DNA of 64,000 nt from positions 3,635,001 through 3,699,000 of the forward strand of contig NZ_CP097800.1 in NCBI RefSeq assembly GCF_000612545.2, read 5' to 3'. The stretch comes from Streptomyces sp. PCS3-D2. Its GTDB lineage: Bacteria; Actinomycetota; Actinomycetes; Streptomycetales; Streptomycetaceae. Both the position numbers and the translations under genes were made by a program. A model generated the notes under the pieces. The model had not been told where the DNA came from and did no database searches. It saw only the letters and a list, made by a program, of their open reading frames with translations. This document shows positions 1-64,000 of the stretch, piece by piece (position 1 is the stretch's first letter; each line of letters starts with the position of its first letter).

Positions 1-1
1 C

Positions 2-319
2 GTCAGCCTGCTGCGGTACCTGCTCACCAACCGCGTCGGCGATCTGCCGACCTTCCTGATGATCGACTCACCGACCAAGAACATCGGCCGCAACGACTGG
101 GATACCCGCTTCGCCCAGCGCATTTACAGCAGCTTCGTGGACTTCGTCACCGCCCGGGCTGGTGCCGGCATCACCACCGACCCGTTCCAAGTCGTGGTCG
201 CGGACAACGACCTCCCGGCGTCTGTACGAGGCCACGTCCTGGTACACGACTTCGACCACGACCGGCCGCTAATTCCCGGTCTAAGGAACCCGCACGCAGC
301 CGAACAACCATCCAACTGA
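2..319 (+). CDS. C-terminal end of an SMC/AAA-like ATPase (partial, runs off the left edge)
   Basis: The reading frame is open from base 2 and ends with TGA at 317-319, leaving about 105 residues of the C-terminus. The stretch FLMIDSPTKN, hydrophobic beta strand then D-S-P, looks like the Walker B and D-loop of coiled-coil ATPases of the RecN/SMC type, and VVVADND follows in the position of the next core strand. The N-terminal Walker A would lie left of the window. It sits in the left-most of several tandem islands, where ATPases of this kind are often part of defence systems. The ATPase reading is fair; the exact family is not determined. Confidence 0.6.
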   Translation, partial: VSLLRYLLTNRVGDLPTFLMIDSPTKNIGRNDWDTRFAQRIYSSFVDFVTARAGAGITTDPFQVVVADNDLPASVRGHVLVHDFDHDRPLIPGLRNPHAAEQPSN

Positions 320-422
320 CCCCCCGCTGCTCAGCGCCCGGTATACCTCTGACACGCTTTCCCGGCGCCTACGCCAGACCAAAATTCCAGCCTGCGAAGC
401 AACAAGGGTAGCCCCCGGAAGC

Positions 423-1718
423 TCAACCGCGCGAATTCTCAATCCGGCGAAAAACCCAACGGTCCAATCGGCCAGTACTATTTTCCGCAGCGACATATTC
501 ACCCGTCGGAAGAATAGCCAACTGGCACTTCTTTGCGATCAACTTCAGGCTCTGCCCAGATGAGGCAACGAGGCGGGTTTCCAACAGGCGGTTGCGCACG
601 TCACTAATTTCAACACCCCTTGACTTTAGCCATGCGATCATCTCCGGGTCATCGCAACGCACCTCCCTCCCTTGACACAGCCGCGTTAGCAAAACAAATT
701 CCTCCTCTCCGATGAAATTTGGACGCCACCGCTCTGTCGCCGAAGTCACGTCAAGCGTTTCATCACCAGCATTATGCACTTGAATTTGCCAGCCGCCTCT
801 CCCATCGAGGATGGCAGCACGACAGCTCAACAGAGTCCTGGCGATCTCAGTCTCAAGATCTTCTCCCCAAACCTCTCCCCCAAGGCCGTACAGCTCATCC
901 AGTCGCGTCCAAATGAACTCCAGCAACAGCCTCAGCGGGTTCTCCGGCGTCGAGAAGTAAAACGGCCACCACCCATCGATTAGAGGTGTCATGAACGGCC
1001 GACCATTGGCCTTAACGAGGGAGTATCCACCCGAAACGATCAATTGAGGGAAATTTGCCGGACCGAATCCATGCTTCCCAATATTCTGCCCAATGTAGTT
1101 CGACATCGACGATCGAAATGCTCGCTCGCTCTTAAATCCGTGCATCCCGAGAATGATTCGGACCGCAGAAATCTGTTCCAGGAGGAGGGTTTGAAGTACG
1201 GCATCCTCTTCGTAGGCGAGGGCGACAGGCCCCTCCCCATCCCAGGCCAACTTCCCAGTCATCTCCGCGAACGTTCTAACCGACGGAGCCATACTCCGAT
1301 CGGGGTCGTCCGGCACCTCGTCATCGCCTTGATAGTAGGCGTGCTCGATCTGAGCGACTGAATTAAGCTGAGCAAACGCATCGCGAAGCTCGGCCGAGTG
1401 GAGATTCTTCTTAACTTCGACAACGGCAATGATGTCTTTAACATGCCACACATAAGAGTCGGTATATGGGATCCTTTCTCCCTCGCCCCGAACCACCATG
1501 CAATCAAGTTGGCCGGACATGCTTCCGCGACCGTCGCGAGCAAACCCGGATACCACCTGCAGACCCAATCCGACCGGCAGGGCGCGGTTCAATACGTCTG
1601 AAGACAGCCCCTCATACATGTCTCCAATTGTGGGAGCATGCCTTACAGGAGCATTGTCGAGTTTAGGCAGCTCGTCTCGAATAATGCCCGACAGAAGGTC
1701 GGAAATCGTGCGAATCAC
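423..1718 (-). CDS. DUF6602-like protein with a nuclease-like core
   Basis: 431 residues from a GTG start with a GAGG ribosome site 6 nt upstream. Residues about 65-105 contain SGQLDCMVV followed by DIIAVVEVKKNL. An aspartate then E-V-K is the pattern of the PD-(D/E)XK nuclease core seen in DUF6602 and NERD-like proteins, which occur in phage-defence loci. The rest is mixed alpha/beta without recognised motifs and no membrane segment. Its codons are visibly more AT-rich than in the genes to the right, consistent with acquired DNA. Family assignment is from memory of the motif; nuclease activity is inference. Confidence 0.55.
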   Translation of the reverse strand: MIRTISDLLSGIIRDELPKLDNAPVRHAPTIGDMYEGLSSDVLNRALPVGLGLQVVSGFARDGRGSMSGQLDCMVVRGEGERIPYTDSYVWHVKDIIAVVEVKKNLHSAELRDAFAQLNSVAQIEHAYYQGDDEVPDDPDRSMAPSVRTFAEMTGKLAWDGEGPVALAYEEDAVLQTLLLEQISAVRIILGMHGFKSERAFRSSMSNYIGQNIGKHGFGPANFPQLIVSGGYSLVKANGRPFMTPLIDGWWPFYFSTPENPLRLLLEFIWTRLDELYGLGGEVWGEDLETEIARTLLSCRAAILDGRGGWQIQVHNAGDETLDVTSATERWRPNFIGEEEFVLLTRLCQGREVRCDDPEMIAWLKSRGVEISDVRNRLLETRLVASSGQSLKLIAKKCQLAILPTGEYVAAENSTGRLDRWVFRRIENSRG

Positions 1719-2068
1719 TAGACCTCACCCACAAGTTGACCCAACTTACGCGCCCGAGAACGCCATCGAAGGAATTCCCTTTTAGCCAGCGGCGCATCAA
1801 AACAAACCACCAGCGCACCCCTGTTCCCGTAGTCCGCTCCCACTCCACCTCGGCCGGGACACTTCACAGCCTGCCTTCGGCGACTACCAAGTACTGGGGC
1901 CTACGCCTCGCCCCCTTCGGACAGGCTCGACGGCGACCTCCTGAGCGCGCAGGCACGCCGCTGCCGGAACACCCCGCCTCATGTCACCGACCTCGCGAAG
2001 GTAGGGGATGCCGCCGTGGCCCGAGCCCTTCACACGCGACTGCTCCACTGGGGACGTCACGAGGGGCC
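1719..2068. other. Gap without a supported gene
   Basis: Between the DUF6602-like gene and the first att-region repeat I see no coding sequence with a ribosome site or recognisable protein on either strand. No integrase or excisionase gene is present here. Confidence 0.5.
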
Positions 2069-2112
2069 GTGCCATAACGTGCCAGTAGAAGCGGGGACCA
2101 GCGGTCAACACG
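2069..2112 (+). repeat. Att-region repeat, copy 1 (GTGCCA arm-like sequence)
   Basis: Begins GTGCCATAACGTGCCAGTAG and continues into a GCGG...CAGCGGTCAACA segment. The same block recurs at 6077 and 7532. In each case it starts 125-126 bp before a tRNA-Gly 3' fragment. Two GTGCCA hexamers 11 bp apart look like arm-type recombinase binding sites (inference). Confidence 0.6.
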
Positions 2113-2193
2113 GGGTGTCAGAGCCGGCGGACACCACACGATTGCGAGACGTTTCCGCAGGTCAGGCACCACTTATGCACTCCGAGTCCGGGT

Positions 2194-2237
2194 GATTCCC
2201 AAGCTTATAGCGCGGGTTCGATTCCCGTCATCCGCTC
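2194..2237 (+). repeat. tRNA-Gly(CCC) 3'-half fragment, att site copy 1
   Basis: 44 bp identical, apart from the flanks, to copies at 6203 and 7658. It folds as the 3' part of a tRNA: anticodon loop TTCCCAA, T-stem and loop GCGGG-TTCGATT-CCCGT, acceptor strand CATCCGC and discriminator T. The 5' half (expected GCGGATG) is missing upstream, so this is not a functional tRNA gene but the crossover remnant left at the far end of an element that integrated into tRNA-Gly. In this copy the CCA end is not retained. Confidence 0.85.
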
Positions 2238-2243
2238 TTGAGA

Positions 2244-2272
2244 GAAGGCCCAGGTCAACGACCTGGGCCTTC
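2244..2272. terminator. Hairpin downstream of att copy 1
   Basis: Perfect 13-bp stem (GAAGGCCCAGGTC and its complement) with loop AAC, then TTCG. The same hairpin with small changes follows the other two tRNA fragments, so it is probably the original tRNA-Gly terminator carried along with each att site. Confidence 0.75.
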
Positions 2273-2344
2273 TTCGTTGTCTAGACCTATGAGCGCCGCC
2301 GTCCCTCGGGTCCAGCCAAGCCCCGAGCAAACGTCGAGACGTCC

Positions 2345-3019
2345 TCAACGACCTTCGACGTAAGGAGTCTCCCAGCGGGCGATGTCGGCCACGAACTCCT
2401 GGTAGGAGCGATTCGTCCCGTTGGGTTTCGCCAGCAGGCCATGCTCCAATGCCGCCGCCACGATCTCAGGCCCATCACTCTCTCTGAAGCGCGGACTGTT
2501 GAGGGCGCCTTCGAGGTCCTCTTTCGGAGTCTGGCGACGCCCTGTGTCCTTCCCCAGCCATGTTGCCGGGATTTTCCACGAGGGTCGGTAGAGCGTAAAC
2601 GCCTTCGGAAAGAGAAGGAGCCATGCTTCAGACTCTGCGGCGGCAAGTGCATAGACAGACGCGGAGGCGCCGGTCGCCTTCGCCAGCGCCTGCGAGACAG
2701 CAGTTCGCGCAGTGTCATAGGCAGGCCCAGGGCAGGAATCCATGTCCTCGTGGACAGCGATCCCAACGAATTCTCCGCCTTTCAACCGGGCCTTACCACG
2801 CGCCTTGCTCACCAGGATTCCCGCTGCAGTTGCCAGGTCGGCACCCGACTTCTTCCGCAGCCGCACGGGGTCGGTGATCTCGGTAAGAGTGACTGCGTGT
2901 GCAAGGGCAGGGTGTGCAGCCTTGATGAACGCCGCCAGCATGCGACGATCGTTCGCACTCTCGCCCGCGAGCACGACCACACCGCGACTCACAGACCTGG
3001 GTATCCGTTGGCGACTCAC
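2345..3019 (-). CDS. TOPRIM-like protein (RloB/DUF4276 type), partner of the interrupted ATPase
   Basis: 224 residues. I choose GTG at 3019 because it overlaps the TGA of the ATPase gene (GTGA), so the two are translationally coupled. Near the N-terminus VVVLAGESANDRRML resembles the glutamate motif of RloB/DUF4276 TOPRIM-like folds. Further on are AVHEDMDSC, with acidic residues in the place of the TOPRIM D-x-D, and AAAESEAWLLL. Pairs of an AAA15 ATPase and a TOPRIM-like protein form abortive-infection systems such as PARIS-type AriA/AriB. Here the ATPase is broken by an IS element, so the pair is probably silent. Family placement is by motif only. Confidence 0.6.
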   Translation of the reverse strand: MSRQRIPRSVSRGVVVLAGESANDRRMLAAFIKAAHPALAHAVTLTEITDPVRLRKKSGADLATAAGILVSKARGKARLKGGEFVGIAVHEDMDSCPGPAYDTARTAVSQALAKATGASASVYALAAAESEAWLLLFPKAFTLYRPSWKIPATWLGKDTGRRQTPKEDLEGALNSPRFRESDGPEIVAAALEHGLLAKPNGTNRSYQEFVADIARWETPYVEGR

Positions 3020-3462
3020 AGCTCGTCCTCCGTCAGGTCGCCGCCCAGAACGCCCGAGAACCACAGCTCACCAAGGGGCTGATCACCTGTCTCTGCAACG
3101 ATCGTCTCGATCTCATCTGTTGTCAGAGCAGGGATGATGGAGGCACCAGCTTCATCTCGATCGCAGACGACGAACTCGTGAGGCTCCAATCGGTCCACGA
3201 GCGCTGGCGAATGGGTCGCCACGATGAACTGCGTTCGGCGGGACGCCTCCCGCATACGCTCAACGATGAGCTCAAGTGCTTGCGGATGCAGACCATGGTC
3301 GATCTCTTCGACACACGTCAGTGCCGGAGGCCGGGGATCGTAAAGCATGGCCAGGAGACCTAGAAGACGCACCGTTCCAAACGAGGCGTCGGCAAGCGGC
3401 GTCGTACGACGCAAGCCGCGTTCATGAAGTACCACTGCAAGTCGATCTGCGTAACCTCCGAC
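3016..3462 (-). pseudogene. AAA15-type ATPase, C-terminal fragment (interrupted by IS3 element)
   Basis: Encodes the C-terminal 147 or so residues of the ATPase whose N-terminus is at 4786-5568. It contains a Walker B, LTCVEEIDHGLHP, and the histidine switch FIVATHSPALVDRL typical of the AAA15/OLD-like family. Joining the two halves and removing the IS and one copy of the GAC duplication restores one uninterrupted frame across the junction (...EFEQV then GGYADRLAVVLHE...), 407 residues in all. The downstream TOPRIM-like gene overlaps its stop codon. Confidence 0.85.
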
Positions 3463-3493
3463 TGAGGTTCCCCCGCTGTACGGGTGTGGCTGA

Positions 3494-4315
3494 CTAGCTG
3501 GTCAGAGCGGGTTGACGTGGTTTCAGGTTCACTTGTTCGGTCGTTGCCTGGTTGGTGTAGTGCTTCTCCTCGTACTCGATGGGGCTGAGGTAGCCGAGCC
3601 GTTTCTGGATGCGGCGGGGGTTGTAGAAGCCGTCGATGTACTCGAAGAGCGCGAGGTTCGCCTCGGCACGTGTGGCGAAGACGCGGCTGCGGATGCATTC
3701 GGTCTTGATGACCATCCACAGGTTCTCCGCGAGGGCGTTGTCGTACGAGTCGCCGACCGAGCCCATGGACGCCTGGATGCCGGCCCTGACCAGGCGTGTT
3801 GTGAGCTTCACGGACGTGTATTGACAGCCGTGGTCGGCGTGATGGACGAGCTCGCCGGGGGCGGGCTCGCGGCTGGCGAGGGCGTATTCCAGCGAGGTGA
3901 GGACCAGGTCGGCGTCGGCGCGGGCGGAGGTTTCCCAGGCCACGACCCGGCGGGAGAACGCGTCGCGGATCGCGGACAGCCACAGCGGCCCCTCCCCGGT
4001 GGGGATCATGGTCAGGTCGGTGACCCACAGCCGGTTCGGCCCGTCGGCGGTGAAGTCGCGTCTGACCAGGTCGGGTGCGAGGTCGGAGTCCGGGTCGCGG
4101 CGGGTGAAGCCTTTGGACTTGCGGGGGCTGATCCCTGCCAGGCCGGCTTCCCGCATGAGCCGTTCGACCCGTTTACGGCCGACGCGAGTGCCCTCGCGTC
4201 TGAGGACGGCGTGCACTCGGGGTGAGCCGTAGATGCCGCCGGACTCCTCGTGGACCTGGCGGATCCTGCCCGTCAGCTCCGCGTCCCTGCGGCGTCGCTC
4301 GCACGGCTCCTTCAC
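3494..4315 (-). CDS. IS3-family transposase OrfB (DDE integrase core)
   Basis: 273 residues from GTG 4315. It has the usual IS3 OrfB order: an HTH_21-like region (SGGIYGSPRVHAVLRREG), then the rve/DDE core with WVTDLTMIP (first Asp), HHADHGCQYTS (second Asp) and ENLWMVIKTE (Glu), then the terminal FYNPRRIQKRLGYLSP block. The frame stays open upstream of this GTG to the slippery sequence at 4444-4450 (T-TTT-TTC on the minus strand). The active product is therefore most likely an OrfAB fusion made by a -1 frameshift, as in most IS3 members. Nothing in it looks damaged. Confidence 0.93.
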   Translation of the reverse strand: MKEPCERRRRDAELTGRIRQVHEESGGIYGSPRVHAVLRREGTRVGRKRVERLMREAGLAGISPRKSKGFTRRDPDSDLAPDLVRRDFTADGPNRLWVTDLTMIPTGEGPLWLSAIRDAFSRRVVAWETSARADADLVLTSLEYALASREPAPGELVHHADHGCQYTSVKLTTRLVRAGIQASMGSVGDSYDNALAENLWMVIKTECIRSRVFATRAEANLALFEYIDGFYNPRRIQKRLGYLSPIEYEEKHYTNQATTEQVNLKPRQPALTS

Positions 4316-4407
4316 CGCCTGGCGCCAGCGGTAGTAGGTGGAGGAGGGGATGTGCAGTTCCCGGAGTACGGGCTCGACACCGAGATCACCGCGTTCGTCG
4401 AGGAACG

Positions 4408-4719
4408 TCAGTACCTTCGCCGGGTCGTGTCGAGTTCCTGGGCGAAAAAAGCCGAGGCGGCCTTGAGGATCTCGTTCGCCCGCTTGAGCTGGGCATTCTC
4501 CTTCCGCAGAGCGGCGAGCTCCTCGCGCTCGGCGGTGGTGAGCAGGTCGCCTCGTTCGCCGGCGTCGGCCTCGGCCTGACGGATCCAGTTACGCAGGGCC
4601 TCGTGGTGCACGCCGAGTTCCTCGGCCATGCGGCGGATCACGGGCTTCGGCTCGGCGGTCTGGTACATCCGGACCGCACGCTCACGCAACTCCAGCGGGT
4701 ACTTTCTCGGGGCAGGCAT
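4408..4719 (-). CDS. IS3-family transposase OrfA (HTH_Tnp_1)
   Basis: 103 residues from ATG 4719 (MPAPRKYPLELRERAVRMY). It carries a homeodomain-like helix-turn-helix that binds the IS ends, followed by a leucine-zipper-like coiled coil (LAALRKENAQLKRANEILKAAS) for multimerisation. The run TTTTTTC near its 3' end (4444-4450) is in the right register for a -1 slip into the OrfB frame. OrfA alone usually acts as a regulator of transposition. Confidence 0.93.
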   Translation of the reverse strand: MPAPRKYPLELRERAVRMYQTAEPKPVIRRMAEELGVHHEALRNWIRQAEADAGERGDLLTTAEREELAALRKENAQLKRANEILKAASAFFAQELDTTRRRY

Positions 4720-4785
4720 CGTCTGGGCTCCTCTCATGAGACCCATCTGACCCTCTGTCACCCCACCCCGCATCTCGGGGGAACC

Positions 4786-5568
4786 TCAGACTTGCTCAAA
4801 TTCGATGGCATCCAGTTGAGGAAGGATACGACGAGCATCTCGCGTTAGAAGTTCCCAACGGTCCTCATCCGCACTGAGCTGCACCAGAAACGCAGCCAAG
4901 TTCTCGGCATGGGAGTCCAAACGGCCAGCCCTGATCGAGCGGGCGCGAGTCGGCTGTCGAGCGGCGGTGACGTCCACATCGAAGACCCTGAAAGAGGACA
5001 AACGGTCCGCAACCCGCGCAACCTCTTCCCCGCCATCCGATCGCCCCAGCCGAGGCAAGGTAGACAGACCACTACTCAGTCGCTGGATGCCAAAACTTCC
5101 CCCATCAGACTCACGACCAGCCCTCCTGTCTACGACACGGGCTTCTTCTCCGGAGATCGTGATGCGCCGGCCTCGGCCCTGTGTCCGCTTGAACTGGAAA
5201 CTCTCCTGGCGTGACAGCGTGTAGGAGTCGCGATTACTGGGCGCGGACCGTCTGCGAATGGTCAGTGAGTACTCATCCGGAGCCTTGACGCTCGCGTGTG
5301 TCGTCCAGTCCGCCTTGAGCCTGATCGCCATCGATGTCGGCGGCTTGTCGCCGCCCCAGAAGGCCACCTCGTCGAATCCCCCCCGCTCATCAAGTGCAGG
5401 CTTGAGGTCAGTCCGGATGATCGCGGCCAGGAAGTCGAACACCTTGAGTACGTTCGACTTGCCCACGCCATTAGGGCCCACCAAGACGGTGAGCGGACCG
5501 AGTGGGATCGTCACGTCCCGAAGGCTGCGGAAGTTCTCGACATGTAGCTCTAGAAGGCGGCCGGGCAT
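4786..5568 (-). pseudogene. AAA15-type ATPase, N-terminal fragment (interrupted by IS3 element)
   Basis: 260 residues from ATG 5568. The start LLELHVENFRSLRDVTIPLGPLTVLVGPNGVGKSNVL is the classic N-terminus of AAA15/OLD-like ATPases: a FRS motif, then Walker A GPNGVGKSN. The frame is closed by the TGA contributed by the IS terminal repeat at 4786-4788. The other half is at 3016-3462. Together with the TOPRIM-like gene it formed a two-gene operon that I interpret as an anti-phage system. As it stands Walker A and Walker B are in separate fragments, so ATPase function is lost unless the IS excises precisely. Confidence 0.85.
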
Positions 5569-6076
5569 GAGATGAACCTATCGGGTATCAGATCGTCGGG
5601 TTGCGTAAGTGATTGTCCTGAGTGGCTCGCAAGCAGCAAGGCCAGGTCTCCCGCCTTCATCCCTGTCACACATCGCCAGCGGAGCAGATGACGGCAGTGG
5701 TGATCCTCCTCGCAGCGTAGGCGGTGCCACTGACTCGGCCATCCGCCTTACCGAGTCGCGTAGCTGCCCGGTCCAGCGGGGATCGGGCGCAGATGCAACA
5801 GGTGGTGGGGCAGTACCTCCTGCCGTCACGCGCCTGGACCTTCGGGACAGTGCAATGATCGCCCACCCAGCCGTCGACGTCTGTAGGGCAGAGCCCACAC
5901 TTCTCGACCACGACTGTGTCTGCGCACGGACCCCATGCCGCGCAGCAAGCAAGGTAGAGAAGGGAACGACCCCGGCTACTGGGGTTCGCATCTCCCGTCA
6001 CCCGATCGGTGTGAGGACAGACCGGAGACCAGAAGTCCCTCACTCCGGGAAGGAGCCAAGTGAGTGCCTTCGACCC
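5569..6076. other. Gap without a supported gene
   Basis: About 500 bp between the ATPase start and the second att-region repeat. Open frames exist on both strands, but they lack ribosome sites, recognisable motifs and protein-like composition. The promoter of the ATPase operon must lie at the left end of this stretch; I cannot place it. Confidence 0.45.
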
Positions 6077-6120
6077 GTGCCACAACGTGCCAGTAGAGGC
6101 GGTAAACAGCGGAGAACAAA
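6077..6120 (+). repeat. Att-region repeat, copy 2 (GTGCCA arm-like sequence)
   Basis: GTGCCACAACGTGCCAGTAG followed by AGGCGGTAAACAGCGG, matching the blocks at 2069 and 7532. It lies 126 bp before the second tRNA-Gly fragment. Constant spacing argues that arm block and att core are inherited as one unit. Confidence 0.6.
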
Positions 6121-6202
6121 GGCTTCGGCAAGGAAGCCGATACGGCGGGCCTGACGAACGTCGTAGCAGCTCAGACGGCGTGTGGACCCCGAAGTGCCGG
6201 GT

Positions 6203-6246
6203 GATTCCCAAGCTTATAGCGCGGGTTCGATTCCCGTCATCCGCTC
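6203..6246 (+). repeat. tRNA-Gly(CCC) 3'-half fragment, att site copy 2
   Basis: Same 44-bp core as at 2194 and 7658, here followed by CCA in register with a tRNA 3' end. It forms the right boundary of the island that carries the ATPase/TOPRIM-like pair and the left boundary of the small cassette island. No 5' tRNA half precedes it. Confidence 0.85.
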
Positions 6247-6253
6247 CACGACA

Positions 6254-6280
6254 AAGCCCCAGGTCAGCGACCTGGGGCTT
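6254..6280. terminator. Hairpin downstream of att copy 2
   Basis: 12-bp perfect stem AAGCCCCAGGTC with loop AGC, followed by GTTTGT. Counterpart of the hairpins at 2244 and 7709. Confidence 0.75.
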
Positions 6281-6565
6281 GTTTGTCGCCTAGGCCTCTC
6301 AGGGGCCCGCGCGCCATGCGCGCGGCCCAACTCGCAGGAATATCCTGCCCACAGCGCCTTCGCATGCCACCGGCACCCCTACTCCGCGAGCCGCTCAAGG
6401 CGCCGCTCGACCTCGGTGGAGAGGATGGCCGGCAGGTCGCCCACTCACCCACACACCAGCCGTTGGACTTGGTGTCGCCCTCGACGCAAGGTCTTTCCTT
6501 TCGGACGAGGCCCTTAATGACAAGTAGTTCTTGCGATTTATCGGCGTGGGGTCCACACTGCTCCC

Positions 6566-6835
6566 ATGACCGATAAGCCCCGCGCCCGAGCTCCGCAGGC
6601 CGCCCTGACCGACGCGCAGAAGCTCGAACTGGATCGGGCGAAGAAGGCCGCCGACGATGCCGTCGCGCACTTCCGTGAGACCGCGGGGCGTATCGCCGTA
6701 GACCTCGGCCGCGGCGGAGCGCCGGCCGTCGCCAGGCACATGGAGTGGACACCCCAGTACGCGTCCACCCTCGCCGCCGCCTACAAGGCCAAGCAGGCCG
6801 CCCAGGGCAGCGAGACTGAGGAGGTGGCGGCATGA
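6566..6835 (+). CDS. Cassette gene A: small HTH-like protein
   Basis: 89 residues. An acidic/basic helical N-terminal half (LTDAQKLELDRAKKAADDAVAHF) is followed by PAVARHMEWTPQYASTLAAAYKAK, which reads as a helix-turn-helix: 'W-T/S-x-Q-Y/H' then a recognition helix. A diverged homologue lies at 10761-11048 in the same position of an identical three-gene array. The stop overlaps the start of gene B (ATGA). It probably binds DNA and may autoregulate the cassette (inference). I do not recognise a named family. Confidence 0.7.
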   Translation: MTDKPRARAPQAALTDAQKLELDRAKKAADDAVAHFRETAGRIAVDLGRGGAPAVARHMEWTPQYASTLAAAYKAKQAAQGSETEEVAA

Positions 6836-7173
6836 CGACCGCCCCCAGGCCGTCCGGCATCCCGCCCATGCCCGAGCGGAACACGAAGGCGTTGCGCACC
6901 GCGATCGCCGAGCACACACCGCAGCTCCTCGCCGACTTCGACGCCCACTGGAAGTGGGCCATCGGCGACGCGCACGACATCGCCCCGGTACCGGCGTTCC
7001 TCGCCCAGTGGTGGGCCGAGTTTGCCATCGCCCGCGATCCCTCACTCGACCGGCACATCCACGACCTGGAAAGCCGGGCAGCCGACGCGTCGACGAACGC
7101 CGAGGCCACGCAGTTGCTCACGCAGGCCGCGCACCTTCGGCGCGAGGCGGGGAAGGCGGAGCCCGGCCAGTGA
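6832..7173 (+). CDS. Cassette gene B: small helical protein of unknown function
   Basis: 113 residues, ATG overlapping the stop of gene A. After a proline-rich tail it is mostly helical, with the signature APQLLADFD-like segment TPQLLADFDAHWKWA and EFAIARDPSLDRHIHDLESRAADA. The homologue at 10396-10764 shares APQLLADFD and the EVAIARYPE/LRALEARAGE block, so these segments are under selection. No catalytic motif is visible. Translational coupling to both neighbours suggests that the three products form a complex or work in fixed stoichiometry. Confidence 0.7.
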   Translation: MTTAPRPSGIPPMPERNTKALRTAIAEHTPQLLADFDAHWKWAIGDAHDIAPVPAFLAQWWAEFAIARDPSLDRHIHDLESRAADASTNAEATQLLTQAAHLRREAGKAEPGQ

Positions 7174-7490
7174 GCGACTTCATGGGGCCGCCCTGGCAGA
7201 TGGACTGGGTCGATACGGCCCGGACCGCCCGCGACTCCCTACCCAAGCCGGTACGCGACCTGATCGACGGCATCCGAGCCGAACTGGTCACCGTCGAGGA
7301 CCCCTATTTCCGCGGTACCGACAACATCCCAGATCTCCCACCCGGCTGCCGTATCGCCCCGCTTCGGTCGACGGTGCCGAACGGACTGTACGTCTGCTAC
7401 TTCGATCACGGCCGGGGCTGGATCCACTACACGTTCACCCGCCGCACCGCCGACCCGCAGATCATCGTCGAGGAGGTGTTCTGGCAGTGA
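7170..7490 (+). CDS. Cassette gene C: small alpha/beta protein of unknown function
   Basis: 106 residues from GTG 7170, which overlaps the TGA of gene B (GTGA). The start PKPVRDLIDGIRAELVTV aligns with PKAVRDEVKAVADQIVEL of the counterpart at 10121-10399. The remainder (GLYVCYFDHGRGWIHYTFTRR) is beta-rich and compact, like a small RelE-like or ParE-like fold. A toxin-like role with genes A and B as control partners is possible but unproven. Confidence 0.65.
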   Translation: MSDFMGPPWQMDWVDTARTARDSLPKPVRDLIDGIRAELVTVEDPYFRGTDNIPDLPPGCRIAPLRSTVPNGLYVCYFDHGRGWIHYTFTRRTADPQIIVEEVFWQ

Positions 7491-7531
7491 CCTGCGACAG
7501 CACCCTCGCGCATCCAGCTGGCGCGGAAGCC

Positions 7532-7575
7532 GTGCCACAACGTGCCAGTAGGGGCGGTAAACAGCGGTCAACAAG
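7532..7575 (+). repeat. Att-region repeat, copy 3 (GTGCCA arm-like sequence)
   Basis: Third copy of the block at 2069 and 6077, again 126 bp before a tRNA-Gly fragment. It overlaps no gene; cassette gene C stops at 7490. Confidence 0.6.
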
Positions 7576-7657
7576 GGTCGCACCGAAGCAGCCATAACGG
7601 CATCGTCAGCGGTCGTATTCGCAGGTCAGGGACTGTGCGCCTACCCAAGTACCGGGC

Positions 7658-7701
7658 GATTCCCAAGCTTATAGCGCGGGTTCGATTCCCGTCATCCGCT
7701 C
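7658..7701 (+). repeat. tRNA-Gly(CCC) 3'-half fragment, att site copy 3
   Basis: Right-most copy of the 44-bp core, followed by CCA. Beyond it the sequence changes to an ordinary-looking chromosomal locus (LysR regulator), so this is probably the distal end of the tandem islands. The intact tRNA-Gly gene would be expected left of the window. Confidence 0.85.
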
Positions 7702-7708
7702 CACGACA

Positions 7709-7735
7709 AAGCCCCAGGTCAACGACCTGGGGCTT
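7709..7735. terminator. Hairpin downstream of att copy 3
   Basis: 12-bp perfect stem AAGCCCCAGGTC, loop AAC, then GTTTG. It also ends transcription of the LysR gene on the opposite strand, whose stop is at 7802. Confidence 0.75.
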
Positions 7736-7801
7736 GTTTGTTGTCCAGACCTTCCGGCGTCCGAGCTGCCCTTCGCGTGCCATAGCGGCCCTCACCGTGC
7801 A

Positions 7802-8716
7802 TCAGGTTGGGCCCAGCCCCGTACGCAGCAGGTCCAGGAAGACGGTGGCGGCGGGGCTGGAGGGGCCGTCCGTCCGCCAGGCCACGGCGACCCGGCCGCG
7901 TAGCCGCGGCTCGGTGATCTCCAGCGTCCGCAGCCCGAGGGCCGACGCCGCACCGGCGGGGAGGGCCGGAACCACCGCCACGCCGAGACCGCGGGCGGCG
8001 AGCTGTGCAAGGAACAGCGGAGCGGCCGCCTCGAAGGCAATGCGGGGCCGGAACCCCGCCTGCACGCACGCGCGGTCGAGCACTCCACGGATACCTGTGC
8101 CACGCGGCAGGCTGATCAGCGGGCGATCGCGGAGCTCGGTCAACGGAATGCTCGTGCGATCCGGGGGCATGAGGGCGGGGTCGTCCGGGGTGACGGCTGC
8201 GACCAGGGGTTCGTCGACCAGGACTTGGATGGAGATGCCTGGCGGGGGCTCCTCGTCCGCGAGTCCGATCACGGCGATGTCGAGTTCCCCTCGGTGCAGT
8301 GCGGTGAGCATCCGCTCCGAGGTGTCCTCGATCAGAGCGATCTCCACCTGGGGGTGGTCCTCGTGGAATCCGGCCAGGACGGCCGCCAGGCCGAACTCGT
8401 GGGCTGCCGCTGCCGCACCCGAGACGAGACCGAGGTTGACGTGCCCGCGCAGCAACCCGGTGAACTCGTCCGCGGTCTGCCGAACCGCTTCGACGGCGGT
8501 GAGCGCGGCCCGCGCGTACGGCAGTACGGCCTCGCCCACTTCCGTCAGGGTCACCGACCGGCCGGAGCGGTCGAGCAGCGGGTGCCCGAGTTCCTTTTCG
8601 AGCTGGCGGACTTGGGCACTCACCCCCGGCTGAGCCAGGTGCAGACGGGCGGCGGCGCGGGTGAAGTTGGCTTCCTCCGCGACCGTGACAAAGTACCGCA
8701 ACTGCCGGATGTCCAT
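7802..8716 (-). CDS. LysR-family transcriptional regulator
   Basis: 304 residues, the usual length. The N-terminal winged HTH is typical (MDIRQLRYFVTVAEEANFTRAAARLHLAQPGVSAQVRQLEKELG), followed by a substrate-binding domain. The ATG at 8716 has no strong ribosome site. It is divergent from the isomerase-like and DUF1772 genes across about 70 bp, the normal arrangement for a LysR gene and its target operon. A short decayed copy of its 5' third lies at 28545-28663. Confidence 0.93.
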   Translation of the reverse strand: MDIRQLRYFVTVAEEANFTRAAARLHLAQPGVSAQVRQLEKELGHPLLDRSGRSVTLTEVGEAVLPYARAALTAVEAVRQTADEFTGLLRGHVNLGLVSGAAAAAHEFGLAAVLAGFHEDHPQVEIALIEDTSERMLTALHRGELDIAVIGLADEEPPPGISIQVLVDEPLVAAVTPDDPALMPPDRTSIPLTELRDRPLISLPRGTGIRGVLDRACVQAGFRPRIAFEAAAPLFLAQLAARGLGVAVVPALPAGAASALGLRTLEITEPRLRGRVAVAWRTDGPSSPAATVFLDLLRTGLGPT

Positions 8717-8787
8717 AACTGATCATGCTAGTTGCGAGACATTCAAACTCTTGGACTTATGGCGGGCCTGCCGAGAGCCTTGAGGTC

Positions 8788-9450
8788 ATGGGGAACACGA
8801 CTCGCACGACTCACCGCAGACCAGCCGCGGACATCAGAGCCGCGATCGCTGCCGAACGCCGCGAGCTGGCCGCCATGCTGGATGGTCTGCCGGCCGCGCA
8901 GTGGGACGCGCCGACCCTGTGCGGAGGGTGGCGGGTACGGGAAGTCGCGGCCCACATGACGATGGGGTTCCGGTACTCCATCCCCAGGATGGCGTGGGAA
9001 CTGATCAGGTCGCGAGGCAACCTCCATCGGATGACCGACCGTTGCGCCCACCAGGACGTGGCTGCCCATTCGACGCGTGAGCTCGCCGCATTGCTCGCTG
9101 ACAACGCGGACCACCCTTGGAGGCCGCCGGTCGGCGGGATCGAGGCGGCCTTGGGCCACGACGTGATCCACGGCCTGGACGTCACGGTCGCGCTGGGCCT
9201 CGGCCGCAGGGTTCCCGAGGATCGCGTGCGCATCCTCCTGGAGGGCGTCAGCCCCGGGACCCTCAAGTTCTTCGGAGCCGACCTGGCCGGCATCGAACTC
9301 CGCGCCGACGACCTCGACTGGTCCTTCGGCACCGGAACGCCTCTGTACGGCGCCGCACAGGATCTCCTCCTGGTCGCATACGGCCGACGGCTCCCCGCAG
9401 GGCACCTCCGCGGCGAACCGGGCGTCCGCTTCCTTGCTGCGGAAGCGTGA
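8788..9450 (+). CDS. Maleylpyruvate isomerase-family, mycothiol-dependent protein
   Basis: 220 residues from ATG 8788 with TTGAGG just upstream. It belongs to the DinB/MDMPI helical-bundle family: ELAAMLDGLPAAQWDAPTLCGGWRVREVAAHM contains the conserved W-D-x-P-T-x-C-x-G-W and the metal-ligand histidine of the H-M segment, with a second metal histidine in ALGHDVIHG. Members are mycothiol-dependent isomerases or transferases in actinobacteria. Divergent from LysR and followed by the DUF1772 gene. Confidence 0.85.
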   Translation: MGNTTRTTHRRPAADIRAAIAAERRELAAMLDGLPAAQWDAPTLCGGWRVREVAAHMTMGFRYSIPRMAWELIRSRGNLHRMTDRCAHQDVAAHSTRELAALLADNADHPWRPPVGGIEAALGHDVIHGLDVTVALGLGRRVPEDRVRILLEGVSPGTLKFFGADLAGIELRADDLDWSFGTGTPLYGAAQDLLLVAYGRRLPAGHLRGEPGVRFLAAEA

Positions 9451-9578
9451 CGGCGGCACGCCTGACCGTCGCCCGTCCTCCTGCCGGTGACGCAGGCCCG
9501 GCACCGCCCCGCCTCGACCACTCAGAGCCGTCGACCGGACCAAGCCACACAGGCACCCGTCCACTGGAGCCAACGAAC

Positions 9579-10085
9579 ATGCGCATCCGACTCCTTCAGG
9601 GACTCGCCCTCCTCTCCACCGGCCTCCTCGCCGGCGCGTTCGGCTACGGAGCGGCCAACCTCGTCCCCACCTTCAACGCGGTACCGCTCGACATGCGGCT
9701 GTCATTCCACGCCGAGCTGATGAAGATGAACGGCATCACCATGCAAGCGGCGATGGCCGTGTCGACGCTGAGCTCCCTGGCTCTCGCGGCCCTGACCCGC
9801 GGACGTGCCCGGCTGATCGCGGGTACGGCAGGTCTGCTGACCCTCGCGTCCTTCCTGATAACCCGGTTCGGCAATGTGCCGATCAACGGCCGGATCAAGG
9901 AATGGGCGCATACATCGGCGCCGGTCGACCACACGGAGATCCTGCGGCGCTGGGAACTCTTCAACAACCTGCGCACGCTCACCGCCGTTGCCGCATTCGC
10001 TCTGCTGATCGCCCTCTCCCCAAGGCAACCGCCGACTGACCAGAAACAGCCGCGGACCACCTCCGGACCACAGAGGAACCACTGA
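9579..10085 (+). CDS. DUF1772-type integral membrane protein
   Basis: 168 residues from ATG 9579. Four hydrophobic segments are visible: residues about 4-26, 55-72, 79-97 and 135-152. The central block PINGRIKEWAHTSAP and ILRRWELFNNLRT is the conserved loop of DUF1772 (anthrone-oxygenase-like) proteins. It probably forms the LysR target operon with the isomerase-like gene. Its last third lies in a direct repeat whose other copy is at 28688. Confidence 0.85.
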   Translation: MRIRLLQGLALLSTGLLAGAFGYGAANLVPTFNAVPLDMRLSFHAELMKMNGITMQAAMAVSTLSSLALAALTRGRARLIAGTAGLLTLASFLITRFGNVPINGRIKEWAHTSAPVDHTEILRRWELFNNLRTLTAVAAFALLIALSPRQPPTDQKQPRTTSGPQRNH

Positions 10086-10347
10086 ACCGCTCTGACCGAA
10101 AGCCTCCTGCAGAACGCCGATCAAAGCTGGTGCAGTGGCGGCACGACCAGGACCACGGCGAGGAGGCGTGGCCTCATCCGCGGGAGCGCCTGGGTCTCGA
10201 ACCATCCGCCGGAAGGGAGCATGTGACGGCGAGCCGTGCCGGGGGTGGGATCCCCCAGCTCCGCCGGGTCAATGCCCAGGTTGGCGAGTTCCACGATCTG
10301 GTCGGCGACGGCTTTCACCTCATCGCGCACAGCCTTCGGGAAGCCGA
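9936..10347 (+). repeat. Left copy of a ~410-bp direct repeat bounding the biosynthetic cluster
   Basis: From the DUF1772 C-terminus (GAGATCCTGCGGCG...) through most of cassette gene C' this stretch matches 28688-29101 almost base for base in the same orientation, with scattered substitutions and a few indels. The two copies enclose the 18-kb cluster. The left copy is the functional one. Confidence 0.9.
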
Positions 10348-10399
10348 CCTCATCCTCGGCATGGAAGGCGTACTCCCACACCCAACAGTCGTCGGTCAC
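10121..10399 (-). CDS. Cassette gene C' (second cassette copy)
   Basis: 92 residues from GTG 10399, overlapping the TGA of gene B' (GTGA). PKAVRDEVKAVADQIVEL is shared with cassette gene C at 7170. The C-terminal part (GGWFETQALPRMRPRLLAVVLVVPP) is more hydrophobic than in the first copy. Order, overlaps and sizes mirror the 6.6-kb cassette, so this is a true paralogous unit rather than a chance open frame. Function unknown. Confidence 0.6.
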   Translation of the reverse strand: MTDDCWVWEYAFHAEDEVGFPKAVRDEVKAVADQIVELANLGIDPAELGDPTPGTARRHMLPSGGWFETQALPRMRPRLLAVVLVVPPLHQL

Positions 10400-10764
10400 C
10401 GGGCGGCCTCGCCGGCCGTACGGATACCTGCCTCGGCGGCGGCGGCATTGCGAATCCGGCTGATCTCGGCGGCGACGTCGCGCGCCTCGGCCAGGTCGGT
10501 GACCTCTCCGGCACGGGCCTCCAGCGCGCGAAGCCTGGCAGCGGTCTCCGGGTACCGGGCAATGGCGACCTCGACAGCCCACGCCTCGGTGAAGGTGCGG
10601 AGGGGAACGGCGGACACCTCGGCACGCGCGCGGGCCGTGCTGGCCGCGCGGTCGCGGTCGAAATCGGCGAGCAGCTGCGGGGCGACCTGGGCGAGGGCCG
10701 CGCGGATGGCCTCAGGCTGAGCGGGCGGCTGCGGGATGGCGGACGGCTGGGGCGCGGTGCTCAT
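10396..10764 (-). CDS. Cassette gene B' (second cassette copy)
   Basis: 122 residues, ATG overlapping the stop of gene A' (ATGA). It shares APQLLADFD and the AIARYPE...LRALEARAGE region with gene B at 6832. Predominantly helical with long Ala/Arg/Glu helices and no catalytic motif. Being kept in a three-gene coupled array twice in 5 kb suggests joint function with its neighbours. Confidence 0.65.
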   Translation of the reverse strand: MSTAPQPSAIPQPPAQPEAIRAALAQVAPQLLADFDRDRAASTARARAEVSAVPLRTFTEAWAVEVAIARYPETAARLRALEARAGEVTDLAEARDVAAEISRIRNAAAAEAGIRTAGEAAR

Positions 10765-11048
10765 GCGGCTTCGACCCTCTCCTCTTGATCCAGTGCGCCC
10801 GCCCGGTAGGCATTGGCGAGGGCGGTGACGTGCTGGCGGGACCAGCCGACGCGGCGACCAACCGCCGCCTTCTGCCCGTAGCGGTCAGCGGAGCCGATGC
10901 GACCCGCCGTGTGGTTGAGGTGAGCCTGCGCCCGCGCCAGGGCCTGCTCGGCCCGCCGGACGGCCTTGAGGGCCTCGTCCAGCTCGGTCTTCTCGTCTAC
11001 GGTCAGGGGGTCGCTCGTCGCTCGCACACCCCGAGCATAAACCGTCAC
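10761..11048 (-). CDS. Cassette gene A' (second cassette copy), HTH-like
   Basis: Up to 95 residues. QKAAVGRRVGWSRQHVTALANAYRAG is the counterpart of the HTH in gene A. Two starts are possible: GTG 11048, or GTG 11027. The second lies 6 nt after a TATGCT box (11034-11039), as in leaderless actinobacterial transcripts, and gives a start closer in length to gene A. It is the first gene of the A'-B'-C' array, transcribed away from the cluster. Confidence 0.65.
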   Translation of the reverse strand: MTVYARGVRATSDPLTVDEKTELDEALKAVRRAEQALARAQAHLNHTAGRIGSADRYGQKAAVGRRVGWSRQHVTALANAYRAGALDQEERVEAA

Positions 11049-11191
11049 CTTGACCTGACGCTATGAGACCCTCTGGAAATGCACCCAAGCCGAGGGACGA
11101 CGTCTCGTGAAGACGACGGGGCGACCGCTGCTCTGTTTGGATGCCGAGGCGCCGCTGCCATCCACCCGCGCCGCGGCGCCTCGAATTCTCG

Positions 11192-11217
11192 CTCCCACTA
11201 CCACCAGGCAGTGGGAG
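11192..11217. terminator. Hairpin between cassette A' and the AlaRS-MccF gene
   Basis: CTCCCACT, 10-nt loop, AGTGGGAG: an 8-bp perfect stem 38 bp downstream of the stop of the minus-strand hybrid gene. Probably its terminator and the left functional edge of the cluster. Confidence 0.55.
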
Positions 11218-11254
11218 TGGAGGAGCCAGTCACGGCTGAGCCATGTTCGCCGGC

Positions 11255-13435
11255 TCAGCGGACCGCCGGTTCCAGCAGAGTGAGGGTCGTGTTGTCGAGC
11301 TGGACCGGCACGCCGGTGGGGAGGGTCAGGACCGGGTCGGTGTGGCCGAACTCGAACTCGGTGACGATGGGGAACGCCGTGCCGTGGCAGACATCAAGCA
11401 GGATGCGCTCCAGCTGCTCCCGCTGATCGTCGGACCATAGCCGCGGCCGGCCCAGGACGAGTCCCTCGACGCCGTCGAGCAGGCCCGCGTGGCGCAGCTG
11501 CCACAGGTCCCGGGCCGCCTGGCCGGGGCCGTAGCCGTTGTCGTCGGAGAATTCGAAGGCGAGGACGTGGCCCTGGTAGTCAGGCAGCCACGGCGTGCCG
11601 AGCAGTTGCAGCGCGCTCGGGACGCATCCGGCAAGCAGGGGGCCCTGGGCCAGCCCCGGGCGCAGCACCTTGCGCGGGGGTGCCGGGACGGCGTCGCGCG
11701 GGCGGCTGTCGTCAGCCCAGTCGACGAACTCCTCGATCACCTCGGATGCGGTCGGGAACCGTCCCGTCCAGCCCTGCATGGTCAGCTCGGCGAAGGAGCC
11801 CACAGTGAGCTCGGGGGTACCGCCGTTCTCGGCGAACTGGGACAGCAGCGCCGGGCCGTAGAAGGTCGTGGCGCCGGTCCGGGCGTACAGGGCGTGGTGC
11901 AGCACCGTCGCGTCCGAGTAGCCGCAGAGCACCTTGGGGCGTGCCCCGAACGCCTCGTAGTCGATCAGGGGCAGCAGTTCGCAGGCGTTCAGGCCGCCGA
12001 TCATCCACAGGATGCCCTGGGTTCCGGGGTCGCGTACGGCCCGGTTGAACTCCTCCGCGCGGGCCGTGCGGGACTCCGGGCAGAGCCCGGGCTTCGGGGA
12101 CGAGGTCACCACGGTCAGGCCGGTGCGGGCCGAGAGATCGGCCGAGCCGCGGACCACCCGCTTCGGGAAGACCTCCCCGCCGCGCCAGGACGGGGACACC
12201 ACGGTGACCGTGTCGCCTCCCTTCAGCCGCGGCGGACGCAACCGGGTCTGCCGCAGACGGCGGGCCTGCCCCTCGGAGACACCGTAGGTGGAGCGGAGTT
12301 CCGCGTCCGTGGTGTGCGGGTTTCGGTCCAGCAGGAAGAGCGCGGCGCGCAGGTTGTCGGCCATCGCCCTTTCCCTGCGCCGCCGTTCGGCGCGCAGTAC
12401 GTCGAACAGCTGCCGGGTGGCTCCGAACCGGGTCAGCAGTTGTTCGCCTCCTTCCACGCCGAGCGTGCCGTCGAGCAGGTCCAGCAGTCGCAGCACGAAC
12501 TTCCGCACCACCGACCCGGGGCCCTTGCCGGAGAGCCGGGCGCCGTCCTCCACGAGCATGGTGACGGCGCGGAAGAGGTTCACCGCGTCGGCGGCGGCCG
12601 CGTCCGGGAGGCCCGCCCTGGTGGCCATGGCAACCCGGTCGGCGATCTCCGGCAGGGAGAAGGGGTTTGGACCGTACGGGATCGCGGCGGTGACCTCGGT
12701 GCCGAATCCGACCTCGGCGTACCGGCGTTCGCCGTTGTGGACGACGATCAGATTGGACAGCGGCTGCCAGCGCGGGCACCGGCAGTCGGGCCGGCATTCG
12801 GGTTCGCAGCCCACGTCCGGGCGCCGGTAGTAGTAGGTGATGCCGCGCCCGGTGAGCGGGCTGTCGCTGCCGTACGTCCACCGCGTGCCGACGGTGGAGT
12901 CCGGCAGGACGTGCAGAATACCTCCGTGGCGGGCCGCCGCCTTGCCCACGGAGTCCTGGAGGTCGGTGTCCCGGGAGTCGATGAGGATGTGCAGCCGGTC
13001 CACCGGGGGGTGGCCGAGCGCGGCGAGGGTCGCCAGGTGCGTGTCCTCGGAGATCCGGTCGAGGTCGTCGGGGCTCTCGACGTCGGCGAGCAGGCCGACC
13101 ATGCCGAAGGCGAACAGCCAGGGGTGCTCGCCGTGCGCCCGGAAACACGGCTGGTAGTGGCAGATGGATCCGATGCGACCGCCACGGGCCAGGGCCCGCT
13201 TGTACGGCGTGATGGTCGCGTTGACGAAGGTCACCGACGAGTCCGCGTCAGTGAGCCGGGCCGCGGGGGTCAGTTCGTATCCGCGCTCCGTAAGGGTGTC
13301 CAGGAACGCGGTCACCACACCCCGGGTCGCCGAGCTCCCGCCCACGGACGATGCGGTTGCGAACATCCGCTGCCGAATGGCCGGTTGGCACGGCGGCGGT
13401 GCCGTCCGCGTCGAATGAGGGGCGACGTCAATCAT
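11255..13435 (-). CDS. Hybrid protein: degenerate AlaRS catalytic domain fused to a MccF-like S66 peptidase
   Basis: 726 residues from ATG 13435 (AGGAAG upstream). Residues about 30-260 follow the AlaRS class II fold: TFVNATITPYKRALARGG matches FINAGMAPLKRYFLGE of AlaRS, CFRAHGE sits at motif 2, and WQPLSNLIVVHNG sits at E-I-W-N-x-V-F. Motif 3, normally GxGLER, reads GFGTEV, so the ATP-contacting arginine is missing. A Cys-rich insert (CEPECRPDCRC, 210-220) may bind metal. Residues about 403-726 are an LD-carboxypeptidase/MccF domain with the complete Ser-Glu-His triad: S507 in GYSD, E628 in AFEFSD and H698 in GHTDP. MccF cleaves aminoacyl-AMP mimics and gives immunity to microcin C. I infer self-protection or recycling of an aminoacyl-type product. 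Confidence 0.8.
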   Translation of the reverse strand: MIDVAPHSTRTAPPPCQPAIRQRMFATASSVGGSSATRGVVTAFLDTLTERGYELTPAARLTDADSSVTFVNATITPYKRALARGGRIGSICHYQPCFRAHGEHPWLFAFGMVGLLADVESPDDLDRISEDTHLATLAALGHPPVDRLHILIDSRDTDLQDSVGKAAARHGGILHVLPDSTVGTRWTYGSDSPLTGRGITYYYRRPDVGCEPECRPDCRCPRWQPLSNLIVVHNGERRYAEVGFGTEVTAAIPYGPNPFSLPEIADRVAMATRAGLPDAAAADAVNLFRAVTMLVEDGARLSGKGPGSVVRKFVLRLLDLLDGTLGVEGGEQLLTRFGATRQLFDVLRAERRRRERAMADNLRAALFLLDRNPHTTDAELRSTYGVSEGQARRLRQTRLRPPRLKGGDTVTVVSPSWRGGEVFPKRVVRGSADLSARTGLTVVTSSPKPGLCPESRTARAEEFNRAVRDPGTQGILWMIGGLNACELLPLIDYEAFGARPKVLCGYSDATVLHHALYARTGATTFYGPALLSQFAENGGTPELTVGSFAELTMQGWTGRFPTASEVIEEFVDWADDSRPRDAVPAPPRKVLRPGLAQGPLLAGCVPSALQLLGTPWLPDYQGHVLAFEFSDDNGYGPGQAARDLWQLRHAGLLDGVEGLVLGRPRLWSDDQREQLERILLDVCHGTAFPIVTEFEFGHTDPVLTLPTGVPVQLDNTTLTLLEPAVR

Positions 13436-13584
13436 CTTCGTCTTCCTTGATCGGTGATCCACCCTGAAGAGAGCGCTTACCGCCGGCGCCCAGCCGCCCC
13501 GGGGACTCGGGGCGCGGGCCGGGATCGGTGCCCCCGGCCGTTCCAGCATTCGCCAGCGAGCGGGCGGCGGACAGCGCTCCGCTG

Positions 13585-13614
13585 TGGCACCTACTCCCCT
13601 GGCAGCTTGGTGCC
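13585..13614 (-). promoter_or_regulatory. Cluster operator-like element, site 1
   Basis: Read on the minus strand, toward the hybrid gene: GGCACCAAGCTGCCA directly followed by GGGGAGTAGGTGCCA. The two 15-nt units each end in AGSTGCCA, and the first is itself a near-palindrome. It lies 149 nt before the start codon. The same element occurs at 19051, 24516 and 28419, always in this orientation to an operon. A binding site for the cluster regulator is the simplest reading. Confidence 0.75.
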
Positions 13615-13898
13615 CGGAGCGCAGCCGCCCACGATAAATGGATGAATCGGAAATAAATGGGCATTTCACTGTCAGGCTTATGCCATCATCAGCTGCGCGG
13701 GCACGGCGGTCCGGCGTTCGGTGTTCGGGGACTCGGCATCGGCGAGGACTGCCCGACGCGCCACGCGTGGAACTCGTCGAATTCGCCTGGGCCTGGGAGT
13801 TGTTCGGGTCGGTACGGCACCGATGTCCGCAGCCCCGCCCACGGGCCCTGCCTGCCCCACACCCGTACGCATCATTCCCCAGGAATCAGGCACTCCAT

Positions 13899-16526
13899 AT
13901 GATCCGAACATTCACCAGCGATGAGATACGGGACACGTTCCTGGAATTCTTCGTCGAGAAGAACCACACCAGGATCGACTCTGCGTCGGTCATTCCAGTG
14001 AACGACCCGTCTCTTCTCTTCATCAACGCCGGTATGGCGCCGCTCAAGCGCTATTTCCTCGGCGAGGTACTGCCGCCCGCGGCGGACCTCTGCAATGTCC
14101 AGCCGTGCGTGCGAACCAACGACATCGCCGATGTCGGCGACCGCCACCACCTGACGTTCTTCGAAATGCTCGGCAGCTGGTCGATCGACAACTACTTCAA
14201 GGAACGCGCCGTCGAGTTGGCTTTCGAGCTGCTCACCGGGCGCTTCGGATTCCCCGCGGACAAGCTGTACGTCACCGTCTACCAGGGCGACCCGGCCCTC
14301 GGCCTGCCGCCGGACGACGTATCGGCCGCCGCCTGGGAACGGGTCGGCATCGCCCGCGACCACATCGTGTACCTCGGCGAGGACAACTTCTGGTCCACCG
14401 GCGACACCGGCCCCTGCGGCCCGTGCACCGAAGTGTTCTACGACACCGGCGCCGAGCACGGTGAGGAGTACCGGCCGGGCCTGGAATTCGACACGAAGAG
14501 CCGGTACATCGAGATCTGGAACGCCGGCGTCTTCATGGAGTTCGACAAGCAGCCGGACGGCCGCTTCGAGCGCCTGCGTTTCCCCAGCGTGGACACCGGG
14601 TCCGGACTGGAGCGCATGGCCATGGTGCTCCAGGGACATGACTCGGCGTACGAGACCGACCTGCTGGCCCCGATCGTCCGGGCGGTCCGGGAAGGCCTGG
14701 GCGGAGCGGCGGCCTCCGAGCGGGACGTCCGGATCGTCTCCGACCACATCCGGTCCTCGACCTTCATGCTGAGCGAGGGCGTCGTACCCTCCAACGACGG
14801 CCGCGGCTACATTCCGCGGCGCCTGCTGCGCAAGGCGATCGCCGTGGCCACCCGCAGCGGCTACCACGAAATCGACGTGCCCGAGCTGGCGGGGGTCGTG
14901 ATCGACGGGCTGAAGGGCGCCTACCCCCAGCTCGGCCGCAACCGGGACCGCACACTGGAGCTGCTCGGCCGGGAGCAGCGAGACTTCGGCCGGGTCGTCC
15001 GGCGCGGCCTGGACCAGCTGTCCGGGCTCGCCACCGGCCCCGGGTTCCGGATCTCCGGCGAGGAAGCCTTCAACCTGTACGCCACCCAGGGCATGCCGGT
15101 GGACCTCATCCGCGACTTCGCCGCGGAGCAGGGCGGTTCGGTGGACGAAGCGCGCTTCACGGAGCTGTTCTCGGCCCACCGCGAGCTGTCCCGAGGCGGT
15201 ACGGGCAAGGCCGACGCCGGTGATCCGAAGGGCGCCGTACGGACCCTCGCGCCCGAGTTCACCACGGCCATCGGCTCGGTCACCACGGAGTTCCTCGGCT
15301 ACGAGCGACTGGAGTCCGAGTCCCGGGTCGTCGCCCTGGCCGGCCCGGACGGGCCCGCCGACAGCCTTGGCGAGGGCGAGCAGGGCCTGGTGGTCCTGGA
15401 CCGCACGCCCTTCTATCCGGAGGGCGGCGGCCAGGTCGGTGACACCGGCACGATCACCGGACCGGAGCTGTCCGCAGAGGTGACCGACACCCGCCGGATC
15501 GGCGGGCACCACGTGCACGTCGTCCAGGTCTCGAAGGGCGTGCTGCGAGTCGGCGACACCCTGGACCTGTCCGTGGACGCGGCCCGCCGCCGGGCGACGA
15601 TGCGCAACCATTCGGCGACCCACCTGCTGCACGCGGTGCTGCGCGAGGTGCTCGGCGACCAGGTGCGGCAGGCGGGCTCGCTCGTCGCGCCCGACCGGTT
15701 GCGGTTCGACTTCGAGCATCCCCGGGCGCTCACCGAGGAGGAGGCCGACCAGGTCGAGCGCCTGGTCAACGGCCGGGTGCTGGTGAACGCCGGCCGGGAC
15801 GTGCAGGTGAAGCCGTACCAGGACGCGGTGCGCGACGGAGCGGTCGCCTTCTTCGGCGACAAATACGGCGACGACGTCCGGGTGGTCTCGTTCGGGGACG
15901 TCAGCAGCGAGCTGTGCGGCGGTACGCACGTGTCCGGCACGGCCGAGATCGGCCTCTTCCGGATCGTCGGCGAGGGCAGCGTGGGCGCCGGCGTCCGCCG
16001 GATCGAGGCGGTCACCGGTGAGGCCGCACTCGCCTACACCCTGGACCGCGACCGGACCCTCAAGCAGCTCGCCGGCCGGCTGCGGGTATCGGCGGAGCAA
16101 CTGCCCGCGCGGATCGAGGCACTCGCGGCCAAGGAGCAGAAGCAGGCCCGGCAGACCCGGATCAGTGCGCAGTCGCTGGCCGCGGAGGTCCGCGAACCGG
16201 GGTCCGGACGACGGTACGTCCTGCTCGTCGATCCGCCTCTGGACCCCCAGCAGATGGCGGACGAGGCCGGCCGGCTCGGCGAAGAGCTGAACGCCGTCGT
16301 GCTGTTCCTGCTGCCGGACGGCACCGGGACCCTCCGCATCGGCGTGGGGGTGCCGGCCGCACTGGGCGGGCAGGGCACGGCCAAGGAACTGCTGGAACAG
16401 GTGCTGACGGTGACCGGCGGCCGGGGCGGTGGCAGCGCCCGGTTCGCCCAGGGCGGCAACATCACCGTCCCCCTGGCCGAGGCCGCGGCGGCCGTCCGCA
16501 CGGTGCTGGAGGACGCTTCCGCATGA
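13899..16526 (+). CDS. alaS: Full-length alanyl-tRNA synthetase, cluster copy
   Basis: 875 residues. I take ATG 13899 because SDEIRDTFLEFFVEKNH is the canonical AlaRS N-terminus; the frame is open further upstream but not AlaRS-like. The class II core has CVRTNDIADVGDRHHLTFFEMLG (motif 2) and VDTGSGLERM (motif 3, about residue 235). The editing domain is intact, with H571-x3-H575 and C673-G-G-T-H677, and a C-Ala/DHHA1 region follows, so it should charge and proofread tRNA-Ala. The core differs from what I remember of Streptomyces housekeeping AlaRS (MLGSWSIDNYF against MCGNFSFGDYF). Divergent from the AlaRS-MccF hybrid. A target-protecting second AlaRS is likely; supplying Ala-tRNA for biosynthesis is the alternative. 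Confidence 0.92.
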   Translation: MIRTFTSDEIRDTFLEFFVEKNHTRIDSASVIPVNDPSLLFINAGMAPLKRYFLGEVLPPAADLCNVQPCVRTNDIADVGDRHHLTFFEMLGSWSIDNYFKERAVELAFELLTGRFGFPADKLYVTVYQGDPALGLPPDDVSAAAWERVGIARDHIVYLGEDNFWSTGDTGPCGPCTEVFYDTGAEHGEEYRPGLEFDTKSRYIEIWNAGVFMEFDKQPDGRFERLRFPSVDTGSGLERMAMVLQGHDSAYETDLLAPIVRAVREGLGGAAASERDVRIVSDHIRSSTFMLSEGVVPSNDGRGYIPRRLLRKAIAVATRSGYHEIDVPELAGVVIDGLKGAYPQLGRNRDRTLELLGREQRDFGRVVRRGLDQLSGLATGPGFRISGEEAFNLYATQGMPVDLIRDFAAEQGGSVDEARFTELFSAHRELSRGGTGKADAGDPKGAVRTLAPEFTTAIGSVTTEFLGYERLESESRVVALAGPDGPADSLGEGEQGLVVLDRTPFYPEGGGQVGDTGTITGPELSAEVTDTRRIGGHHVHVVQVSKGVLRVGDTLDLSVDAARRRATMRNHSATHLLHAVLREVLGDQVRQAGSLVAPDRLRFDFEHPRALTEEEADQVERLVNGRVLVNAGRDVQVKPYQDAVRDGAVAFFGDKYGDDVRVVSFGDVSSELCGGTHVSGTAEIGLFRIVGEGSVGAGVRRIEAVTGEAALAYTLDRDRTLKQLAGRLRVSAEQLPARIEALAAKEQKQARQTRISAQSLAAEVREPGSGRRYVLLVDPPLDPQQMADEAGRLGEELNAVVLFLLPDGTGTLRIGVGVPAALGGQGTAKELLEQVLTVTGGRGGGSARFAQGGNITVPLAEAAAAVRTVLEDASA

Positions 16527-16570
16527 CGGACGGCTGCCCGTAGCCGGGCGGCGGGCGCACAGCGCGCGCA

Positions 16571-16604
16571 GGGCCTCCCACCCGTGGGTACGGGTGGGAG
16601 GCCC
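16571..16604. terminator. Terminator hairpin after alaS
   Basis: Perfect 15-bp stem GGGCCTCCCACCCGT with loop GGGT, 45 bp after the alaS stop. First of two hairpins in the convergent gap between alaS and the P450 gene. Confidence 0.85.
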
Positions 16605-16652
16605 TGGCCGTTGTCCCGGGCGCAGCACCGGCACGGAGGCCGGTACGCGAAA

Positions 16653-16704
16653 GCGAGGGTTCCGGGTGGACCGCCGATGACGGCGGTCCACCCGGAACCC
16701 TCGC
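16653..16704. terminator. Long perfect hairpin before the P450 stop
   Basis: 24-bp perfect inverted repeat (arms 16653-16676 and 16681-16704) with loop ATGA, 33 bp beyond the P450 stop. It terminates the minus-strand methyltransferase-P450 operon; with the previous hairpin it insulates the two convergent units. Confidence 0.85.
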
Positions 16705-16736
16705 GACGCAGGACAACGGTGTACGGATGGCAGAGG

Positions 16737-17948
16737 TCAGAGCCCCACGGCGACTCGTTCCCACACCGTCCTGCAGAACGCGGCCGACCGGTCGGCCGTG
16801 ATCCGGCCGACGGGCCGTCCCGCGGTCCACTCGGCGAATGCCGCGATGGCCTCGGTGAGGGTCACCCGGGCGATGCCGGCACCCAGGCAGAAGTGGTGGC
16901 CGGCCCCGAAGGACAGGTGCGGGCGGTCCCGTTCCCCCTCCACCGGGATCCGGAACCGGTCCGGGTCCACGAACACGGCGGGGTCCCGGTTGGCCGCGGC
17001 CACCACGAGGGCCACCCGTTCACCGGGCCGGATGGTCGCCCCGGCCACGTGGATCGGCTCGGTGGCACTGCGCGGCACGAAGTGGAACGGGGCGTCGTAC
17101 CGGAGCGCCTCCTCGGCCACCTGACCGGCGTCGATGCGCCCCCGGTGCAGCCCGTCGAGTACGTCCCCGGCCTCGTCCAGGAGGCTGACCAGCGCGGAGC
17201 CGAGGCTCGCCGCGACCGGCTCGATGCCGCCGGTGAGCAGCTGGGCGTACAGGGCGGCGCCCTGACGCGGCTCCAGGTCGAGGAAGGCCTGGATCTGCGG
17301 GGGGCCCTGTCCGGCCCGGGCCATGGGCAGGATCACGGTACGCAGGTAGTCCTGGAGTTCGCGGATCGCCGCACGGGAGCGGGGCGCCCGGTCCGGTTCG
17401 CACTGCGGTACGCCGATGAACTCGATGATGTCGGAGGACCAGGAGAGGACCGACTCGCGGTGCTCGTCGTCGATGCCGAGCAGCCGGCAGGTCACCGACA
17501 CGGCGAGCGGATGGACGAAGCGCCCGAGCAGATCGGTGGTCCCGGGATCGCAGTCGGCGAGCAGCTCCCGCGCCTCCCGCGCGATGCGTTCGCGCAGGGG
17601 GCGGACGCCGGCGGGGCGGTAGCCCGGGCCGGCCGCGGACCGGATCCGCGTGTGTGCGGGAGGGTCGGTGAACATGGGCCACGCGTCGAAGAAGTCCACC
17701 ACGTCCTGGATGCCGGCGCGGGCGGAAACGTCGAGGTCCCCGAAGAAGCCCGCTCCGATCCGGGCCGACAGCCGGGAGTCCCGGAGCAGGGCGTTGACCT
17801 CGCGGTAGCCGGTGGCGTACCAGCATTCCGTTTCGGCGTCCCACCACACCGGCGCCTGCTCGCGCAGGCGCCGGTAGTGGGGGTGGGGGGCGCGGGCGAA
17901 CTCCTCCGACAGCAGCGACAGCGGCTCGGCCGCCAGTGTTGCGCGCAT
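16737..17948 (-). CDS. Cytochrome P450
   Basis: 403 residues, the size of soluble actinobacterial P450s. Heme-binding loop FGAGHHFCLGAGIAR with the Cys ligand; K-helix E-x-x-R in EEALRYDAPF. The I-helix reads LLTGGIEPVAASLG: the usual acid-alcohol pair (E/D-T) is E-P-V, so the conserved threonine that helps O2 activation is missing. This is seen in some specialised oxidases and may mean unusual chemistry. Second gene of an operon after the methyltransferase (31-bp gap). Redox partners are not in the window. Role: oxidative tailoring of the cluster product (inference). Confidence 0.92.
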   Translation of the reverse strand: MRATLAAEPLSLLSEEFARAPHPHYRRLREQAPVWWDAETECWYATGYREVNALLRDSRLSARIGAGFFGDLDVSARAGIQDVVDFFDAWPMFTDPPAHTRIRSAAGPGYRPAGVRPLRERIAREARELLADCDPGTTDLLGRFVHPLAVSVTCRLLGIDDEHRESVLSWSSDIIEFIGVPQCEPDRAPRSRAAIRELQDYLRTVILPMARAGQGPPQIQAFLDLEPRQGAALYAQLLTGGIEPVAASLGSALVSLLDEAGDVLDGLHRGRIDAGQVAEEALRYDAPFHFVPRSATEPIHVAGATIRPGERVALVVAAANRDPAVFVDPDRFRIPVEGERDRPHLSFGAGHHFCLGAGIARVTLTEAIAAFAEWTAGRPVGRITADRSAAFCRTVWERVAVGL

Positions 17949-17979
17949 GATCAGTTCAGCTCAGCTCGATGCCGGGTCA

Positions 17980-18822
17980 TCAGGCCGGGCGGCGGCTGAC
18001 GACGAAGAGGTTGTTGCCGCGCGGGGCGATGCCCGGGGTGGTGCGCAGCCGGTTCTCCATCTCGAAGATCCGGTCGACGTTGTCGTCGGCCAGGATGTCC
18101 ACCAGCTTCTCGGTGGAGCCGTGCAGCTGGGTCTCCTGGTAGCCCGGGTAGATCAGATTCGGGAAGCCGGAGACCACCGCCAGCTCCAGGCCGGCGGCCG
18201 CGTGCATCTTCTCGATGCGCTCGAGGTCGAACAGGTGCATGTCCGGCATCTGGGTGGTGAAGCGGCCGCGGCGGCCGAGGGCCTTCTCGGCCTCGTCCAG
18301 GTTGCCCACGCTGATGTTGAAGAAGGCGGTGTGCCAGACGCTCGGCAGGAACGACACGAGCAGGCCGCCCGGGTTGAGCAGACCGGCGATGTCGGCGATG
18401 ACCTTCTCGGGGTCGGCGACGAAGCCGAGGACGTTGTGGAAGTTGAAGGCGAGGTCGAACGTCTGGCCGTCCAGGGTCTCGGAGACGTCGGCCAGGTCAC
18501 CGCGGACGAACGAGACCCGGTCGGCGAAGCCGCGGCGCTGGGCCTTCTCCTCGGCGACGCCCAGCATTTCGGCGGTCAGGTCGAAGGACGTACCGCGGCT
18601 CGTCGGCGCCTGCTCGGCGAAGAAGGTGGTCCAGCGCCCGGTGCCGCAGCCGGCGTCCAGGAAGCGGAAGCCCTCGGGCAGCCGCGAGAGCACCTCGTCC
18701 TTCAGGGCAGCGGCCAGCAGCCGGTCGGACAGCATCCAGTACGGCTGGAGGTCGACGTCGTCGTAGGCCTCGGCCTTCACGGAAAAGTAGTCCTGGACCT
18801 CGGCGAGCAGGGTCTCGGTCAT
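17980..18822 (-). CDS. Class I SAM-dependent methyltransferase
   Basis: 280 residues from ATG 18822 with AGAGGAG upstream. Motif I is FLDAGCGTGRWTTFFAEQ (SAM binding), then SFDLTAEML, motif II FDLAFNFHNVLGFV and motif III LLNPGGLLVSF. The C-terminal half after residue 180 carries MHLFDLERIEKMHAAAGLELAVVSGFP, common in small-molecule O/N-methyltransferases. First gene of the methyltransferase-P450 operon and divergent from the AsnRS-like operon. Substrate unknown. Confidence 0.9.
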   Translation of the reverse strand: MTETLLAEVQDYFSVKAEAYDDVDLQPYWMLSDRLLAAALKDEVLSRLPEGFRFLDAGCGTGRWTTFFAEQAPTSRGTSFDLTAEMLGVAEEKAQRRGFADRVSFVRGDLADVSETLDGQTFDLAFNFHNVLGFVADPEKVIADIAGLLNPGGLLVSFLPSVWHTAFFNISVGNLDEAEKALGRRGRFTTQMPDMHLFDLERIEKMHAAAGLELAVVSGFPNLIYPGYQETQLHGSTEKLVDILADDNVDRIFEMENRLRTTPGIAPRGNNLFVVSRRPA

Positions 18823-19050
18823 GAAAGGTAACTCCTCTGAAGGTGATGCGTTGCTCCGGCACGGCCCGCCGCGACACGAAAAGCGAAATGCCCGACGCGG
18901 CACCGCAACGGCACGGTCTGACGGCGCGGGACAAGAAGGGCACGCGGAAACTCGGCGAATCTTGCGCCGAAGGGGCCCTGCCGAAGGATGATGGCGTGAA
19001 TGTATCCCCGGACTTGTGCGGCAATCAACGACGGAATCCGTCCCGGGGCA

Positions 19051-19080
19051 GGCACCAAGCTGCCACGAACATAGCTGCCA
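19051..19080 (+). promoter_or_regulatory. Cluster operator-like element, site 2
   Basis: GGCACCAAGCTGCCA directly followed by CGAACATAGCTGCCA, read toward the AsnRS-like gene and ending 192 nt before its ATG. Its first 15 nt are identical to site 1. It lies in the 450-bp divergent region shared with the methyltransferase-P450 operon and so may serve both. Confidence 0.75.
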
Positions 19081-19272
19081 CCCATATCACTTGGCCCGCT
19101 GAGACCGCGCCGACATATTGGTGAGCGGGGGAATCGTCCTGTCTCCGACACCGGGACCATTCGCGACATCCGTGCGCGACGCTCCCTCCCGATCACTACG
19201 TATGCCAAGACGGCGCCGGAGAACCCACGAGATCCTCCGGGCGGCCGGTCTGCCAGCGAACAGGAAGAAAAC

Positions 19273-20292
19273 ATGAGCCTCAAGAACGACTTCTCCCACG
19301 GCGGATGGCGTCCTTCGGCGGACCGGTTCCTCGAGATCGTGGACCAGCCGCTGTTCCGGACCCTGGTCGACCTCCAGGACCTCGTGACCACCCGGACGAC
19401 CTCCTTCTGGAGCGAGCGCGGCGTCAAGTCCGTGCACCTGCCGATCACCACGAACAGCATCTCCAGCCCGATGGGTCTGGGCAGCGACTCGCTCCCGGTG
19501 GAGATCGACCTGTTCGGCGAGCGCACGTTCCTGGCCGACTCGATGCAGTTCATGCTGGAGTACGGCTGCCGGCTCAGCCGCAACGGCGCCTGGTACCTGA
19601 TGCCCAGCTTCCGGGGCGAGGACGCGGACGAATCGCACCTCAACCAGTTCTTCCACAGCGAGGCGGAGTTGCCGGGCGGCCTGGAGAACTGCATGGACGT
19701 CGTCGACGCGTACGTGCGTTCGCTCGCCGCCGGTGTCATGGAGAACCTGTCCGAGGAGATCCGTGAACTGGCGGGCTCCACCTCGCACATCGAGCAGATG
19801 CTCGCCCTGGACACCTTCCCGCGCCTGACCTTCGACGAGGCTGCGGCCCACCTGGGCAACGACCCGTACGCGGTGGAGCAGCACGACGGCTGGCGGACCC
19901 TGACCCGGCACGGCGAGCGCCGGCTGATGCAGGAGATCAGCCCGGTGCTGTGGGTCACCCATTTCGACCACCTGTCGGTGCCCTTCTACCAGGCGTACGG
20001 CGACGCGGAGCAGCGGACCGCGCTCAACGGCGACCTGCTGTTCGGCATCGGCGAGACGGTCGGCTGCGGTGAGCGCCACGTGGACGGCGCCCAGACCCGC
20101 GCCGCCCTGGCGCACCACAACGTTCCGGAGGAGTCCTACGACTGGTACGTGCGGATGAAGGAGGGCGCGCCGATGCACACCTCCGGCTTCGGCCTCGGTG
20201 TCGAGCGCTGGTTCATGTGGGTGCTCAACCACAAGGACATCCGCGAGCTCCAGCTCGCCCCCCGCCTCAACGGCGTGGCGCTCACCCCGTGA
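19273..20292 (+). CDS. AsnRS/AspRS-like class II catalytic core without anticodon-binding domain
   Basis: 339 residues from ATG 19273 (AGGAAG upstream). The class II motifs of the Asp/Asn/Lys synthetase group are present: motif 2 FRGEDADESHLNQFFHSEAEL (R114 of FRGE) and motif 3 SGFGLGVERWFMWVL with R312, then IRELQLAPR at the C-terminus. The N-terminal OB-fold that reads the anticodon is absent. Such cores adenylate an acidic or amide amino acid without proper tRNA selection; archaeal AsnS-like asparagine synthetase is an example, making Asn from aspartyl-AMP. Its stop overlaps the GTG of the carrier-condensation gene, so the two are coupled. Likely role: amino acid activation for amide formation or transfer to a partner protein. 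Confidence 0.82.
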   Translation: MSLKNDFSHGGWRPSADRFLEIVDQPLFRTLVDLQDLVTTRTTSFWSERGVKSVHLPITTNSISSPMGLGSDSLPVEIDLFGERTFLADSMQFMLEYGCRLSRNGAWYLMPSFRGEDADESHLNQFFHSEAELPGGLENCMDVVDAYVRSLAAGVMENLSEEIRELAGSTSHIEQMLALDTFPRLTFDEAAAHLGNDPYAVEQHDGWRTLTRHGERRLMQEISPVLWVTHFDHLSVPFYQAYGDAEQRTALNGDLLFGIGETVGCGERHVDGAQTRAALAHHNVPEESYDWYVRMKEGAPMHTSGFGLGVERWFMWVLNHKDIRELQLAPRLNGVALTP

Positions 20293-21806
20293 CCCGACCG
20301 CCTTCCTGGCGCGGGGCCGATCTCACCACCAGGATCGCGGAACTGGCCTCCGAGGTGCTGGAGGTACCGATCGGGTCCGGCACCGACCTGGCGGAGGCCG
20401 GGCTCGAACCGAGCGCTGCGATCCGGCTGGCGGCCTGCGTGTACGAGGAGTTCGGCCTCCGCCTGTCCGTCGCGGACATCTACACGGGACGGACGCCCGG
20501 CCGCATCGCGGCCGGGCTCTGCCGGCCGGGGGCGGGAGGCGGAGCCCCCGCCCCCGGCCGGCACCTTCCGCACGTGGGAGCGGAGTCCGGGCGGCCCGCC
20601 GATGTCGTGTCCCTCGCCTATACGGGCACCGGGGACCTCGGGATCGACCCGGGCCGCCTGACCACGGCGCTGAAGATGGTGGCCGCCCGCCAGGCCGCCC
20701 TGCGCACCCCGCCCGGCGAGGCGGGGAACGACGCCCACCGATCCGCGGTCCTGCCGGACTGGGACCGGCTGGGCGTCGACGTCGTACCCGTGCCGGACGC
20801 CGGTTGGGAGGCCCTGCAGCAGGCCCGCGACCTCGCCGCGGCGGGAGCCCTGGAGGGGCTCGACACCGTCCGTGGCCCCCTGGTGCGCTGCGCCCTGTAC
20901 ACCTGGAACGGCGGACGTCTGCTGGCCGTCCATCTGCACCGCAGTGCACTTGACCCCTGGTCGCTGGACGCCTTCGAGCGCGAGCTCGAGAGCGCCTACG
21001 CGGCCGCCCGTCCCTCGGACCCCGAGGACTCCGGACGGGCGGCCTGCGCCGTCCACCCGTCGGCGGGCGGCACCGAGCCCCGGCCCGCGGTGGCCGACTG
21101 GCAGCAGCGGCTGGCGGCGCTTCCCCCGATCGCGTGGCCGGCCGGGGCACCGGACGGAGACGAGGACGGCGGCGCCGACGGCGGCGAGGACCGCGGCGAC
21201 GTGGTCGAGTGGGCCGTCCCGGTCGACGACGTGCTGCTGGGGCGGCTTCGTGCGGCGACCCGCGCCCTGGGCGTTTCCCTCACCTCCCTGGTGCTCACCG
21301 CGTACGCGCGTGGTCTGGCGGAGTTCACCGGGCAGCAGGAGTTCCGGGTCGGCCTGGTGGTCTCGGGCCGGGTGGAGCCGTGGCAGGAGCCGACGCTCGG
21401 CCGCCGGGTGCTCACGCTCCTCGTCCAAGTGCGGGGCGTACCGGGCGAGTCGCTGGTCTCGCTGGCGCGGCGTTGTGACCGGGAGCTGCTGTTCTCGGTC
21501 GACCACGGGTGGTACGGCGACACGTCGGCACCCCTGCTCCAGGCGACCCTGTGCGTGGAACCGGGCGAGCCGGCCAGGGGTTTGCGTCTCGGCACGTCGC
21601 TGCTGGCGCCGGCACACCTGCCCCGCTCCGCCCCCTCCACCGACCTTGCCGCGGAGCTCTTGCGGGCCGACCGACCCGGCGGCGCGCGGCAGTTGATGTT
21701 CACCGCGGACCCGTCCCGGATCGGGGCGCGGGGCCTGCGCCGGCTCGCGGATGCGATCCGCACCGCGCTCATGGAGCTGGCCGCGGAGGCCGTCGCCGAG
21801 GTCTGA
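20289..21806 (+). CDS. Degenerate carrier protein-condensation domain fusion
   Basis: 505 residues from GTG 20289, overlapping the previous stop (GTGA). Residues about 15-77 look like an acyl/peptidyl carrier protein, but the loop that should read G-L-D-S-L is AGLEPSAAIRL: proline 41 sits at the phosphopantetheine serine and S42 is shifted by one. Residues about 105-500 have NRPS condensation-domain architecture; the HHxxxDG motif is H217-R-S-A-L-D-P, losing the second histidine and the glycine. Both catalytic signatures are therefore altered, pointing to a scaffold or a repurposed acyltransferase for the AsnRS-like partner. No adenylation domain is present in the window. Confidence 0.7.
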   Translation: MTRPPSWRGADLTTRIAELASEVLEVPIGSGTDLAEAGLEPSAAIRLAACVYEEFGLRLSVADIYTGRTPGRIAAGLCRPGAGGGAPAPGRHLPHVGAESGRPADVVSLAYTGTGDLGIDPGRLTTALKMVAARQAALRTPPGEAGNDAHRSAVLPDWDRLGVDVVPVPDAGWEALQQARDLAAAGALEGLDTVRGPLVRCALYTWNGGRLLAVHLHRSALDPWSLDAFERELESAYAAARPSDPEDSGRAACAVHPSAGGTEPRPAVADWQQRLAALPPIAWPAGAPDGDEDGGADGGEDRGDVVEWAVPVDDVLLGRLRAATRALGVSLTSLVLTAYARGLAEFTGQQEFRVGLVVSGRVEPWQEPTLGRRVLTLLVQVRGVPGESLVSLARRCDRELLFSVDHGWYGDTSAPLLQATLCVEPGEPARGLRLGTSLLAPAHLPRSAPSTDLAAELLRADRPGGARQLMFTADPSRIGARGLRRLADAIRTALMELAAEAVAEV

Positions 21807-21839
21807 AGCGGGGGCAGGACTTCGTCCTGCCCCCGCTTC
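21805..21839. terminator. Bidirectional terminator between convergent operons
   Basis: 16-bp perfect stem GAAGCGGGGGCAGGAC with a TTC loop, beginning inside the stop codon of the carrier-condensation gene and lying 25 bp from the MFS stop. Confidence 0.85.
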
Positions 21840-21863
21840 GGACCGCTTCATCCTGCCCCGGCG

Positions 21864-23117
21864 TCAGACCGCTTCGGGCTGCAGCGTCGGCTCCGCGGGC
21901 TGCGCCGTGCCGGACAGCCGGAGCACCCAGGCCAGCAGTGCGGTGGCCGCGGTGGTCACCGCCGCGACGAGCACCCAGGTCCGGGCCATGCCGTGGTCGG
22001 CGAGCAGACCCGCGGCGAACGGCCCGGCGGTGAACCCCAGCGAGGTGGAGATCCCGAGGAGGGCGTTCGCCCGCCCCCGGTCGGCGCTGGTCGCGGCGGC
22101 GTTGACCAGGGTCGGCATCGCCATGGAGTAGAAGGCCGCGCCCACGGAGGCCACCGCCACGCCCGCACAGATCGCGGTGAGCATCACGACCCGGGACCCG
22201 GTCTCGAGCGCCCCGAGCAGCACGACCCAGAACACCATCCAGGTCAGCGCGGCGATCGCCAACGACACCCGGTGCGGGGTGCGCTTGACCACCGGCATCA
22301 GGGCGATCTGTGCGATCACGGCGAAGGCGGTGTCCGCCAGGCATATCAGCGCGATGTCCGAGGGGCGGACGTCCGAGAGCGCGACCAGCACGGCGGGAAT
22401 ACCCGACTCCAGCTGTGAGTAGCCGATGGCGAACATCAGGAAGGCGACGAGCAGCGCCGCGAGCAGCGGCCCGTTGGCCAGCACCCGCAGGTAGGAGGAC
22501 TGCCGCCCGTGCTCTTCCGGCTGATTCACCGGGGCCGACAGGCGCTTGCCCGCGACGACGGTGATCAGCCCGGCCAGGACGAAGGTGATGGCGTCGGCCA
22601 GATAGACGACCTGGAACGTCCACAGGTGCTCGATGCTGACGACGATCCCGGCCAGGATGCCGCCGATGCCGAGCGCCGCGTTGGCGACACCGAAGGAGAA
22701 CCCGAACACAACCGGGTGCCGGTCGGCTTCCACCGCCTCGGCGAACAGCCCGTGCCAGACGCTGGTGCCTCCCACGCCGAGCCCGAAGACCGCCCCGGCC
22801 GCGAGGGCGTGCCAGGGCGCCGTGACCCACGCGTACAGTCCGGTGCCGGTCGCGGCGAGCAGCAGCGCGGTGAACACGATGCGCACGCTGCCGAACCGGT
22901 CGGCGGCCCAGCCGGCCACCAGCCCTCCGGCGAAAGCGGTCACGGAGGTGAGGGCCATCGCGCTGGTGGCGACGGAGATCCCGAAGCCGCGCCCCTGGAC
23001 CAGATAGATGACGAGCAGCGGGAGGACCAGGCCGGACCCGAAGGACGTGACCGCTCTGGCCAGCAGCAGCAGCTTCGCCGGGGCGGGCAGCTCCCGGAAG
23101 TCCTGGACGACGGTCAT
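21864..23117 (-). CDS. MFS transporter, probable product exporter
   Basis: 417 residues, 12 predicted membrane helices. The loop after helix 2, GWAADRFGSVRIV, is the MFS G-x-x-x-D-R-x-G-x-R signature; a related GRANALLGISTSLGFTAGPFAAG block appears in the second half. The ATG overlaps the TGA of the ATP-grasp gene (ATGA), so it is co-translated. As the only transporter in the cluster it is the likely exporter and a resistance element. Confidence 0.9.
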   Translation of the reverse strand: MTVVQDFRELPAPAKLLLLARAVTSFGSGLVLPLLVIYLVQGRGFGISVATSAMALTSVTAFAGGLVAGWAADRFGSVRIVFTALLLAATGTGLYAWVTAPWHALAAGAVFGLGVGGTSVWHGLFAEAVEADRHPVVFGFSFGVANAALGIGGILAGIVVSIEHLWTFQVVYLADAITFVLAGLITVVAGKRLSAPVNQPEEHGRQSSYLRVLANGPLLAALLVAFLMFAIGYSQLESGIPAVLVALSDVRPSDIALICLADTAFAVIAQIALMPVVKRTPHRVSLAIAALTWMVFWVVLLGALETGSRVVMLTAICAGVAVASVGAAFYSMAMPTLVNAAATSADRGRANALLGISTSLGFTAGPFAAGLLADHGMARTWVLVAAVTTAATALLAWVLRLSGTAQPAEPTLQPEAV

Positions 23118-24355
23118 GCTGCAGCCCCGTCGGCGGGCGTCGTCTCGAGGACGAGGGCGGATTCGAGGACGAGGACCCGCTCGGTGAACTGCTCCTCGCT
23201 GTCGGCACCGATGACCAGGGTCATGCCGGGCGCCAGGCTGTTCGTCCAGACGACGTCACCGACACGGGCGGTCCGGTCGACGTCCAGGACGTACGGGAAC
23301 GCGCTGATCTCGGCGTCCGCGGGCTCGCGGGTGATACGGCCCGGCGTACGGGGGGTCAGCATGACCCAGCCGATGTACGGGTGGGGCGGCTCGGACAGCG
23401 GCTGCGACCGCCGGTCCGGGCTGACCAGGGACTCGGCCCACACCTCGCGCAGGTCGGCCCCGCGGGCCCGGAAGGCCTGGGTGGTGCCGCCGCCGCCCGG
23501 ACGGGTGGCGATCTCGGAGAACCACAGGCTGCCGTCCGGGGAACGGAACAGCTCGGTGTGCGTGATGCCGTCGGTGATCTCCAGCGCCTCGTTGACCCGG
23601 CTGTGCAGTTCCTCGACGGCCGCGTACAGCTCGGGTTCGCGGGCTGCGGGGAGCTGGATCGCGCCGTTGAGGTGGCCGGGGTCGTCGAGTTCGATTCGGG
23701 GGCGCAGGTACCTGCTGACGGCGAACTCCCAGGCCTTGCCGTCCACCCAGACCGCGTCGACGTGGAACTCCTCGCCGTCGATCATCTGCTCGGCCATGAA
23801 TTGACCGTCCGCGGCGTTCACCGCGAGCCAGGCCTCCAGTTCCCGGGCCGTCCCGACCCGGGCGGTGCTGACCACCCCGGCACCGGCGACGGGCTTGACC
23901 ACGGCCGGGAATCCGATCTCCCGCTCAACATGGCGGGCAGCCGCCCCCGGGTCGCCGGACGGGACCGTGGTGAAGCGCGCGGTGGGCACGCCGAGCCGCC
24001 GGACCGCGGTCTTCATCGCGCGCTTGTCGCGGACCTGGACACTCTGGACGATGGTGGGCCGGCCCAGGCCGAGCAGAGCGGCCAGGTACGCCGCGGCGAA
24101 CTGGCCCCGCTCGCAGACGCTCAGTACCCGGTCGAAGGCCAGTCCCTCCTCCTGGAGACCCGTGACGAGCAGGGCCAGTTCGTCCATGGCCTCGAAGCTG
24201 TCGATCCGGATCAACCGCTCCAGCCGGCCGGTGATCCCGGGGTCGAGATGGCGGTGCTCGGCCTCCCAGGCGTCGATGAGCAAGACGACGTCCACGCCGC
24301 GGGACAACAAGGCCTCGATGGCGCCCACTTCCCAACGACAGACCAGATACCGCAT
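23114..24355 (-). CDS. ATP-grasp ligase 1
   Basis: 413 residues from ATG 24355 (GAGGTG upstream). An N-terminal Rossmann-like domain (LVCRWEVGAIEALLSRGVDVVLLI) is followed by the ATP-grasp fold: VRDKRAMKTAVRRLGVP, FPAVVKPVAGAG with ATP-binding K154, MAEQMIDGEEFHVDAVW, and metal-ligand region LWFSEIATRPGGG. Family members activate a carboxylate as acyl phosphate and join it to an amine, as in dipeptide ligases (BacD, PGM1). Paralogue of the second ATP-grasp at 26867. Operon with the MFS exporter; site 3 lies 160 nt upstream. Substrates unknown. Confidence 0.88.
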   Translation of the reverse strand: MRYLVCRWEVGAIEALLSRGVDVVLLIDAWEAEHRHLDPGITGRLERLIRIDSFEAMDELALLVTGLQEEGLAFDRVLSVCERGQFAAAYLAALLGLGRPTIVQSVQVRDKRAMKTAVRRLGVPTARFTTVPSGDPGAAARHVEREIGFPAVVKPVAGAGVVSTARVGTARELEAWLAVNAADGQFMAEQMIDGEEFHVDAVWVDGKAWEFAVSRYLRPRIELDDPGHLNGAIQLPAAREPELYAAVEELHSRVNEALEITDGITHTELFRSPDGSLWFSEIATRPGGGGTTQAFRARGADLREVWAESLVSPDRRSQPLSEPPHPYIGWVMLTPRTPGRITREPADAEISAFPYVLDVDRTARVGDVVWTNSLAPGMTLVIGADSEEQFTERVLVLESALVLETTPADGAAA

Positions 24356-24515
24356 GAAACACCTCGTGCAATCTTCCGTGGGCGGGACCCGCCGATGCCG
24401 CCCCGGACAGGGAGATGCATGCCGCGGATTTCTCTTCCGATACCCCACCCCTACAGATATGAATTCCGTGGATAAATTGTCGTGGCGGGATTATCGGGAA
24501 CTCAATCGATCCGCC

Positions 24516-24545
24516 GGGCAGCTTGGAGACTGGCACCTTGATGTC
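24516..24545 (-). promoter_or_regulatory. Cluster operator-like element, site 3
   Basis: Minus strand, toward ATP-grasp 1: GACATCAAGGTGCCA followed by GTCTCCAAGCTGCCC, 160 nt before the start. It shares the divergent region with the regulator gene at 24683, so the regulator could also control itself from here. Confidence 0.75.
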
Positions 24546-24682
24546 ACCTCACACCGCATCCCTACCCTTCCGATCAGGGATGATCACACTCTGTGACGAC
24601 CTTGGACATGGCAGCACCTGCGGGCTACAGTTCCTCGGCGGTGCGACGCCCTGAATCGACCACCCAGGGCTGAAGAAAGAGA

Positions 24683-25729
24683 ATGCAAATGATCTTGGAG
24701 CGCCTCGGGGGCGATGCGGCGGATTCGACGGATTCGACGGACCCCGTACTCGAATGCCTCGGCCTGACCCGGCTCGCGGAGTCGATGTACCAGCTGCTGC
24801 TCCAGCGTCCCGAATGGGACACGCCCGAGCTGGCCGTGGAACTCGGCAGCACCGAGGAGGCGGTCGAGGCGAGCCGCGCCGAGCTGGCGGGGCTGGGCCT
24901 GATCTGGCCGTCCCACGAGAACCCCGGCCGCATGGTCGCCATACAGCCGAACCTGGGCCTCGGCGCGCTCATCGCCGAGCGGGAGGCCGCGCTCCTGAAG
25001 GAGCAGCACGAGCTGCAGCAGGCACGCACGGCGATGATGAACCTGATGCGGGAGCGGGAGGCCGCCCAGGGCGCCCGCGAGACCGGCGAGATCGAGTACC
25101 TGCGCAGCCTCGACTCGACCAGGAACCGCATCGCCGAGCTCTCCAAGGACGTACAGTCGGAGATCCTCGCGCTGATCCCCAAGGCCGGGCTGTCACCCGA
25201 GAGCCTGGAAGCCAGCCAGAAGCTGGACGGCGAGGTACTGGCCCGCGGGGTGTCGCTGCGCACCCTGTACCTGGACAGCGTCCGCAACCACCCCGCCACC
25301 CAGCAGTACGCGGTCTGGCTCACCGGTCTCGGCGGTGAGATCCGCACCGTGCCCACCCTGCCGATGCGCATCATCGTGATCGACCGCAAGACGGCCATCC
25401 TGCCCATCGACCCCAAGGACAGCCGCGCCGGAGCGGTGCTGATGCGCGAGGAAAGTGTGATCGCCGCCGTCATCGCCCTCTTCGAGCGGCTGTGGGAATC
25501 GGCACTCCCGCTCGGCACCTCGGGGCAGCGCGACGACCAGGGCCTCACGGCGCAGGAGCGCGAGCTGCTGCGCATCCTGGCCTCCGGGCTGACGGACGAG
25601 GCGGCGGGCAAGCGGTTGGGGCTCTCCCTGCGCAGCGTCCGCCGGGTCATGGCGGACCTCATGACCCGGCTGGAGGCGCGCAGCCGCTTCGAGGCCGGGG
25701 TGCGCGCCGTGGAGTGCGGCTGGCTGTAG
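24683..25729 (+). CDS. Cluster regulator: TrmB-like N-terminus with LuxR-type HTH
   Basis: 348 residues. The N-terminal part (CLGLTRLAESMYQLLLQRPEWDTPELAVELGSTEEAVEASRAELAGLGLI) is a TrmB-type winged helix. A coiled coil (residues about 95-150, EREAALLKEQHELQQA) follows, then an effector-like domain (VSLRTLYLDSVRNHP), and a C-terminal LuxR HTH (LTAQERELLRILASGLTDEAAGKRLGLSLRSVRRVMADLMTRL). This architecture is common for pathway-specific regulators in Streptomyces clusters. It is the only regulator in the cluster and the best candidate for binding the 30-bp elements at all four promoters. Confidence 0.9.
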   Translation: MQMILERLGGDAADSTDSTDPVLECLGLTRLAESMYQLLLQRPEWDTPELAVELGSTEEAVEASRAELAGLGLIWPSHENPGRMVAIQPNLGLGALIAEREAALLKEQHELQQARTAMMNLMREREAAQGARETGEIEYLRSLDSTRNRIAELSKDVQSEILALIPKAGLSPESLEASQKLDGEVLARGVSLRTLYLDSVRNHPATQQYAVWLTGLGGEIRTVPTLPMRIIVIDRKTAILPIDPKDSRAGAVLMREESVIAAVIALFERLWESALPLGTSGQRDDQGLTAQERELLRILASGLTDEAAGKRLGLSLRSVRRVMADLMTRLEARSRFEAGVRAVECGWL

Positions 25730-25796
25730 CCGAAGGCCGACGGCGCCGGACCCCCTGATCGAGGGCCCGGCACCGCACGGGCTCACGGCCTCGCGT

Positions 25797-26870
25797 TCAG
25801 CCGGCCGGTGCCGCACCGGCCGCCGCGTGTACCGGAACCGGGCGCATCCAGCCATGGGGGTCCTGCTGGACGCCGTACTGGATGGCGGCCAGCTCGTCCC
25901 GCAGCATCGTGGTGATCTTCCCCGGGCGCCCGTCGCCGATCCGGACACGCCCCTCTGCCGTGGTCACTCCGCCGATGGGCACCACCGACGCGGCGGTGCC
26001 GCAGGCGAACGCCTCCGTGACCTTCCCGTCGCCGGCCGTCAGCTCGTCCAGCGCGACGGGCCGTTCGACGACCCGCACGCCCAGGTCCGGCGCGATGCGC
26101 AGCAGGCTGTCCCGGGTGTTGCCGGCCAGGATCGTCCCCGAGAGCTCGGGAGTGACCAGGAGTGGAGCGCCGTCCTCGTCCCTGGTCACACAGAAGAAGT
26201 TCATCGCGCCCAGTTCCTCCACCCAGCGGCGCTCTTCCGCGTCCAACCACAGCACCTCGTGGCAGCCCTGGGCCACTGCCTCCGCCTTGGCGGCCAGGCT
26301 GCCCGCATAGTTGCCGGCGCACTTGGCCGCCCCCGTGCCCCCGCGGGCGGCACGGATCTGGTCGCTCGCGCACCACACTTCGATGGCCTGGTAGCCGTCG
26401 GCGAAGAAGTGGTCGACGGGGGAGGCGATAACGGCGAACAGGTACTCCAACGCCGGCCTGACGCCCAACGAGGGCTCCACTGCGATCATGAACGGGCGCA
26501 GGTACAGGCTCTGCCCGGGCCCGCGCGGCACCTGGTCGGCGTCCGCCCGGACCACCGTCTCGCACGCCTCGACGAACAGCTCCTCGGGCAGTTCGGGCAT
26601 GGCCAGACGACCGGCGCTGCTGTTGAAGCGCTCCGCGTTGGCCCCGGGCCGGAACAGGGCGAGTGAGCCGTCCGGCTGCGGATAGGCCTTGAGCCCCTCG
26701 AAGATAGCCTGGCCGTAGTGCAGGGCCATGGCGGCGGGGGACAGGGCCAGCGGACCGTGCTCGGTCAGCTCCACGCCGGACCATCCCGCCCCGTGGATCC
26801 ACCGTGCGACCGCCATGTGCTCCGTGAAGTGCCGGCCGAAGCCGAGCCCTGCCGTGCTCACCCGGCTCAC
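25797..26870 (-). CDS. Branched-chain amino acid aminotransferase (class IV PLP)
   Basis: 357 residues from GTG 26870, which overlaps the TGA of ATP-grasp 2 (GTGA). Conserved class IV features: ALHYGQAIFEGLKAY, LYLRPFMI, the PLP-lysine region GGTGAAKCAGNYAGSLAAKAEA, the E-L-x-x-M-N-x-F motif in VEELGAMNFF, and SGTILAGNTRDSLL with KVTEAFACGTAASVVP. It interconverts Val/Leu/Ile, or a related unusual amino acid, and the 2-oxo acid. Probably supplies a building block for the ATP-grasp ligase it is coupled to. The housekeeping IlvE would be elsewhere. Confidence 0.9.
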   Translation of the reverse strand: MSRVSTAGLGFGRHFTEHMAVARWIHGAGWSGVELTEHGPLALSPAAMALHYGQAIFEGLKAYPQPDGSLALFRPGANAERFNSSAGRLAMPELPEELFVEACETVVRADADQVPRGPGQSLYLRPFMIAVEPSLGVRPALEYLFAVIASPVDHFFADGYQAIEVWCASDQIRAARGGTGAAKCAGNYAGSLAAKAEAVAQGCHEVLWLDAEERRWVEELGAMNFFCVTRDEDGAPLLVTPELSGTILAGNTRDSLLRIAPDLGVRVVERPVALDELTAGDGKVTEAFACGTAASVVPIGGVTTAEGRVRIGDGRPGKITTMLRDELAAIQYGVQQDPHGWMRPVPVHAAAGAAPAG

Positions 26871-28108
26871 TGCCCCATCACGTAGGACGGCAGCAGCGCT
26901 GCCTCCAGCTCCGCGGCCCGCCGGCGGAACTCGGCCTCGCTGTCCGCGCCGAGGACCAGCAGCGTGCACCAGACCGAGGGGTGCAGCTCGCCTATCTCGG
27001 AGCCGACCGGGCGGCTGCGGACTGTCTTGAGCACGTACGGGAAGCGGGAGATGAGTTCGTCAGACGGATCCTCCAGGATCCGTCCGGTGCCGGCAGGCGC
27101 GAGGTTGATCCACCCGATATAGGGGTACGGCGCCGTCTTCACGGGCAGCTCCTCGCCGGGCTCGCCCAGGGCCGCGGCGATCCACAGCTCCCGCAGGTCA
27201 GCACCCTGCGGCCCGAAGCTCTCCGGGATAGCGCCGCCGGCGAAACGGGTGGCCATCTCGGAGAACCACAGCTCACCGTCCGCTCGCCGGAAGATCTCCA
27301 GGTGGGTGATCTCGTCGGTGATGCCGAAGGCGGTGTTGATGCGCTCGTGCAGATGCTCGATCTCCTCGTACAGCGCGGCCTCGCGGTCGCGGGGGAGGAG
27401 GATCGAGCCGTTGTCGCGGCCCGGCGTCGTGACCGTCATCCGCGGGCGGAGGTACCGGCTGACGCCGAAGACCCGCGCCTTCCCGTCGGCCCAGACCGCG
27501 TCCACGTGGTACTCGTCACCGTCCAGGACCTGTTCGGCCATCAGGAACTTGACCGTCGCGTCACGGCCCGCCTCCCGCAGGGCCTCGGTGAGCTGCGCCG
27601 CGTCCTCGGCCTTGAAGGTGTCGACCGAGCCCAGGCCCGCGGCCGGCTTCACGATGACCGGGAACCCGAGCTCCTGCTCAACCTGCCGCACCGATCCCTC
27701 GATGTCCCGAGTGGACAGGGAGACGTAGCGGGCACAGCGGATGCCGGCCTGCTGGGCGCGGTCCTTCATCGCGCGCTTGTCCCGCATGAGCACGGAGGTC
27801 TCGACGGCGGGCAGCGCCAGGCCCAGCAGCTGTGCCAGGTAGGCGGCACCGAACTGGCTGAACTCGGAGAGGCTGAGCAGCCGGTCGATCTTCACACCGT
27901 TGGAGCGGATGTCCACGGCCAGCTGCGCCAGCTCGTCGAGGGCGTCGAAGCTGCGGATCACGTAGTGGCGGTCGACCCGGTCCAGCAGCTTCTGGTCGAT
28001 GCCCCGGTTGGCGGCCTCCCACTCGTCGAATACCAGGGTCACAGAGGCGCCCCGGTCGAGTACGGCCTCCAGCGTGACCCGGTCCCATCGGCACACCAAG
28101 ACATTCAT
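26867..28108 (-). CDS. ATP-grasp ligase 2
   Basis: 413 residues from ATG 28108 (GGGAGAAG upstream). The same architecture as ATP-grasp 1 with clear sequence identity throughout: N-terminal LVCRWDRVTLEAVLDRGASV, VLMRDKRAMKDRAQQAG, FPVIVKPAAGLGSV, MAEQVLDGDEYHVDAVW, and LWFSEMATRFAGG at the metal site. The duplication suggests two successive amide-bond steps with different substrates. Second gene of the peptide-ligase-aminotransferase operon, 34 bp after the 52-residue peptide gene. Confidence 0.88.
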   Translation of the reverse strand: MNVLVCRWDRVTLEAVLDRGASVTLVFDEWEAANRGIDQKLLDRVDRHYVIRSFDALDELAQLAVDIRSNGVKIDRLLSLSEFSQFGAAYLAQLLGLALPAVETSVLMRDKRAMKDRAQQAGIRCARYVSLSTRDIEGSVRQVEQELGFPVIVKPAAGLGSVDTFKAEDAAQLTEALREAGRDATVKFLMAEQVLDGDEYHVDAVWADGKARVFGVSRYLRPRMTVTTPGRDNGSILLPRDREAALYEEIEHLHERINTAFGITDEITHLEIFRRADGELWFSEMATRFAGGAIPESFGPQGADLRELWIAAALGEPGEELPVKTAPYPYIGWINLAPAGTGRILEDPSDELISRFPYVLKTVRSRPVGSEIGELHPSVWCTLLVLGADSEAEFRRRAAELEAALLPSYVMGQ

Positions 28109-28142
28109 TTGCTTCTCCCTACGTCCTTCTCGCGATGCCGGA

Positions 28143-28301
28143 TCAGTCCCAGTTGAGGCTTCTCAGAGGGGCGGTGGCCACGCCGGCCGTGGTCTCGGCC
28201 GACGCGGAGTTCACCGTGTCCCCGGTTCCGAATTCGGCCGCCCCGAACGCGACGGCGATGAGCGCGACAAAGACGGCAACGGCATTCCTGACACACTTCA
28301 T
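28143..28301 (-). CDS. 52-residue secreted-type or precursor peptide
   Basis: ATG 28301 with a strong GGGGGAAG site upstream. It has a basic start (MKCVRN), a hydrophobic stretch AVAVFVALIAVAFGAA, then a 30-residue tail ending APLRSLNWD. It is the first gene of the operon with ATP-grasp 2 and the aminotransferase, and site 4 lies 117 nt upstream. ATP-grasp ligases that modify ribosomal peptides are known (pheganomycin, graspetides), so it could be a precursor whose C-terminus is the core. A secreted signal peptide is the alternative. I know no homologous family for certain; the gene call rests on start site, position and composition. Confidence 0.65.
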   Translation of the reverse strand: MKCVRNAVAVFVALIAVAFGAAEFGTGDTVNSASAETTAGVATAPLRSLNWD

Positions 28302-28418
28302 GTGCAGCTTCCCCCGTGGTTCACTACCGGTATTCGGCCGGATCGTTTTGCGTTCCGGCCCGATTTCCCCTTGTGGTGATCCTGCATGAGGAGCCGCGGC
28401 GGGCCCAAGGGATGTAGC

Positions 28419-28448
28419 TGGCAGCATGGAGTCTGGCACCTTGGTGTC
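28419..28448 (-). promoter_or_regulatory. Cluster operator-like element, site 4
   Basis: Minus strand, toward the peptide gene: GACACCAAGGTGCCA followed by GACTCCATGCTGCCA, 117 nt before the start. Differs from site 3 at only a few positions. It is the right-hand functional edge of the cluster. Confidence 0.75.
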
Positions 28449-28544
28449 ACTCTGCTGCGGGCCCCGCCCAGGGGCTCGGCGGTTGCCGGGACCCGCATCG
28501 TTGCCCGTGCTCCCGCGGGAGATGCCGACATCCGTAGCCGAGAA

Positions 28545-28663
28545 CTGCGCCGCCCGTGCGTACGGCAGCGCGGCGTCGCCCAGCTCCGTCAGGGTCACCT
28601 ACCGGCCGAACCGGTCGAGCAGCCGGTGCCCGAGTTCCTGCTTCGAGCCGGCGGACTCGGAGA
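28545..28663 (-). pseudogene. Decayed LysR fragment
   Basis: About 120 bp matching the helix-turn-helix-adjacent part of the LysR gene at roughly 8500-8618, same orientation, with substitutions and no intact frame. It belongs to the decayed right-hand copy of the LysR-DUF1772-cassette locus. Confidence 0.75.
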
Positions 28664-28687
28664 CCAACGGCGGGCATTCGATCACGC

Positions 28688-28838
28688 TGAGATCCTGCGG
28701 CGCCGGGAACTCTTCAACAACCTGCGCACGCTCACCGCCCTCACCGCGTTCGCTCCGCTGACCACCCTCTCCCTGAGGCAACCGCCGGCCGGCCGGAAGC
28801 AGCCGCAGACCGCCTCCGGACCGCAGAAGAACCACTGA
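28688..28838 (+). pseudogene. Decayed DUF1772 fragment
   Basis: Encodes only the C-terminal 50 residues (ILRRRELFNNLRTLTALTAF...) of the DUF1772 protein at 9579. The N-terminal membrane segments and the whole isomerase-like gene are missing, so an internal deletion joined the LysR and DUF1772 remnants. Confidence 0.8.
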
Positions 28839-28873
28839 ACCGGTCTGGCCGAAACCCTCCAGCAGAAGGACGA

Positions 28874-29101
28874 TCAATGCAGGTGCAGTGGCGGCACGAC
28901 CAGGACCACGGCGAGGAGGCGTGGCCTCATCCGCGGAAGCGTCTGGGTCTCGAACCATCCGCCGGAAGGGAGCATGTGACGGCGAGCCGTGCCGGGGGGC
29001 GGGATCGCCGAGTTCCGCCGGGTCAATGCCCGGGTTGGCAAGTTCGACGATCTGGTCGGCGACGGCCTTGACCTCATCACGCACAACCTTCGGGTAGCCG
29101 A
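28874..29101 (-). pseudogene. Decayed cassette gene C fragment
   Basis: Retains the residues corresponding to VRDEVKAVADQIVELAN and GGWFETQ...PRMRPRLLAVVLVVPP of gene C', but a single-base length change near 28998 puts them in different frames, and the N-terminal codons and genes A and B are absent. Confidence 0.75.
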
Positions 29102-29321
29102 CTCGGTTCTGACGAACTCCGGCCAACCGGTGCTGGAACGTGCCGGCGCATTCCTGCCCTTCACCGCGGGCGGCGCCATGACCAGCGCCGCGGACACCAG
29201 CACCACCCTGCTGGACAGCAGCGCCCAACTGGGCCCGTTCGTAGGCGGAATGGTGTTCCTCGCCTTGATCGCGGCGAAGACAGCGGCAGCGGTGACAGCA
29301 TTCCAACGGCGCGACGCCTGA
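29102..29321 (+). pseudogene. C-terminal remnant of a membrane protein
   Basis: An in-frame stretch ending AQLGPFVGGMVFLALIAAKTAAAVTAFQRRDA looks like the terminal transmembrane segment of a real protein. It has no start of its own and begins where the direct repeat ends, so it is probably a gene truncated at the recombination junction. Parent family not recognised. Confidence 0.45.
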
Positions 29322-29335
29322 GATCGTCCGACCCG

Positions 29336-29374
29336 GAAGGGTCTCGTCCCGACGCTACCGGGACGAGACCCTTC
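29336..29374. terminator. Perfect hairpin at the cluster/chromosome border
   Basis: 16-bp perfect stem GAAGGGTCTCGTCCCG with a 7-nt loop. Convergent position between the remnant on the plus strand and the sigma-factor operon on the minus strand. Confidence 0.85.
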
Positions 29375-29621
29375 CTCACGATACGGCGGCCCCGTCCTCG
29401 CCAGCGACCCGGCCACCACCCACTTCGCCGGCGCCACGCGACAGCGGAGCAGGCGGTGCCTGGTCCGGTGCACTCAGCCGGTCGACCGCGAGCTCGCCAG
29501 AGCGCGACCCCCGAGGGCGGTCGCGATCAGCCCCACCAGCAGGCCGCCGGGAGGTCCGGCGTCGGCACCGAGGACGCCGGCAGCACGAAGGCGGGCACGC
29601 GGCAGCCCACGTCCGCTCGCG

Positions 29622-30575
29622 TCACCACTCGGTGATGAGCGGCGCGTCCGGTTCGTGCTGCCGCCAGGCAGCGGTGAGGCGGACGAGCCGGGAGGGCGCG
29701 GCGATGCCGCGCACCGTTGCGATCCTGCCGCCCGTGATGTCGAACGTGACGGCACCGACGACCTTGTCTCCGGGCACGAAGAGGATGGCGGGGGCCCCGT
29801 TGACGAGCGCGTAGTGGACGGCGGAGACCCCTCCGGCAAGCCGCTGTTTCGCGGGTGTCGAGGTGAAGCCGGCCCGCGCGATGGCGGCGATGCGCTGCGG
29901 AGTGTCGTACCGCAGCAGCTTCTCGGTCAGGCCCGCGCCGTCGGAGATCGCGGTCGCGTCATCGGTGAGCAACGCCACCAACTGTTCGGTACGGCCCGAG
30001 GAAGCGGCGGCGAGGAACTCCTCGACGATCCTGCGGGCGGATGCCGGGTCGAGTTCGCCTCCGCCGCGGCGCGCGGTGGTGATGCGGTGCCGGGCGCGGT
30101 GGAGGTGCTGCTGGCTTGCGGACTCGGTGATGTCGAGGATCTCGGCGATCTCGGCGTGGCGGTAGGAGAACGCCTCCCGCAGGAGGTAGACGGCCCGCTC
30201 GTGGGGTGAGAGGCGCTCCATGAGGGTCAGCATGGCCAGGGAGACCGACTCGCGCTGCTCGAAGGTGTCGGCCGGGCCGAGCATCGGGTCGCCGTCCAGG
30301 AGGGGTTCGGGCAGCCAGGCGCCGACGGTGCGTTCGCGGCGGGCCTGTGCCGAGCGGAGCCGGTCGAGGCACAGGTTGGTGGCGACCTTGGTCAGCCATG
30401 CTTCCGGCACCCTGATGAGCTGCCGGTCGGCGGCCTGCCAGTGCAGGAACGTATCCTGCACGGCGTCCTCGGCGTCGGCGGCCGAGCCCAGCAGCCGGTA
30501 CGCCAGCGAGGCCAGCCGATTGCGGCTGGCCTCGAACCGACTGGTGTCGAAGCGGTCGATGGCGGCGCTGTCCAC
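29622..30575 (-). CDS. ECF41-type (SigJ-like) sigma factor with SnoaL-like C-terminal domain
   Basis: About 317 residues from GTG 30575. Region 2 is FEASRNRLASLAYRLLGSAADAEDAVQDTFLHW; region 4 is LSPHERAVYLLREAFSYRHAEIAEILDITESASQQHLHRARHRI. A roughly 120-residue SnoaL/NTF2-like extension (RIVEEFLAAASSGRTEQLVALLTDDATAISDGAG...) is diagnostic of ECF41, where it controls activity in place of an anti-sigma factor. ECF41 genes usually neighbour an oxidoreductase, decarboxylase or epimerase; here an NDH-2-like oxidoreductase lies two genes upstream. The start is uncertain: no clear ribosome site, but coupling to the upstream gene (14-bp gap) is likely. Confidence 0.9.
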   Translation of the reverse strand: MDSAAIDRFDTSRFEASRNRLASLAYRLLGSAADAEDAVQDTFLHWQAADRQLIRVPEAWLTKVATNLCLDRLRSAQARRERTVGAWLPEPLLDGDPMLGPADTFEQRESVSLAMLTLMERLSPHERAVYLLREAFSYRHAEIAEILDITESASQQHLHRARHRITTARRGGGELDPASARRIVEEFLAAASSGRTEQLVALLTDDATAISDGAGLTEKLLRYDTPQRIAAIARAGFTSTPAKQRLAGGVSAVHYALVNGAPAILFVPGDKVVGAVTFDITGGRIATVRGIAAPSRLVRLTAAWRQHEPDAPLITEW

Positions 30576-30589
30576 GCGAATCAGCCTAG

Positions 30590-31642
30590 TTACCGACCAC
30601 CCGGCTGCGCGACCGCGTTCTCGGCCGGGACATCCGGCCCGGCGGCCAGACGACGCCGGCGCGTGCGCAGCCCGCCGGCCAGACACAGCGCGACACCGAA
30701 TCCGAGCCAGGCCGTGAGCACGAGGACGCAGTGGGCGGAGCCGCGACCGTCGAAGAAGGCCGTGGAGCGCAGCAGTTGGCCACCCGCCCCGGGCGGGAGC
30801 AGTTGGCCGAGCGCGCCGGACCGGCCGGGCAGCATCTCGGGGGCGGTCGGGGTACCCGACAGGGGATTGCCGATGAGCATCATGGTGGCGGCTCCGAGGC
30901 CGAAGCCCGCGAACCCGAGCAGGGCCCCCAGCCCGATGATGCTCAGCGATGTGGCCGCCATGGTCAGGGCGATCGCCGCGGTGTTGGCGGCGTAGGAGCC
31001 GCCCAGCGAGCCGAGCCAGAACTGCAGGATCGCTGCCACGGCCAGGCCGCCGGTGATCGCGAAGGAGACCGCCCCGACGGCCTGGCGGGCAGTGCCGCGG
31101 ACGAGCCTGGTCAGCAGCAGTGCGGCGAGGAGACTGCCCATGACCAGGGGCAGGGCTCCGGCGGCCAGGCCGGCACCGCGCGGGTCGCCGGACGGCATGG
31201 GGACGAGGTCGCGGACGGGGGGCGTCTTAGGGGCACCCTGAGCCTGCGCCTGGCCGAGCCCCGCCGCGACGCCCTGCAGGGTCTGGGCGAGCGCCGTGCT
31301 GGCGGCAGAGGCCGTGATGACGTGCGGGGTGCCGGAGGTGGCATCGATCGCGCCGTACACCTCCCGGTCGCGGATCAACCGTTCGGCGGCCGCGGTGTCG
31401 GCGACCTCTCGGATCGCGAAGCCGTCCGGCAGGCGTCGGTCCAGGGCGGTGCTGAGCTGCTCGACCGCCGCGGCCGGTCCGGCGACGGCTATCGGCACGT
31501 CGTGCGCGTGTGACCGTACCGACGGCCAGGCGAAGGTGGTGAGCAGCACACTGACGATCGCCGTGAGCAGGACGACTGTTCTGGCCACGGTCGGCCAGGA
31601 CGACGGCCGTGTGTCGGCCGCGCGGGGGACGGGACTACCCAT
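30590..31642 (-). CDS. Multi-pass membrane protein, ABC-2/YhgE-Pip-like
   Basis: 350 residues from ATG 31642 with GAGGAGG. One N-terminal membrane helix (TVVLLTAIVSVLLTTFAW), then an extracytoplasmic domain of about 130 residues (IAVAGPAAAVEQLSTALDRRLPDGFAI...VYGAIDAT), then five or six helices. This plan is that of YhgE/Pip and ABC-2 permease-like proteins. It directly precedes and is probably co-translated with the ECF41 sigma gene, so it may sense or export something connected to that regulon. No ATPase gene is adjacent. Confidence 0.75.
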   Translation of the reverse strand: MGSPVPRAADTRPSSWPTVARTVVLLTAIVSVLLTTFAWPSVRSHAHDVPIAVAGPAAAVEQLSTALDRRLPDGFAIREVADTAAAERLIRDREVYGAIDATSGTPHVITASAASTALAQTLQGVAAGLGQAQAQGAPKTPPVRDLVPMPSGDPRGAGLAAGALPLVMGSLLAALLLTRLVRGTARQAVGAVSFAITGGLAVAAILQFWLGSLGGSYAANTAAIALTMAATSLSIIGLGALLGFAGFGLGAATMMLIGNPLSGTPTAPEMLPGRSGALGQLLPPGAGGQLLRSTAFFDGRGSAHCVLVLTAWLGFGVALCLAGGLRTRRRRLAAGPDVPAENAVAQPGGR

Positions 31643-31820
31643 GCTTCCTCCTCGCACAGACAGTCTTCTTCGCGTGGTGACGGGGGCCGCGGCCGCCCGG
31701 CCCGGTGCCGGGATGCCGAGGCCGAACGCCACCACGCCCGGAAGCGACACGGACGGAGTGATCCGCCGTCGGCCTCGAACCCGCCGGTGTCGAAGCGAAC
31801 GGCGGGGCTGTCGAGGGCGG

Positions 31821-33029
31821 CTACGCGGCTGCCTTCTCGGTGGACTTGTCCGGTACGGCTGCCAGGTGGCGCTTGCGCTTGGGCAGGCCGAAGGTCGGGT
31901 GCGAGGTGGTCCACAGCGACATCCTGAGGATGCCCGCCTTGATCCGCGCGGCCTTCCGGCCGCCCAGGTACTTCGGCTTCGCCTGCGCTTCGCCGTCGAC
32001 CATCTGCAGGATCCCGTCCCGCCGCCCGAGGCTGATGTGGTTGCCGTGGTACTCCAGCTTGACGTTCGGAATCTTGCGGCCGGTCAGCCGCCCCACGATC
32101 GCGACCGTGGCCTGCATGCCGGTGTAGCCGGCCGAGGCGCAGGACATCGGCAGCGGCCGACCGTTGTCGCCGAGGGCGTAGGCGCTGTCGCCGACGGCGT
32201 ACACGTGCGGGTGCGACACCGAGCGCATGGTGCGGTCGACGACGACCCGGCCGTCCTCGGTGACGTCGAGGCCGGCCTCGGCGGCGATGAGGCCGACCGC
32301 GAACCCGGCCGTCCACACGGTCGCGTCGGACGCCAGCGTGCTGCCGTCGGCGCACAGCACCCACTTCGCCTCGACGGCGCGGACGTCGGTGTGCTCCAGG
32401 ACGGTGATGCCCAGTCGGTCGCAGGCCTGCCGCAGGTGGCCGCGGGCCCCGGCGGAGAGCGCGGCTCCCAGCTCGCCACGGGCAACCAGCGCCACCGACA
32501 GCCCGGGCCTGGATTCGGCGATCTCGGTGGCGGTCTCGATGCCGGTCAGCCCGTCGCCGATGACCACCACCCTCCCGCCTTCGTCCCGCCTGCCCGGGCT
32601 GTCCAGGCTGTCCAGGCGTTCGCGCAGGCGCAACGCCGCCGGACGGCTGGTGACGTGGAAGGCGTGCTCGGCCACACCGGGGACGCCGTGGTCGGCGACG
32701 TGGCTGCCCAGCGCGTAGACGAGCGTGTCGTAGCCGACCTCACCGCCCCCGTCGGCGTCGGCCACGGCGACGACCCGGCGCTCCGGGTCGATGCCGGTGA
32801 TCCGGGCCGGGCGCAGGCGTATCCCCGTACCCGCGAACACGTCGGCGAGCTGCGGGGCCTCGATCTGCTGGCCGGCCGCGAGCTGGTGCAGCCGCAGCCG
32901 CTGGACGAAGTCCGGCTCGGCGTTGACCACGGTGATCTCGGTGTCCGCCGGGGACAGCCGACGGGCCAGGGTCCCGGCGACGTAGGCCCCTGCGTAGCCG
33001 GCTCCGAGGACGGCGATGCGGTGCTTCAT
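31821..33029 (-). CDS. NDH-2-like FAD-dependent NAD(P)H oxidoreductase
   Basis: 402 residues, ATG 33029 with AGGAG. FAD-binding G-x-G-x-x-G in VLGAGYAGAYVAG, a second Rossmann motif RVVVIGDGLTGIETATEIAE for NADH, and the C-terminal FAD contact HVYAVGDSAYA, all in the type II NADH dehydrogenase order. A soluble or membrane-peripheral oxidoreductase. It is the likely conserved partner of the ECF41 sigma factor and may be its target. The tail lacks an obvious amphipathic membrane anchor. Confidence 0.88.
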   Translation of the reverse strand: MKHRIAVLGAGYAGAYVAGTLARRLSPADTEITVVNAEPDFVQRLRLHQLAAGQQIEAPQLADVFAGTGIRLRPARITGIDPERRVVAVADADGGGEVGYDTLVYALGSHVADHGVPGVAEHAFHVTSRPAALRLRERLDSLDSPGRRDEGGRVVVIGDGLTGIETATEIAESRPGLSVALVARGELGAALSAGARGHLRQACDRLGITVLEHTDVRAVEAKWVLCADGSTLASDATVWTAGFAVGLIAAEAGLDVTEDGRVVVDRTMRSVSHPHVYAVGDSAYALGDNGRPLPMSCASAGYTGMQATVAIVGRLTGRKIPNVKLEYHGNHISLGRRDGILQMVDGEAQAKPKYLGGRKAARIKAGILRMSLWTTSHPTFGLPKRKRHLAAVPDKSTEKAAA

Positions 33030-33207
33030 GTGCTGCTCCTGTCGGTCGGTTTCGCGTGCTGTCGCCGGCTTGAGCGGAACAGCACCCGGATTGCTGACAG
33101 GAATCGCATGTGACGTGAGTCACAGATCGACGGAGGTGCCGCCCTGCGCCTCGACCGCGGCCGGACGGAGGCTGCCAGGCGGTCGCGAACCCGCCCCGCG
33201 GCGACAG

Positions 33208-33239
33208 CCGTCCGAGGGGGAGAAGCACCCCGCGGACGG
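33208..33239. terminator. Imperfect hairpin after the reductase gene
   Basis: Arms CCGTCCG and CGGACGG with an inner GGGG/CCCC extension, about 50-80 bp beyond the stop of the minus-strand reductase gene. Confidence 0.45.
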
Positions 33240-33287
33240 TCGGCCGTGACGCCGGGACTGCCGCCCGGACCTCACGGACCCGGATCG

Positions 33288-33905
33288 TCAGGACGCTGCG
33301 AACCGGTACGTGAGATGGGTGACCCGCGGCGAGTCGACCACCCCGGCGGGTTCGAGGCCGAGGGCCGCCGACACCCCGTCGAAGAGCCGGACGCCCGCGC
33401 CGAGGACGAGGGGTGCGAGATGGATCTGGAGTTCGTCCAGGAGTCCGGCGTCGATGAACTGCCGTACGGTGTCGGCACCGCCGGAGATCTGTACGTCCTT
33501 GCCCCCCGCGGCCCTGCGAGCCCGCTCCAGCGCGCTGCCGATCCCTTCCGTCACGAAGGTGAAGGTGGTGCCGCCCTGCCGCACCCACGGTTCCCGCGGG
33601 GTGTGGGTGAGGACGAAGACGGGGGCGCGGAAGGGCGGCGGGTCGGACCAGCCGACCTCCCCTTCGGCGAACATCCGCCGGCCCATGATGTAGGCGCCGG
33701 CCCGGTCGAAGTTCGCCCGGACGATGGCGTCGTCCTGATCGGTCTGCCCGCCCTCGGCGTTCTGCCGGGCCCGCCAGCTCTCTACGCCGAAGACCCATTC
33801 GTGGATGCGCATTCCGCCGTCCCCGAGCGGGTTGTCGGGGCCGGAGCCGGGACCGGCGATGAAGCCGTCCAGGGACATGCCCAGGCTGGCGAAGACCTTG
33901 CTCAC
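33288..33905 (-). CDS. Dihydrofolate reductase-family (RibD C-terminal-like) protein
   Basis: 205 residues from GTG 33905, overlapping the TGA of the hydrolase gene (GTGA). MSLDGFIAGPG at the N-terminus, AYIMGRRMFAEGE in the nucleotide-binding region and DVQISGGADTVRQFIDAGLLDELQIHLAPLVLGAGVRLFD at the C-terminus are standard for RibD_C proteins. These bind NADPH and are often regulated with detoxification genes. Operon with the alpha/beta hydrolase, divergent from TetR. Confidence 0.9.
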   Translation of the reverse strand: MSKVFASLGMSLDGFIAGPGSGPDNPLGDGGMRIHEWVFGVESWRARQNAEGGQTDQDDAIVRANFDRAGAYIMGRRMFAEGEVGWSDPPPFRAPVFVLTHTPREPWVRQGGTTFTFVTEGIGSALERARRAAGGKDVQISGGADTVRQFIDAGLLDELQIHLAPLVLGAGVRLFDGVSAALGLEPAGVVDSPRVTHLTYRFAAS

Positions 33906-34705
33906 GCCTGCTCCCCGGAGCTGAAGAACCCGGTCAGGACCGGGGCGAGGTGCTCGGGGTCGATGGCGTGCTCCTCGCCGGGGAAGACCCGGAGGGTGAA
34001 GTTGTCCTTGAGCGCGGCGAGTTCCCGCGCGCCGGTGAGCATGTGCGGCGGGCCGGCGTCGCCGCTGCCGACGAGAACGGGAACCGTCACGGACTGCCAG
34101 CGGTCGGCGGGCAGGGGACGGCCGGACATGGTCTCGCCCATGATCCGGCCGTCGTGCGGCAGGGTCCGGGCGTTGGCCTCCATGCCGGGCCAGAACGGGG
34201 CCTGCCGCATGCCGGCGACGGCCTCGGCGGACACACCCGCGGCCGCGGTCAGGAAGTACGCCGCCGCATCGCCGTACGCCCCCTGTTCCAGCAGCTCCTC
34301 CAGCCGGGCGACGTAGTCGGCGGGCAGCGGCGGACGACTGTCGTCGGTGATGAAGGGCGGCTCGTACAGGGCCAGCCGGGTCACGGCGCTGCCCCGGGCG
34401 GCGGCCTCCAGCGCCAGTACGGCGCCGGAGGACATGCCGAAGAGCATGGCCTCGCCGCCGGCGTGCCCGATCAGCGCGTCCAGATCCTCTACCTCCCGCT
34501 GCACGTCGTACGCCGGGCCGTCGCCGCTGTCGCCGCGCCCGCGGCGGTCGTACGTGATCACCGTGAAGTGCTCGGCGAGGAGACCGGCGAGCTCCGCCGA
34601 CTCGTGCCGCGTCATGAACGCGCCCCCGACGAGCACCACCGCAGGACCCGAACCCTGCTGCTCGAACGCGATGGCCGTGCCATCGGCCGAGGTGACCTTC
34701 CCCAT
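33902..34705 (-). CDS. Alpha/beta hydrolase
   Basis: 267 residues. I prefer ATG 34705, with GGGGG 7-12 nt upstream, over the in-frame ATG at 34717. Nucleophile elbow G-M-S-S-G in EAMLFGMSSGAVLALEA, an acid region VLVGSGDAGPP and catalytic His in FPGEEHAIDP. An oxyanion-type VVLVGGAFMTRHE stretch is near the N-terminus. First gene of the operon controlled from the TetR operator. Confidence 0.9.
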   Translation of the reverse strand: MGKVTSADGTAIAFEQQGSGPAVVLVGGAFMTRHESAELAGLLAEHFTVITYDRRGRGDSGDGPAYDVQREVEDLDALIGHAGGEAMLFGMSSGAVLALEAAARGSAVTRLALYEPPFITDDSRPPLPADYVARLEELLEQGAYGDAAAYFLTAAAGVSAEAVAGMRQAPFWPGMEANARTLPHDGRIMGETMSGRPLPADRWQSVTVPVLVGSGDAGPPHMLTGARELAALKDNFTLRVFPGEEHAIDPEHLAPVLTGFFSSGEQA

Positions 34706-34760
34706 GTGAACCCCCATGCGTAGGCGGCACGGCCGGAGGGCCGCGCCGTATGGAACTAGA

Positions 34761-34773
34761 CGGTACAGTACCG
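34761..34773. promoter_or_regulatory. Secondary palindrome in the hydrolase-TetR promoter region
   Basis: CGGTAC-A-GTACCG, a perfect 6-bp inverted repeat 4 bp from the main operator. It shares the core GTAC step with that operator and may be a half-strength site or part of the promoter. Confidence 0.45.
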
Positions 34774-34777
34774 AAAC

Positions 34778-34800
34778 GAGTACTGGTCAGTCCAGTACTC
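34778..34800. promoter_or_regulatory. Probable TetR operator
   Basis: Perfect inverted repeat GAGTACTGG, spacer TCAGT, CCAGTACTC: 23 bp, centred between the divergent hydrolase (start 34705) and TetR (start 34839) genes. Length and symmetry are typical of TetR-family operators, so autoregulation and repression of the hydrolase operon are expected. Confidence 0.8.
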
Positions 34801-34838
34801 TTCGGGGGCGGGGATACGGAGTGGAGAGGGAGTCGAAG

Positions 34839-35489
34839 ATGGACGGCCGTTCGGCACGCAAGCACCAGGCGATCCTGGATGCCGCAACCACCGTGTTCCT
34901 GGACAAGGGGTACTCGGGGACGAGCATGGACGACATCGCGAAACTGGCGGCGGTCTCCAAGCAGACCGTCTACAAGCACTTCGCGGACAAGGAAAAGCTC
35001 TTCGCCGAGATCGTCATGGCCACCACCGACCGCATCGACGGCATGATCGACCTCGTGGCCGACGTACCCGCCGACGCCGAAACCCTGGACGAGGACCTGA
35101 CCCGCCTCGCCCGCCGATTCCTGACGACCCTCACCCAGCCCGGGGTCATCCAGCTGCGTCGGCTGATCATCGCCAACGCCGACACCTTCCCCGCGCTGGG
35201 AGCCGCCTGGTACGAGCACGGGTTCGAGCGGGTCCTGGCCACCCTGGCGGCCACCTTCGAGCGCCTGACCGGCCAGGGGGCGCTCAGGACCGACGACCCC
35301 GTGCTGGCCGCCCACCACTTCGCCGGACTGCTGCTGTGGATCCCCGTGAACCAGGCCATGTTCCACGGCGGCGCCCGGCACACGGAGGCCGACCTCGACC
35401 TCTACGCGACGGCCGGCGTCCGCACCTTCCTCGCCGCGTACCGGGCGCCGGGCCCAGCGCAGCCCGTGGGCGACGGCGGACCGGCCTGA
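34839..35489 (+). CDS. TetR-family regulator
   Basis: 216 residues from ATG 34839 (GGAGAGGGAG upstream). HTH: HQAILDAATTVFLDKGYSGTSMDDIAKLAAVSKQTVYKHFADKEKLF. The AefR-like C-terminal domain (RLIIANADTFPALGAAWYEHGFERVLATLAATF) binds an unknown ligand. It should repress the divergent hydrolase-reductase operon from the 34778 palindrome. Confidence 0.93.
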   Translation: MDGRSARKHQAILDAATTVFLDKGYSGTSMDDIAKLAAVSKQTVYKHFADKEKLFAEIVMATTDRIDGMIDLVADVPADAETLDEDLTRLARRFLTTLTQPGVIQLRRLIIANADTFPALGAAWYEHGFERVLATLAATFERLTGQGALRTDDPVLAAHHFAGLLLWIPVNQAMFHGGARHTEADLDLYATAGVRTFLAAYRAPGPAQPVGDGGPA

Positions 35490-35546
35490 CGGCCGGAGGG
35501 CACTTCGGCCCCTCGGGGCCTCCGGGCGCCGGGCCGGGCGGCATGT

Positions 35547-36161
35547 GTGAGACTCCTCTCAACGATCACTCGGGGGGGGATGGCGTTGAACGCGCTGTTG
35601 AAGAGGGTGTGGATCGGGCTGGCCGTGGCCCTGATCGGGAGTCTGGCCGCCGCGGCCTTTCCGGACCTCATCCAGAGGGACGACACCGGGCGCATCCGCC
35701 TGGGGGCGCCCGCGCCGTCGCCGTCCGCGTCGGCGCCCACGCCGGAGTCCACGTCGCCGCCCCTGCCACGGGACGCCGTGGACGAGGCGATTCAGACCGC
35801 GATCGGCGCGGCGGGCCTCGACCCCGCGCAGGGCCGGCCGCTCGGCCCGACCGGCGCCGACTCGGACAGGACCGGCTGGACGGCCGTCCGCGAACGGACC
35901 TCCGCGGTGTCGGAGATGAACGCGATCTGCGCCGACCTGGAACGGCAGGGCTGGACGCCGAACCCGAACGGCGACCGCCCCGACCTGTCCCGCAGCTACC
36001 GGCGCGGGAGCTGGTCCCTGCTGGTGAGCACGCGCGGGAAGACCCTGGCGCCGTCCACCACCTCCGCCCTGACCGACTCGCAGACGTACCTGACCGTGGT
36101 CGGGTTCCGGCTCAACCTGTCCGACATCCCCCTCCCCGAGATCACGGTCCGCCTCGGCTGA
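35547..36161 (+). CDS. Hypothetical membrane-anchored or secreted protein
   Basis: Up to 204 residues from GTG 35547; ATG 35580 is the alternative. A single hydrophobic segment (VWIGLAVALIGSLAAAAF) is followed by a Pro/Ser-rich linker (APAPSPSASAPTPESTSPPLP) and a globular domain of about 120 residues (TSAVSEMNAICADLERQGWTP...SYRRGSWSLLVSTRGKTL). Topology suggests an extracellular domain on a signal anchor. Family not recognised. Confidence 0.65.
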   Translation: MRLLSTITRGGMALNALLKRVWIGLAVALIGSLAAAAFPDLIQRDDTGRIRLGAPAPSPSASAPTPESTSPPLPRDAVDEAIQTAIGAAGLDPAQGRPLGPTGADSDRTGWTAVRERTSAVSEMNAICADLERQGWTPNPNGDRPDLSRSYRRGSWSLLVSTRGKTLAPSTTSALTDSQTYLTVVGFRLNLSDIPLPEITVRLG

Positions 36162-36190
36162 CCCGCACGGAGAAGCCCGCGCCGCCCTCG

Positions 36191-36235
36191 CGGGACCCCG
36201 CCCCGGCGCCCGGGGCCGGCCGGGGCGGGGTCCCG
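36191..36235. terminator. Strong hairpin after the hypothetical gene
   Basis: 17-bp perfect stem CGGGACCCCGCCCCGGC with an 11-nt loop, 30 bp after the stop at 36161. Confidence 0.85.
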
Positions 36236-36688
36236 CCGGCACTCCCCCGGCCACGGACCATCGTGCGGCGGGGCGCGATGCGGGAGCGGCGGACGGGACG
36301 CGGCGGGGCGCGGCGGTGCGCGGCGGTGCGCGGTGAGCAGGTCGGTCATGGCGGGGCCTTCCGCGCTTCGTCGTGGTCACCCGTATGACCGACGACGAGG
36401 CGGGCGGTCATCGCCCCCGTCCCTGCGCAGGCCGGGAGGGCTTCCGCGGCCCGTTCGGGCCTGCCAGGACCCGGAGGAGCATGATCGCCCTGCGGCAGGG
36501 TGCGCGCGGGCCCGGCCCTCGCCTCCGGGCGGGCAGGGCGCCGGCGGGCCGCCTGCCGGGCCGGTCCGGCGCATCATGGACGGGGAGGCGGTGCGCCGCA
36601 CGGGCGCATCGTCGTCGACGCGCGGAACAGCCACGTTCCCGTCGGTTCCGCGCCCGTACCGGTGTGCCGGTGAGCGGAGATCAGCACC
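36236..36688. other. Gap without a supported gene
   Basis: About 450 bp upstream of the GAF-SpoIIE gene. It contains short GCGGCGGGGCGCGGCGGTGC-like direct repeats near 36300 but no recognisable protein on either strand. The promoter of the downstream gene is presumably here. Confidence 0.45.
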
Positions 36689-38923
36689 ATGTCAGCTGCC
36701 GACCGGGAGGCCGTTCCCGAGGGCGTTCGGCCGTCTGCCGCCCCAGGCGGCGCGGCGTCGTACGGGAGGCCGATGAGCCAGGCGATCCGCGACGCGCTCG
36801 TCGAGCTGGACGCCGTCACCGGCATCGTCTACCTGCTGGACCGGGGCCGTCGCCGACTGCGGGCCACCCTGATCGGCGGCTCCCCTCCGGTGATCTTCAC
36901 CATGCCCGAGCAGATCCCGGTCGACGCTCCCTACGCCTCGGCGAGGGCGTGGCGGACCGGCACGGTCGTGGTCATCGGAGAGCCCGAGACAAGGCCCGAC
37001 GACCCGGGGCTCGCGCGGCTGGTCCCCTTCCCCTATTCGGTGATGTCCACCCCGCTGTCGGGCGGCGGCCACCGGTTCGGCGCCCTGACCGTCGTGCGGC
37101 TCCCCACTCGTGACGGCACCCTGGGCATTCCGCAGCGCCGCAAGCTCCGCGCCATCGGCGACCGGCTGGCCGCCCGTCTGACGGCGGGCACGGCAGGCGG
37201 CGGTCCGCCGGACCCCCCGGATCGCCCGGTGGTCTTCTCCGTCGATTCCGTTCCGCCGCCGAGCGACGGCGAGCCGTCGGGCGGCTGGGGACTGCCCGGG
37301 ATCCCCGGTTCGTACGAGACCACCCTCATGTACCAGCTGCACAAGCTGTCCGAAGCGCTCAACAAGGCCGCGGACATGGATGCCGTGGCCGACGTGGCCC
37401 GGACCGGCATCATGGCGCCCTATCGGGCCGGGTCCCTCGTCATCACCGGGTTCGGAGGCGGACGGCTCTGGGTCACGGCTCACCACGGCACCGCCGCCGG
37501 CTCCCTCCGCTCGGTCCACGGAGCCTCCGCCGAGGCGCCGTCCCCCTACGCGGACACGCTGCGCGGCAGGGACCTCCGGCTCTTCTCCGACCGCGCCGAA
37601 CTCCTCGCCGCCTATCCCGACGCGCCCGACGACGGCTGCCGCGCCTGGGCCTTCCTTCCCCTGCGCGCGGGCGACACCCCGGTGGGGGTGTGCGCCCTCG
37701 GCTTCCCGGCCGAGCGCCACTTCACGCCGGAGGAGCAGGCGACGGCGATGATGATGGCGAGCCTGCTCGCCCAGGCCCTGGAGCGCGTCCGGCTCGGGGA
37801 GAAGAAGCACGCCATCGCCGAGAGCGTCCAGAAATGGCTGCTCCCGCGCATCCTGGGCGACCTGCCGGACATCGTCACGACCGCGCGATACCTGCCGGCC
37901 GCCTCGGCCTCCGGGATCGGCGGCGACTGGTACGACGTCATCGCCCTGCCGGACAGCCGGATCTGCCTGATCGTCGGCGACGTCGAGGGCCACAAGGTGG
38001 AGAGCGCGATGCTGATGGGACAGCTGCGCAGCGCGATGCTCGCCTACGCCCGCGAGGAGCACGGCCCGGCAGCGGTGCTCAGCCGGACCGGGGACCTGCT
38101 CGCCGCGCTGGAGACCGACCTGCTGGCGACATGCTGCCTCGTCCGGGTGGACGCCGCGCAGGGAACGGCCGAGGTCGCCTCGGCCGGCCATCCCCCACCG
38201 CTCCTGCGGCGTCCCGACGGCAGCCTCGACACCCCGGACGTGCCCGTCGACGTGCCCTTGGGGGTCCACTCCGGCGTGGCGTACCGGAGCGTCGAATTCC
38301 TTCTCGAACCGGGCACTCTGCTCCTGCTCTACACCGACGGCCTCACCAGTGCCCGGGACGCCGACCTGATGCCCCGGGTCCGGGAACTGCTGGCGGCCGG
38401 GCCTCCCGCCACCGAACACAACCTGGAAGGCCTCGCGGACCGGCTGGTCGCCGCCCTGCCCGCGCCGCCGGAGCGCCGCGACGACATCGCCCTGCTCCTG
38501 GCACGCTACGAGGGCGCACTGCCGCGCCACCGGTACCGGTTCGCCCGCATGGAGGTCCGCCGGCACGACCTTCCAGGTGTTCGGGCCGCACGGAGGTTCG
38601 TCCGCGAGAGCCTGCACGACTGGGGCCACGGGGACGTCGCGGACGCGCTGGAGCTCATGGCCTCGGAGGTGGTGACCAATGCGCTGATCCATGCCGACAG
38701 CCATGTCGACCTGCGCCTGCGCGAGGGCCCGGACCACATCCGGCTGGAGGTGCGCGACTCCGACGTCACTCCGCCCGTCCCGTCGCCGGTCTCCGTGTCC
38801 GGCGAGGGGAACGCCCGGGCCGAGCACGGACGCGGCCTGCTCATCGTGGAGAGTCTGGCGAGCGCGTGGGGTACCTCGCCCAGTGGCCGCGGAAAGACCG
38901 TGTGGCTGGAACTGCCGATCTGA
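36689..38923 (+). CDS. GAF-GAF-SpoIIE phosphatase with C-terminal HATPase_c domain
   Basis: 744 residues. Two GAF-like sensor domains (about 30-170 and 215-375, with AWAFLPLRAGDTPVGVCALGF) precede a SpoIIE/PP2C phosphatase domain (about 385-600: SGIGGDWYDVIALPDSRICLIVGDVEGH, ASAGHPPPLLRR, LLLLYTDGLTSARD, RDDIALLLARY). A RsbW-like histidine-kinase-type ATPase (about 610-744: ELMASEVVTNALIHADS, HGRGLLIVESLASAWG) closes it. In Streptomyces such fusions control anti-sigma-factor antagonists by dephosphorylation and phosphorylation. Paralogous to the gene at 43321, which lacks the kinase domain. Confidence 0.92.
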   Translation: MSAADREAVPEGVRPSAAPGGAASYGRPMSQAIRDALVELDAVTGIVYLLDRGRRRLRATLIGGSPPVIFTMPEQIPVDAPYASARAWRTGTVVVIGEPETRPDDPGLARLVPFPYSVMSTPLSGGGHRFGALTVVRLPTRDGTLGIPQRRKLRAIGDRLAARLTAGTAGGGPPDPPDRPVVFSVDSVPPPSDGEPSGGWGLPGIPGSYETTLMYQLHKLSEALNKAADMDAVADVARTGIMAPYRAGSLVITGFGGGRLWVTAHHGTAAGSLRSVHGASAEAPSPYADTLRGRDLRLFSDRAELLAAYPDAPDDGCRAWAFLPLRAGDTPVGVCALGFPAERHFTPEEQATAMMMASLLAQALERVRLGEKKHAIAESVQKWLLPRILGDLPDIVTTARYLPAASASGIGGDWYDVIALPDSRICLIVGDVEGHKVESAMLMGQLRSAMLAYAREEHGPAAVLSRTGDLLAALETDLLATCCLVRVDAAQGTAEVASAGHPPPLLRRPDGSLDTPDVPVDVPLGVHSGVAYRSVEFLLEPGTLLLLYTDGLTSARDADLMPRVRELLAAGPPATEHNLEGLADRLVAALPAPPERRDDIALLLARYEGALPRHRYRFARMEVRRHDLPGVRAARRFVRESLHDWGHGDVADALELMASEVVTNALIHADSHVDLRLREGPDHIRLEVRDSDVTPPVPSPVSVSGEGNARAEHGRGLLIVESLASAWGTSPSGRGKTVWLELPI

Positions 38924-38956
38924 GCTGCTCCGCTGCGCCCGCGCCCCCGCGGGGGG

Positions 38957-40171
38957 TCACCGGGCATCGACGCCGGGCACCTCCCGCTGGAGGGCTGCCC
39001 GGGTCTCCGGCCCGTACGAGCCGCGCGGATCTCCGGTGAGGCGGCGGCTGCTCTGGTAGGCGGCGACCGCGTCGGTCAGCCGCTGGTTGTAGGCGCCGTT
39101 CAGACGGCCTTCGTACAGGCCGAGCACCCGTAGCCGGTACTGCAGCTCGGCGACCTCGGGACCGCTCGCACCGCAGCACAGGTCGGGGGGCCGTCGGCTG
39201 GGCGACGGAGTCTCGGGCCGGCCGGCGGACGGGCACGGCGCTCCGGGAAGGTGCGGTGTGACGCACCGGGGGGCGGGGCCCTGCTGCGGGGTGGCCGCGG
39301 GTCTGGGCGGGGTGACGCCGGGGCGCCCGGACGGCTGCTTCGCCGCATCGGGGGGACCGGCGGCGCCCTCCGTGCCCTCGGCGGCCGGGGTCGGTGGACC
39401 GCCGGGGGACGGCGCGGTCGTGGGATCGACGGCGGGCAGCGGGACGGACGTCGGCTCCGACTCCACCCGTTGCGCGGTGGCGCGCGGATCCACCTGTGGG
39501 CCGCCGAGCACCGCCGCGCCGACCACCGCCGCCATCACGGCCATCACGGCCATCAGACCCACCGCCCCGGCCGACCGGCGCCCGCCGGCACGCCGGTGCG
39601 ACGCCGGCCGCCTGCCGCGGTTCCGGCGCGGCCCCGGCACGTCCCCGGGTGCGGCGGCCGCGCCGGTGAGGGGGCGCGGGCCGACCGGGGTCAGGATGAG
39701 GGTGTCGTCCCCGAGCGGGTGGGGACCGACCGGGGTCAGGATGAGGGTGTCGTCCCCGAGCGGGTACGGACCACCGGGGGCGGGGGGAGTCCCCTGCCCC
39801 GCTGAGGGCGCGGAACCGGCCGGCGGGTGGAGCGCGGACACCGCCGCGCCGGGGTGCGGCGGGAGCGTGCCGGCGGCGCGGTGTTCCCGCGGCGGACCGT
39901 GGTCCGGCCGCAAGGACACGTACGGCTGCATGATCCCCAGCACGCGTCCCGGGGCGTCACCGTGCGCCCCGGCCGGATCCGGTTCGGTCCCGTGCCGGTC
40001 CTCGGCAGCGGCCGGGGGCCCGTGTTGCGCCGCGCCGACGTAGGGGCGCACCCAGGTGCGGGCGAACGGTTCGCGGTCGCCGGGCGCGGTCGCCCCGCTT
40101 CCGGGGCAGGGACAGTCCGTGCCCCGGGTCGCTCGGGTGGCGCCGCAGCGTGGGCAGGTCGACGGGGACAC
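38957..40171 (-). CDS. Zinc-ribbon, single-TM protein with C-terminal peptidoglycan-binding domain
   Basis: 404 residues from GTG 40171. An N-terminal Cys cluster (CPRCGATRATRGTDCPCPG) resembles a zinc ribbon. A long Pro/Gly-rich region contains two tandem 15-residue repeats (LGDDTLILTPVG core, encoded by a 45-nt direct repeat near 39690-39765). A TM helix (LMAVMAVMAAVVGAAVLGG) and a Pro-rich wall-spanning linker follow, then a PG_binding_1 domain (GPEVAELQYRLRVLGLYEGRLNGAYNQRLTDAVAAYQ). Cytoplasmic N-terminus and wall-binding C-terminus suggest an envelope sensor or anchor. It lies beside the sigma-lectin fusion. Confidence 0.8.
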   Translation of the reverse strand: MSPSTCPRCGATRATRGTDCPCPGSGATAPGDREPFARTWVRPYVGAAQHGPPAAAEDRHGTEPDPAGAHGDAPGRVLGIMQPYVSLRPDHGPPREHRAAGTLPPHPGAAVSALHPPAGSAPSAGQGTPPAPGGPYPLGDDTLILTPVGPHPLGDDTLILTPVGPRPLTGAAAAPGDVPGPRRNRGRRPASHRRAGGRRSAGAVGLMAVMAVMAAVVGAAVLGGPQVDPRATAQRVESEPTSVPLPAVDPTTAPSPGGPPTPAAEGTEGAAGPPDAAKQPSGRPGVTPPRPAATPQQGPAPRCVTPHLPGAPCPSAGRPETPSPSRRPPDLCCGASGPEVAELQYRLRVLGLYEGRLNGAYNQRLTDAVAAYQSSRRLTGDPRGSYGPETRAALQREVPGVDAR

Positions 40172-40328
40172 GTGCGTACATCCTCTTCTCGGAGGCCCTT
40201 CGGACGGGCCTCGCCGAACGTGCGGCCGTCGTTCCGGGCAGGCGGCACGGCGTGCCACCGGCCCGGAAGCCGGCCTGGGGCCGGATCCGGCTCCGCGCGG
40301 GGCGGCCCGGCACGGCCGGATCCAGGGG

Positions 40329-40727
40329 TCAGCGGCCGGTGCGCCGGTGGCGGCCGCCCCGCAGCAGGAAGAAGCAGAGGAGGAGCAGGGAGGAGGCGGC
40401 GACTGCCGTGCTCAGCACGGTGGCGGTGGCGCCGGCGTCGTCGGCGTCGTCGGCGGCCGGGCGTGCGCCGTCCGCGCCGCGGGCGTCTGCGGTGCGGGCG
40501 TCCGCGGTGCGCGATGCCCCGTCCTGCGGAGAGCCGGGCCCGCCGTGTCCCGCGCCGGCCCGGGTGAGGGATCCGGTGGCGGCGGACGCGGGTCCGGCCG
40601 ACCCGCGCAGAACGCCGTTCTCCCGCACGCCGTCCGCGGCGGTCGGCAGGGCCACCGCACTCGTGCCCGCGAACAGCGTCGCCGACACGGCCACCGCTCC
40701 GGCAAGCCGATTCAGGCTGAGTCCCAT
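40329..40727 (-). CDS. Small secreted or membrane protein
   Basis: 132 residues from ATG 40727 (CGGAG upstream; a GTG at 40739 is possible). Signal-like N-terminus (LNRLAGAVAVSATLFAGTSAVA), an Ala/Gly/Asp-rich middle, and a C-terminal TM helix (VLSTAVAASSLLLLCFFLL) followed by RGGRHRRTGR. This resembles an LPXTG-like sorting topology, but no LPxTG/LAxTG motif is present. Function unknown; located between two envelope-related genes. Confidence 0.6.
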   Translation of the reverse strand: MGLSLNRLAGAVAVSATLFAGTSAVALPTAADGVRENGVLRGSAGPASAATGSLTRAGAGHGGPGSPQDGASRTADARTADARGADGARPAADDADDAGATATVLSTAVAASSLLLLCFFLLRGGRHRRTGR

Positions 40728-40886
40728 GATGCTCCGCACTCCGTTGGACCGTTGCTCCTCACGAGCAGAGAGCGGCGCGTGCCGCCGGACCTCCCGGCGC
40801 TTTGCGGATTCTTTACCCGTGGGAGTCCGGCGCGCGGTGCGCCTGCCGGGGCGCGGGAGGACCGGCGGAGCCGCCGTCCGGCGGGT

Positions 40887-42500
40887 TCACCAGTCGGTAC
40901 GGAAGTGCAGGGACGGCGAGAGGTAGTAGTGGGGACTCGTCGCGATCAGCGGGTCGTGCGCCTCCCCCCGGGCGGCGGGAGCCCACTGCTTGAGGCCGAG
41001 GTACATGTTGTCGCTGGTGAAGATGCCCGCGGTGCCCTTGTCGTCGTGCCGGTTGATGCTCCAGACCTGCAGCGGGTTGGTGGCGTCGCAGAGGGCCTGC
41101 CGCACCGGCGCGCCGCTCGCGGTGCTGCCGGTGTGGGTCAGGCACATGCCGGTGCCCCCGTTGCGCAGCATCACCCGACGGCGCTTCTCCTGCGCGATCA
41201 CGTCCCACTCCTGGTACGCGGCGCCCGTGCACGCCGCCTCCCGCGGCTGTACTCCCGCCTGCCCGCTGCCCCCCGGGATCTCCATGCACATCCCCGTCGC
41301 GTCGATCCGCAGCCGGGTGCGTTCGCCGGGGCCGGCGGGCGCGACGACGGCGGCGGCGGCCTGTGCGGTCCGCGCGAGGGGGATGCTCGGCACCGCCGAG
41401 GGGGAGGAGCCGGGGGCGGGGCTGCGGGTGGCCTCGGGAGTGGCGGCGGGTCCCGCCGTCCCCGTTGGCAGCGACGGCCCGGACGTCTCGCGGACGACCG
41501 GCGGAGCGGCCCTCCTGGTGTCGGCCCCTTCCGGGACGACGACGTAGGCCAGGGCGCCGATCGCCGTCGCGGCCGCCAGTGAAACGGCGACGAGCTTCGC
41601 GGCGGGGAGTCCGGCGGCCGCGCCCGAGCCACCGGCAGCCGCGCCCGAGCCACCGGCGGCCGCGCCCGCACCTCCCGCGGCGGCGGCCGTGACGGCGTAC
41701 GAGGAGAGGTACTTCTCGGCGCCCCACAGCAGCACGGCGCCGGGCAGCACCACGCGCAGCCGGGAGTTGATCTCCGTCAGGTCGTGGAACGCCTTGCGGC
41801 AGGAACCGCAGTCGCCCAGGTGGCGGTCCAGTCGTCGCCCGGCGGTGCGTCGGCCCCGGCGCACCGCCGCGGCCATCAAGGGGCTGTGACGGCGGCATTC
41901 GTGCGATGCCCGGGGGCCGTGGGCGTGCTCCGAGAGGTAGGCCTCGCGCAGCCCCTCCCGGGCCCGCTCCGCAAGGGACCACACGCCACTGGCGCTCAGG
42001 CCCATCATGGCGCCGACCCGCTGGGCGCTCTCCTCCTCCACCAGCGTGTGCCACAGCACGGCCTGCCAGCGTTCGGGCAGCGCGCGGAAGCCGCGCAGGA
42101 CCAGGTCGTCCTCCTCACCGCGCAGGGCGAACTCCTCACCGCCCCCGGTGTGCGGTACGGCCTGCTCCCAGCGTTCGACGTCCTCGGTCAGCTCGGCCCG
42201 ACGGGCCGTGTCGGCCCAGGCCATGGCCGTACGCCGGACGACGGTCAGCAGATACGGCCGCCAGGGCCCCGTCGGCCCCCCGCCCGACCGCACCGCCTCC
42301 AGCGTCTTCGCGAACGCCTCGGCCGCAAGGTCCTCGGCGGTGTGCGCGTCGCGGCAGCAGGTGCGCGCGTACGCCAGCACGGCGGACCGATGGCGGGCGT
42401 ACAGCTCCGCCATCGCCCGTTCCTCCGCACCGCCGCGTATCGACTCCGCCAGTTCCTCGTCCGACCGCTCGGCGACGGACAGCCCCGCGTGCTCAGTCAT
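40887..42500 (-). CDS. ECF sigma factor fused to zinc finger, TM helix and ricin-type lectin domain
   Basis: 537 residues. Sigma region 2 (MAELYARHRSAVLAYARTCCRDAHTAEDLAAEAFAKTLEAV) and region 4 (RALPERWQAVLWHTLVEEESAQRVGAMMGLSASGVWSLAERAREGLREAY) are followed by a zf-HC2/ZAS-like segment (ECRRHSPL...HLGDCGSCRKAF, H-x3-C-x2-C type). A Gly/Ala-repeat linker, one TM helix (LVAVSLAAATAIGALAYVV), a Pro/Ser linker and a C-terminal ricin-B beta-trefoil (RIDATGMCMEIPGG...WSINRHDDKGTAGIFTSDNMYLGL) complete it. Sigma and anti-sigma modules on one membrane-spanning chain, with a sugar-binding domain outside, suggest release by proteolysis on sensing a glycan. This resembles the C-terminally extended ECF53-type group. 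Confidence 0.88.
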   Translation of the reverse strand: MTEHAGLSVAERSDEELAESIRGGAEERAMAELYARHRSAVLAYARTCCRDAHTAEDLAAEAFAKTLEAVRSGGGPTGPWRPYLLTVVRRTAMAWADTARRAELTEDVERWEQAVPHTGGGEEFALRGEEDDLVLRGFRALPERWQAVLWHTLVEEESAQRVGAMMGLSASGVWSLAERAREGLREAYLSEHAHGPRASHECRRHSPLMAAAVRRGRRTAGRRLDRHLGDCGSCRKAFHDLTEINSRLRVVLPGAVLLWGAEKYLSSYAVTAAAAGGAGAAAGGSGAAAGGSGAAAGLPAAKLVAVSLAAATAIGALAYVVVPEGADTRRAAPPVVRETSGPSLPTGTAGPAATPEATRSPAPGSSPSAVPSIPLARTAQAAAAVVAPAGPGERTRLRIDATGMCMEIPGGSGQAGVQPREAACTGAAYQEWDVIAQEKRRRVMLRNGGTGMCLTHTGSTASGAPVRQALCDATNPLQVWSINRHDDKGTAGIFTSDNMYLGLKQWAPAARGEAHDPLIATSPHYYLSPSLHFRTDW

Positions 42501-43320
42501 TGGTGCTCCTGAAATCGGGCCGGACGGCGCAGTGCGTGGTGCTCCGGGAGGACCGGGCGGCAGCCCCGCGCAGGAGGCTCGGCGGCAGCTCGATTCCGTT
42601 GCGCCCTACCGGAATCCAGAGTTCCGGCAGGCGTCGTCCGACGAGAATAGACGTACGTTCCATGGGTGGGGCGTCCGCGATGTTCCGAGGGCGCCGAAGG
42701 GGGTGTGACGGCGGGTGCGGTGCGGGGCCGCCGCCGTTCGGCCGAACGGCGTCGACCCCGCCCCGCGCGGGGCGGTCTCGCAGAGAGCCTCGGCCGCACC
42801 GGGGCCGAGGATCCGGCGCGCGGGCGATCGGGGGCGATCACCCGGTCCGGGGGCCCGCCCTCCGGCGCCGGACCAGCACGGTCCCATCCGCCGTCGTCCA
42901 TGTACTTCCTCAACCTTCTTCTCGCGAGGCGTTCAACTGGACCGATGCGCTCCGCTCCACCCCCTCCCGCGGCGTTACCGAACCGTTATCCACATGCGAG
43001 CGGGGCGACCCTCCGGAGGCGGGACGGGGCCGCCCGCGCCGATGGGGGACGCCGCGCGTCCGCAAGCTGCCACCCCGCGTACGCGTGCGTACTGTGTTCA
43101 TATGGGCTGAATCAGGCGGATTCATCACCTATGGCGCCGCCGCGGTGGCGGTCGGTCCGGGCTCGGAAGGCCGCGGGGCGGTCGGTGAGCGGGACGAAAC
43201 CGACGAAGCGGGCCACAGGCATCGGCCGGGGCCCGTGCACAGCGGGGCCGGACGTCGGCACGGAGGAGGCGGAGGAGGCTCCCCGCCTCGCGTGCGCGGA
43301 CCGGTCACCGTGAGAACCGG
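42501..43320. other. 820-bp gap without a supported gene
   Basis: Lies between divergent sigma-lectin and GAF-SpoIIE genes. Open frames exist but are Arg/Pro-rich low-complexity translations of GC-rich DNA with no ribosome site or motif. A TTATCCACA sequence at 42986 matches a DnaA box by itself. Promoters for both flanking genes are expected here. Confidence 0.45.
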
Positions 43321-45438
43321 GTGGTGATGATGCGATCGTCGTTCCGTGCCCCAGGACCCGGCGCCGGTATGGAGCAGGTGGAAGCCCTCATGGCCGACGT
43401 GGTGCGCGAGACCGGCGCATCGGCCGGCCTGCTGTACCTCCTGCCGCCCGGCGGCCGGCTGCTGTGGCTCACCCTGCTGTCCGGTGTGTCCCGGCAGATC
43501 GCCGCGCCCTGGTCCCGCTCCTCGGTCGACGCCGCCACCCCGGTCACGGACGCCATGCGCCAACGCCGTCCGATCTGGCTGGAGAGCGGCGAGCAGGTGG
43601 CGCGCCGTTACCCGCAACTGGGCATCGTCCTCCCCTACGACTTCGCGCTCGCCGCGGTTCCCTTCCTCAGCGGCACTCGGGCGTGGGGCGGCCTCGCGCT
43701 GGTGTGGCCCGTCGAACAGCCTCCGCACCTGAGCAGCCGCCTGCGCGCGACCGTCACCGCGTGCTGCCGGCGCACGGCACTCGTCCTGGAGCGGGCCGCC
43801 GCCCAGGGGGACCCGCTGCTGCCTCCCGAGGAACCCCGCTACCTTCCGGCACCGCCCGAGGCGGCCGACCCCGACCGGGCCGCGGCCGCACTCGGGTTCA
43901 CCGAACGCCTGCCCCTCGGCTGCTGCGCACTGGACCTGGAGGGCCGGCTCACCTTCCTCAACTCCGCGGGCGCCGATCTGGTGGGCGCCGATGCCGCCTC
44001 CCTCAGGGGGCTCCGGCCGTGGGAAGCAGTGCCGTGGCTGCACGTACCGGTCAGCGAGGAGAGCTACCGCGCGGCGGTGGTCACCCGCCGGCCCACCTCG
44101 TTCACCGCGGTGCGCCCCCCGGACCGGCCCCTGCTCTTCCAGCTCTACCCCGACGACAGCGGCATCAGCGTCCACATCACACCCGCCCCGCGGCGGACGG
44201 CCGCCTCACCGGCCCCGCCGTCCGACGAGTCGCTCGGCGCCCTCGGGCTGTACCACCTCACCCACCTGGCGGCCGCCCTCGCCGAGGCCGCCAGCGTCAG
44301 TGACGTGACCGACGCGGCCGCCGACCAGATCGTGCCCGCCTTCGGCCCGCAGGGCCTGGTCCTCATGGTCGTCGAGGACGGCCGCCTGCACGTCATCGGC
44401 CGGCGCGGCTACAGCACGGAGTTCGTCGACCGCCTCGACGGCACGCCCCTGGACTCCCGTACCCCGACGGCGTACGCGCGGGCCACGGGCGAGCCGCTCT
44501 TCTTCCCGGACTTCGCCGACTTCCGGCGCGCCTACCCCGGCGCACCCCGCCACGACGCCAGGAACGCATGGGCCTTCCTGCCGCTGACCGCCTCCGGCCG
44601 CAACACCGGATGCCTCGTGCTCTCCTATGACCAGCCCCGCCCCTTCCCGCCGGCCGAACGCGCCCTCCTCGCCTCCCTCGCCGGACTGATCGCCCAGGCC
44701 CTGGACCGCGCCCGCCTGTACGACGCCCAGCACACCCTCGCCCACACCCTGCAGACCGGCCTGCTTCCCCCCGCGCTGCCCCGGGTCCCCGGCCTCGGCG
44801 TCGCCGCCCGCTACCAGTCCGCCCGCCACGGCATGGACATCGGCGGCGACTTCTACGACCTGATCCACACGCCCACCGCCACCACGGCGGCGATCGGCGA
44901 CGTCCAGGGCCACAACACCGCCGCCGCCGCGCTGATGGGGCAGGTCCGCACCGCCGTCCACGCCCACGCCGCCGCCGGCGCCTCACCCGGAGAACTCCTC
45001 GCCCGCACCAACCGCCTCCTGACCGACCTCGACGCGGGACTGTTCACCAGCTGCCTGGTCGTCCGGCTCGACCTCGCCCACCAGCGCGCCCGGCTCGCCA
45101 CCGCCGGACACCCCTCACCGCTGCTGCGCCACCCGGACGGACACACCGAAGTCCTGAACCTGGACCCCGGACTCCTGCTGGGCATCGACCCCGACGCCGA
45201 CTACCCCACCACCGACATCCCGCTCCCGCCCGGCGCCGTGCTCCTGCTGTACACCGACGGGCTCGTGGAGGTCCCCGGCACCGACATCGACGACACCACC
45301 GAAGCCCTCGCCCGACACCTCGCCCGGACCCCGGTCCACCACCTCGACGACCTCGCCCAGAGCCTCCTGCGCCACGCCGGGCACCCCGCCCGCAACCACG
45401 ACGACATCGCCCTGCTGCTCATCCGCCCCGACCCGTGA
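43321..45438 (+). CDS. GAF-PAS-GAF-SpoIIE phosphatase
   Basis: Up to 705 residues; GTG 43321, GTG 43324, ATG 43327 and ATG 43330 are all possible starts. A GAF-like sensor (about 15-155), a PAS domain (about 195-290: LPLGCCALDLEGRLTFLNSAGADLVG) and a second GAF (about 305-450, ending AWAFLPLTASGRNTGCLVLSY) precede a SpoIIE/PP2C phosphatase (about 470-700: MDIGGDFYDLIHTPTATTAAIGDVQGH, TAGHPSPLLRH, VLLLYTDGLVEV, NHDDIALLLI). Metal-binding aspartates are conserved. It probably dephosphorylates an STAS-type anti-anti-sigma factor. Confidence 0.92.
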   Translation: MVMMRSSFRAPGPGAGMEQVEALMADVVRETGASAGLLYLLPPGGRLLWLTLLSGVSRQIAAPWSRSSVDAATPVTDAMRQRRPIWLESGEQVARRYPQLGIVLPYDFALAAVPFLSGTRAWGGLALVWPVEQPPHLSSRLRATVTACCRRTALVLERAAAQGDPLLPPEEPRYLPAPPEAADPDRAAAALGFTERLPLGCCALDLEGRLTFLNSAGADLVGADAASLRGLRPWEAVPWLHVPVSEESYRAAVVTRRPTSFTAVRPPDRPLLFQLYPDDSGISVHITPAPRRTAASPAPPSDESLGALGLYHLTHLAAALAEAASVSDVTDAAADQIVPAFGPQGLVLMVVEDGRLHVIGRRGYSTEFVDRLDGTPLDSRTPTAYARATGEPLFFPDFADFRRAYPGAPRHDARNAWAFLPLTASGRNTGCLVLSYDQPRPFPPAERALLASLAGLIAQALDRARLYDAQHTLAHTLQTGLLPPALPRVPGLGVAARYQSARHGMDIGGDFYDLIHTPTATTAAIGDVQGHNTAAAALMGQVRTAVHAHAAAGASPGELLARTNRLLTDLDAGLFTSCLVVRLDLAHQRARLATAGHPSPLLRHPDGHTEVLNLDPGLLLGIDPDADYPTTDIPLPPGAVLLLYTDGLVEVPGTDIDDTTEALARHLARTPVHHLDDLAQSLLRHAGHPARNHDDIALLLIRPDP

Positions 45439-45450
45439 CGCGGGGCAGAC

Positions 45451-45496
45451 GGGCAGGCGCGCAGGCGGGCAGGCGGGCAGGCGGGCAGGCGGGCAG
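45451..45496. repeat. 8-bp tandem repeat
   Basis: About five consecutive copies of GCGGGCAG (first copy variant) just after the stop of the SpoIIE phosphatase gene. A slippage-type microsatellite; length may vary between strains. Confidence 0.7.
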
Positions 45497-45670
45497 CACG
45501 AGCGACCGGCCGACCGGCGGCGTACGGGAGGCGTTCCGCCGGGTGGGGTGCCGGTCGCCGTGTCGGCGTGGGCGGCGGCAGTGGCACCACGAGGATGTTG
45601 GCCGACGTTTCCCGGGAGCTCCCGCGAGTACCGTGGGAGGGGCATCCGGGGGCCGCACCGGCGGATGGGG

Positions 45671-46477
45671 ATGACAGGCGTGTCGACATCGAGTCACGAA
45701 ACATTCGGCGCACCCTGCTGGGTCAGCCTCATGGCCCGCGACGTCGGTGCCGCACAGGCCTTCTACAGCGCCGTCCTCGGCTGGCGGTTCGGCGGCGACC
45801 GGCTCGGCGAGGGCTTCGCCGTCGGGTTCAGTGACGGGATCCCGGTGGCCGGACTCGGTTCGGTGCCCGCCGGTGTCACGGTCCCCGTCACCTGGACCCC
45901 GTACTTCGCCGTCGACGACGCCGACGTCACCGCCTCGCGCATCCTCGAACGCAGCGGGACCGTCGCCGTCGGCCCCCTCGCCTTCGGTACGGGACGCGCG
46001 GCGCTCGCCGCCGACCTCGACGGCGCGGTCTTCGGGATCTGGCAGGGCGACGCCATCCCCGACTGGGGCATGGGCGGGGAGGCCGCGCCCGCCTGGCTCG
46101 AACTGCGCACCAGGAACGCCTTCGACGCCGCGATCTTCTACGGCGAGGTCCTGGAATGGGCCGGTGCCCACACCGGGTGCTGCGAGGTCGCCTACGTGGA
46201 GGAGGACAACCGCATCCTGCTCCGCCACGCGGGCCGCACGGTGGCCCGCCTGCACGGCGGAACGCTCGCCCAGGCACCCGACCCGCACCTGCGGCCGCAC
46301 TGGCACGTCCACTTCCGGGTGCCCGACCCGGAGACCGCGGTGAAGGCGGCGACCTCCCTGGGCGGCAGCACCGTCTCGGTGGCGGACGCCGGTCCCGGCC
46401 CGCACGAGATCACCCTGAGGGACCCGGAGGGCGCGCTGTTCGGGATCGTCGGGCCGGACGTCGCCGTCCCCTTCTGA
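45671..46477 (+). CDS. Two-domain glyoxalase/VOC-superfamily protein
   Basis: 268 residues from ATG 45671. Two tandem beta-alpha-beta-beta-beta VOC modules: CWVSLMARDVGAAQAFYSAVLGWRFG...ALAADLDGAVFGIWQGD and AWLELRTRNAFDAAIFYGEVLEWAG...ITLRDPEGALFGIVGPD. In Streptomyces such tandem VOC proteins are often called hydroxylase-like or bleomycin-resistance-like; metal ligands cannot be assigned with certainty. Stands alone before the two-component genes. Confidence 0.88.
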   Translation: MTGVSTSSHETFGAPCWVSLMARDVGAAQAFYSAVLGWRFGGDRLGEGFAVGFSDGIPVAGLGSVPAGVTVPVTWTPYFAVDDADVTASRILERSGTVAVGPLAFGTGRAALAADLDGAVFGIWQGDAIPDWGMGGEAAPAWLELRTRNAFDAAIFYGEVLEWAGAHTGCCEVAYVEEDNRILLRHAGRTVARLHGGTLAQAPDPHLRPHWHVHFRVPDPETAVKAATSLGGSTVSVADAGPGPHEITLRDPEGALFGIVGPDVAVPF

Positions 46478-46559
46478 CCGGGCGCCGTCCCCGTCCGATC
46501 CCCCCCCCGTCCCCCGCCCCTCTGTCCTTCGGCAGAGGGGCGGATCGTCCGCGCGGCCC

Positions 46560-48296
46560 ATGCCGGCGCGGAATCCGGCATCGATACTGGTCGGCGTGGG
46601 ACCCATCAGCCTTTCGCCGCACCCTGCCCGCGGCCGCCCGGTCGCGCGGACGGCCGGTGCGGGCCTCGCCGGCCTGCTCGGCCTGGGCGTGTACGCGGTC
46701 GTCGGCCGCCTCGGGTTCCTGCCCCACCCGTCCCTCCAGCTCGCGGTCCTCGCCGTGGGCACCGGGCTCTTCGCGCTACGCCGGCGACTGCCCGGGGCCG
46801 TGCTGCTCACGGCGCTCGCCGCGCTGGCCGGAGCGGTGCCGGCCGTCGGGCCGGTGACGGCCGCGGCCGCCTACTGCGTGGCCCGCCGGACGGCCCGGCC
46901 GCGGCTGCGGGCCCGGCTGCTGGCCTGCGCCGGGCTCCTCCTGGTGGTCTGCGCGACGGCGGCCGGGCCGTGGCTCGGCCCCGGGTCGGCGGCGTACGGG
47001 CTGGCGCTCGGCCTGGCCCTCGCGCCGACCGCCGTGGTCGTCCCGGGCCTGGTGGGCACGGCGCAGGGGCAGCAGGGCCGCCTGGTACGGGCGCTGCGCG
47101 AGCGCGGTGACGCGGCCGAACGGGCCCGCCGGCTGGCCGACAGCGAGGCCCGCATCCACGAGCGGTCCCGTATCGCCGCCGAGATGCACGACCTGGTGGG
47201 CCACCGGCTCAGCCTGGTGTCGCTGCACGCCGGAGGGCTGGAACTGGCTCTGGAACGGGCCGCGCCGGAGCTGCGCGAGGAGGCCGTCCTGGTGCGGCGC
47301 ACCACCCGCGACGCCATGCGCGAGCTGCGCCAGGCCCTCGGCGTGCTCGGGCCGCTCGGCCGCGACACCGGGCCCGATCCGCTCACCGACGCCACCGGCA
47401 CGCGCACCGACATCGAGGCGCTGGTCGCACAGTCGCGCGACGGGGGGATCGCGGTGCGGCTCGACTGGATGGGACCGGACCTCGACGCCCGCCCCGCACC
47501 GGTCCGGCGGGCGGTGCACCGCGTCGTACGGGAGGGCCTGACGAACGTGCACCGCTACGCGCCGGACGCGCACGTCACCGTGGCGGTCCGGCACGGCGGC
47601 GGGCAGGTGCGGGTCGGTGTGCGCAACGGGGCGCGCCCCGGGCCGCCGGCGCCCGTGGCGGAAGCAGGCACCGGGCGCGGCCTGACCGGACTGCGCGAGC
47701 GGGTGGAACTGCTCGGCGGGACGTTCGAAGCCGCCGCGCTGCCGTCCGGCGGTTTCCGGGTGGCGGCGGCCCTGCCGGCCGAGCCCGCGGGCGGCCCCGC
47801 CTCCGGGCGCACCGCATCCGCGCCAGACGCCTCCCGGCCACCGTCCACCCTCGAAGCGCCCGTCACCGGACCGCCCGCGGCCGGACCGCCCGCGGCCGGG
47901 CCCGACGGGCGCGGGACCGCTGCGTTCCTGACGCTCGGCCTGGGGCTGGCCGCGCTGTCCGCGCTGATGGTCGTCGGGATCGCCTTCGTGTACGCCGCCC
48001 AGCCGTCCGGCCGCACCGGGCCCGCCCCGCTGCCGCGCGTCGGCATGACGTACGGGGAGGTGTCGGCGCTCGGCGTTCATGACAACGGCGCGGTACGGGC
48101 CGCTGCCACCGGCCACGAGCCGCCGCGTCCGGCCGGTGCGGCGGGCTGCCTCTACCCCTTCAACGGCGCCACGGAGCGGCGCCCCGGCGGCCTGCTCATC
48201 GCCCGCTACTGCTTCGACGCGGCGCAGCGGCTGATCGCCGTCGACCGGTTCGACGTCCCGGCCGTCCGGGACTCCACTCCCTGGGAGATCCCGTGA
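46560..48296 (+). CDS. NarL-type sensor histidine kinase with C-terminal TM and external domain
   Basis: 578 residues. Four to six N-terminal membrane helices; a HisKA_3 dimerisation helix with phospho-accepting His (RSRIAAEMHDLVGHRLSLVSLHAGG); and a HATPase_c domain (REGLTNVHRYAPDAHVTV, GTGRGLTGLRERVELLGGTFEA). Unusually, a further TM helix (about 457-481, LTLGLGLAALSALMVVGIAFVYA) and a 97-residue outer domain with two Cys (CLYPF, YCFD) follow the kinase domain. The start could be a little further in. Overlaps the response regulator by 4 bp. Confidence 0.9.
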   Translation: MPARNPASILVGVGPISLSPHPARGRPVARTAGAGLAGLLGLGVYAVVGRLGFLPHPSLQLAVLAVGTGLFALRRRLPGAVLLTALAALAGAVPAVGPVTAAAAYCVARRTARPRLRARLLACAGLLLVVCATAAGPWLGPGSAAYGLALGLALAPTAVVVPGLVGTAQGQQGRLVRALRERGDAAERARRLADSEARIHERSRIAAEMHDLVGHRLSLVSLHAGGLELALERAAPELREEAVLVRRTTRDAMRELRQALGVLGPLGRDTGPDPLTDATGTRTDIEALVAQSRDGGIAVRLDWMGPDLDARPAPVRRAVHRVVREGLTNVHRYAPDAHVTVAVRHGGGQVRVGVRNGARPGPPAPVAEAGTGRGLTGLRERVELLGGTFEAAALPSGGFRVAAALPAEPAGGPASGRTASAPDASRPPSTLEAPVTGPPAAGPPAAGPDGRGTAAFLTLGLGLAALSALMVVGIAFVYAAQPSGRTGPAPLPRVGMTYGEVSALGVHDNGAVRAAATGHEPPRPAGAAGCLYPFNGATERRPGGLLIARYCFDAAQRLIAVDRFDVPAVRDSTPWEIP

Positions 48297-49021
48297 CCGA
48301 GCCCGTCCCGCCCACCGGACCCACCGGGCCCGCCCAGCCCGCCCGGCCCCTCCGGCCCGTCCGTGTCCTGCTCGCCGACGACGAGACGATGATCCGGCAC
48401 GGCGTCCGCCTGATCCTGCGGCATGCGGGTGACATCGACGTCGTCGCCGAGGCCGCCGACGGACGGCAGGCCGTCGCACTGGCCGCCGCCCACCTGCCCG
48501 ACGTGGCGCTGGTCGACATCCGGATGCCGGTGTGCGACGGCCTGGCCGCGATCGCACCGCTGCTCGCCCTCGATCCCGCGCCGCGCGTGGTGATGCTGAC
48601 GACCTTCGGCGACGAGGACAACGTCCTGACGGCGCTGCGCGAGGGCGCCGCGGGCTTCCTCCTGAAGGACGAGGGCCCGCAGGAGCTCATCGCCGCGGTA
48701 CGCGCGGCCGCCGCGGGCGACTCCGTGCTCTCCCCGGGCGTGACGGGGTCGGTGATCGCCCGGATGCTGCGCGTCGGCGGCCGCGACGGCTCCGGGTCCG
48801 CACCGGCGCCCGCGGACGAGCGGATCGCGCGGCTCACCGCACGGGAACGAGAGGTCCTCTCGATGCTGGGCGAGGGTCTGTCGAACCAGGACATCGCCGG
48901 ACGGCTCGGCATCGGGATCGGCACGGTGAAGACGCACGTGGGCGCGATCCTGGAGAAGACCGGCTCGGCGAGCCGGGTACAGGCGGCCCTCCTCGCCCAC
49001 CGGACGGGCCTGGCCTCCTGA
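48293..49021 (+). CDS. NarL/LuxR-family response regulator
   Basis: 242 residues from GTG 48293, overlapping the kinase stop (GTGA). Receiver domain: VRVLLADDETMIRHGVRLIL (acidic pocket), DVALVDIRMPVCDG (phospho-Asp), VVMLTTFGDEDNVL and FLLKDEGP (Lys). C-terminal LuxR HTH: LTAREREVLSMLGEGLSNQDIAGRLGIGIGTVKTHVGAILEKTG. Cognate partner of the upstream kinase. The MacB-like exporter genes 225 bp downstream on the same strand are its likely targets. Confidence 0.95.
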   Translation: MTEPVPPTGPTGPAQPARPLRPVRVLLADDETMIRHGVRLILRHAGDIDVVAEAADGRQAVALAAAHLPDVALVDIRMPVCDGLAAIAPLLALDPAPRVVMLTTFGDEDNVLTALREGAAGFLLKDEGPQELIAAVRAAAAGDSVLSPGVTGSVIARMLRVGGRDGSGSAPAPADERIARLTAREREVLSMLGEGLSNQDIAGRLGIGIGTVKTHVGAILEKTGSASRVQAALLAHRTGLAS

Positions 49022-49037
49022 CGGCGGCCCTGCGCCG

Positions 49038-49059
49038 GCCTCTGCCCGAAGGCGGAGGC
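49038..49059. terminator. Hairpin after the response regulator
   Basis: GCCTCTGCC, loop CGAA, GGCGGAGGC. A near copy (GCCCGAAGGCAGAGGC) follows about 35 bp later, giving two hairpins in tandem. Confidence 0.65.
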
Positions 49060-49245
49060 GGCCCCGCCCCGGCTGTGCCCGAAGGCAGAGGCGGCGGGCC
49101 CCCCGCCTTCCTCGGGACATAGCTCAACTCCCGCCTCCAGCACGATGTCCGCGCAGGTCAGGACGGTGAGCATGGATGCGTCCCCCGGTCCGGCCGCCCT
49201 TGTCGGGTGCGGACCATCGCTCCTCGCACCCGAGGCGGAGTCCCC

Positions 49246-50058
49246 ATGTCTCAGTTCTCTCCTTCCCCCGAACCGGCCGCCCGCGCCACCGGTCTGACCA
49301 AGGTGTACGGGAAGGGGGACACCCGGGTCACCGCCCTGGACGCGGTGACGGTCGACTTCGCCCGGGGCAGGTTCACCGCCGTCATGGGCCCCTCCGGATC
49401 CGGCAAGTCCACACTGATGCACTGCCTGGCCGGACTGGAAACGGTGACCTCCGGCTCGGCTCGCATCGGCGCCACCGAGCTGTCCTCGCTGAACGACCGG
49501 CAGTTGACCGCACTGCGGCGGCACAAGGTGGGCTTCGTCTTCCAGGGGTTCAACCTGCTGCCCACCCTGACCGCACTGGAGAACATCACGCTGCCGCTAC
49601 GGCTCGCCGGGCGCCGGCCCGACGCCGCCTGGCTGGAGGCCGTCGTCGCCACCGTCGGGCTGGCGGGCCGGCTGGGCCACCGCCCGGCCGAGCTCTCCGG
49701 CGGCCAGCAACAGCGGGTCGCGGTGGCGCGGGCGCTCATCTCCCGCCCCGAGATCGTCTTCGCCGACGAGCCGACCGGGAACCTCGACTCGCGCTCCGGC
49801 GCCGAGATCCTCGGCTTCCTGCGCGACTGCGTACGGGAGTTGGGGCAGACGGTGGTGATGGTCACCCATGACCCGGCGGCCGCCGCCTCCACGGACCGGG
49901 CCCTGTTCCTCGCCGACGGCCACGTCGTCGACGAACTGCACGAGCCGTCCTGCGCCGCCGTCCTCGACCTGATGCTCGGGGTCGAGGACGGGCGCGGGAA
50001 CGGGGACGGGGACGGGCGCGGGATGCACCGAGAGGGCGCGGGCCACCGCACCCGCTGA
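49246..50058 (+). CDS. ABC transporter ATP-binding protein (MacB/LolD type)
   Basis: 270 residues from ATG 49246 (GAGGCGGAG upstream). Walker A GPSGSGKST, Q-loop FVFQGFNLLPTLTALENITLPL (the N-L-L-P signature of the MacB/LolD group), ABC signature LSGGQQQRVAVARAL, Walker B IVFADEPTGNLDS and switch His in VMVTHDP. Partner of the FtsX-like permease 72 bp downstream. Probably exports or senses a peptide-like compound under the adjacent two-component system. Confidence 0.95.
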   Translation: MSQFSPSPEPAARATGLTKVYGKGDTRVTALDAVTVDFARGRFTAVMGPSGSGKSTLMHCLAGLETVTSGSARIGATELSSLNDRQLTALRRHKVGFVFQGFNLLPTLTALENITLPLRLAGRRPDAAWLEAVVATVGLAGRLGHRPAELSGGQQQRVAVARALISRPEIVFADEPTGNLDSRSGAEILGFLRDCVRELGQTVVMVTHDPAAAASTDRALFLADGHVVDELHEPSCAAVLDLMLGVEDGRGNGDGDGRGMHREGAGHRTR

Positions 50059-50130
50059 CCGGCTCACCGCCCCCCGTCTCCCCGTCTCCCGGCACCCCGC
50101 ACCCCGCACCCCGCACCCTGAAAGCTCCTC

Positions 50131-52695
50131 ATGCTGCGAACAGTCCTGCGCAACCTGCGCGCGCACACGGCCCGTCTGGCCATGACCGTCCTCGCGGTCT
50201 GTCTCGGTGTCGCCCTCGTCTCCGGCACCCTCGTCCTCGCCGACTCCTCCGCCGCCGCCTACCGCGCCGCCGCCTCGAAGAACTTCGCCGGCATCGCGGT
50301 GACCGTGACCCCGAAGGACGCCCCGGACGCACCACCCGGCGAAGACCGCACGAGCGTCCTGGACGACGCCCTGGTACGGAAGCTGGCCGGCGTACCGGGT
50401 GTCGCCGCCGTACGGCCCGCCGCCGACGGCTCGGCCACCCTGTCCGCCTCGGACGGCACCCCGCTCCGGGCCGGCCGTGCCTGGGCCAACCTCGGCGCCG
50501 CCCACGTACCCGGCGCGGACGGCCGGGACAGCCGCTACCCGCTGGTCGAGGGCCGCGCACCACGCACCGGCGGGGAGATCGCCGTGGACCGCGGCACGGC
50601 CGCCGCCGGCCGCTTCCGCCTCGGCGACACGATCACCCTGGCCACCGACGGCCCCGTGATGGCCAAGCGGCTCGTGGGCATCGTGACCACGCAGGACACC
50701 CGGGTCACCGCGGGCGGCACCCTCGCCCTGTTCGACCGGGCCACCGCCCAGCAGCTGTTCGCCTCACCCGGCCGGTACACCGGGATCGACCTGGCCGCCG
50801 CGCCCGGCACGAGCCAGGCCGAACTCTCCGGCCGGGTGGCCTCCGTACTGCCCGCCGGGCGGGCCGAGGCCACCACCGGCGCCGCCCAGGCCGCCGGGCA
50901 GGCCCTCTACGTCGGCACCCTGACCCGGGGGCACGCCAAGCTGCCGCTGGTCTTCGCCGGGATCTCGCTGTTCATCGGCTCCTTCCTCATCGTCAACACC
51001 TTCACGATGCTGGTGACCCGGCGCACCCGGGAGATCGCGCTGCTGCGGGCGATCGGGGCCTCGCGGCGTCAGGTGACCGGCTCCGTGCTCGCCGAGGCCG
51101 CGCTCGTCGGCCTGGTCTCCTCCGCCGCCGGATTCCTGCTCGGCCTCGGGGTCGCGGCCGTCCTGCCCGGCCTGCTCAGCACCGCGCAGGACGCGCTGCC
51201 CGACGGGCCGCTGGTGATCGGCCCGCGTCCGGTGGCGGCCGCGCTCGGCGTCGGCGTCGGCGTCACGGTGCTCGCCGCATGGCTGCCGTCCCGCAGGGCC
51301 GCGAAGGTCGCGCCGGTCGAGGCGATGCGCTCGGCGCACCGGCCGCCGTCCGCGACGCGCTCGCGGCTGCGCGCCGCCGCCGGGCTGGTCCCGCTCGTCC
51401 TCGGCGCGGGGCTGCTGGTGTCGCTGAGCGGGGTGAAGGACGCCTCGGTCCGCAACCTCCAGGACGCGATGCTCGCCTGCGGCCTCCTCGTCGTCGCCCT
51501 GATCGTGCTCGCGCCGCTGCTCGCCGCGCCGGTGATCCGGCTGGCGGGCCGGGCGGTCGACCGGTTCGGGGCCGTCGGCCGGCTCGCCCGGGAGAACGCG
51601 CTGCGCGACCCGCGGCGCACCGCGGCCACCGCGTCCGCCCTGATGGTCAGTACGGCGCTGGTGGCCGGGCTCGCGGTCGTCGGCCACTCCACTGCGCAGG
51701 CCCTGGACCGGCAGGCCGCGGCGGGACTCGGCGCCGACTACGTGATCGGCACCCGCACGCCCACCGCGGGCATCGACCCGGACGCCGTCCGGCGGGTGGC
51801 CGCCGCCCCCGGGGTGCGGACCGCGGCGGCCGTCGCGGACGTGTCGCTGTTCGTCGGCGGCGGGGTTCGTCGGATCGCCGGGGTGGACCCGGCCGTCGTG
51901 GACGCGGTCATCGAGCTGGACTTCGTCGACGGCTCCGCGAAGGGGCTCGGGCCGGGCCGGATCGCCGTCTCCGCCTCCCTCGCCCGGGAGCAGGGCCTCG
52001 CCGCCGGCGACCGGGTCGCCGCCCGCATCGGACGCGGCCGGGACCTGACCCCGTACACGGTCGTCGGCGTCTACCAGGACAACCCCGTGGCCGGCGACGC
52101 GCTCGGCGACCTCGGCGAGGTGCGGCAGCACGGCGTCCTGCCCGGATCCGCCCAGCGGGTCCTGGTGCGCACGGACGACGGCGCCGCCTCCGACGCCGTC
52201 GGGAAGCGGCTGCGCACCGCGGTGGGCGGCAACCCGCTGCTGAAGGTCCAGGACCGGCAGGCCCTCGTCCGCGAGGCCGCGGGCAGCGTCGGCGACCTGC
52301 TGACCCTGATGTACGGGCTGCTCGCCATCGGCGTCGTGATCAGTGCGCTCGGCATCGTGAACACCCTGGCCATGTCGGTCGCCGAGCGGACCCGGGAGAT
52401 CGGCGTGCTGCGCGCCATCGGCATGGATCGGGCCGGTGTCCGGCGGATGATCCGGCTGGAGGCCGTGATCGTCGCCGCCTTCGGGACCCTGCTGGGACTG
52501 CTGGCCGGCGTGTTCAGCGCCTGGGCCGTCGGCTCGCTGGCCAACGGCGCCATGACCCACTACGCGCTGGTGGTCCCGTGGGGAACCCTGCTGCTGGTGT
52601 GTCTGCTGTCCCTGGCGATCGGCGCGGCGGCCGCCGTCGTCCCCGCCCGACGGGCGGCGGCGCTGAGCCCGCTGCGTGCGGTCTCCGACGCGTAG
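50131..52695 (+). CDS. ABC transporter permease, FtsX/MacB type
   Basis: 854 residues. An N-terminal TM helix (LAMTVLAVCLGVALVSGTLVLA), a MacB-PCD-like periplasmic domain, an FtsX block (about 265-400: FAGISLFIGSFLIVNTFTMLVTRRTREIALLRAIGASRRQV), a second external domain, and a C-terminal FtsX block (LTLMYGLLAIGVVISALGIVNTLAMSVAERTREIGVLRAIGMDRAGVRRM). This duplicated FtsX layout is common in actinobacterial antimicrobial-peptide exporters. Confidence 0.95.
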   Translation: MLRTVLRNLRAHTARLAMTVLAVCLGVALVSGTLVLADSSAAAYRAAASKNFAGIAVTVTPKDAPDAPPGEDRTSVLDDALVRKLAGVPGVAAVRPAADGSATLSASDGTPLRAGRAWANLGAAHVPGADGRDSRYPLVEGRAPRTGGEIAVDRGTAAAGRFRLGDTITLATDGPVMAKRLVGIVTTQDTRVTAGGTLALFDRATAQQLFASPGRYTGIDLAAAPGTSQAELSGRVASVLPAGRAEATTGAAQAAGQALYVGTLTRGHAKLPLVFAGISLFIGSFLIVNTFTMLVTRRTREIALLRAIGASRRQVTGSVLAEAALVGLVSSAAGFLLGLGVAAVLPGLLSTAQDALPDGPLVIGPRPVAAALGVGVGVTVLAAWLPSRRAAKVAPVEAMRSAHRPPSATRSRLRAAAGLVPLVLGAGLLVSLSGVKDASVRNLQDAMLACGLLVVALIVLAPLLAAPVIRLAGRAVDRFGAVGRLARENALRDPRRTAATASALMVSTALVAGLAVVGHSTAQALDRQAAAGLGADYVIGTRTPTAGIDPDAVRRVAAAPGVRTAAAVADVSLFVGGGVRRIAGVDPAVVDAVIELDFVDGSAKGLGPGRIAVSASLAREQGLAAGDRVAARIGRGRDLTPYTVVGVYQDNPVAGDALGDLGEVRQHGVLPGSAQRVLVRTDDGAASDAVGKRLRTAVGGNPLLKVQDRQALVREAAGSVGDLLTLMYGLLAIGVVISALGIVNTLAMSVAERTREIGVLRAIGMDRAGVRRMIRLEAVIVAAFGTLLGLLAGVFSAWAVGSLANGAMTHYALVVPWGTLLLVCLLSLAIGAAAAVVPARRAAALSPLRAVSDA

Positions 52696-52820
52696 CAGGC
52701 CGAAGGGCCGTCACCTGGAGGGCCCAGCTGAACAGGCGCGTCCCGTGGCGGTCCGGGTCCAATGGCAGGGCGCGGCCTTCCGCCGCGCCCCGTCGCTGCC
52801 CAGCCGTCCCCGGGAGTGCC

Positions 52821-54206
52821 ATGAGCGAGCCGTCCCCGTCACCCGGCGACCCGCCCGGGGCGGCGCCGACCACCCCGCCGACCATCCCGCCGACCACCCC
52901 GCCGGCCGCCCCCGGCGGCGGATCCCGCGGGGGGAGGATCGCCAAGAGCGCCCTCTCGGCCGTGCTGATCACGCTGACGTGCATCCTCGTGCCGGTCTCC
53001 CTGCTCACCGTGTGGGTGCACGACATCGTGCTGGACACCAACCGGTACGTCGCCACGGTGCGGCCGCTCGCCTCCGACCCGGCGATCCAGCAGGCCGCCG
53101 TCCACCGCATCACGGAGGCCGCCGATGCGAAGGTGGACGGCTCCCGGATCACGGCCGACCTGGCGAAGTGGCTGGAGTCCCAGGGGCTGCCGCCCAGCGT
53201 GGGCTCGGCGGTCAAGTTGCTGGGCCCCCAGCTGGACGCGGCCGCCGACCAGGTCGTCTCCGGGGTGGCGACCCGGATCGTGGAGAGCGACCTGTTCGAG
53301 GACGTGTGGACGGTGGCCAACCGCACCGCCCACGCCGCCGTGGTGCACGCGCTCACCGGCAAGGGCCGCGGCGCGGTCGGGGTCGACGGCGGCACCGTGA
53401 CGCTCGATGTCGGGGAGGCCGTCGACAAGGTCAAGGAAGAGCTCGTGGCCGCCGGGGTCTCCCCGGCGGACAAGATCCCCGAGGTCGACAAGCAGCTTGT
53501 GCTCTTCCAGAGCGACGAGCTGGGCCGTGTCCGGAACGCGGTGCACCTGCTCGACGTCCTCGGGAACTGGCTTCCCGTCATTACGGTCGTCCTCGGCGCG
53601 GCCGGCGTGCTGCTCGCCCGGCGACGGCGCCGGGCCCTGGTGACCACCGCGCTGTGCGCCGCGTTCGCCTGCCTGCTCGTCGCCGTCGCCCTGGTGGTGG
53701 GCCGCCACTACTACCTCGACCACCTGCCCGCGGAGGTCCAGTCCCCGGCTGCGGCAGCGGCCGTCTTCGACACGCTGGTGCGCTTCCTGCGGGTCAGTCT
53801 GCGGACCGCGATGGTCCTCGGGATCGTCGTGGCGCTCGGCGCCTATCTGTCCGGCGCCGGCCGTCTGCCGCGCGGCGTGCGCGGGCGGGCCGACCGTACG
53901 GCCGACTCCGCGGCGCGCTGGGGCGCCGGGCACGGGGTGCACACCGGCACGGCGGGCCGGTGGGTGGAGGCCCACCGCCACGCGCTCACGGTGGGCGTGC
54001 TCCTCGCCGTGGCGCTCGTGTTCGCCCTGTGGAACCACCCGACCGTACTGACCGTGCTGCTGCTGGTGCTGATCCTGCTGGTGGTGCTCGCCGTACTGGC
54101 CCTGCTGGCGGCCGGCGGCCGGATCGCCGACGGCACGGAAGCCGGAGCGGCGCCCGCTGCGGGGGCGGCACCGGGACCGGGTGACCGGGGAGCCGGGAGC
54201 CGGTGA
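52821..54206 (+). CDS. Integral membrane protein with large extracytoplasmic domain
   Basis: 461 residues from ATG 52821. A Pro/Thr-rich cytoplasmic tail, TM1 (ALSAVLITLTCILVPVSLLTVWV), an outer domain of about 190 residues (DTNRYVATVRPLASDPAIQQAAVHRITEAADAKVDG...), then several helices (LPVITVVLGAAGVLLARR, ALVTTALCAAFACLLVAVALVVG, MVLGIVVALGAYLS, ALTVGVLLAVALVFALW, VLTVLLLVLILLVVLAVLALLAAGG). A recurrent streptomycete hypothetical; function unknown. It may be co-transcribed with the ABC genes (125-bp gap). Confidence 0.82.
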   Translation: MSEPSPSPGDPPGAAPTTPPTIPPTTPPAAPGGGSRGGRIAKSALSAVLITLTCILVPVSLLTVWVHDIVLDTNRYVATVRPLASDPAIQQAAVHRITEAADAKVDGSRITADLAKWLESQGLPPSVGSAVKLLGPQLDAAADQVVSGVATRIVESDLFEDVWTVANRTAHAAVVHALTGKGRGAVGVDGGTVTLDVGEAVDKVKEELVAAGVSPADKIPEVDKQLVLFQSDELGRVRNAVHLLDVLGNWLPVITVVLGAAGVLLARRRRRALVTTALCAAFACLLVAVALVVGRHYYLDHLPAEVQSPAAAAAVFDTLVRFLRVSLRTAMVLGIVVALGAYLSGAGRLPRGVRGRADRTADSAARWGAGHGVHTGTAGRWVEAHRHALTVGVLLAVALVFALWNHPTVLTVLLLVLILLVVLAVLALLAAGGRIADGTEAGAAPAAGAAPGPGDRGAGSR

Positions 54207-54240
54207 CCGGTCGGCGCGCGGATGAGGCCGGGCAGGCCCC

Positions 54241-54272
54241 GACCCGGGGCGGGACGGGACCCGCCCCGGGTC
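54241..54272. terminator. Bidirectional terminator
   Basis: 13-bp perfect stem GACCCGGGGCGGG with loop ACGGGA between two convergent genes (stops at 54206 and 54280). Confidence 0.85.
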
Positions 54273-54279
54273 GTGCGGC

Positions 54280-54678
54280 TCAGGCGAGGATCCTGGCCTT
54301 GGCCCGGTCGAACTCCTCCTGGCTGATGTCGCCCTTGTCCTTGAGCGCGGAGAGTTTGCTCAGCTCGTCCGCGCTGCCGCCGCTGCCGCTGCCGCTGCCG
54401 GCCGCCTGCCGGACGTACGAGCGGAAGGCCGCCTCGTTCTCCTTGACCTGCCTGGCGTCGCGCTCGTGCATGCTGCGGCCGCGGGCGATGACGTAGACGA
54501 ACACGCCGATGAAGGGGACGAGCAGCACCAGGATGAGCCATCCCGCCTTCCCCCAGCCGTGCAGGCTGTGGTCACGGAAGATGTCCGTGATGACTTTGAA
54601 GAGCAGGAAGAACCACATGACCCACAGGAAGAACCACAGCATCGTCCAGAAGAGGTTGAGAAGTGGATAGTCGTCCAT
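54280..54678 (-). CDS. PLDc_N/SHOCT-domain membrane protein
   Basis: 132 residues. Two TM helices (LFWTMLWFFLWVMWFFLLFKVITDIF and AGWLILVLLVPFIGVFVYVI) of the phospholipase D-nuclease N-terminal type, a basic/acidic cytoplasmic segment (RGRSMHERDARQVKENEAAF) and a C-terminal SHOCT helix pair (DELSKLSALKDKGDISQEEFDRAKARIL). Common small actinobacterial membrane protein of unknown function, thought to oligomerise through SHOCT. Confidence 0.9.
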   Translation of the reverse strand: MDDYPLLNLFWTMLWFFLWVMWFFLLFKVITDIFRDHSLHGWGKAGWLILVLLVPFIGVFVYVIARGRSMHERDARQVKENEAAFRSYVRQAAGSGSGSGGSADELSKLSALKDKGDISQEEFDRAKARILA

Positions 54679-54853
54679 ATCCGACTCCGATCATGCGCGT
54701 GGTACTCCATTGATACAGGCGGCTCCGCCACGGCGCATGCGGAGCCGGTGGGGCATCTTTTGCACCCGTGCGCGGGACGGCGCGACCATGGACGCATGAG
54801 CACTGCCTTCCCCTTTCCCGGGGAGGGGCCGACCCACCGACGGGGAAAAGCCG

Positions 54854-55537
54854 ATGGTGCTTGACCTGATCGTCATCGGGCTGATCATCACGCTCTATCC
54901 GCTGCCCATCATGGCCTTCGTCCTGGTGGTGTCCGCGCCCGGCGGTCTGTGGAAGGGGCTCGCCTTCATCCTCGCCTGGCTGGGCTGCCTCGTCGCCGTG
55001 ATCGCCGTCGTCCTCCTCCTCACCGGGGGCCAGCCCCCGCCGCCGCGCTCCCCACCGTCCACCGCGGGCCTCGCGGTCCGGCTGGCCATCGGCATCGCGC
55101 TGGTTGGGTACGCCGAACACCGGCGCCGGCGGCGCCCGGTGGGGGGCGTCGCCCCGGACGCGGAAGGGGCGGGATCCGGACCGGCCGAGGAGCCGCGCGC
55201 GCTCTCCCGCATGGACCGGGCGTCCGCGTGGTCGGCGGCCGGAATCGCGGTACTCCTCCAGCCGTGGGGGATGGTGGGGGCGGCCGCCGCGACGGTCGTC
55301 GAGGCGAACCTGTCCGACGGCGCCACGTACCTGGCCCTGTTCGGCTTCTGCGTCCTGGCCTCCTCCACCCTCCTGGCGATGGAGCTGTTCATGGTGTTCG
55401 CGCCCGAGCGGGCCGCGCTGGCGCTCACCGGGATGCGGGCGTGGCTGTCGGACCACAAGGACCCTGCGATCGTCCTCGCCTGCCTCGTCCTGGGCCTGTG
55501 GCTGGTGGGCAGGAGCCTGTACGAGCTCACGCGCTGA
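54854..55537 (+). CDS. GAP-family (SfLAP-like) membrane protein
   Basis: 227 residues, six TM helices with a central cytoplasmic loop (EHRRRRRPVGGVAPDAEGAGSG). Pattern LIVIGLIITLYPLPIMAFVLVV...GGLWKGLAFILAWLGCLVAV is that of GAP/SfLAP proteins (Sap family), linked to export of cell-envelope lipids in mycobacteria. Substrate unknown here. Confidence 0.78.
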   Translation: MVLDLIVIGLIITLYPLPIMAFVLVVSAPGGLWKGLAFILAWLGCLVAVIAVVLLLTGGQPPPPRSPPSTAGLAVRLAIGIALVGYAEHRRRRRPVGGVAPDAEGAGSGPAEEPRALSRMDRASAWSAAGIAVLLQPWGMVGAAAATVVEANLSDGATYLALFGFCVLASSTLLAMELFMVFAPERAALALTGMRAWLSDHKDPAIVLACLVLGLWLVGRSLYELTR

Positions 55538-55603
55538 CGGCGGCCCGCGGACGGGCGTGGTGCTCCGGTCGCCGGATGCGGTCCGGGCCGTTCTCCTGAA
55601 GGC

Positions 55604-56167
55604 ATGGAACGCAATGCAGCCCGCCGCCGGCGGCGCGCCCTGGTCGGCCACTGCCTGCGTGCGACAGGCTCGGTGGTCGTGCTCACCGGGCTGTACTACC
55701 TGGCGCCGCTGGAGGGCGGGTTCGGCGTCGTAACGCTCCTCACGCTCGTGCTGGGCCTGCTCGCCTTCACCCTGCTGACGGTCTGGCAGGTCAGCGCCAT
55801 CACCCGGTCGGAGTATCCGCGGCTGAGCGCTCTCGAGGCCATGGCCACCGCCGTACCGCTCTTCCTGGTGATCTTCGCCGCAACCTACTTCATGCTGTCC
55901 GAGAACGTCCCGGCGAGCTTCACCGAGCCCCTGAACCGGACGGACGCCCTCTACTTCACGGTCACGGTGTTCGCGACCGTGGGCTTCGGCGACATCGTCG
56001 CCACGACCGGGACCGGGCGGGTGCTGGTCACCGTGCAGATGATCGCCGACCTGATCGTGGTGGGCGTGATCGCCAAGGCCCTCTTCGGCGCCATGAAGGT
56101 CGGAATGCGCAGGCGGGGCGGCCGGGGCCACGGCGGACCGCCGTTCGTGGACGACGAGGAGCCCTGA
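55604..56167 (+). CDS. Two-pore-helix-type potassium channel
   Basis: 187 residues. Selectivity filter TVTVFATVGFGDIVATT in the P-loop, flanked by membrane helices (AMATAVPLFLVIFAATYFML before; VQMIADLIVVGVIAKALFG after) with two further helices at the N-terminus. A simple Ion_trans_2 channel without RCK domain. The C-terminal basic tail ends in an acidic DDEEP. Confidence 0.9.
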   Translation: MERNAARRRRRALVGHCLRATGSVVVLTGLYYLAPLEGGFGVVTLLTLVLGLLAFTLLTVWQVSAITRSEYPRLSALEAMATAVPLFLVIFAATYFMLSENVPASFTEPLNRTDALYFTVTVFATVGFGDIVATTGTGRVLVTVQMIADLIVVGVIAKALFGAMKVGMRRRGGRGHGGPPFVDDEEP

Positions 56168-56200
56168 GCCGTCGCCGCCCGGCGCTGCGCGTCGTGCGAA

Positions 56201-56227
56201 GACCCCGCCCGGGAAGCGGACGGGGTC
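56201..56227. terminator. Hairpin with T-tract after the channel gene
   Basis: Arms GACCCCG and CGGGGTC, 13-nt loop with additional pairing, followed by CCTTTCT. Also near the stop of the convergent lipoprotein gene. Confidence 0.6.
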
Positions 56228-56272
56228 CTTTCTGCGCGGAAGGAAGGGAACGGCGGGCGGGTCACCCGGCCG

Positions 56273-56701
56273 TCAGCACTTCAGACCGGAGGCGGCGGCC
56301 GCCGTGGCCTGCTCCAGCGACTGGATCTGCGGCTGCAGTTGGGTGAGCGCGGCCTGGCCGGTCGTGTCGCCCGGCAGATCCTGATAGCCCTTCTTGAGGT
56401 TCTCGGCGGCGGACTGCACCGCCTCGCGCTCCGCGTCCTTCAGCTTGTTCGCGTTCTCCTTGACGTTCTCCCAGTCCTGCTGGACGGCGTCGTAGGCGTC
56501 CTTGACCTGGTCCTTGGTGGCGACGGCCGGATCCAGGGCCTTCAGCTTGGCGTTGTCGGCCTTGAGGGCGTTCAGGTCCGTGCACAGGGCGGCCGCGGCC
56601 TCGGTGGCCTCCTCGGCGGGGGAGGGACTGTCGTCGGAACACGCGCTGAGGCCGAACACCGCGCTCAGGCAGAGCACACCGACCACCGGGAAACGCTTCA
56701 T
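56273..56701 (-). CDS. Small lipoprotein, helical
   Basis: 142 residues from ATG 56701 (GAGGAAGG upstream; a longer frame starts at 56755 but lacks a good site). Lipoprotein signal: MKRFPVVGVLCLSAVFGLSAC, lipobox L-S-A-C, with Cys 21 as the lipidated residue. The mature part is a single alpha-helical domain (AAALCTDLNALKADNAKLKALDPAVATKDQVKDAYDAVQQDWENVKENANKLKDAE) ending in a Cys that may pair with the internal Cys. Function unknown. Confidence 0.85.
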   Translation of the reverse strand: MKRFPVVGVLCLSAVFGLSACSDDSPSPAEEATEAAAALCTDLNALKADNAKLKALDPAVATKDQVKDAYDAVQQDWENVKENANKLKDAEREAVQSAAENLKKGYQDLPGDTTGQAALTQLQPQIQSLEQATAAAASGLKC

Positions 56702-56798
56702 GGAGGGGCCTTCCTCGATCAGGCAAACCAGGCGTACGGGATCTTCCGGTACCACGACAAACTATGCACAACCGGACACGCTCCGCATCCGCACGCCC

Positions 56799-58181
56799 TC
56801 AGGCGGCGGGCTGGATGTTCTGGTTCAGGTGGAAGAGGTTGCCCGGGTCGTAGGTCCGCTTGACCTCGGCCAGACGGTCGTAGTTCCCCTTGTAGTTGGC
56901 CCTGATGCGGCTCTGGTCGTCCTCGGCCATGAAGTTGATGTAGCCACCCTCCTCCGAGTGCGGTGCGGTGGCCTCGTAGTAGTCGCGGACCCAGGCGGTG
57001 TTCGCCTCGTTGTCCGCGGGGTCCGGCCACATCCCGGCGATGACGGTGGCGAAGTTGGCGTCGCGGTAGGCGAAGGCCGTCTCGTCCGGTCCGACGCGGT
57101 GGCAGGCGCCGTTGATCGGGTAGATGTGCACCGTCGAGTTCACGACGGGCACCTTCGGGCCGTGCACCAGGTGCGCCTCGATCGCGGAGTCGGTCAGCTC
57201 CGTCACGAAGTTGGCCTTCCAGTAGTGCTGGAGACCGGGCGGAACGAGCGCGTCGAACGCGCTGTTGAGGGCCGGGTACGGCATGGGGCCGACGTGCTCC
57301 GCGACCACCGGCGCGATGTCGCGGAAGGGCCGCAGGGCCCGCTCACCCTCGTCCAGCGGCCCGGTCCAGCACGCCACGATCAGGGCGAAGGGGTCGCCGT
57401 GCCGGTCTTCCGGGATGAACGGCAGCGGAGGGGCCAGTTGGAAGGCCGGGAAGCCGCCGAGCTGCTCCGGGGCGTCGGCGATGTAGTCGGCGAAGGACCG
57501 CAGCACCGTGGCGGCGTCGTCCAACTCGAAGAGCATCGGTCCGCCGTAGATGTCCTTGACCGGGCTCAGCCGGTACTCGAACGAGGTCACCGCGCCGAAG
57601 TTCCCGCTGCCGCCGCGCAGCGCCCAGAAGAGGTCCGGATTCTCCTCCTCGCTCGCCACCACGACGCGGCCGTCCGCCGTCACCACATCGGCCGAGATCA
57701 GGTTGTCGCAGCTCAGGCCCAGTCCGCGGGACAGGTAGCCGATGCCGCCGCCGAGGGTGAGTCCGCCGATGCCGGTGGTCGAGATGATCCCTCCGGTGGT
57801 GGCCAGCCCGTAGGCGTAGGTCGCCGCGTTGAAGTCGCCCCAGGTCGCGCCGCCCTCCGCACGGGCCGTGCGGCGCGCGGCGTCGACGCGCACCCCGCGC
57901 ATGCCGGACAGGTCGGCGACCACGCCGTCGTCACAGGTGCCGAAGCCGGGCACGCTGTGGCCGCCGCCGCGCACCGCGAGGTCCAGCCCGTTCTCCCGCG
58001 CGAAGTCCACCACCGCCATGACGTCCCCGGTGTTGGCGCACCGCACGACGGCGGCCGGCCTCCGGTCGATCATGGCGTTGTGGACGGCCCGCGCCTCCTC
58101 GTAGGCGTCGTCGCCGGGTGTGACGACCGCTCCGCGTACGCGTTCCCGCAGCTGGTCGATCGAGAGCTTGCCCATGACCAT
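56799..58181 (-). CDS. FAD-linked oxidoreductase, BBE type, probably bicovalent flavin
   Basis: 460 residues from ATG 58181 (GAGGAG upstream). PCMH-type FAD domain: VRGGGHSVPGFGTCDDGVVADLSGM (His of G-G-H attaches the 8-alpha position) and GLGLSCDNLISADVVTADG (Cys in the place that binds C6 in bicovalent BBE enzymes). C-terminal BBE motif YDRLAEVKRTYDPGNLFHLNQNIQP. Such enzymes oxidise sugars or natural products using O2. In an operon after the small ABM-like gene (63-bp gap). Confidence 0.92.
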   Translation of the reverse strand: MVMGKLSIDQLRERVRGAVVTPGDDAYEEARAVHNAMIDRRPAAVVRCANTGDVMAVVDFARENGLDLAVRGGGHSVPGFGTCDDGVVADLSGMRGVRVDAARRTARAEGGATWGDFNAATYAYGLATTGGIISTTGIGGLTLGGGIGYLSRGLGLSCDNLISADVVTADGRVVVASEEENPDLFWALRGGSGNFGAVTSFEYRLSPVKDIYGGPMLFELDDAATVLRSFADYIADAPEQLGGFPAFQLAPPLPFIPEDRHGDPFALIVACWTGPLDEGERALRPFRDIAPVVAEHVGPMPYPALNSAFDALVPPGLQHYWKANFVTELTDSAIEAHLVHGPKVPVVNSTVHIYPINGACHRVGPDETAFAYRDANFATVIAGMWPDPADNEANTAWVRDYYEATAPHSEEGGYINFMAEDDQSRIRANYKGNYDRLAEVKRTYDPGNLFHLNQNIQPAA

Positions 58182-58244
58182 CGCTCCTCGTCCTTCGTAC
58201 GTCGCTCTCACGCCGCGCCGAGACGCGTGCGCCGGGTGCTGCCG

Positions 58245-58544
58245 CTACGGCCCCAGATGGCTGAAGCCCACCTCGAAGTGCTCGACCCTGACGACCTGCT
58301 GCCCCTCCCGTCGGGCGGTCTCCTCGCGGATCCGGTCGGCGAGTTCCTCGCTGTCCCGCATGCTCCGCTCGTCCTCCCACAGGGTCAGCGACCTGGCCTG
58401 ACCGGTGGCCCGGTCGACCAGGTAGTAGACGCCCCGGAAGCCGGGCGCGTCCCGCACCTGCCGGACGATCTCCTCCGAATGCGCTTCCAGGTCTCCCTCC
58501 GCGGGGACGGGGGAACCCTGGTAGGTGCTCAGCCTCGCGAACAT
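58245..58544 (-). CDS. Small ABM-like (dimeric alpha-beta barrel) protein
   Basis: 99 residues from ATG 58544 (AGGAAGGA upstream). MFARLSTYQGSPVPAEGDLEAH...VRDAPGFRGVYYLVDRATGQARSLTLWEDERSMRDSEELAD is the ferredoxin-like pattern of antibiotic-biosynthesis-monooxygenase (ABM) domains: P-G-F-x-G, then S-L-T-L-W-E-x-x-x-S. Many such proteins are not oxygenases. First gene of the operon with the BBE-type oxidoreductase; divergent from the PP2C gene. Confidence 0.75.
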   Translation of the reverse strand: MFARLSTYQGSPVPAEGDLEAHSEEIVRQVRDAPGFRGVYYLVDRATGQARSLTLWEDERSMRDSEELADRIREETARREGQQVVRVEHFEVGFSHLGP

Positions 58545-58698
58545 CTGCGGCAGTCCTTCCTGGCCCGGCCGCCGTCGGGAGACGGGCAGCTCCAGGACCA
58601 GCGTCCTCCGGCAGACCGCGCCCCGCATGCCGGAGCGGCGCGACAATGGTGGCGAAGGACGCGTCTTCCGGTGCCGTTGCGGAGAGGCGGGACGTCGA

Positions 58699-59439
58699 GT
58701 GGCGTACATAGCTGTGACCGCCCTGAGCCATGTCGGGCTGGTCCGCGAGCACAACGAGGACAGCCTCGTGATCGGGCCGTGGACCCTGTGCGGGACCGTG
58801 ACCCAGAACCCCCAGACGCTGGTGTTCCCGTTCGGCAGACCGCTGGTCGTCGCGGTCGCCGACGGGCTCGGCGGGCAGCCGGCGGGGGAGGTGGCCAGCG
58901 AGCTCGTGGTCCGCCAGCTCTCCTCGCTCGGCCCCACGCTGAACTGCGCCGAGGCCGTCGGTGACGCGCTGGACCTGTGCAACGACGCCGTGTACTCGGC
59001 CGCCGACGGCCGGCCCGACCTGACCGCGATGGGGACCACCGTCGCGGGTGCGCTCGTGCTGACCGAGTCGCTGCTGTCCTTCAACGTCGGCGACAGCAAG
59101 GTGTTCCACGCGGCCCGCGACGGACTGCACCAGGTGAGCGTGGACGACAGCCCGCCCCCGGCGCCCGGCCACCGCACCACCTCGGCCGTCACGCAGGTGC
59201 TCGGGGGAAGCCGCGGCCGCCGTGCGATCACCCCGCACATCGAGACCTTCGCGCTGGCGGAGGGCGACCGCTACCTGGTGTGCAGCGACGGGCTGACCGA
59301 CCCGGTGCCGGACGACACGATCGAGGAACTGCTGCGGGTGCACGACGACGGCAGAGCGGCCTTCGAACTGTGGAAGGCCGCGATCGACGCGGGAGGCCCG
59401 GACAACATCACCCTCGCACTGCTGCGCATCGGGGCCTGA
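58699..59439 (+). CDS. PP2C-family serine/threonine phosphatase
   Basis: 246 residues from GTG 58699 with GGAGAGGCGGGA upstream. PPM motifs in order: [21 protein letters not shown] (first metal Asp/Glu), [72 protein letters not shown]. The N-terminal R-x-x-N-E-D arrangement is the bacterial Stp type, so it is expected to reverse Ser/Thr kinase phosphorylation. No kinase gene is adjacent. Confidence 0.93.
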
Positions 59440-59719
59440 CCATATGACCGTACGACCTTTCATTGGATTTCAGGACCGTATATCGGGAGGCGCGGCGCCG
59501 AATATCCAAACGGAAAGGCTTTCCCGGTTCTCCGGTAATCACTGTGCTACGGTGACGCCAGTTGCGGTTGTGGTCCCCAAAAAACTTACAAGTGCTCTCA
59601 CCCTATCTTCCGGTGGGCGCACTTTTCATTTCCGGTTCACATGTCCGGTCGGGGCAATCATCTCGGCGACGCCGGGTCCGCACAGTGCGGCCCGGGCAAG
59701 GCCCCAAAGGAGAATTCGC

Positions 59720-59923
59720 ATGGCATCCGGCACCGTGAAGTGGTTCAACGCGGAAAAGGGTTTCGGTTTCATCGAGCAGGAGGGCGGCGGGGCGGACGTC
59801 TTCGCCCACTACTCGAACATCGCCACTTCCGGCTTCCGTGAGCTCCAGGAGGGCCAGAAGGTCACCTTCGACGTCACGCAGGGCCAGAAGGGCCCGCAGG
59901 CCGAGAACATCGTTCCCGCCTGA
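59720..59923 (+). CDS. Cold-shock protein
   Basis: 67 residues from ATG 59720 with AAAGGAGAA. Canonical [18 protein letters not shown] (RNP1 K-G-F-G-F-I) and DVFAHYSNI (RNP2 V-F-A-H-Y), ending QAENIVPA. An RNA chaperone of the CspA/ScoF type. Preceded by about 280 bp of unusually AT-rich DNA that probably holds the promoter and a structured 5' leader. Confidence 0.96.
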
Positions 59924-60124
59924 CGCCGAAGCGGAGACCGAAGCCGAGGCCGACGGCGAGACCGAAGCCGACGTCCGGGCGGACGGGCCCGCGGCCCGCA
60001 CCTCTGCGTGCGGGCCGCGGCCATGCCCGCCCCGCGCGCGCCCGCCCCGCGCCCGCCGGGAATCGGCCGCCGTCGCGGCGGAAGCGCCGGCCGCGGCCGG
60101 CGCCGCTTGCTAGAGTCCCTGCCC

Positions 60125-60493
60125 ATGTCGATCCCTGACGACCTGCTCCGCGACATCGCCGCCATGGTCGAGTCGGAGCAGACCAATCAGATGTCCCTGA
60201 CGGTCGTCGTGAACGGCGCCGTCATCACCGGCCGCCTCGCCCCCGAGCACGTCTGGCGCCAGCGCGTGGCCGAGGTCCTGCGGGACTCCGACCAGCTGGG
60301 CCCGTTCGCCGAGGTCTTCAGCTCGCCCGGAACCCCCAGACGTCCCGCCGGACCGCCCTCCCACCTGCACTTCCACGTGGCCCGCATCCTCCAGGGCCCG
60401 GTGGGCATCCCCGAGACGGGCGGCATGTACCGGATCGCCGTGGCCGACGTCAGTGCCTGGACCGTCGGGGATTTCAGCTACTCCGACAAGTGA
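60125..60493 (+). CDS. Conserved hypothetical protein
   Basis: 122 residues from ATG 60125. LLRDIAAMVESEQTNQMSLTVVVNGAVITGRLAPEHVWRQRVAEVL followed by a beta-rich half (SHLHFHVARILQGPVGIPETGGMYRIAVADVSAWTVG). The 'L-T-V-x-V-N-G-x-x-I-x-G' stretch recalls GvpU-like gas-vesicle accessory proteins, but I am not certain of it. Its stop overlaps the GTG of the aminotransferase gene. Confidence 0.7.
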   Translation: MSIPDDLLRDIAAMVESEQTNQMSLTVVVNGAVITGRLAPEHVWRQRVAEVLRDSDQLGPFAEVFSSPGTPRRPAGPPSHLHFHVARILQGPVGIPETGGMYRIAVADVSAWTVGDFSYSDK

Positions 60494-61890
60494 CCGGCGA
60501 CCCACCCCGTGTCCACATCCTGGACGACTACTCTCGTTTTATGAACGCAGAAGCCGACGCCCTCACGACCGTGAAAGACGCTGACCGGAAGCACGTCTTC
60601 CACTCCTGGTCGGCGCAGGAGCTCATCGACCCGCTCGCCGTCGCCGGCGCGGAGGGCTCGTACTTCTGGGACTACCAGGGCAACCGCTACCTCGACTTCT
60701 CCAGCGCCCTGGTCTACACGAACATCGGCTACCAGCACCCCAAGGTCACCGCGGCCATCCAGGAGCAGGCGGCCAGGCTGTGCACCGTCGCACCCGGCTT
60801 CGCCGTCGACGTGCGCTCCGAGGCGGCCCGGCTGATCGCCGAGCGCACCCCGGGCGACCTCGACAAGGTCTTCTTCACCAACGCCGGGGCCGAGGCGGTG
60901 GAGAACGCCGTCCGCATGGCCCGGCTGCACACCGGGCGCCCGAAGGTGATGTCGGCCTACCGGTCCTACCACGGCGCCACCTCCACCGCGATCAACCTGA
61001 CCGGTGACGCCCGCCGCTTCGGCAACGACTCCGCGACCGCCGGCGTCGTGCACTTCTGGGGCCCCTTCGCCTACCGCTCGCCCTTCTACGCGACGACGGA
61101 GGCCGAGGAGTGCGAGCGGGCCCTGCGCCACCTTGAGGACACCATCGTCTTCGAGGGTCCCCAGTCCATCGCCGCGATCATCCTGGAGACCGTCGGCGGC
61201 GCCCCCGGCGTGCTCGTGCACCCCGACGGCTACCTTCCCGGAGTGCGGGCGCTCTGCGACCGCTACGGCATCGTCTTCATCCTCGACGAGATCATGGTCG
61301 GCTTCGGGCGCACGGGGAAGTGGTTCGCCTCCGAGCACGGGGACGTCACCCCCGACCTGCTCTGCTTCGCCAAGGGCGTGACCAGCGGCTACGTGCCGCT
61401 CGGCGGGGTCGCCATCTCGGCGGCGATCGCCGAGACCTTCGCCCGCCGGCCCTACCCGGGCGGGCTGACCTACTCCGGGCACGTGCTGGCCTGCGCGGCC
61501 GCCGTGGCCACGATCGGCGTGATGGAGGAGGAGGGCATCGTCGAGCAGTCCGCGCGCACCGGCGCCGAGCTCCTCGGACCCGGCCTGCGCGCGCTCGCCG
61601 AGCGCCACCCCTCGGTCGGGGAGGTTCGGGGCCTCGGCACGTTCTGGGCCCTCGAACTCGTCCGCAGCAAGCGGACGCGCGAGCCGCTGGTCCCGTACAA
61701 CGCCACCGGGGCGGACAACGCGCCGATGGCGGAGCTCGCGGCCGCGTGCAAGAAAGGCGGGCTCTGGCCGCTCGTCGCGGGCAACCGGATCCACATCGCA
61801 CCGGCCTGCAACATTGCGCCCCAGGACGTGGAGAAGGGGCTGCGCATTCTCGACGAGGCGCTGACGGTGGCCGACGCACACACCGTCTGA
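60490..61890 (+). CDS. Class III PLP-dependent aminotransferase
   Basis: 466 residues from GTG 60490 (GTGA overlap with the upstream gene; ATG 60541 is an alternative). Class III landmarks: YFWDYQGNRYLDFSSALVYTNIGYQHPKV, VFFTNAGAEAVENAVRMAR (phosphate-binding), YRSYHGATSTAINLTGD, GIVFILDEIMVGFGRTGKWF (PLP Asp) and LLCFAKGVTSGYVPLGGV, with the Schiff-base Lys of A-K-G-V-T-S-G. An omega-amino acid or ureide-linked role is possible given the uricase gene next door, but substrate cannot be read from sequence. Confidence 0.93.
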   Translation: MTGDPPRVHILDDYSRFMNAEADALTTVKDADRKHVFHSWSAQELIDPLAVAGAEGSYFWDYQGNRYLDFSSALVYTNIGYQHPKVTAAIQEQAARLCTVAPGFAVDVRSEAARLIAERTPGDLDKVFFTNAGAEAVENAVRMARLHTGRPKVMSAYRSYHGATSTAINLTGDARRFGNDSATAGVVHFWGPFAYRSPFYATTEAEECERALRHLEDTIVFEGPQSIAAIILETVGGAPGVLVHPDGYLPGVRALCDRYGIVFILDEIMVGFGRTGKWFASEHGDVTPDLLCFAKGVTSGYVPLGGVAISAAIAETFARRPYPGGLTYSGHVLACAAAVATIGVMEEEGIVEQSARTGAELLGPGLRALAERHPSVGEVRGLGTFWALELVRSKRTREPLVPYNATGADNAPMAELAAACKKGGLWPLVAGNRIHIAPACNIAPQDVEKGLRILDEALTVADAHTV

Positions 61891-62151
61891 CCTGTGCGTC
61901 TGTGGGGTCACCCAATCCTGCGGTGCCGGTGTTCGGAGGATCCGTACGGTGGTCAACCCGCCGCACACGTGCTGCAATCCGTGCAGGCCGCGAACGCAAA
62001 ACAGGCCAAGCACCTACGGACCGGGATGCACGTCAGTCCCGGGGCGGCCCCTCGGGGCCGAACGGCGGGGAGCGGGAAGACCGCTGGACGCCGGGCGTAC
62101 GGGTCCCAGTAGTACGGACTCCGTGTTCCCGAGTACCCGAAGGAAGACAGC

Positions 62152-63069
62152 ATGAGCAAGCACGTCCTGGCGCAGAACCAGTACGGCAAGGCCGAGAACC
62201 GCATCGTGAAGGTCACCCGCAAGGGCAATGACGGTTCCTGGCACGAGATCCGCGACCTCAACGTCTCGGTCGCGCTCCGCGGTGAGTTCCGCGACGTCCA
62301 CCTCACCGGCGACAACGCCAACTGCCTGCCGACCGACACCACCAAGAACACGGTGTACGCCTTCGGCAAGGAGCACGGCATCGAGTCCCCGGAGGCCTTC
62401 GGCATCCTGCTCGCCAAGCACTTCGTGTCCTCGCAGGCGCCGATCCGCGAAGCCCAGATCCGCATCGAGGAATTCGCCTGGGAGCGCATCCCGGTCCCGA
62501 CGCGGAAGGAGCAGCACTCCTTCGCGCTCAAGGGTCAGGAGGTGCGCACCGCGCAGATCACCTACAGCGAGACCACGGGTCTCCAGGTCATCTCGGGCCT
62601 GAAGGACCTCACGGTGATGAATTCGACGAACTCCGAGTTCCACGGGTACATCAAGGACAAGTACACGACGCTCAAGGAGGCGTACGACCGGATCCTGGCG
62701 ACCAAGGTCACCGCGCGCTGGGCGCACTCGGCGCTGGCCGCCGACGACCCCGGCCACGACTGGGACCAGGCGTACAAGAAGGTCCGCAAGAACATGCTGG
62801 AGGCCTTCGCGGAGACCTACTCGTACTCCCTGCAGCAGACCCTGAACCAGATGGCCGAGCGGGTGCTCGACCACTGCCCCAGGGTCAACGAGGTGCGGCT
62901 CAACCTCCCCAACAAGCACCACTTCCTGGTCGACCTGGAGCCCTTCGGCCTCAAGAACGACAACGAGGTCTACTTCGCGGCGGACCGCATGTACGGCCTG
63001 ATCGAGGGCACCGTCCACCGTGACGGGGTGCAGCCGGTGATCGCGACGTCCGACTGGATCGTGGCGTAG
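62152..63069 (+). CDS. pucL: Urate oxidase (uricase)
   Basis: 305 residues from ATG 62152. Family signatures: LAQNQYGKAENRIVKV (catalytic Lys), LPTDTTKNTVYAFGKEHGIESPEAFG (catalytic Thr of T-D-T-x-K-N-T), FHGYIKDKYTTLKEAYDRILATKVTARW, and PNKHHFLVDLEPFGLKNDNEVYFAADRMYGLIEGTV. A cofactor-free enzyme converting urate to 5-hydroxyisourate, the entry of the ureide pathway. The later pathway genes (HIU hydrolase, OHCU decarboxylase) are not in the window. The 260-bp upstream region should carry its promoter. Confidence 0.97.
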   Translation: MSKHVLAQNQYGKAENRIVKVTRKGNDGSWHEIRDLNVSVALRGEFRDVHLTGDNANCLPTDTTKNTVYAFGKEHGIESPEAFGILLAKHFVSSQAPIREAQIRIEEFAWERIPVPTRKEQHSFALKGQEVRTAQITYSETTGLQVISGLKDLTVMNSTNSEFHGYIKDKYTTLKEAYDRILATKVTARWAHSALAADDPGHDWDQAYKKVRKNMLEAFAETYSYSLQQTLNQMAERVLDHCPRVNEVRLNLPNKHHFLVDLEPFGLKNDNEVYFAADRMYGLIEGTVHRDGVQPVIATSDWIVA

Positions 63070-63091
63070 CCGGCCCGCACGGCCCGTGAGT

Positions 63092-63124
63092 CGGGCCCGG
63101 ACCGCGTCGCGGGGTCCGGGCCCG
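63092..63124. terminator. Terminator after uricase
   Basis: 12-bp perfect stem CGGGCCCGGACC with a 9-nt loop between the uricase stop and the convergent phosphatase-like gene. Confidence 0.85.
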
Positions 63125-63132
63125 GTCTTCCG

Positions 63133-63597
63133 CTACGTGTGCGGCAGTTCGTCCTCGGGCCGGCCGACGAGGAGGTTCCAGCGACCGGCGCGCCCGGTCA
63201 GGGTGGTCACCCACTGCGGCCGTACGTCGAGCCGCCAGAAGGCCGCCGTCGGGAGCTCCAGGGCGTACACCACGGCCGCCCGTACGACCGCCTGCTCGAC
63301 CTCGGCCCGGTGTGTGCCCGGGGCCAGGCCGGCCAGCTCGGCGCCGACACGGGCGATCAGCGCGTCCACGGACTCGCCGCCCGGGGGTGCGTACCCGGGG
63401 TCCGTCAGCCAGGCGTGCAGGTCCTGCGGAGTCTCGGCCGCGACCTCCTCCAGGGTGCGTCCGGCCCACTGCCCGACGTCCGGCCCGCGCAGTCCCTCGT
63501 AGCCGGGACATGGCCGCGCGTGACCGAAACGGCCCTGACGGGCCGCTGTGTCCAAAGGGGGGCGCGCGAGGTGAACACGCACCAACTGACTCTTCAT
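63133..63597 (-). CDS. Histidine-phosphatase-superfamily-like protein with degenerate RHG motif
   Basis: 154 residues. Overall pattern of the branch found beside CbtAB cobalt transporters: GLRGPDVGQWAGRTLEEV, PPGGESVDALIARVGAEL and a late conserved His in LAPGTHRAEVEQAVVRAAVV. The catalytic L-V-R-H-G-x-T signature near the N-terminus is replaced by LVRVHLARPP, so phosphoryl-His chemistry is doubtful. Divergent from the cobalamin riboswitch; probably linked to cobalt/B12 metabolism by context only. Confidence 0.75.
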   Translation of the reverse strand: MKSQLVRVHLARPPLDTAARQGRFGHARPCPGYEGLRGPDVGQWAGRTLEEVAAETPQDLHAWLTDPGYAPPGGESVDALIARVGAELAGLAPGTHRAEVEQAVVRAAVVYALELPTAAFWRLDVRPQWVTTLTGRAGRWNLLVGRPEDELPHT

Positions 63598-63642
63598 AAG
63601 GGGAGCGTAAGCGCGGTACCGTCACGAACGAGACAAGTCCAT

Positions 63643-63739
63643 GACGACGGTACGACGGAAGCACCGGTGAGAATCCGGCACGGTCGCGCCACTGTGAAAC
63701 CTCCCCGAGGGGAGGCAAGTCAGACCCGCCACCGTCGTC
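63643..63739 (+). ncRNA. Cobalamin riboswitch
   Basis: P1 arms GACGACGG (63643) and CCGTCGTC (63732) enclose the conserved elements GGAAGCACCGGTGAGAATCC, GCGCCACTGTGA and the B12 box GAGGCAAGTCAGAC in the correct order. It lies 46 bp upstream of the CbtB start, so AdoCbl binding should shut off the cobalt transporter, probably by masking the GGAGG site at 63773. Confidence 0.95.
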
Positions 63740-63785
63740 GAGCGCACCACTGACCGGGACGCGTGTTCCCTCTGGAGGTTCTGCA

Positions 63786-64000
63786 ATGGCCAACTCCGCC
63801 GTGCCCACGACGAACGCCCCCGCCATCGCCCCCATCTCGCTCTCCGCGCTCGCCCCCTGGGCGGTGTTCGTCGGCGTCCTGATGCTGGTCCTGCTCTACT
63901 TCGTCGGCGCCGAGCAGGGTGCCACCGCCCTCTTCGAGGGCGAAACCATCCACGAGTGGCTGCACGACGGCCGCCACCTGCTGGGATTCCCCTGCCACTG
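63786..64000 (+). CDS. cbtB: CbtB cobalt transporter subunit (partial, runs off the right edge)
   Basis: Starts at ATG 63786 with GGAGG upstream; 71 residues are visible. Single TM helix (LAPWAVFVGVLMLVLLYFVGAEQG) and the diagnostic C-terminal segment HEWLHDGRHLLGFPCH, whose histidines bind cobalt. CbtB works with the multi-TM CbtA, expected immediately downstream. Directly controlled by the cobalamin riboswitch. Confidence 0.95.
   Translation, partial: MANSAVPTTNAPAIAPISLSALAPWAVFVGVLMLVLLYFVGAEQGATALFEGETIHEWLHDGRHLLGFPCH

Follow-up and report, generated by a model that had tools for sequence, protein, structure and literature searches.

A Streptomyces gene cluster built on aminoacyl-tRNA synthetase relatives is a probable source of an alanyl nucleotide and has counterparts in AgnA-like loci of other genomes

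What might a bacterium make with a cluster that encodes a complete extra alanyl-tRNA synthetase (AlaRS), a truncated AlaRS fused to an MccF-type hydrolase and a relative of asparaginyl-tRNA synthetase (AsnRS)? We analysed such a cluster in Streptomyces sp. PCS3-D2, within a 64,000-nucleotide stretch of DNA (the window). Families were assigned to the genes by Pfam and NCBIfam, and these matches bore out, gene by gene, the gene set named in an initial annotation of the same DNA (Table 1). The seven alternating transcription units that it described agree with the strand order. Of the overlaps said to link the genes, GTGA joins the AsnRS-like to the carrier-condensation gene (20289-20292) and ATP-grasp ligase 2 to the aminotransferase gene (26867-26870); judging from the former, the carrier-condensation gene is translationally coupled to the AsnRS-like gene. 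The overlap of the divergent hybrid and AlaRS genes was not upheld, because their likely starts are probably near 13435 and at 13896, respectively, making it an artefact of longest-ORF starts. The usual condensation-domain motif is HHxxxDG. The corresponding position here reads HRSALDP, and for this reason the condensation domain looks degenerate. The two ATP-grasp ligases are 47% identical to each other, and the P450 has an 83% identical counterpart in an AgnA-like locus of another genome (L062 of G147). The small peptide gene proposed earlier is real. It recurs at L021, L022, L075 and L023, and in relatives its counterparts sit upstream of the ATP-grasp ligase 2-aminotransferase pair. The shared promoter element, GGCASCWTGRNGNC, was also confirmed. 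Its six matches, all in four intergenic regions of the cluster, compare with 0.19 expected in the 64-kb window, a comparison that is descriptive since the pattern was derived from these same sites. Firmer support comes from the S. amritsarensis relative, where the four matches to the element fall in the same four gaps.

Table 1. Features of the cluster, with positions in the window.
Feature	Position	Strand	Basis
Truncated AlaRS-like domain and MccF-type S66 hydrolase in one ORF (hybrid)	11255..13669	-	Pfam/NCBIfam, alignment, model
Shared promoter element GGCASCWTGRNGNC, copy 1	13601..13614	+	
Complete extra AlaRS (putative start; longest ORF from 13638)	13896..16526	+	Catalytic, tRNA_SAD and DHHA1 domains
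Cytochrome P450, tailoring	16737..17948	-	Pfam/NCBIfam
Class I SAM methyltransferase (likely start 18822)	17980..18903	-	Pfam/NCBIfam
Shared promoter element GGCASCWTGRNGNC, copy 2	19051..19064	-	
AsnRS-like catalytic core (tRNA-synt_2) without anticodon domain, AgnA homologue	19273..20292	+	
Carrier protein and degenerate-looking condensation domain	20289..21806	+	Pfam/NCBIfam
MFS exporter	21864..23117	-	Pfam/NCBIfam
ATP-grasp ligase 1 (likely start 24355)	23114..24448	-	Pfam/NCBIfam
Shared promoter element GGCASCWTGRNGNC, tandem copies 3 and 4	24517..24545	+	
LuxR/GerE-type pathway regulator	24683..25729	+	Pfam/NCBIfam; homologues in L022, L075 and L109
Class IV aminotransferase, branched-chain type	25797..26870	-	Pfam/NCBIfam
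ATP-grasp ligase 2	26867..28108	-	Pfam/NCBIfam
Small peptide of secreted type (52 aa, ending in SLNWD)	28143..28301	-	
Shared promoter element GGCASCWTGRNGNC, tandem copies 5 and 6; right cluster edge	28420..28448	+	

The AsnRS-like protein is 39% identical over 97% to AgnA, encoded on pAgK84, the synthetase of agrocin 84, an antibiotic used in biocontrol of crown gall, and by this measure the gene is an AgnA homologue, a relationship that the initial annotation had missed. In the family alignment, the class II motifs are kept in all 19 rows, one of which has GFR as motif 3; what we take to be the AsnRS-type Glu is present in 19/19, and the presumed AspRS-type Lys is absent from all. In the family tree AgnA lies on a long branch and its own placement is unsure. 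The AsnRS-like enzyme is proposed as a candidate maker of a phosphoramidate (P-N) bond. The agrocin 84 system resembles the window further in its AsnRS-like synthetase without an anticodon domain, in the MccF-like gene agnC5 on pAgK84 and, according to the available part of PMC4392301, in its methyltransferases and a spare, agrocin-resistant synthetase, AgnB2. AgnB2 is a LeuRS, whereas the spare synthetase in the window is an AlaRS. The annotation of the agn region lists no AlaRS-like transferase, ATP-grasp, carrier-condensation or P450 gene, and several of its genes are labelled hypothetical. NCBIfam calls related proteins asparagine synthetase A, and ATP-grasp, aminotransferase and carrier-condensation genes would suit a peptide pathway. 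The AsnRS-like protein might then be an AsnA-like amide synthetase, the product a small Ala-containing peptide that is not a nucleotide, and the AlaRS and MccF genes purely resistance devices. We consider this quite improbable: a plain asparagine synthetase was rejected because the best NCBIfam score, 228.8, is below the cut-off of 322, and the relation to AgnA and the recurrence of MccF and spare synthetases beside this subfamily also argue against it.

The hybrid ORF has an MccF (S66) match and an AlaRS match below the curated cut-off; numbered on the longest ORF, the AlaRS-like part spans about residues 79-478 and the MccF-type part 479-804. The latter scores 145.6 bits against a solved MccF and retains the Ser-Glu-His catalytic motifs in the alignment (GYSD, FEF and GHTDP). 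The AlaRS-like part is truncated, without editing and C-terminal domains. At E 0.01, a profile search with it matched 15 sequences of solved structure, every one an AlaRS, and its structure model has a pLDDT of 83. Alignment revealed that the motif-2 Arg is kept, the motif-3 Arg is replaced by Val and the motif-3 Asp by Glu. MccF is a known immunity enzyme, and the solved MccF structures are named as such. The fusion could be a self-immunity sponge and not a biosynthetic enzyme, its degenerate AlaRS pocket capturing an alanyl-adenylate mimic and MccF hydrolysing it, with an ATP-grasp enzyme joining Ala; the intact MccF motifs, the loss of the motif-3 Arg from the pocket and the presence of two ATP-grasp ligases are in keeping with this. 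We regard it as rather unlikely, since the fusion occurs only in the window and its near copy L021, with the two parts as separate proteins in other lineages, since the AlaRS-like copy on a Peribacillus plasmid keeps motif 3, and since AcmF, a protein that has lost similar residues, serves as a transferase in the biosynthesis of ascamycin (PMC12945691, available part). An apparent third fusion, in L075, was discarded: the N-terminal part of its 738-aa frame does not read as MccF, so MccF and AlaRS-like are adjacent genes there.

The ascamycin (acm) cluster provides the closest parallel to the two AlaRS genes, and this likeness of the hybrid was also missed at first. As described in the available part of PMC12945691, it pairs a truncated AlaRS-like protein with a degenerate ATP site (AcmF) with a full, resistant AlaRS (AcmD); AcmF has lost ATP-binding residues, carries D232E, which introduces a catalytic Glu, and takes Ala from Ala-tRNA, which AcmD makes for it. 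The AlaRS part of the hybrid appears to resemble this aminoacyl-tRNA-dependent transferase, its missing motif-3 Arg and its Asp-to-Glu change agreeing with what is described for AcmF, and we propose by analogy that it transfers Ala from Ala-tRNA to an NH2 acceptor. At the position assumed, from the description of AcmF and not from an aligned AcmF sequence, to match its residue 219, the window keeps Asn, and the N219Q of AcmF is not shared. A step of similar kind is known from SB-203208, where the synthetase-like SbzA moves a tRNA-borne amino acid to a sulfonamide NH2; SbzA is unlike the window protein in being class I and IleRS-like and in its sulfonamide acceptor (PMC6331615, available part). 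The complete AlaRS (TIGR00344, 750 bits) is one of three in the genome, the third lying at 3.626 Mb. We propose that it corresponds to AcmD, as both Ala-tRNA supplier and product-resistant target copy. The AcmF/AcmD-like pair could also point to an ascamycin-type nucleoside sulfamate (alanyl sulfamate) in place of a phosphoramidate. This is improbable, as no sulfamate-forming gene and no sulfotransferase-type Pfam match was found among the cluster genes and scanned flanking proteins, and as the conserved partner resembles AgnA, which belongs to the phosphoramidate agrocin 84. Ascamycin itself is a sulfamate, and the hydrolase of its cluster, AcmE, belongs to the alpha/beta type and is no MccF; the available text of PMC12945691 mentions no AgnA-like gene. 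Microcin C shares with the window an MccF with catalytic motifs and the expected product type, a phosphoramidate aminoacyl nucleotide; in the cluster genes and the flanking proteins scanned, Pfam revealed no MccB of the ThiF-like kind, and no microcin C peptide gene was recognised by eye.

On balance, these comparisons suggest that the product of the cluster, formed under LuxR control, is probably an N-alanyl phosphoramidate nucleotide that mimics alanyl-adenylate and targets AlaRS. The observations are homologies, kept and lost active-site residues, linkage across genomes, extra AlaRS copies and the shared promoter element; from them we infer the product and its target, the LuxR control and all of the chemistry. 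The AgnA-like enzyme would activate asparagine with ATP and, by an MccB-like route, put nitrogen on the nucleotide phosphate (P-N). The MccF domain may free the P-NH2 nucleotide, destroy product inside the cell, or both, and the AlaRS-like domain fused to it would move Ala from Ala-tRNA onto the P-NH2, as AcmF does. The complete AlaRS, like AcmD, would make the Ala-tRNA and stay active despite the product. The methyltransferase, P450, aminotransferase, carrier-condensation protein and two ATP-grasp ligases may decorate the product. The added group is probably peptide-like and would serve uptake or masking. The MFS protein would export the product. Of the two product types first suggested, the aminoacyl-adenylate-like compound tied to alanine or alanyl-tRNA gains support from the AgnA homology and the AcmF-like residues, and a (peptidyl-)alanyl nucleotide is a likelier product than a small peptide-like compound by itself.

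Failure of the genes to co-occur in other genomes had been set beforehand as grounds for refuting the cluster. Co-occurrence was found in S. amritsarensis, which has the entire gene set at 76-97% identity, and on the Peribacillus plasmid, which has AlaRS, AlaRS-like, AsnRS-like, MccF, ATP-grasp and MFS genes and a methyltransferase of another type. Searches with the window's AsnRS-like protein, by similarity to which all AgnA-like loci were found, matched 100 of 393 genomes, from which we examined one weak match and the top 20, among them the window's own genome, and 64 plasmid records, from which six regions were examined from among the matches listed. This gave 53 non-redundant AgnA-like loci, 46 of them outside a seven-member side clade; the near copy L021 and the duplicates L075, L076 and L059 were left out of the counts, and L030 and L032, 95% identical, were both counted. 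Controls were 20 random regions at round-number positions in nine genomes, all from the window's genus and one of them its own; they are not matched to the loci that come from other genera. An MccF gene lay within 10 kb at 36/46 loci (in L069 it is present beyond 10 kb), compared to 0/7 in the side clade and 0/20 random regions, which held one P450 and one aminotransferase match. The gene set recurs beyond chance. Self-resistance, suggested at first as the role of the spare AlaRS and MccF, is likewise supported. Seven alternating units are what a chance neighbourhood of unrelated genes might look like, but this explanation is rejected as next to impossible on the conserved S. amritsarensis set, the promoter element in its same four gaps and the MccF linkage.

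An apparently extra synthetase, for Ala, Gly, Phe, Leu, Met, Thr or Pro, was present in 20 of the 46 loci, a second copy having been checked for some but not every locus; 15/46 had no synthetase of the searched kinds. The queries, for loci and controls alike, did not include GlyRS, ValRS, LysRS, GluRS, GlnRS or CysRS, and the GlyRS cases were identified via Pfam. Synthetases of L029, L037, L039 and L040, possibly the genome's only copy, and of L057, a 26% AsnRS-like match, were not counted as spare. As a single query, the AlaRS-like domain had a clear match in 2/393 same-genus genomes (the window's and G155), with eight further genomes at 20-24 bits; a profile of seven such domains additionally detected L021, L075, L042 and L026, giving nine AgnA-like lineages in all and 0/20 control regions. 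The spare synthetase and the truncated class II protein are not always of the same kind: AlaRS-like proteins lie beside PheRS (L060, L062) or GlyRS (L022, L026, L042), and a ProRS-like protein beside LeuRS (L055). Over the stretch examined, the nearest relatives, L022 and L023, lack a methyltransferase of the window's type, and L023 also lacks the AlaRS-like domain. A universal trio of AsnRS-like protein, MccF and one methyltransferase was weakened as an idea: methyltransferases are of several types, the window type (at least 40% identity) occurring in 14/53 loci, including the window and one 46-residue fragment, and MccF is therefore the only common partner. L029, L052 and L058 combine ProRS-like, xanthine-dehydrogenase-like, methyltransferase and MccF genes; the window has neither of the first two. 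These loci are in keeping with phosmidosine, a nucleotide with a P-N bond that the part of the source available lists among probable ProRS inhibitors, and suggest the same AgnA-like logic there. Phosmidosine biosynthetic genes were not found in the literature searched.

The set belongs to a wide family, which the initial annotation did not recognise. Its statement that no described pathway has this gene set is right for the whole, though not for the parts, AgnA and the AcmF-like domain. We found no description of the cluster or of a spare-synthetase target rule in the open-access literature, and nothing on this gene set in work on AsnRS-like biosynthetic enzymes or on MccF/S66 with synthetases. 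The evidence leaves evenly poised a broader proposal, in which a large class of aminoacyl-nucleotide antibiotics, spread across phyla, would have AgnA-like enzymes as its common chassis. In each cluster the amino acid would be set by an acylating enzyme, either a truncated relative of class II synthetases or another kind, and the spare synthetase would reveal the target (Ala, Gly, Phe, Leu, Met, Thr or Pro), readable from DNA. The window would be the AlaRS member, in which a single fused protein carries out both acyl transfer and hydrolysis. To our knowledge, no natural product besides ascamycin targets AlaRS. The available parts of two reviews name no other. If our reading is true, the cluster would supply both a new AlaRS inhibitor and the resistant form of its target, and P-N bond formation in agrocin 84, phosmidosine and their kin would become testable, with one small enzyme family predicted to be responsible. 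As a family-wide rule, spare synthetases would offer a target-labelled handle for genome mining of antibiotics against up to seven synthetases.

The genes named in the initial annotation were all found between 11255 and 28449 of the window (host genome, 7.6 Mb). The AsnRS-like protein, which is 97% identical to its counterpart in S. amritsarensis, was matched by agnA of pAgK84 ('Agrocin84-synthetase') in a tblastn search against plasmids with 39% identity over 97%, and by sequence it is an AgnA homologue. AgnA is described in passages of a review as a truncated asparaginyl-tRNA synthetase, lacking the anticodon domain, that turned into a biosynthetic enzyme (PMC4392301). The agn region of agrocin 84 also has the MccF-like agnC5, methyltransferases and an agrocin-resistant LeuRS, agnB2. 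An alignment of 19 AgnA-like members to AsnRS and AspRS of E. coli showed the motif-2 Arg-x-Glu in all 19 and motif 3 as GFG in 18, locus L028 having GFR. The AspRS Lys was replaced and the AsnRS-type Glu retained in 19/19; with the roles that we take these two positions to have, this favours Asn as the substrate. Since MccB of microcin C forms a phosphorus-nitrogen (P-N) bond from Asn, the analogy suggests parallel P-N chemistry for the AgnA-like enzymes.

AgnA-like loci were drawn from same-genus genomes (a match of any kind in 100 of 393, and one above 300 bits in 20, the window's genome among them), from genome contigs (30 loci) and from plasmids (64 records if every match is counted whatever its strength, also those to ordinary AsnRS; six regions examined). 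After removal of four near-duplicates, 53 loci were scored. A side clade of seven (L045, L047, L048, L065, L067, L070 and L073; support 100) gave neither MccF nor methyltransferase hits in any member and probably represents a different product class. Among the 46 others, MccF lay within 10 kb in 36 and some methyltransferase was present in 34, with both in 29 and either in 41. The window's MccF as sole query matched 36 of the 53 loci. Its methyltransferase matched 17 at E 1e-5, 14 of these at 40% identity or more, a count that takes in the window and a fragment of 46 residues. From 20 random 20-kb same-genus regions the same queries returned neither MccF nor methyltransferase nor any synthetase of the searched kinds above 50 bits, but there was one P450 and one aminotransferase match. 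In a Pantoea agglomerans plasmid (L053), the AgnA-like core lies within a longer gene annotated as a GNAT acetyltransferase, with an adjoining MFS gene and no MccF within the stretch examined; this is possibly an unusual minimal variant.

The C-terminal half of the hybrid protein is MccF-like (145.6 bits, E 1.5e-41 against a solved MccF), with Ser, Glu and His motifs aligning. The N-terminal half is a truncated AlaRS, scoring 19.9 bits in Pfam, under the cut-off of 30.3. The only solved structures that a profile of eleven such AlaRS-like domains matched were AlaRS (15 sequences, E 0.01), and AlphaFold2 on ten rows gave pLDDT 83 and pTM 0.80. As a single query against 393 same-genus genomes the domain had a clear match only in the window's genome and in G155 (200.7 bits), with eight further genomes at 20-24 bits; the profile recovers more divergent members. 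Compared to E. coli AlaRS, the hybrid keeps the motif-2 Arg and the Asn preceding motif 3. In motif 3 it has Val in place of Arg and Glu in place of Asp, and its motif-2 loop reads WLFAFGMVG rather than HHTFFEMLG. According to passages of a 2026 review, AcmF of the ascamycin pathway is a truncated AlaRS-like enzyme missing most ATP/Ala activation residues, carries N219Q and D232E with Glu232 essential, and uses Ala-tRNA to alanylate the sulfamate NH2 of dealanylascamycin; the Ala-tRNA is made by AcmD, the full AlaRS of that cluster, which is more resistant than canonical AlaRS (PMC12945691). Compared through these described residues, the window's AlaRS-like domain and complete AlaRS fit the AcmF/AcmD pattern, except that the hybrid has Asn where AcmF has N219Q.

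An apparently extra synthetase was found in 20 of the 46 loci. In the chromosomal Ala, Phe, Met, Thr and Pro cases the genome has a further copy elsewhere; for L051, L054 and L055, which are plasmids, a chromosomal copy is assumed, and the LeuRS of L061 is a putative extra copy. Six loci had nothing but a truncated synthetase-like protein (L050, L052, L058, L064, L066, L068), five had a weak match or possibly the genome's normal copy (L029, L037, L039, L040, L057), and 15 had none of the kinds searched.

Apparently extra synthetases and coordinates of features in the window, elsewhere in its genome (L005) and in AgnA-like loci of other genomes and plasmids (other L numbers)
Feature	Locus	Coordinates	Strand	Remark
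Extra AlaRS	window, L023, L054, L069
Extra GlyRS	L022, L026, L042
Extra PheRS	L036, L060, L062
Extra LeuRS	L051, L055, L061
Extra MetRS	L024, L030, L032, L044, L063
Extra ThrRS	L028
Extra ProRS	L035			464 aa; 626-aa copy elsewhere in genome
Fused alpha-beta GlyRS	L022	1366-4374		adjoins AlaRS-like and AgnA-like genes
Fused alpha-beta GlyRS	L026	5634-8738		adjoins AlaRS-like and AgnA-like genes
Fused alpha-beta GlyRS	L042	15592-18738		adjoins AlaRS-like and AgnA-like genes
AgnA-like core in longer gene	L053	11410-13005
Third AlaRS region	L005	5529-10380		genome 3623.5-3628.4 kb; beyond window's left end
Editing-domain protein	L109	3335-3976
52-aa peptide	window	28143-28301	-	first gene of ATP-grasp 2-aminotransferase unit
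Lower-GC left end	window	1-6000

The three GlyRS are of the alpha-beta type (from Pfam on the L042 copy, to which the other two are 61-72% identical). Each of the three genomes has one copy of this type, located in the cluster; the type occurred in 7 of 14 control genomes and was absent from both other Streptomyces-type genomes searched, so that it looks like an imported replacement. These loci are candidate GlyRS-targeting clusters. The truncated class II protein was of the same type as the spare synthetase in the window, L054 and L069 (Ala), L028 (Thr), L036 (Phe) and L035 (Pro). It differed in L055 (Pro-like with LeuRS), L060 and L062 (Ala-like with PheRS) and L022, L026 and L042 (Ala-like with GlyRS). 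The reading that the acylator sets the amino acid is weakened above all by these mismatches. The partners of the AlaRS-like proteins (Ala, bacterial-type Gly and Phe) all belong to subclass IIc in a review table (PMC7916415).

The window's genome has three AlaRS: the copy taken as housekeeping at 6.28 Mb, the cluster copy, and a third at 3.6257 Mb, which is 23 kb from the cluster copy. A quick tree of 17 rows grouped the window and S. amritsarensis (L021) copies with the L069/L110 cluster copy (99), apart from the copies taken as housekeeping. This group then joined a Peribacillus plasmid copy paired with L127 (98, with a long-branch warning from the program); L127 is the long AlaRS of the L040 genome, not placed in an AgnA-like cluster. 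The AlaRS of L109, which is the most closely related cluster from another species, grouped with the third AlaRS (100), and the third copy may therefore give this pathway a further resistance gene. Upstream of the third copy lie a protein with a phosphoribosyltransferase domain and an ORF whose nucleotidyltransferase match is sub-threshold. In L109, the gene directly after the cluster AlaRS encodes an aminoacyl-tRNA editing domain that stands alone. Among the genomes with AgnA-like loci, four also have another complete AlaRS outside that locus (L122, L123, L124, L126), and these four form one clade (100).

The element GGCASCWTGRNGNC occurred six times in the 64-kb window, confined to four intergenic gaps of the cluster (0.19 copies expected; six reached in 0/100 shuffles), a descriptive count given that the pattern was drawn up from these six sites. 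Four matches in the same four gaps of L021 provide an independent point. The right boundary proposed initially at 28449 is a good one, because the rightmost element pair ends at 28448. Two four-base GTGA overlaps couple the AsnRS-like and carrier genes and the ATP-grasp 2 and aminotransferase genes. The 52-aa peptide is of secreted type, ends in SLNWD and keeps its position in relatives; counterparts in L021, L022, L075 and L023 all share the LNWD end. It might act as a signal to the LuxR-type regulator, or an ATP-grasp ligase might use it as a peptide substrate. The left end of the window, lower in GC, encodes a DUF6602 protein and a transposase with an integrase core, which suggests that this border is mobile or has recombined.

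Phosmidosine is a prolyl O-methyl phosphoramidate of 8-oxoadenosine. Three loci (L029, L052, L058) combine AgnA-like, methyltransferase, xanthine-dehydrogenase-like molybdoenzyme, ProRS-like and MccF genes, a set that suits the needs of such a molecule. We predict them as candidate phosmidosine-type clusters, which would be a second link between the AgnA-like gene and P-N chemistry. Phosmidosine is described as a phosphoramidate nucleotide (PMC6429109) and named as a probable ProRS inhibitor (PMC7689648). Searches of open-access literature, covering few subscription papers and no bioRxiv preprints, gave no description of the window's cluster, which may have been described elsewhere, and nothing on AgnA-like loci as a class or on phosmidosine genes; the nearest systems in it were agrocin 84, ascamycin and SB-203208.

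We propose that the AsnRS-like enzyme would form a nucleotide P-N bond and that the AlaRS-like domain would transfer Ala to this nucleotide from Ala-tRNA, supplied by a cluster AlaRS that would remain active. The ATP-grasp ligases, aminotransferase, carrier-condensation protein, P450 and methyltransferase may decorate the product, the MFS protein would export it, and MccF may process or destroy the mimic. Phosphate methylation in phosmidosine gives a neutral, more permeable product, and a methyltransferase acting on the phosphate here would do the same.
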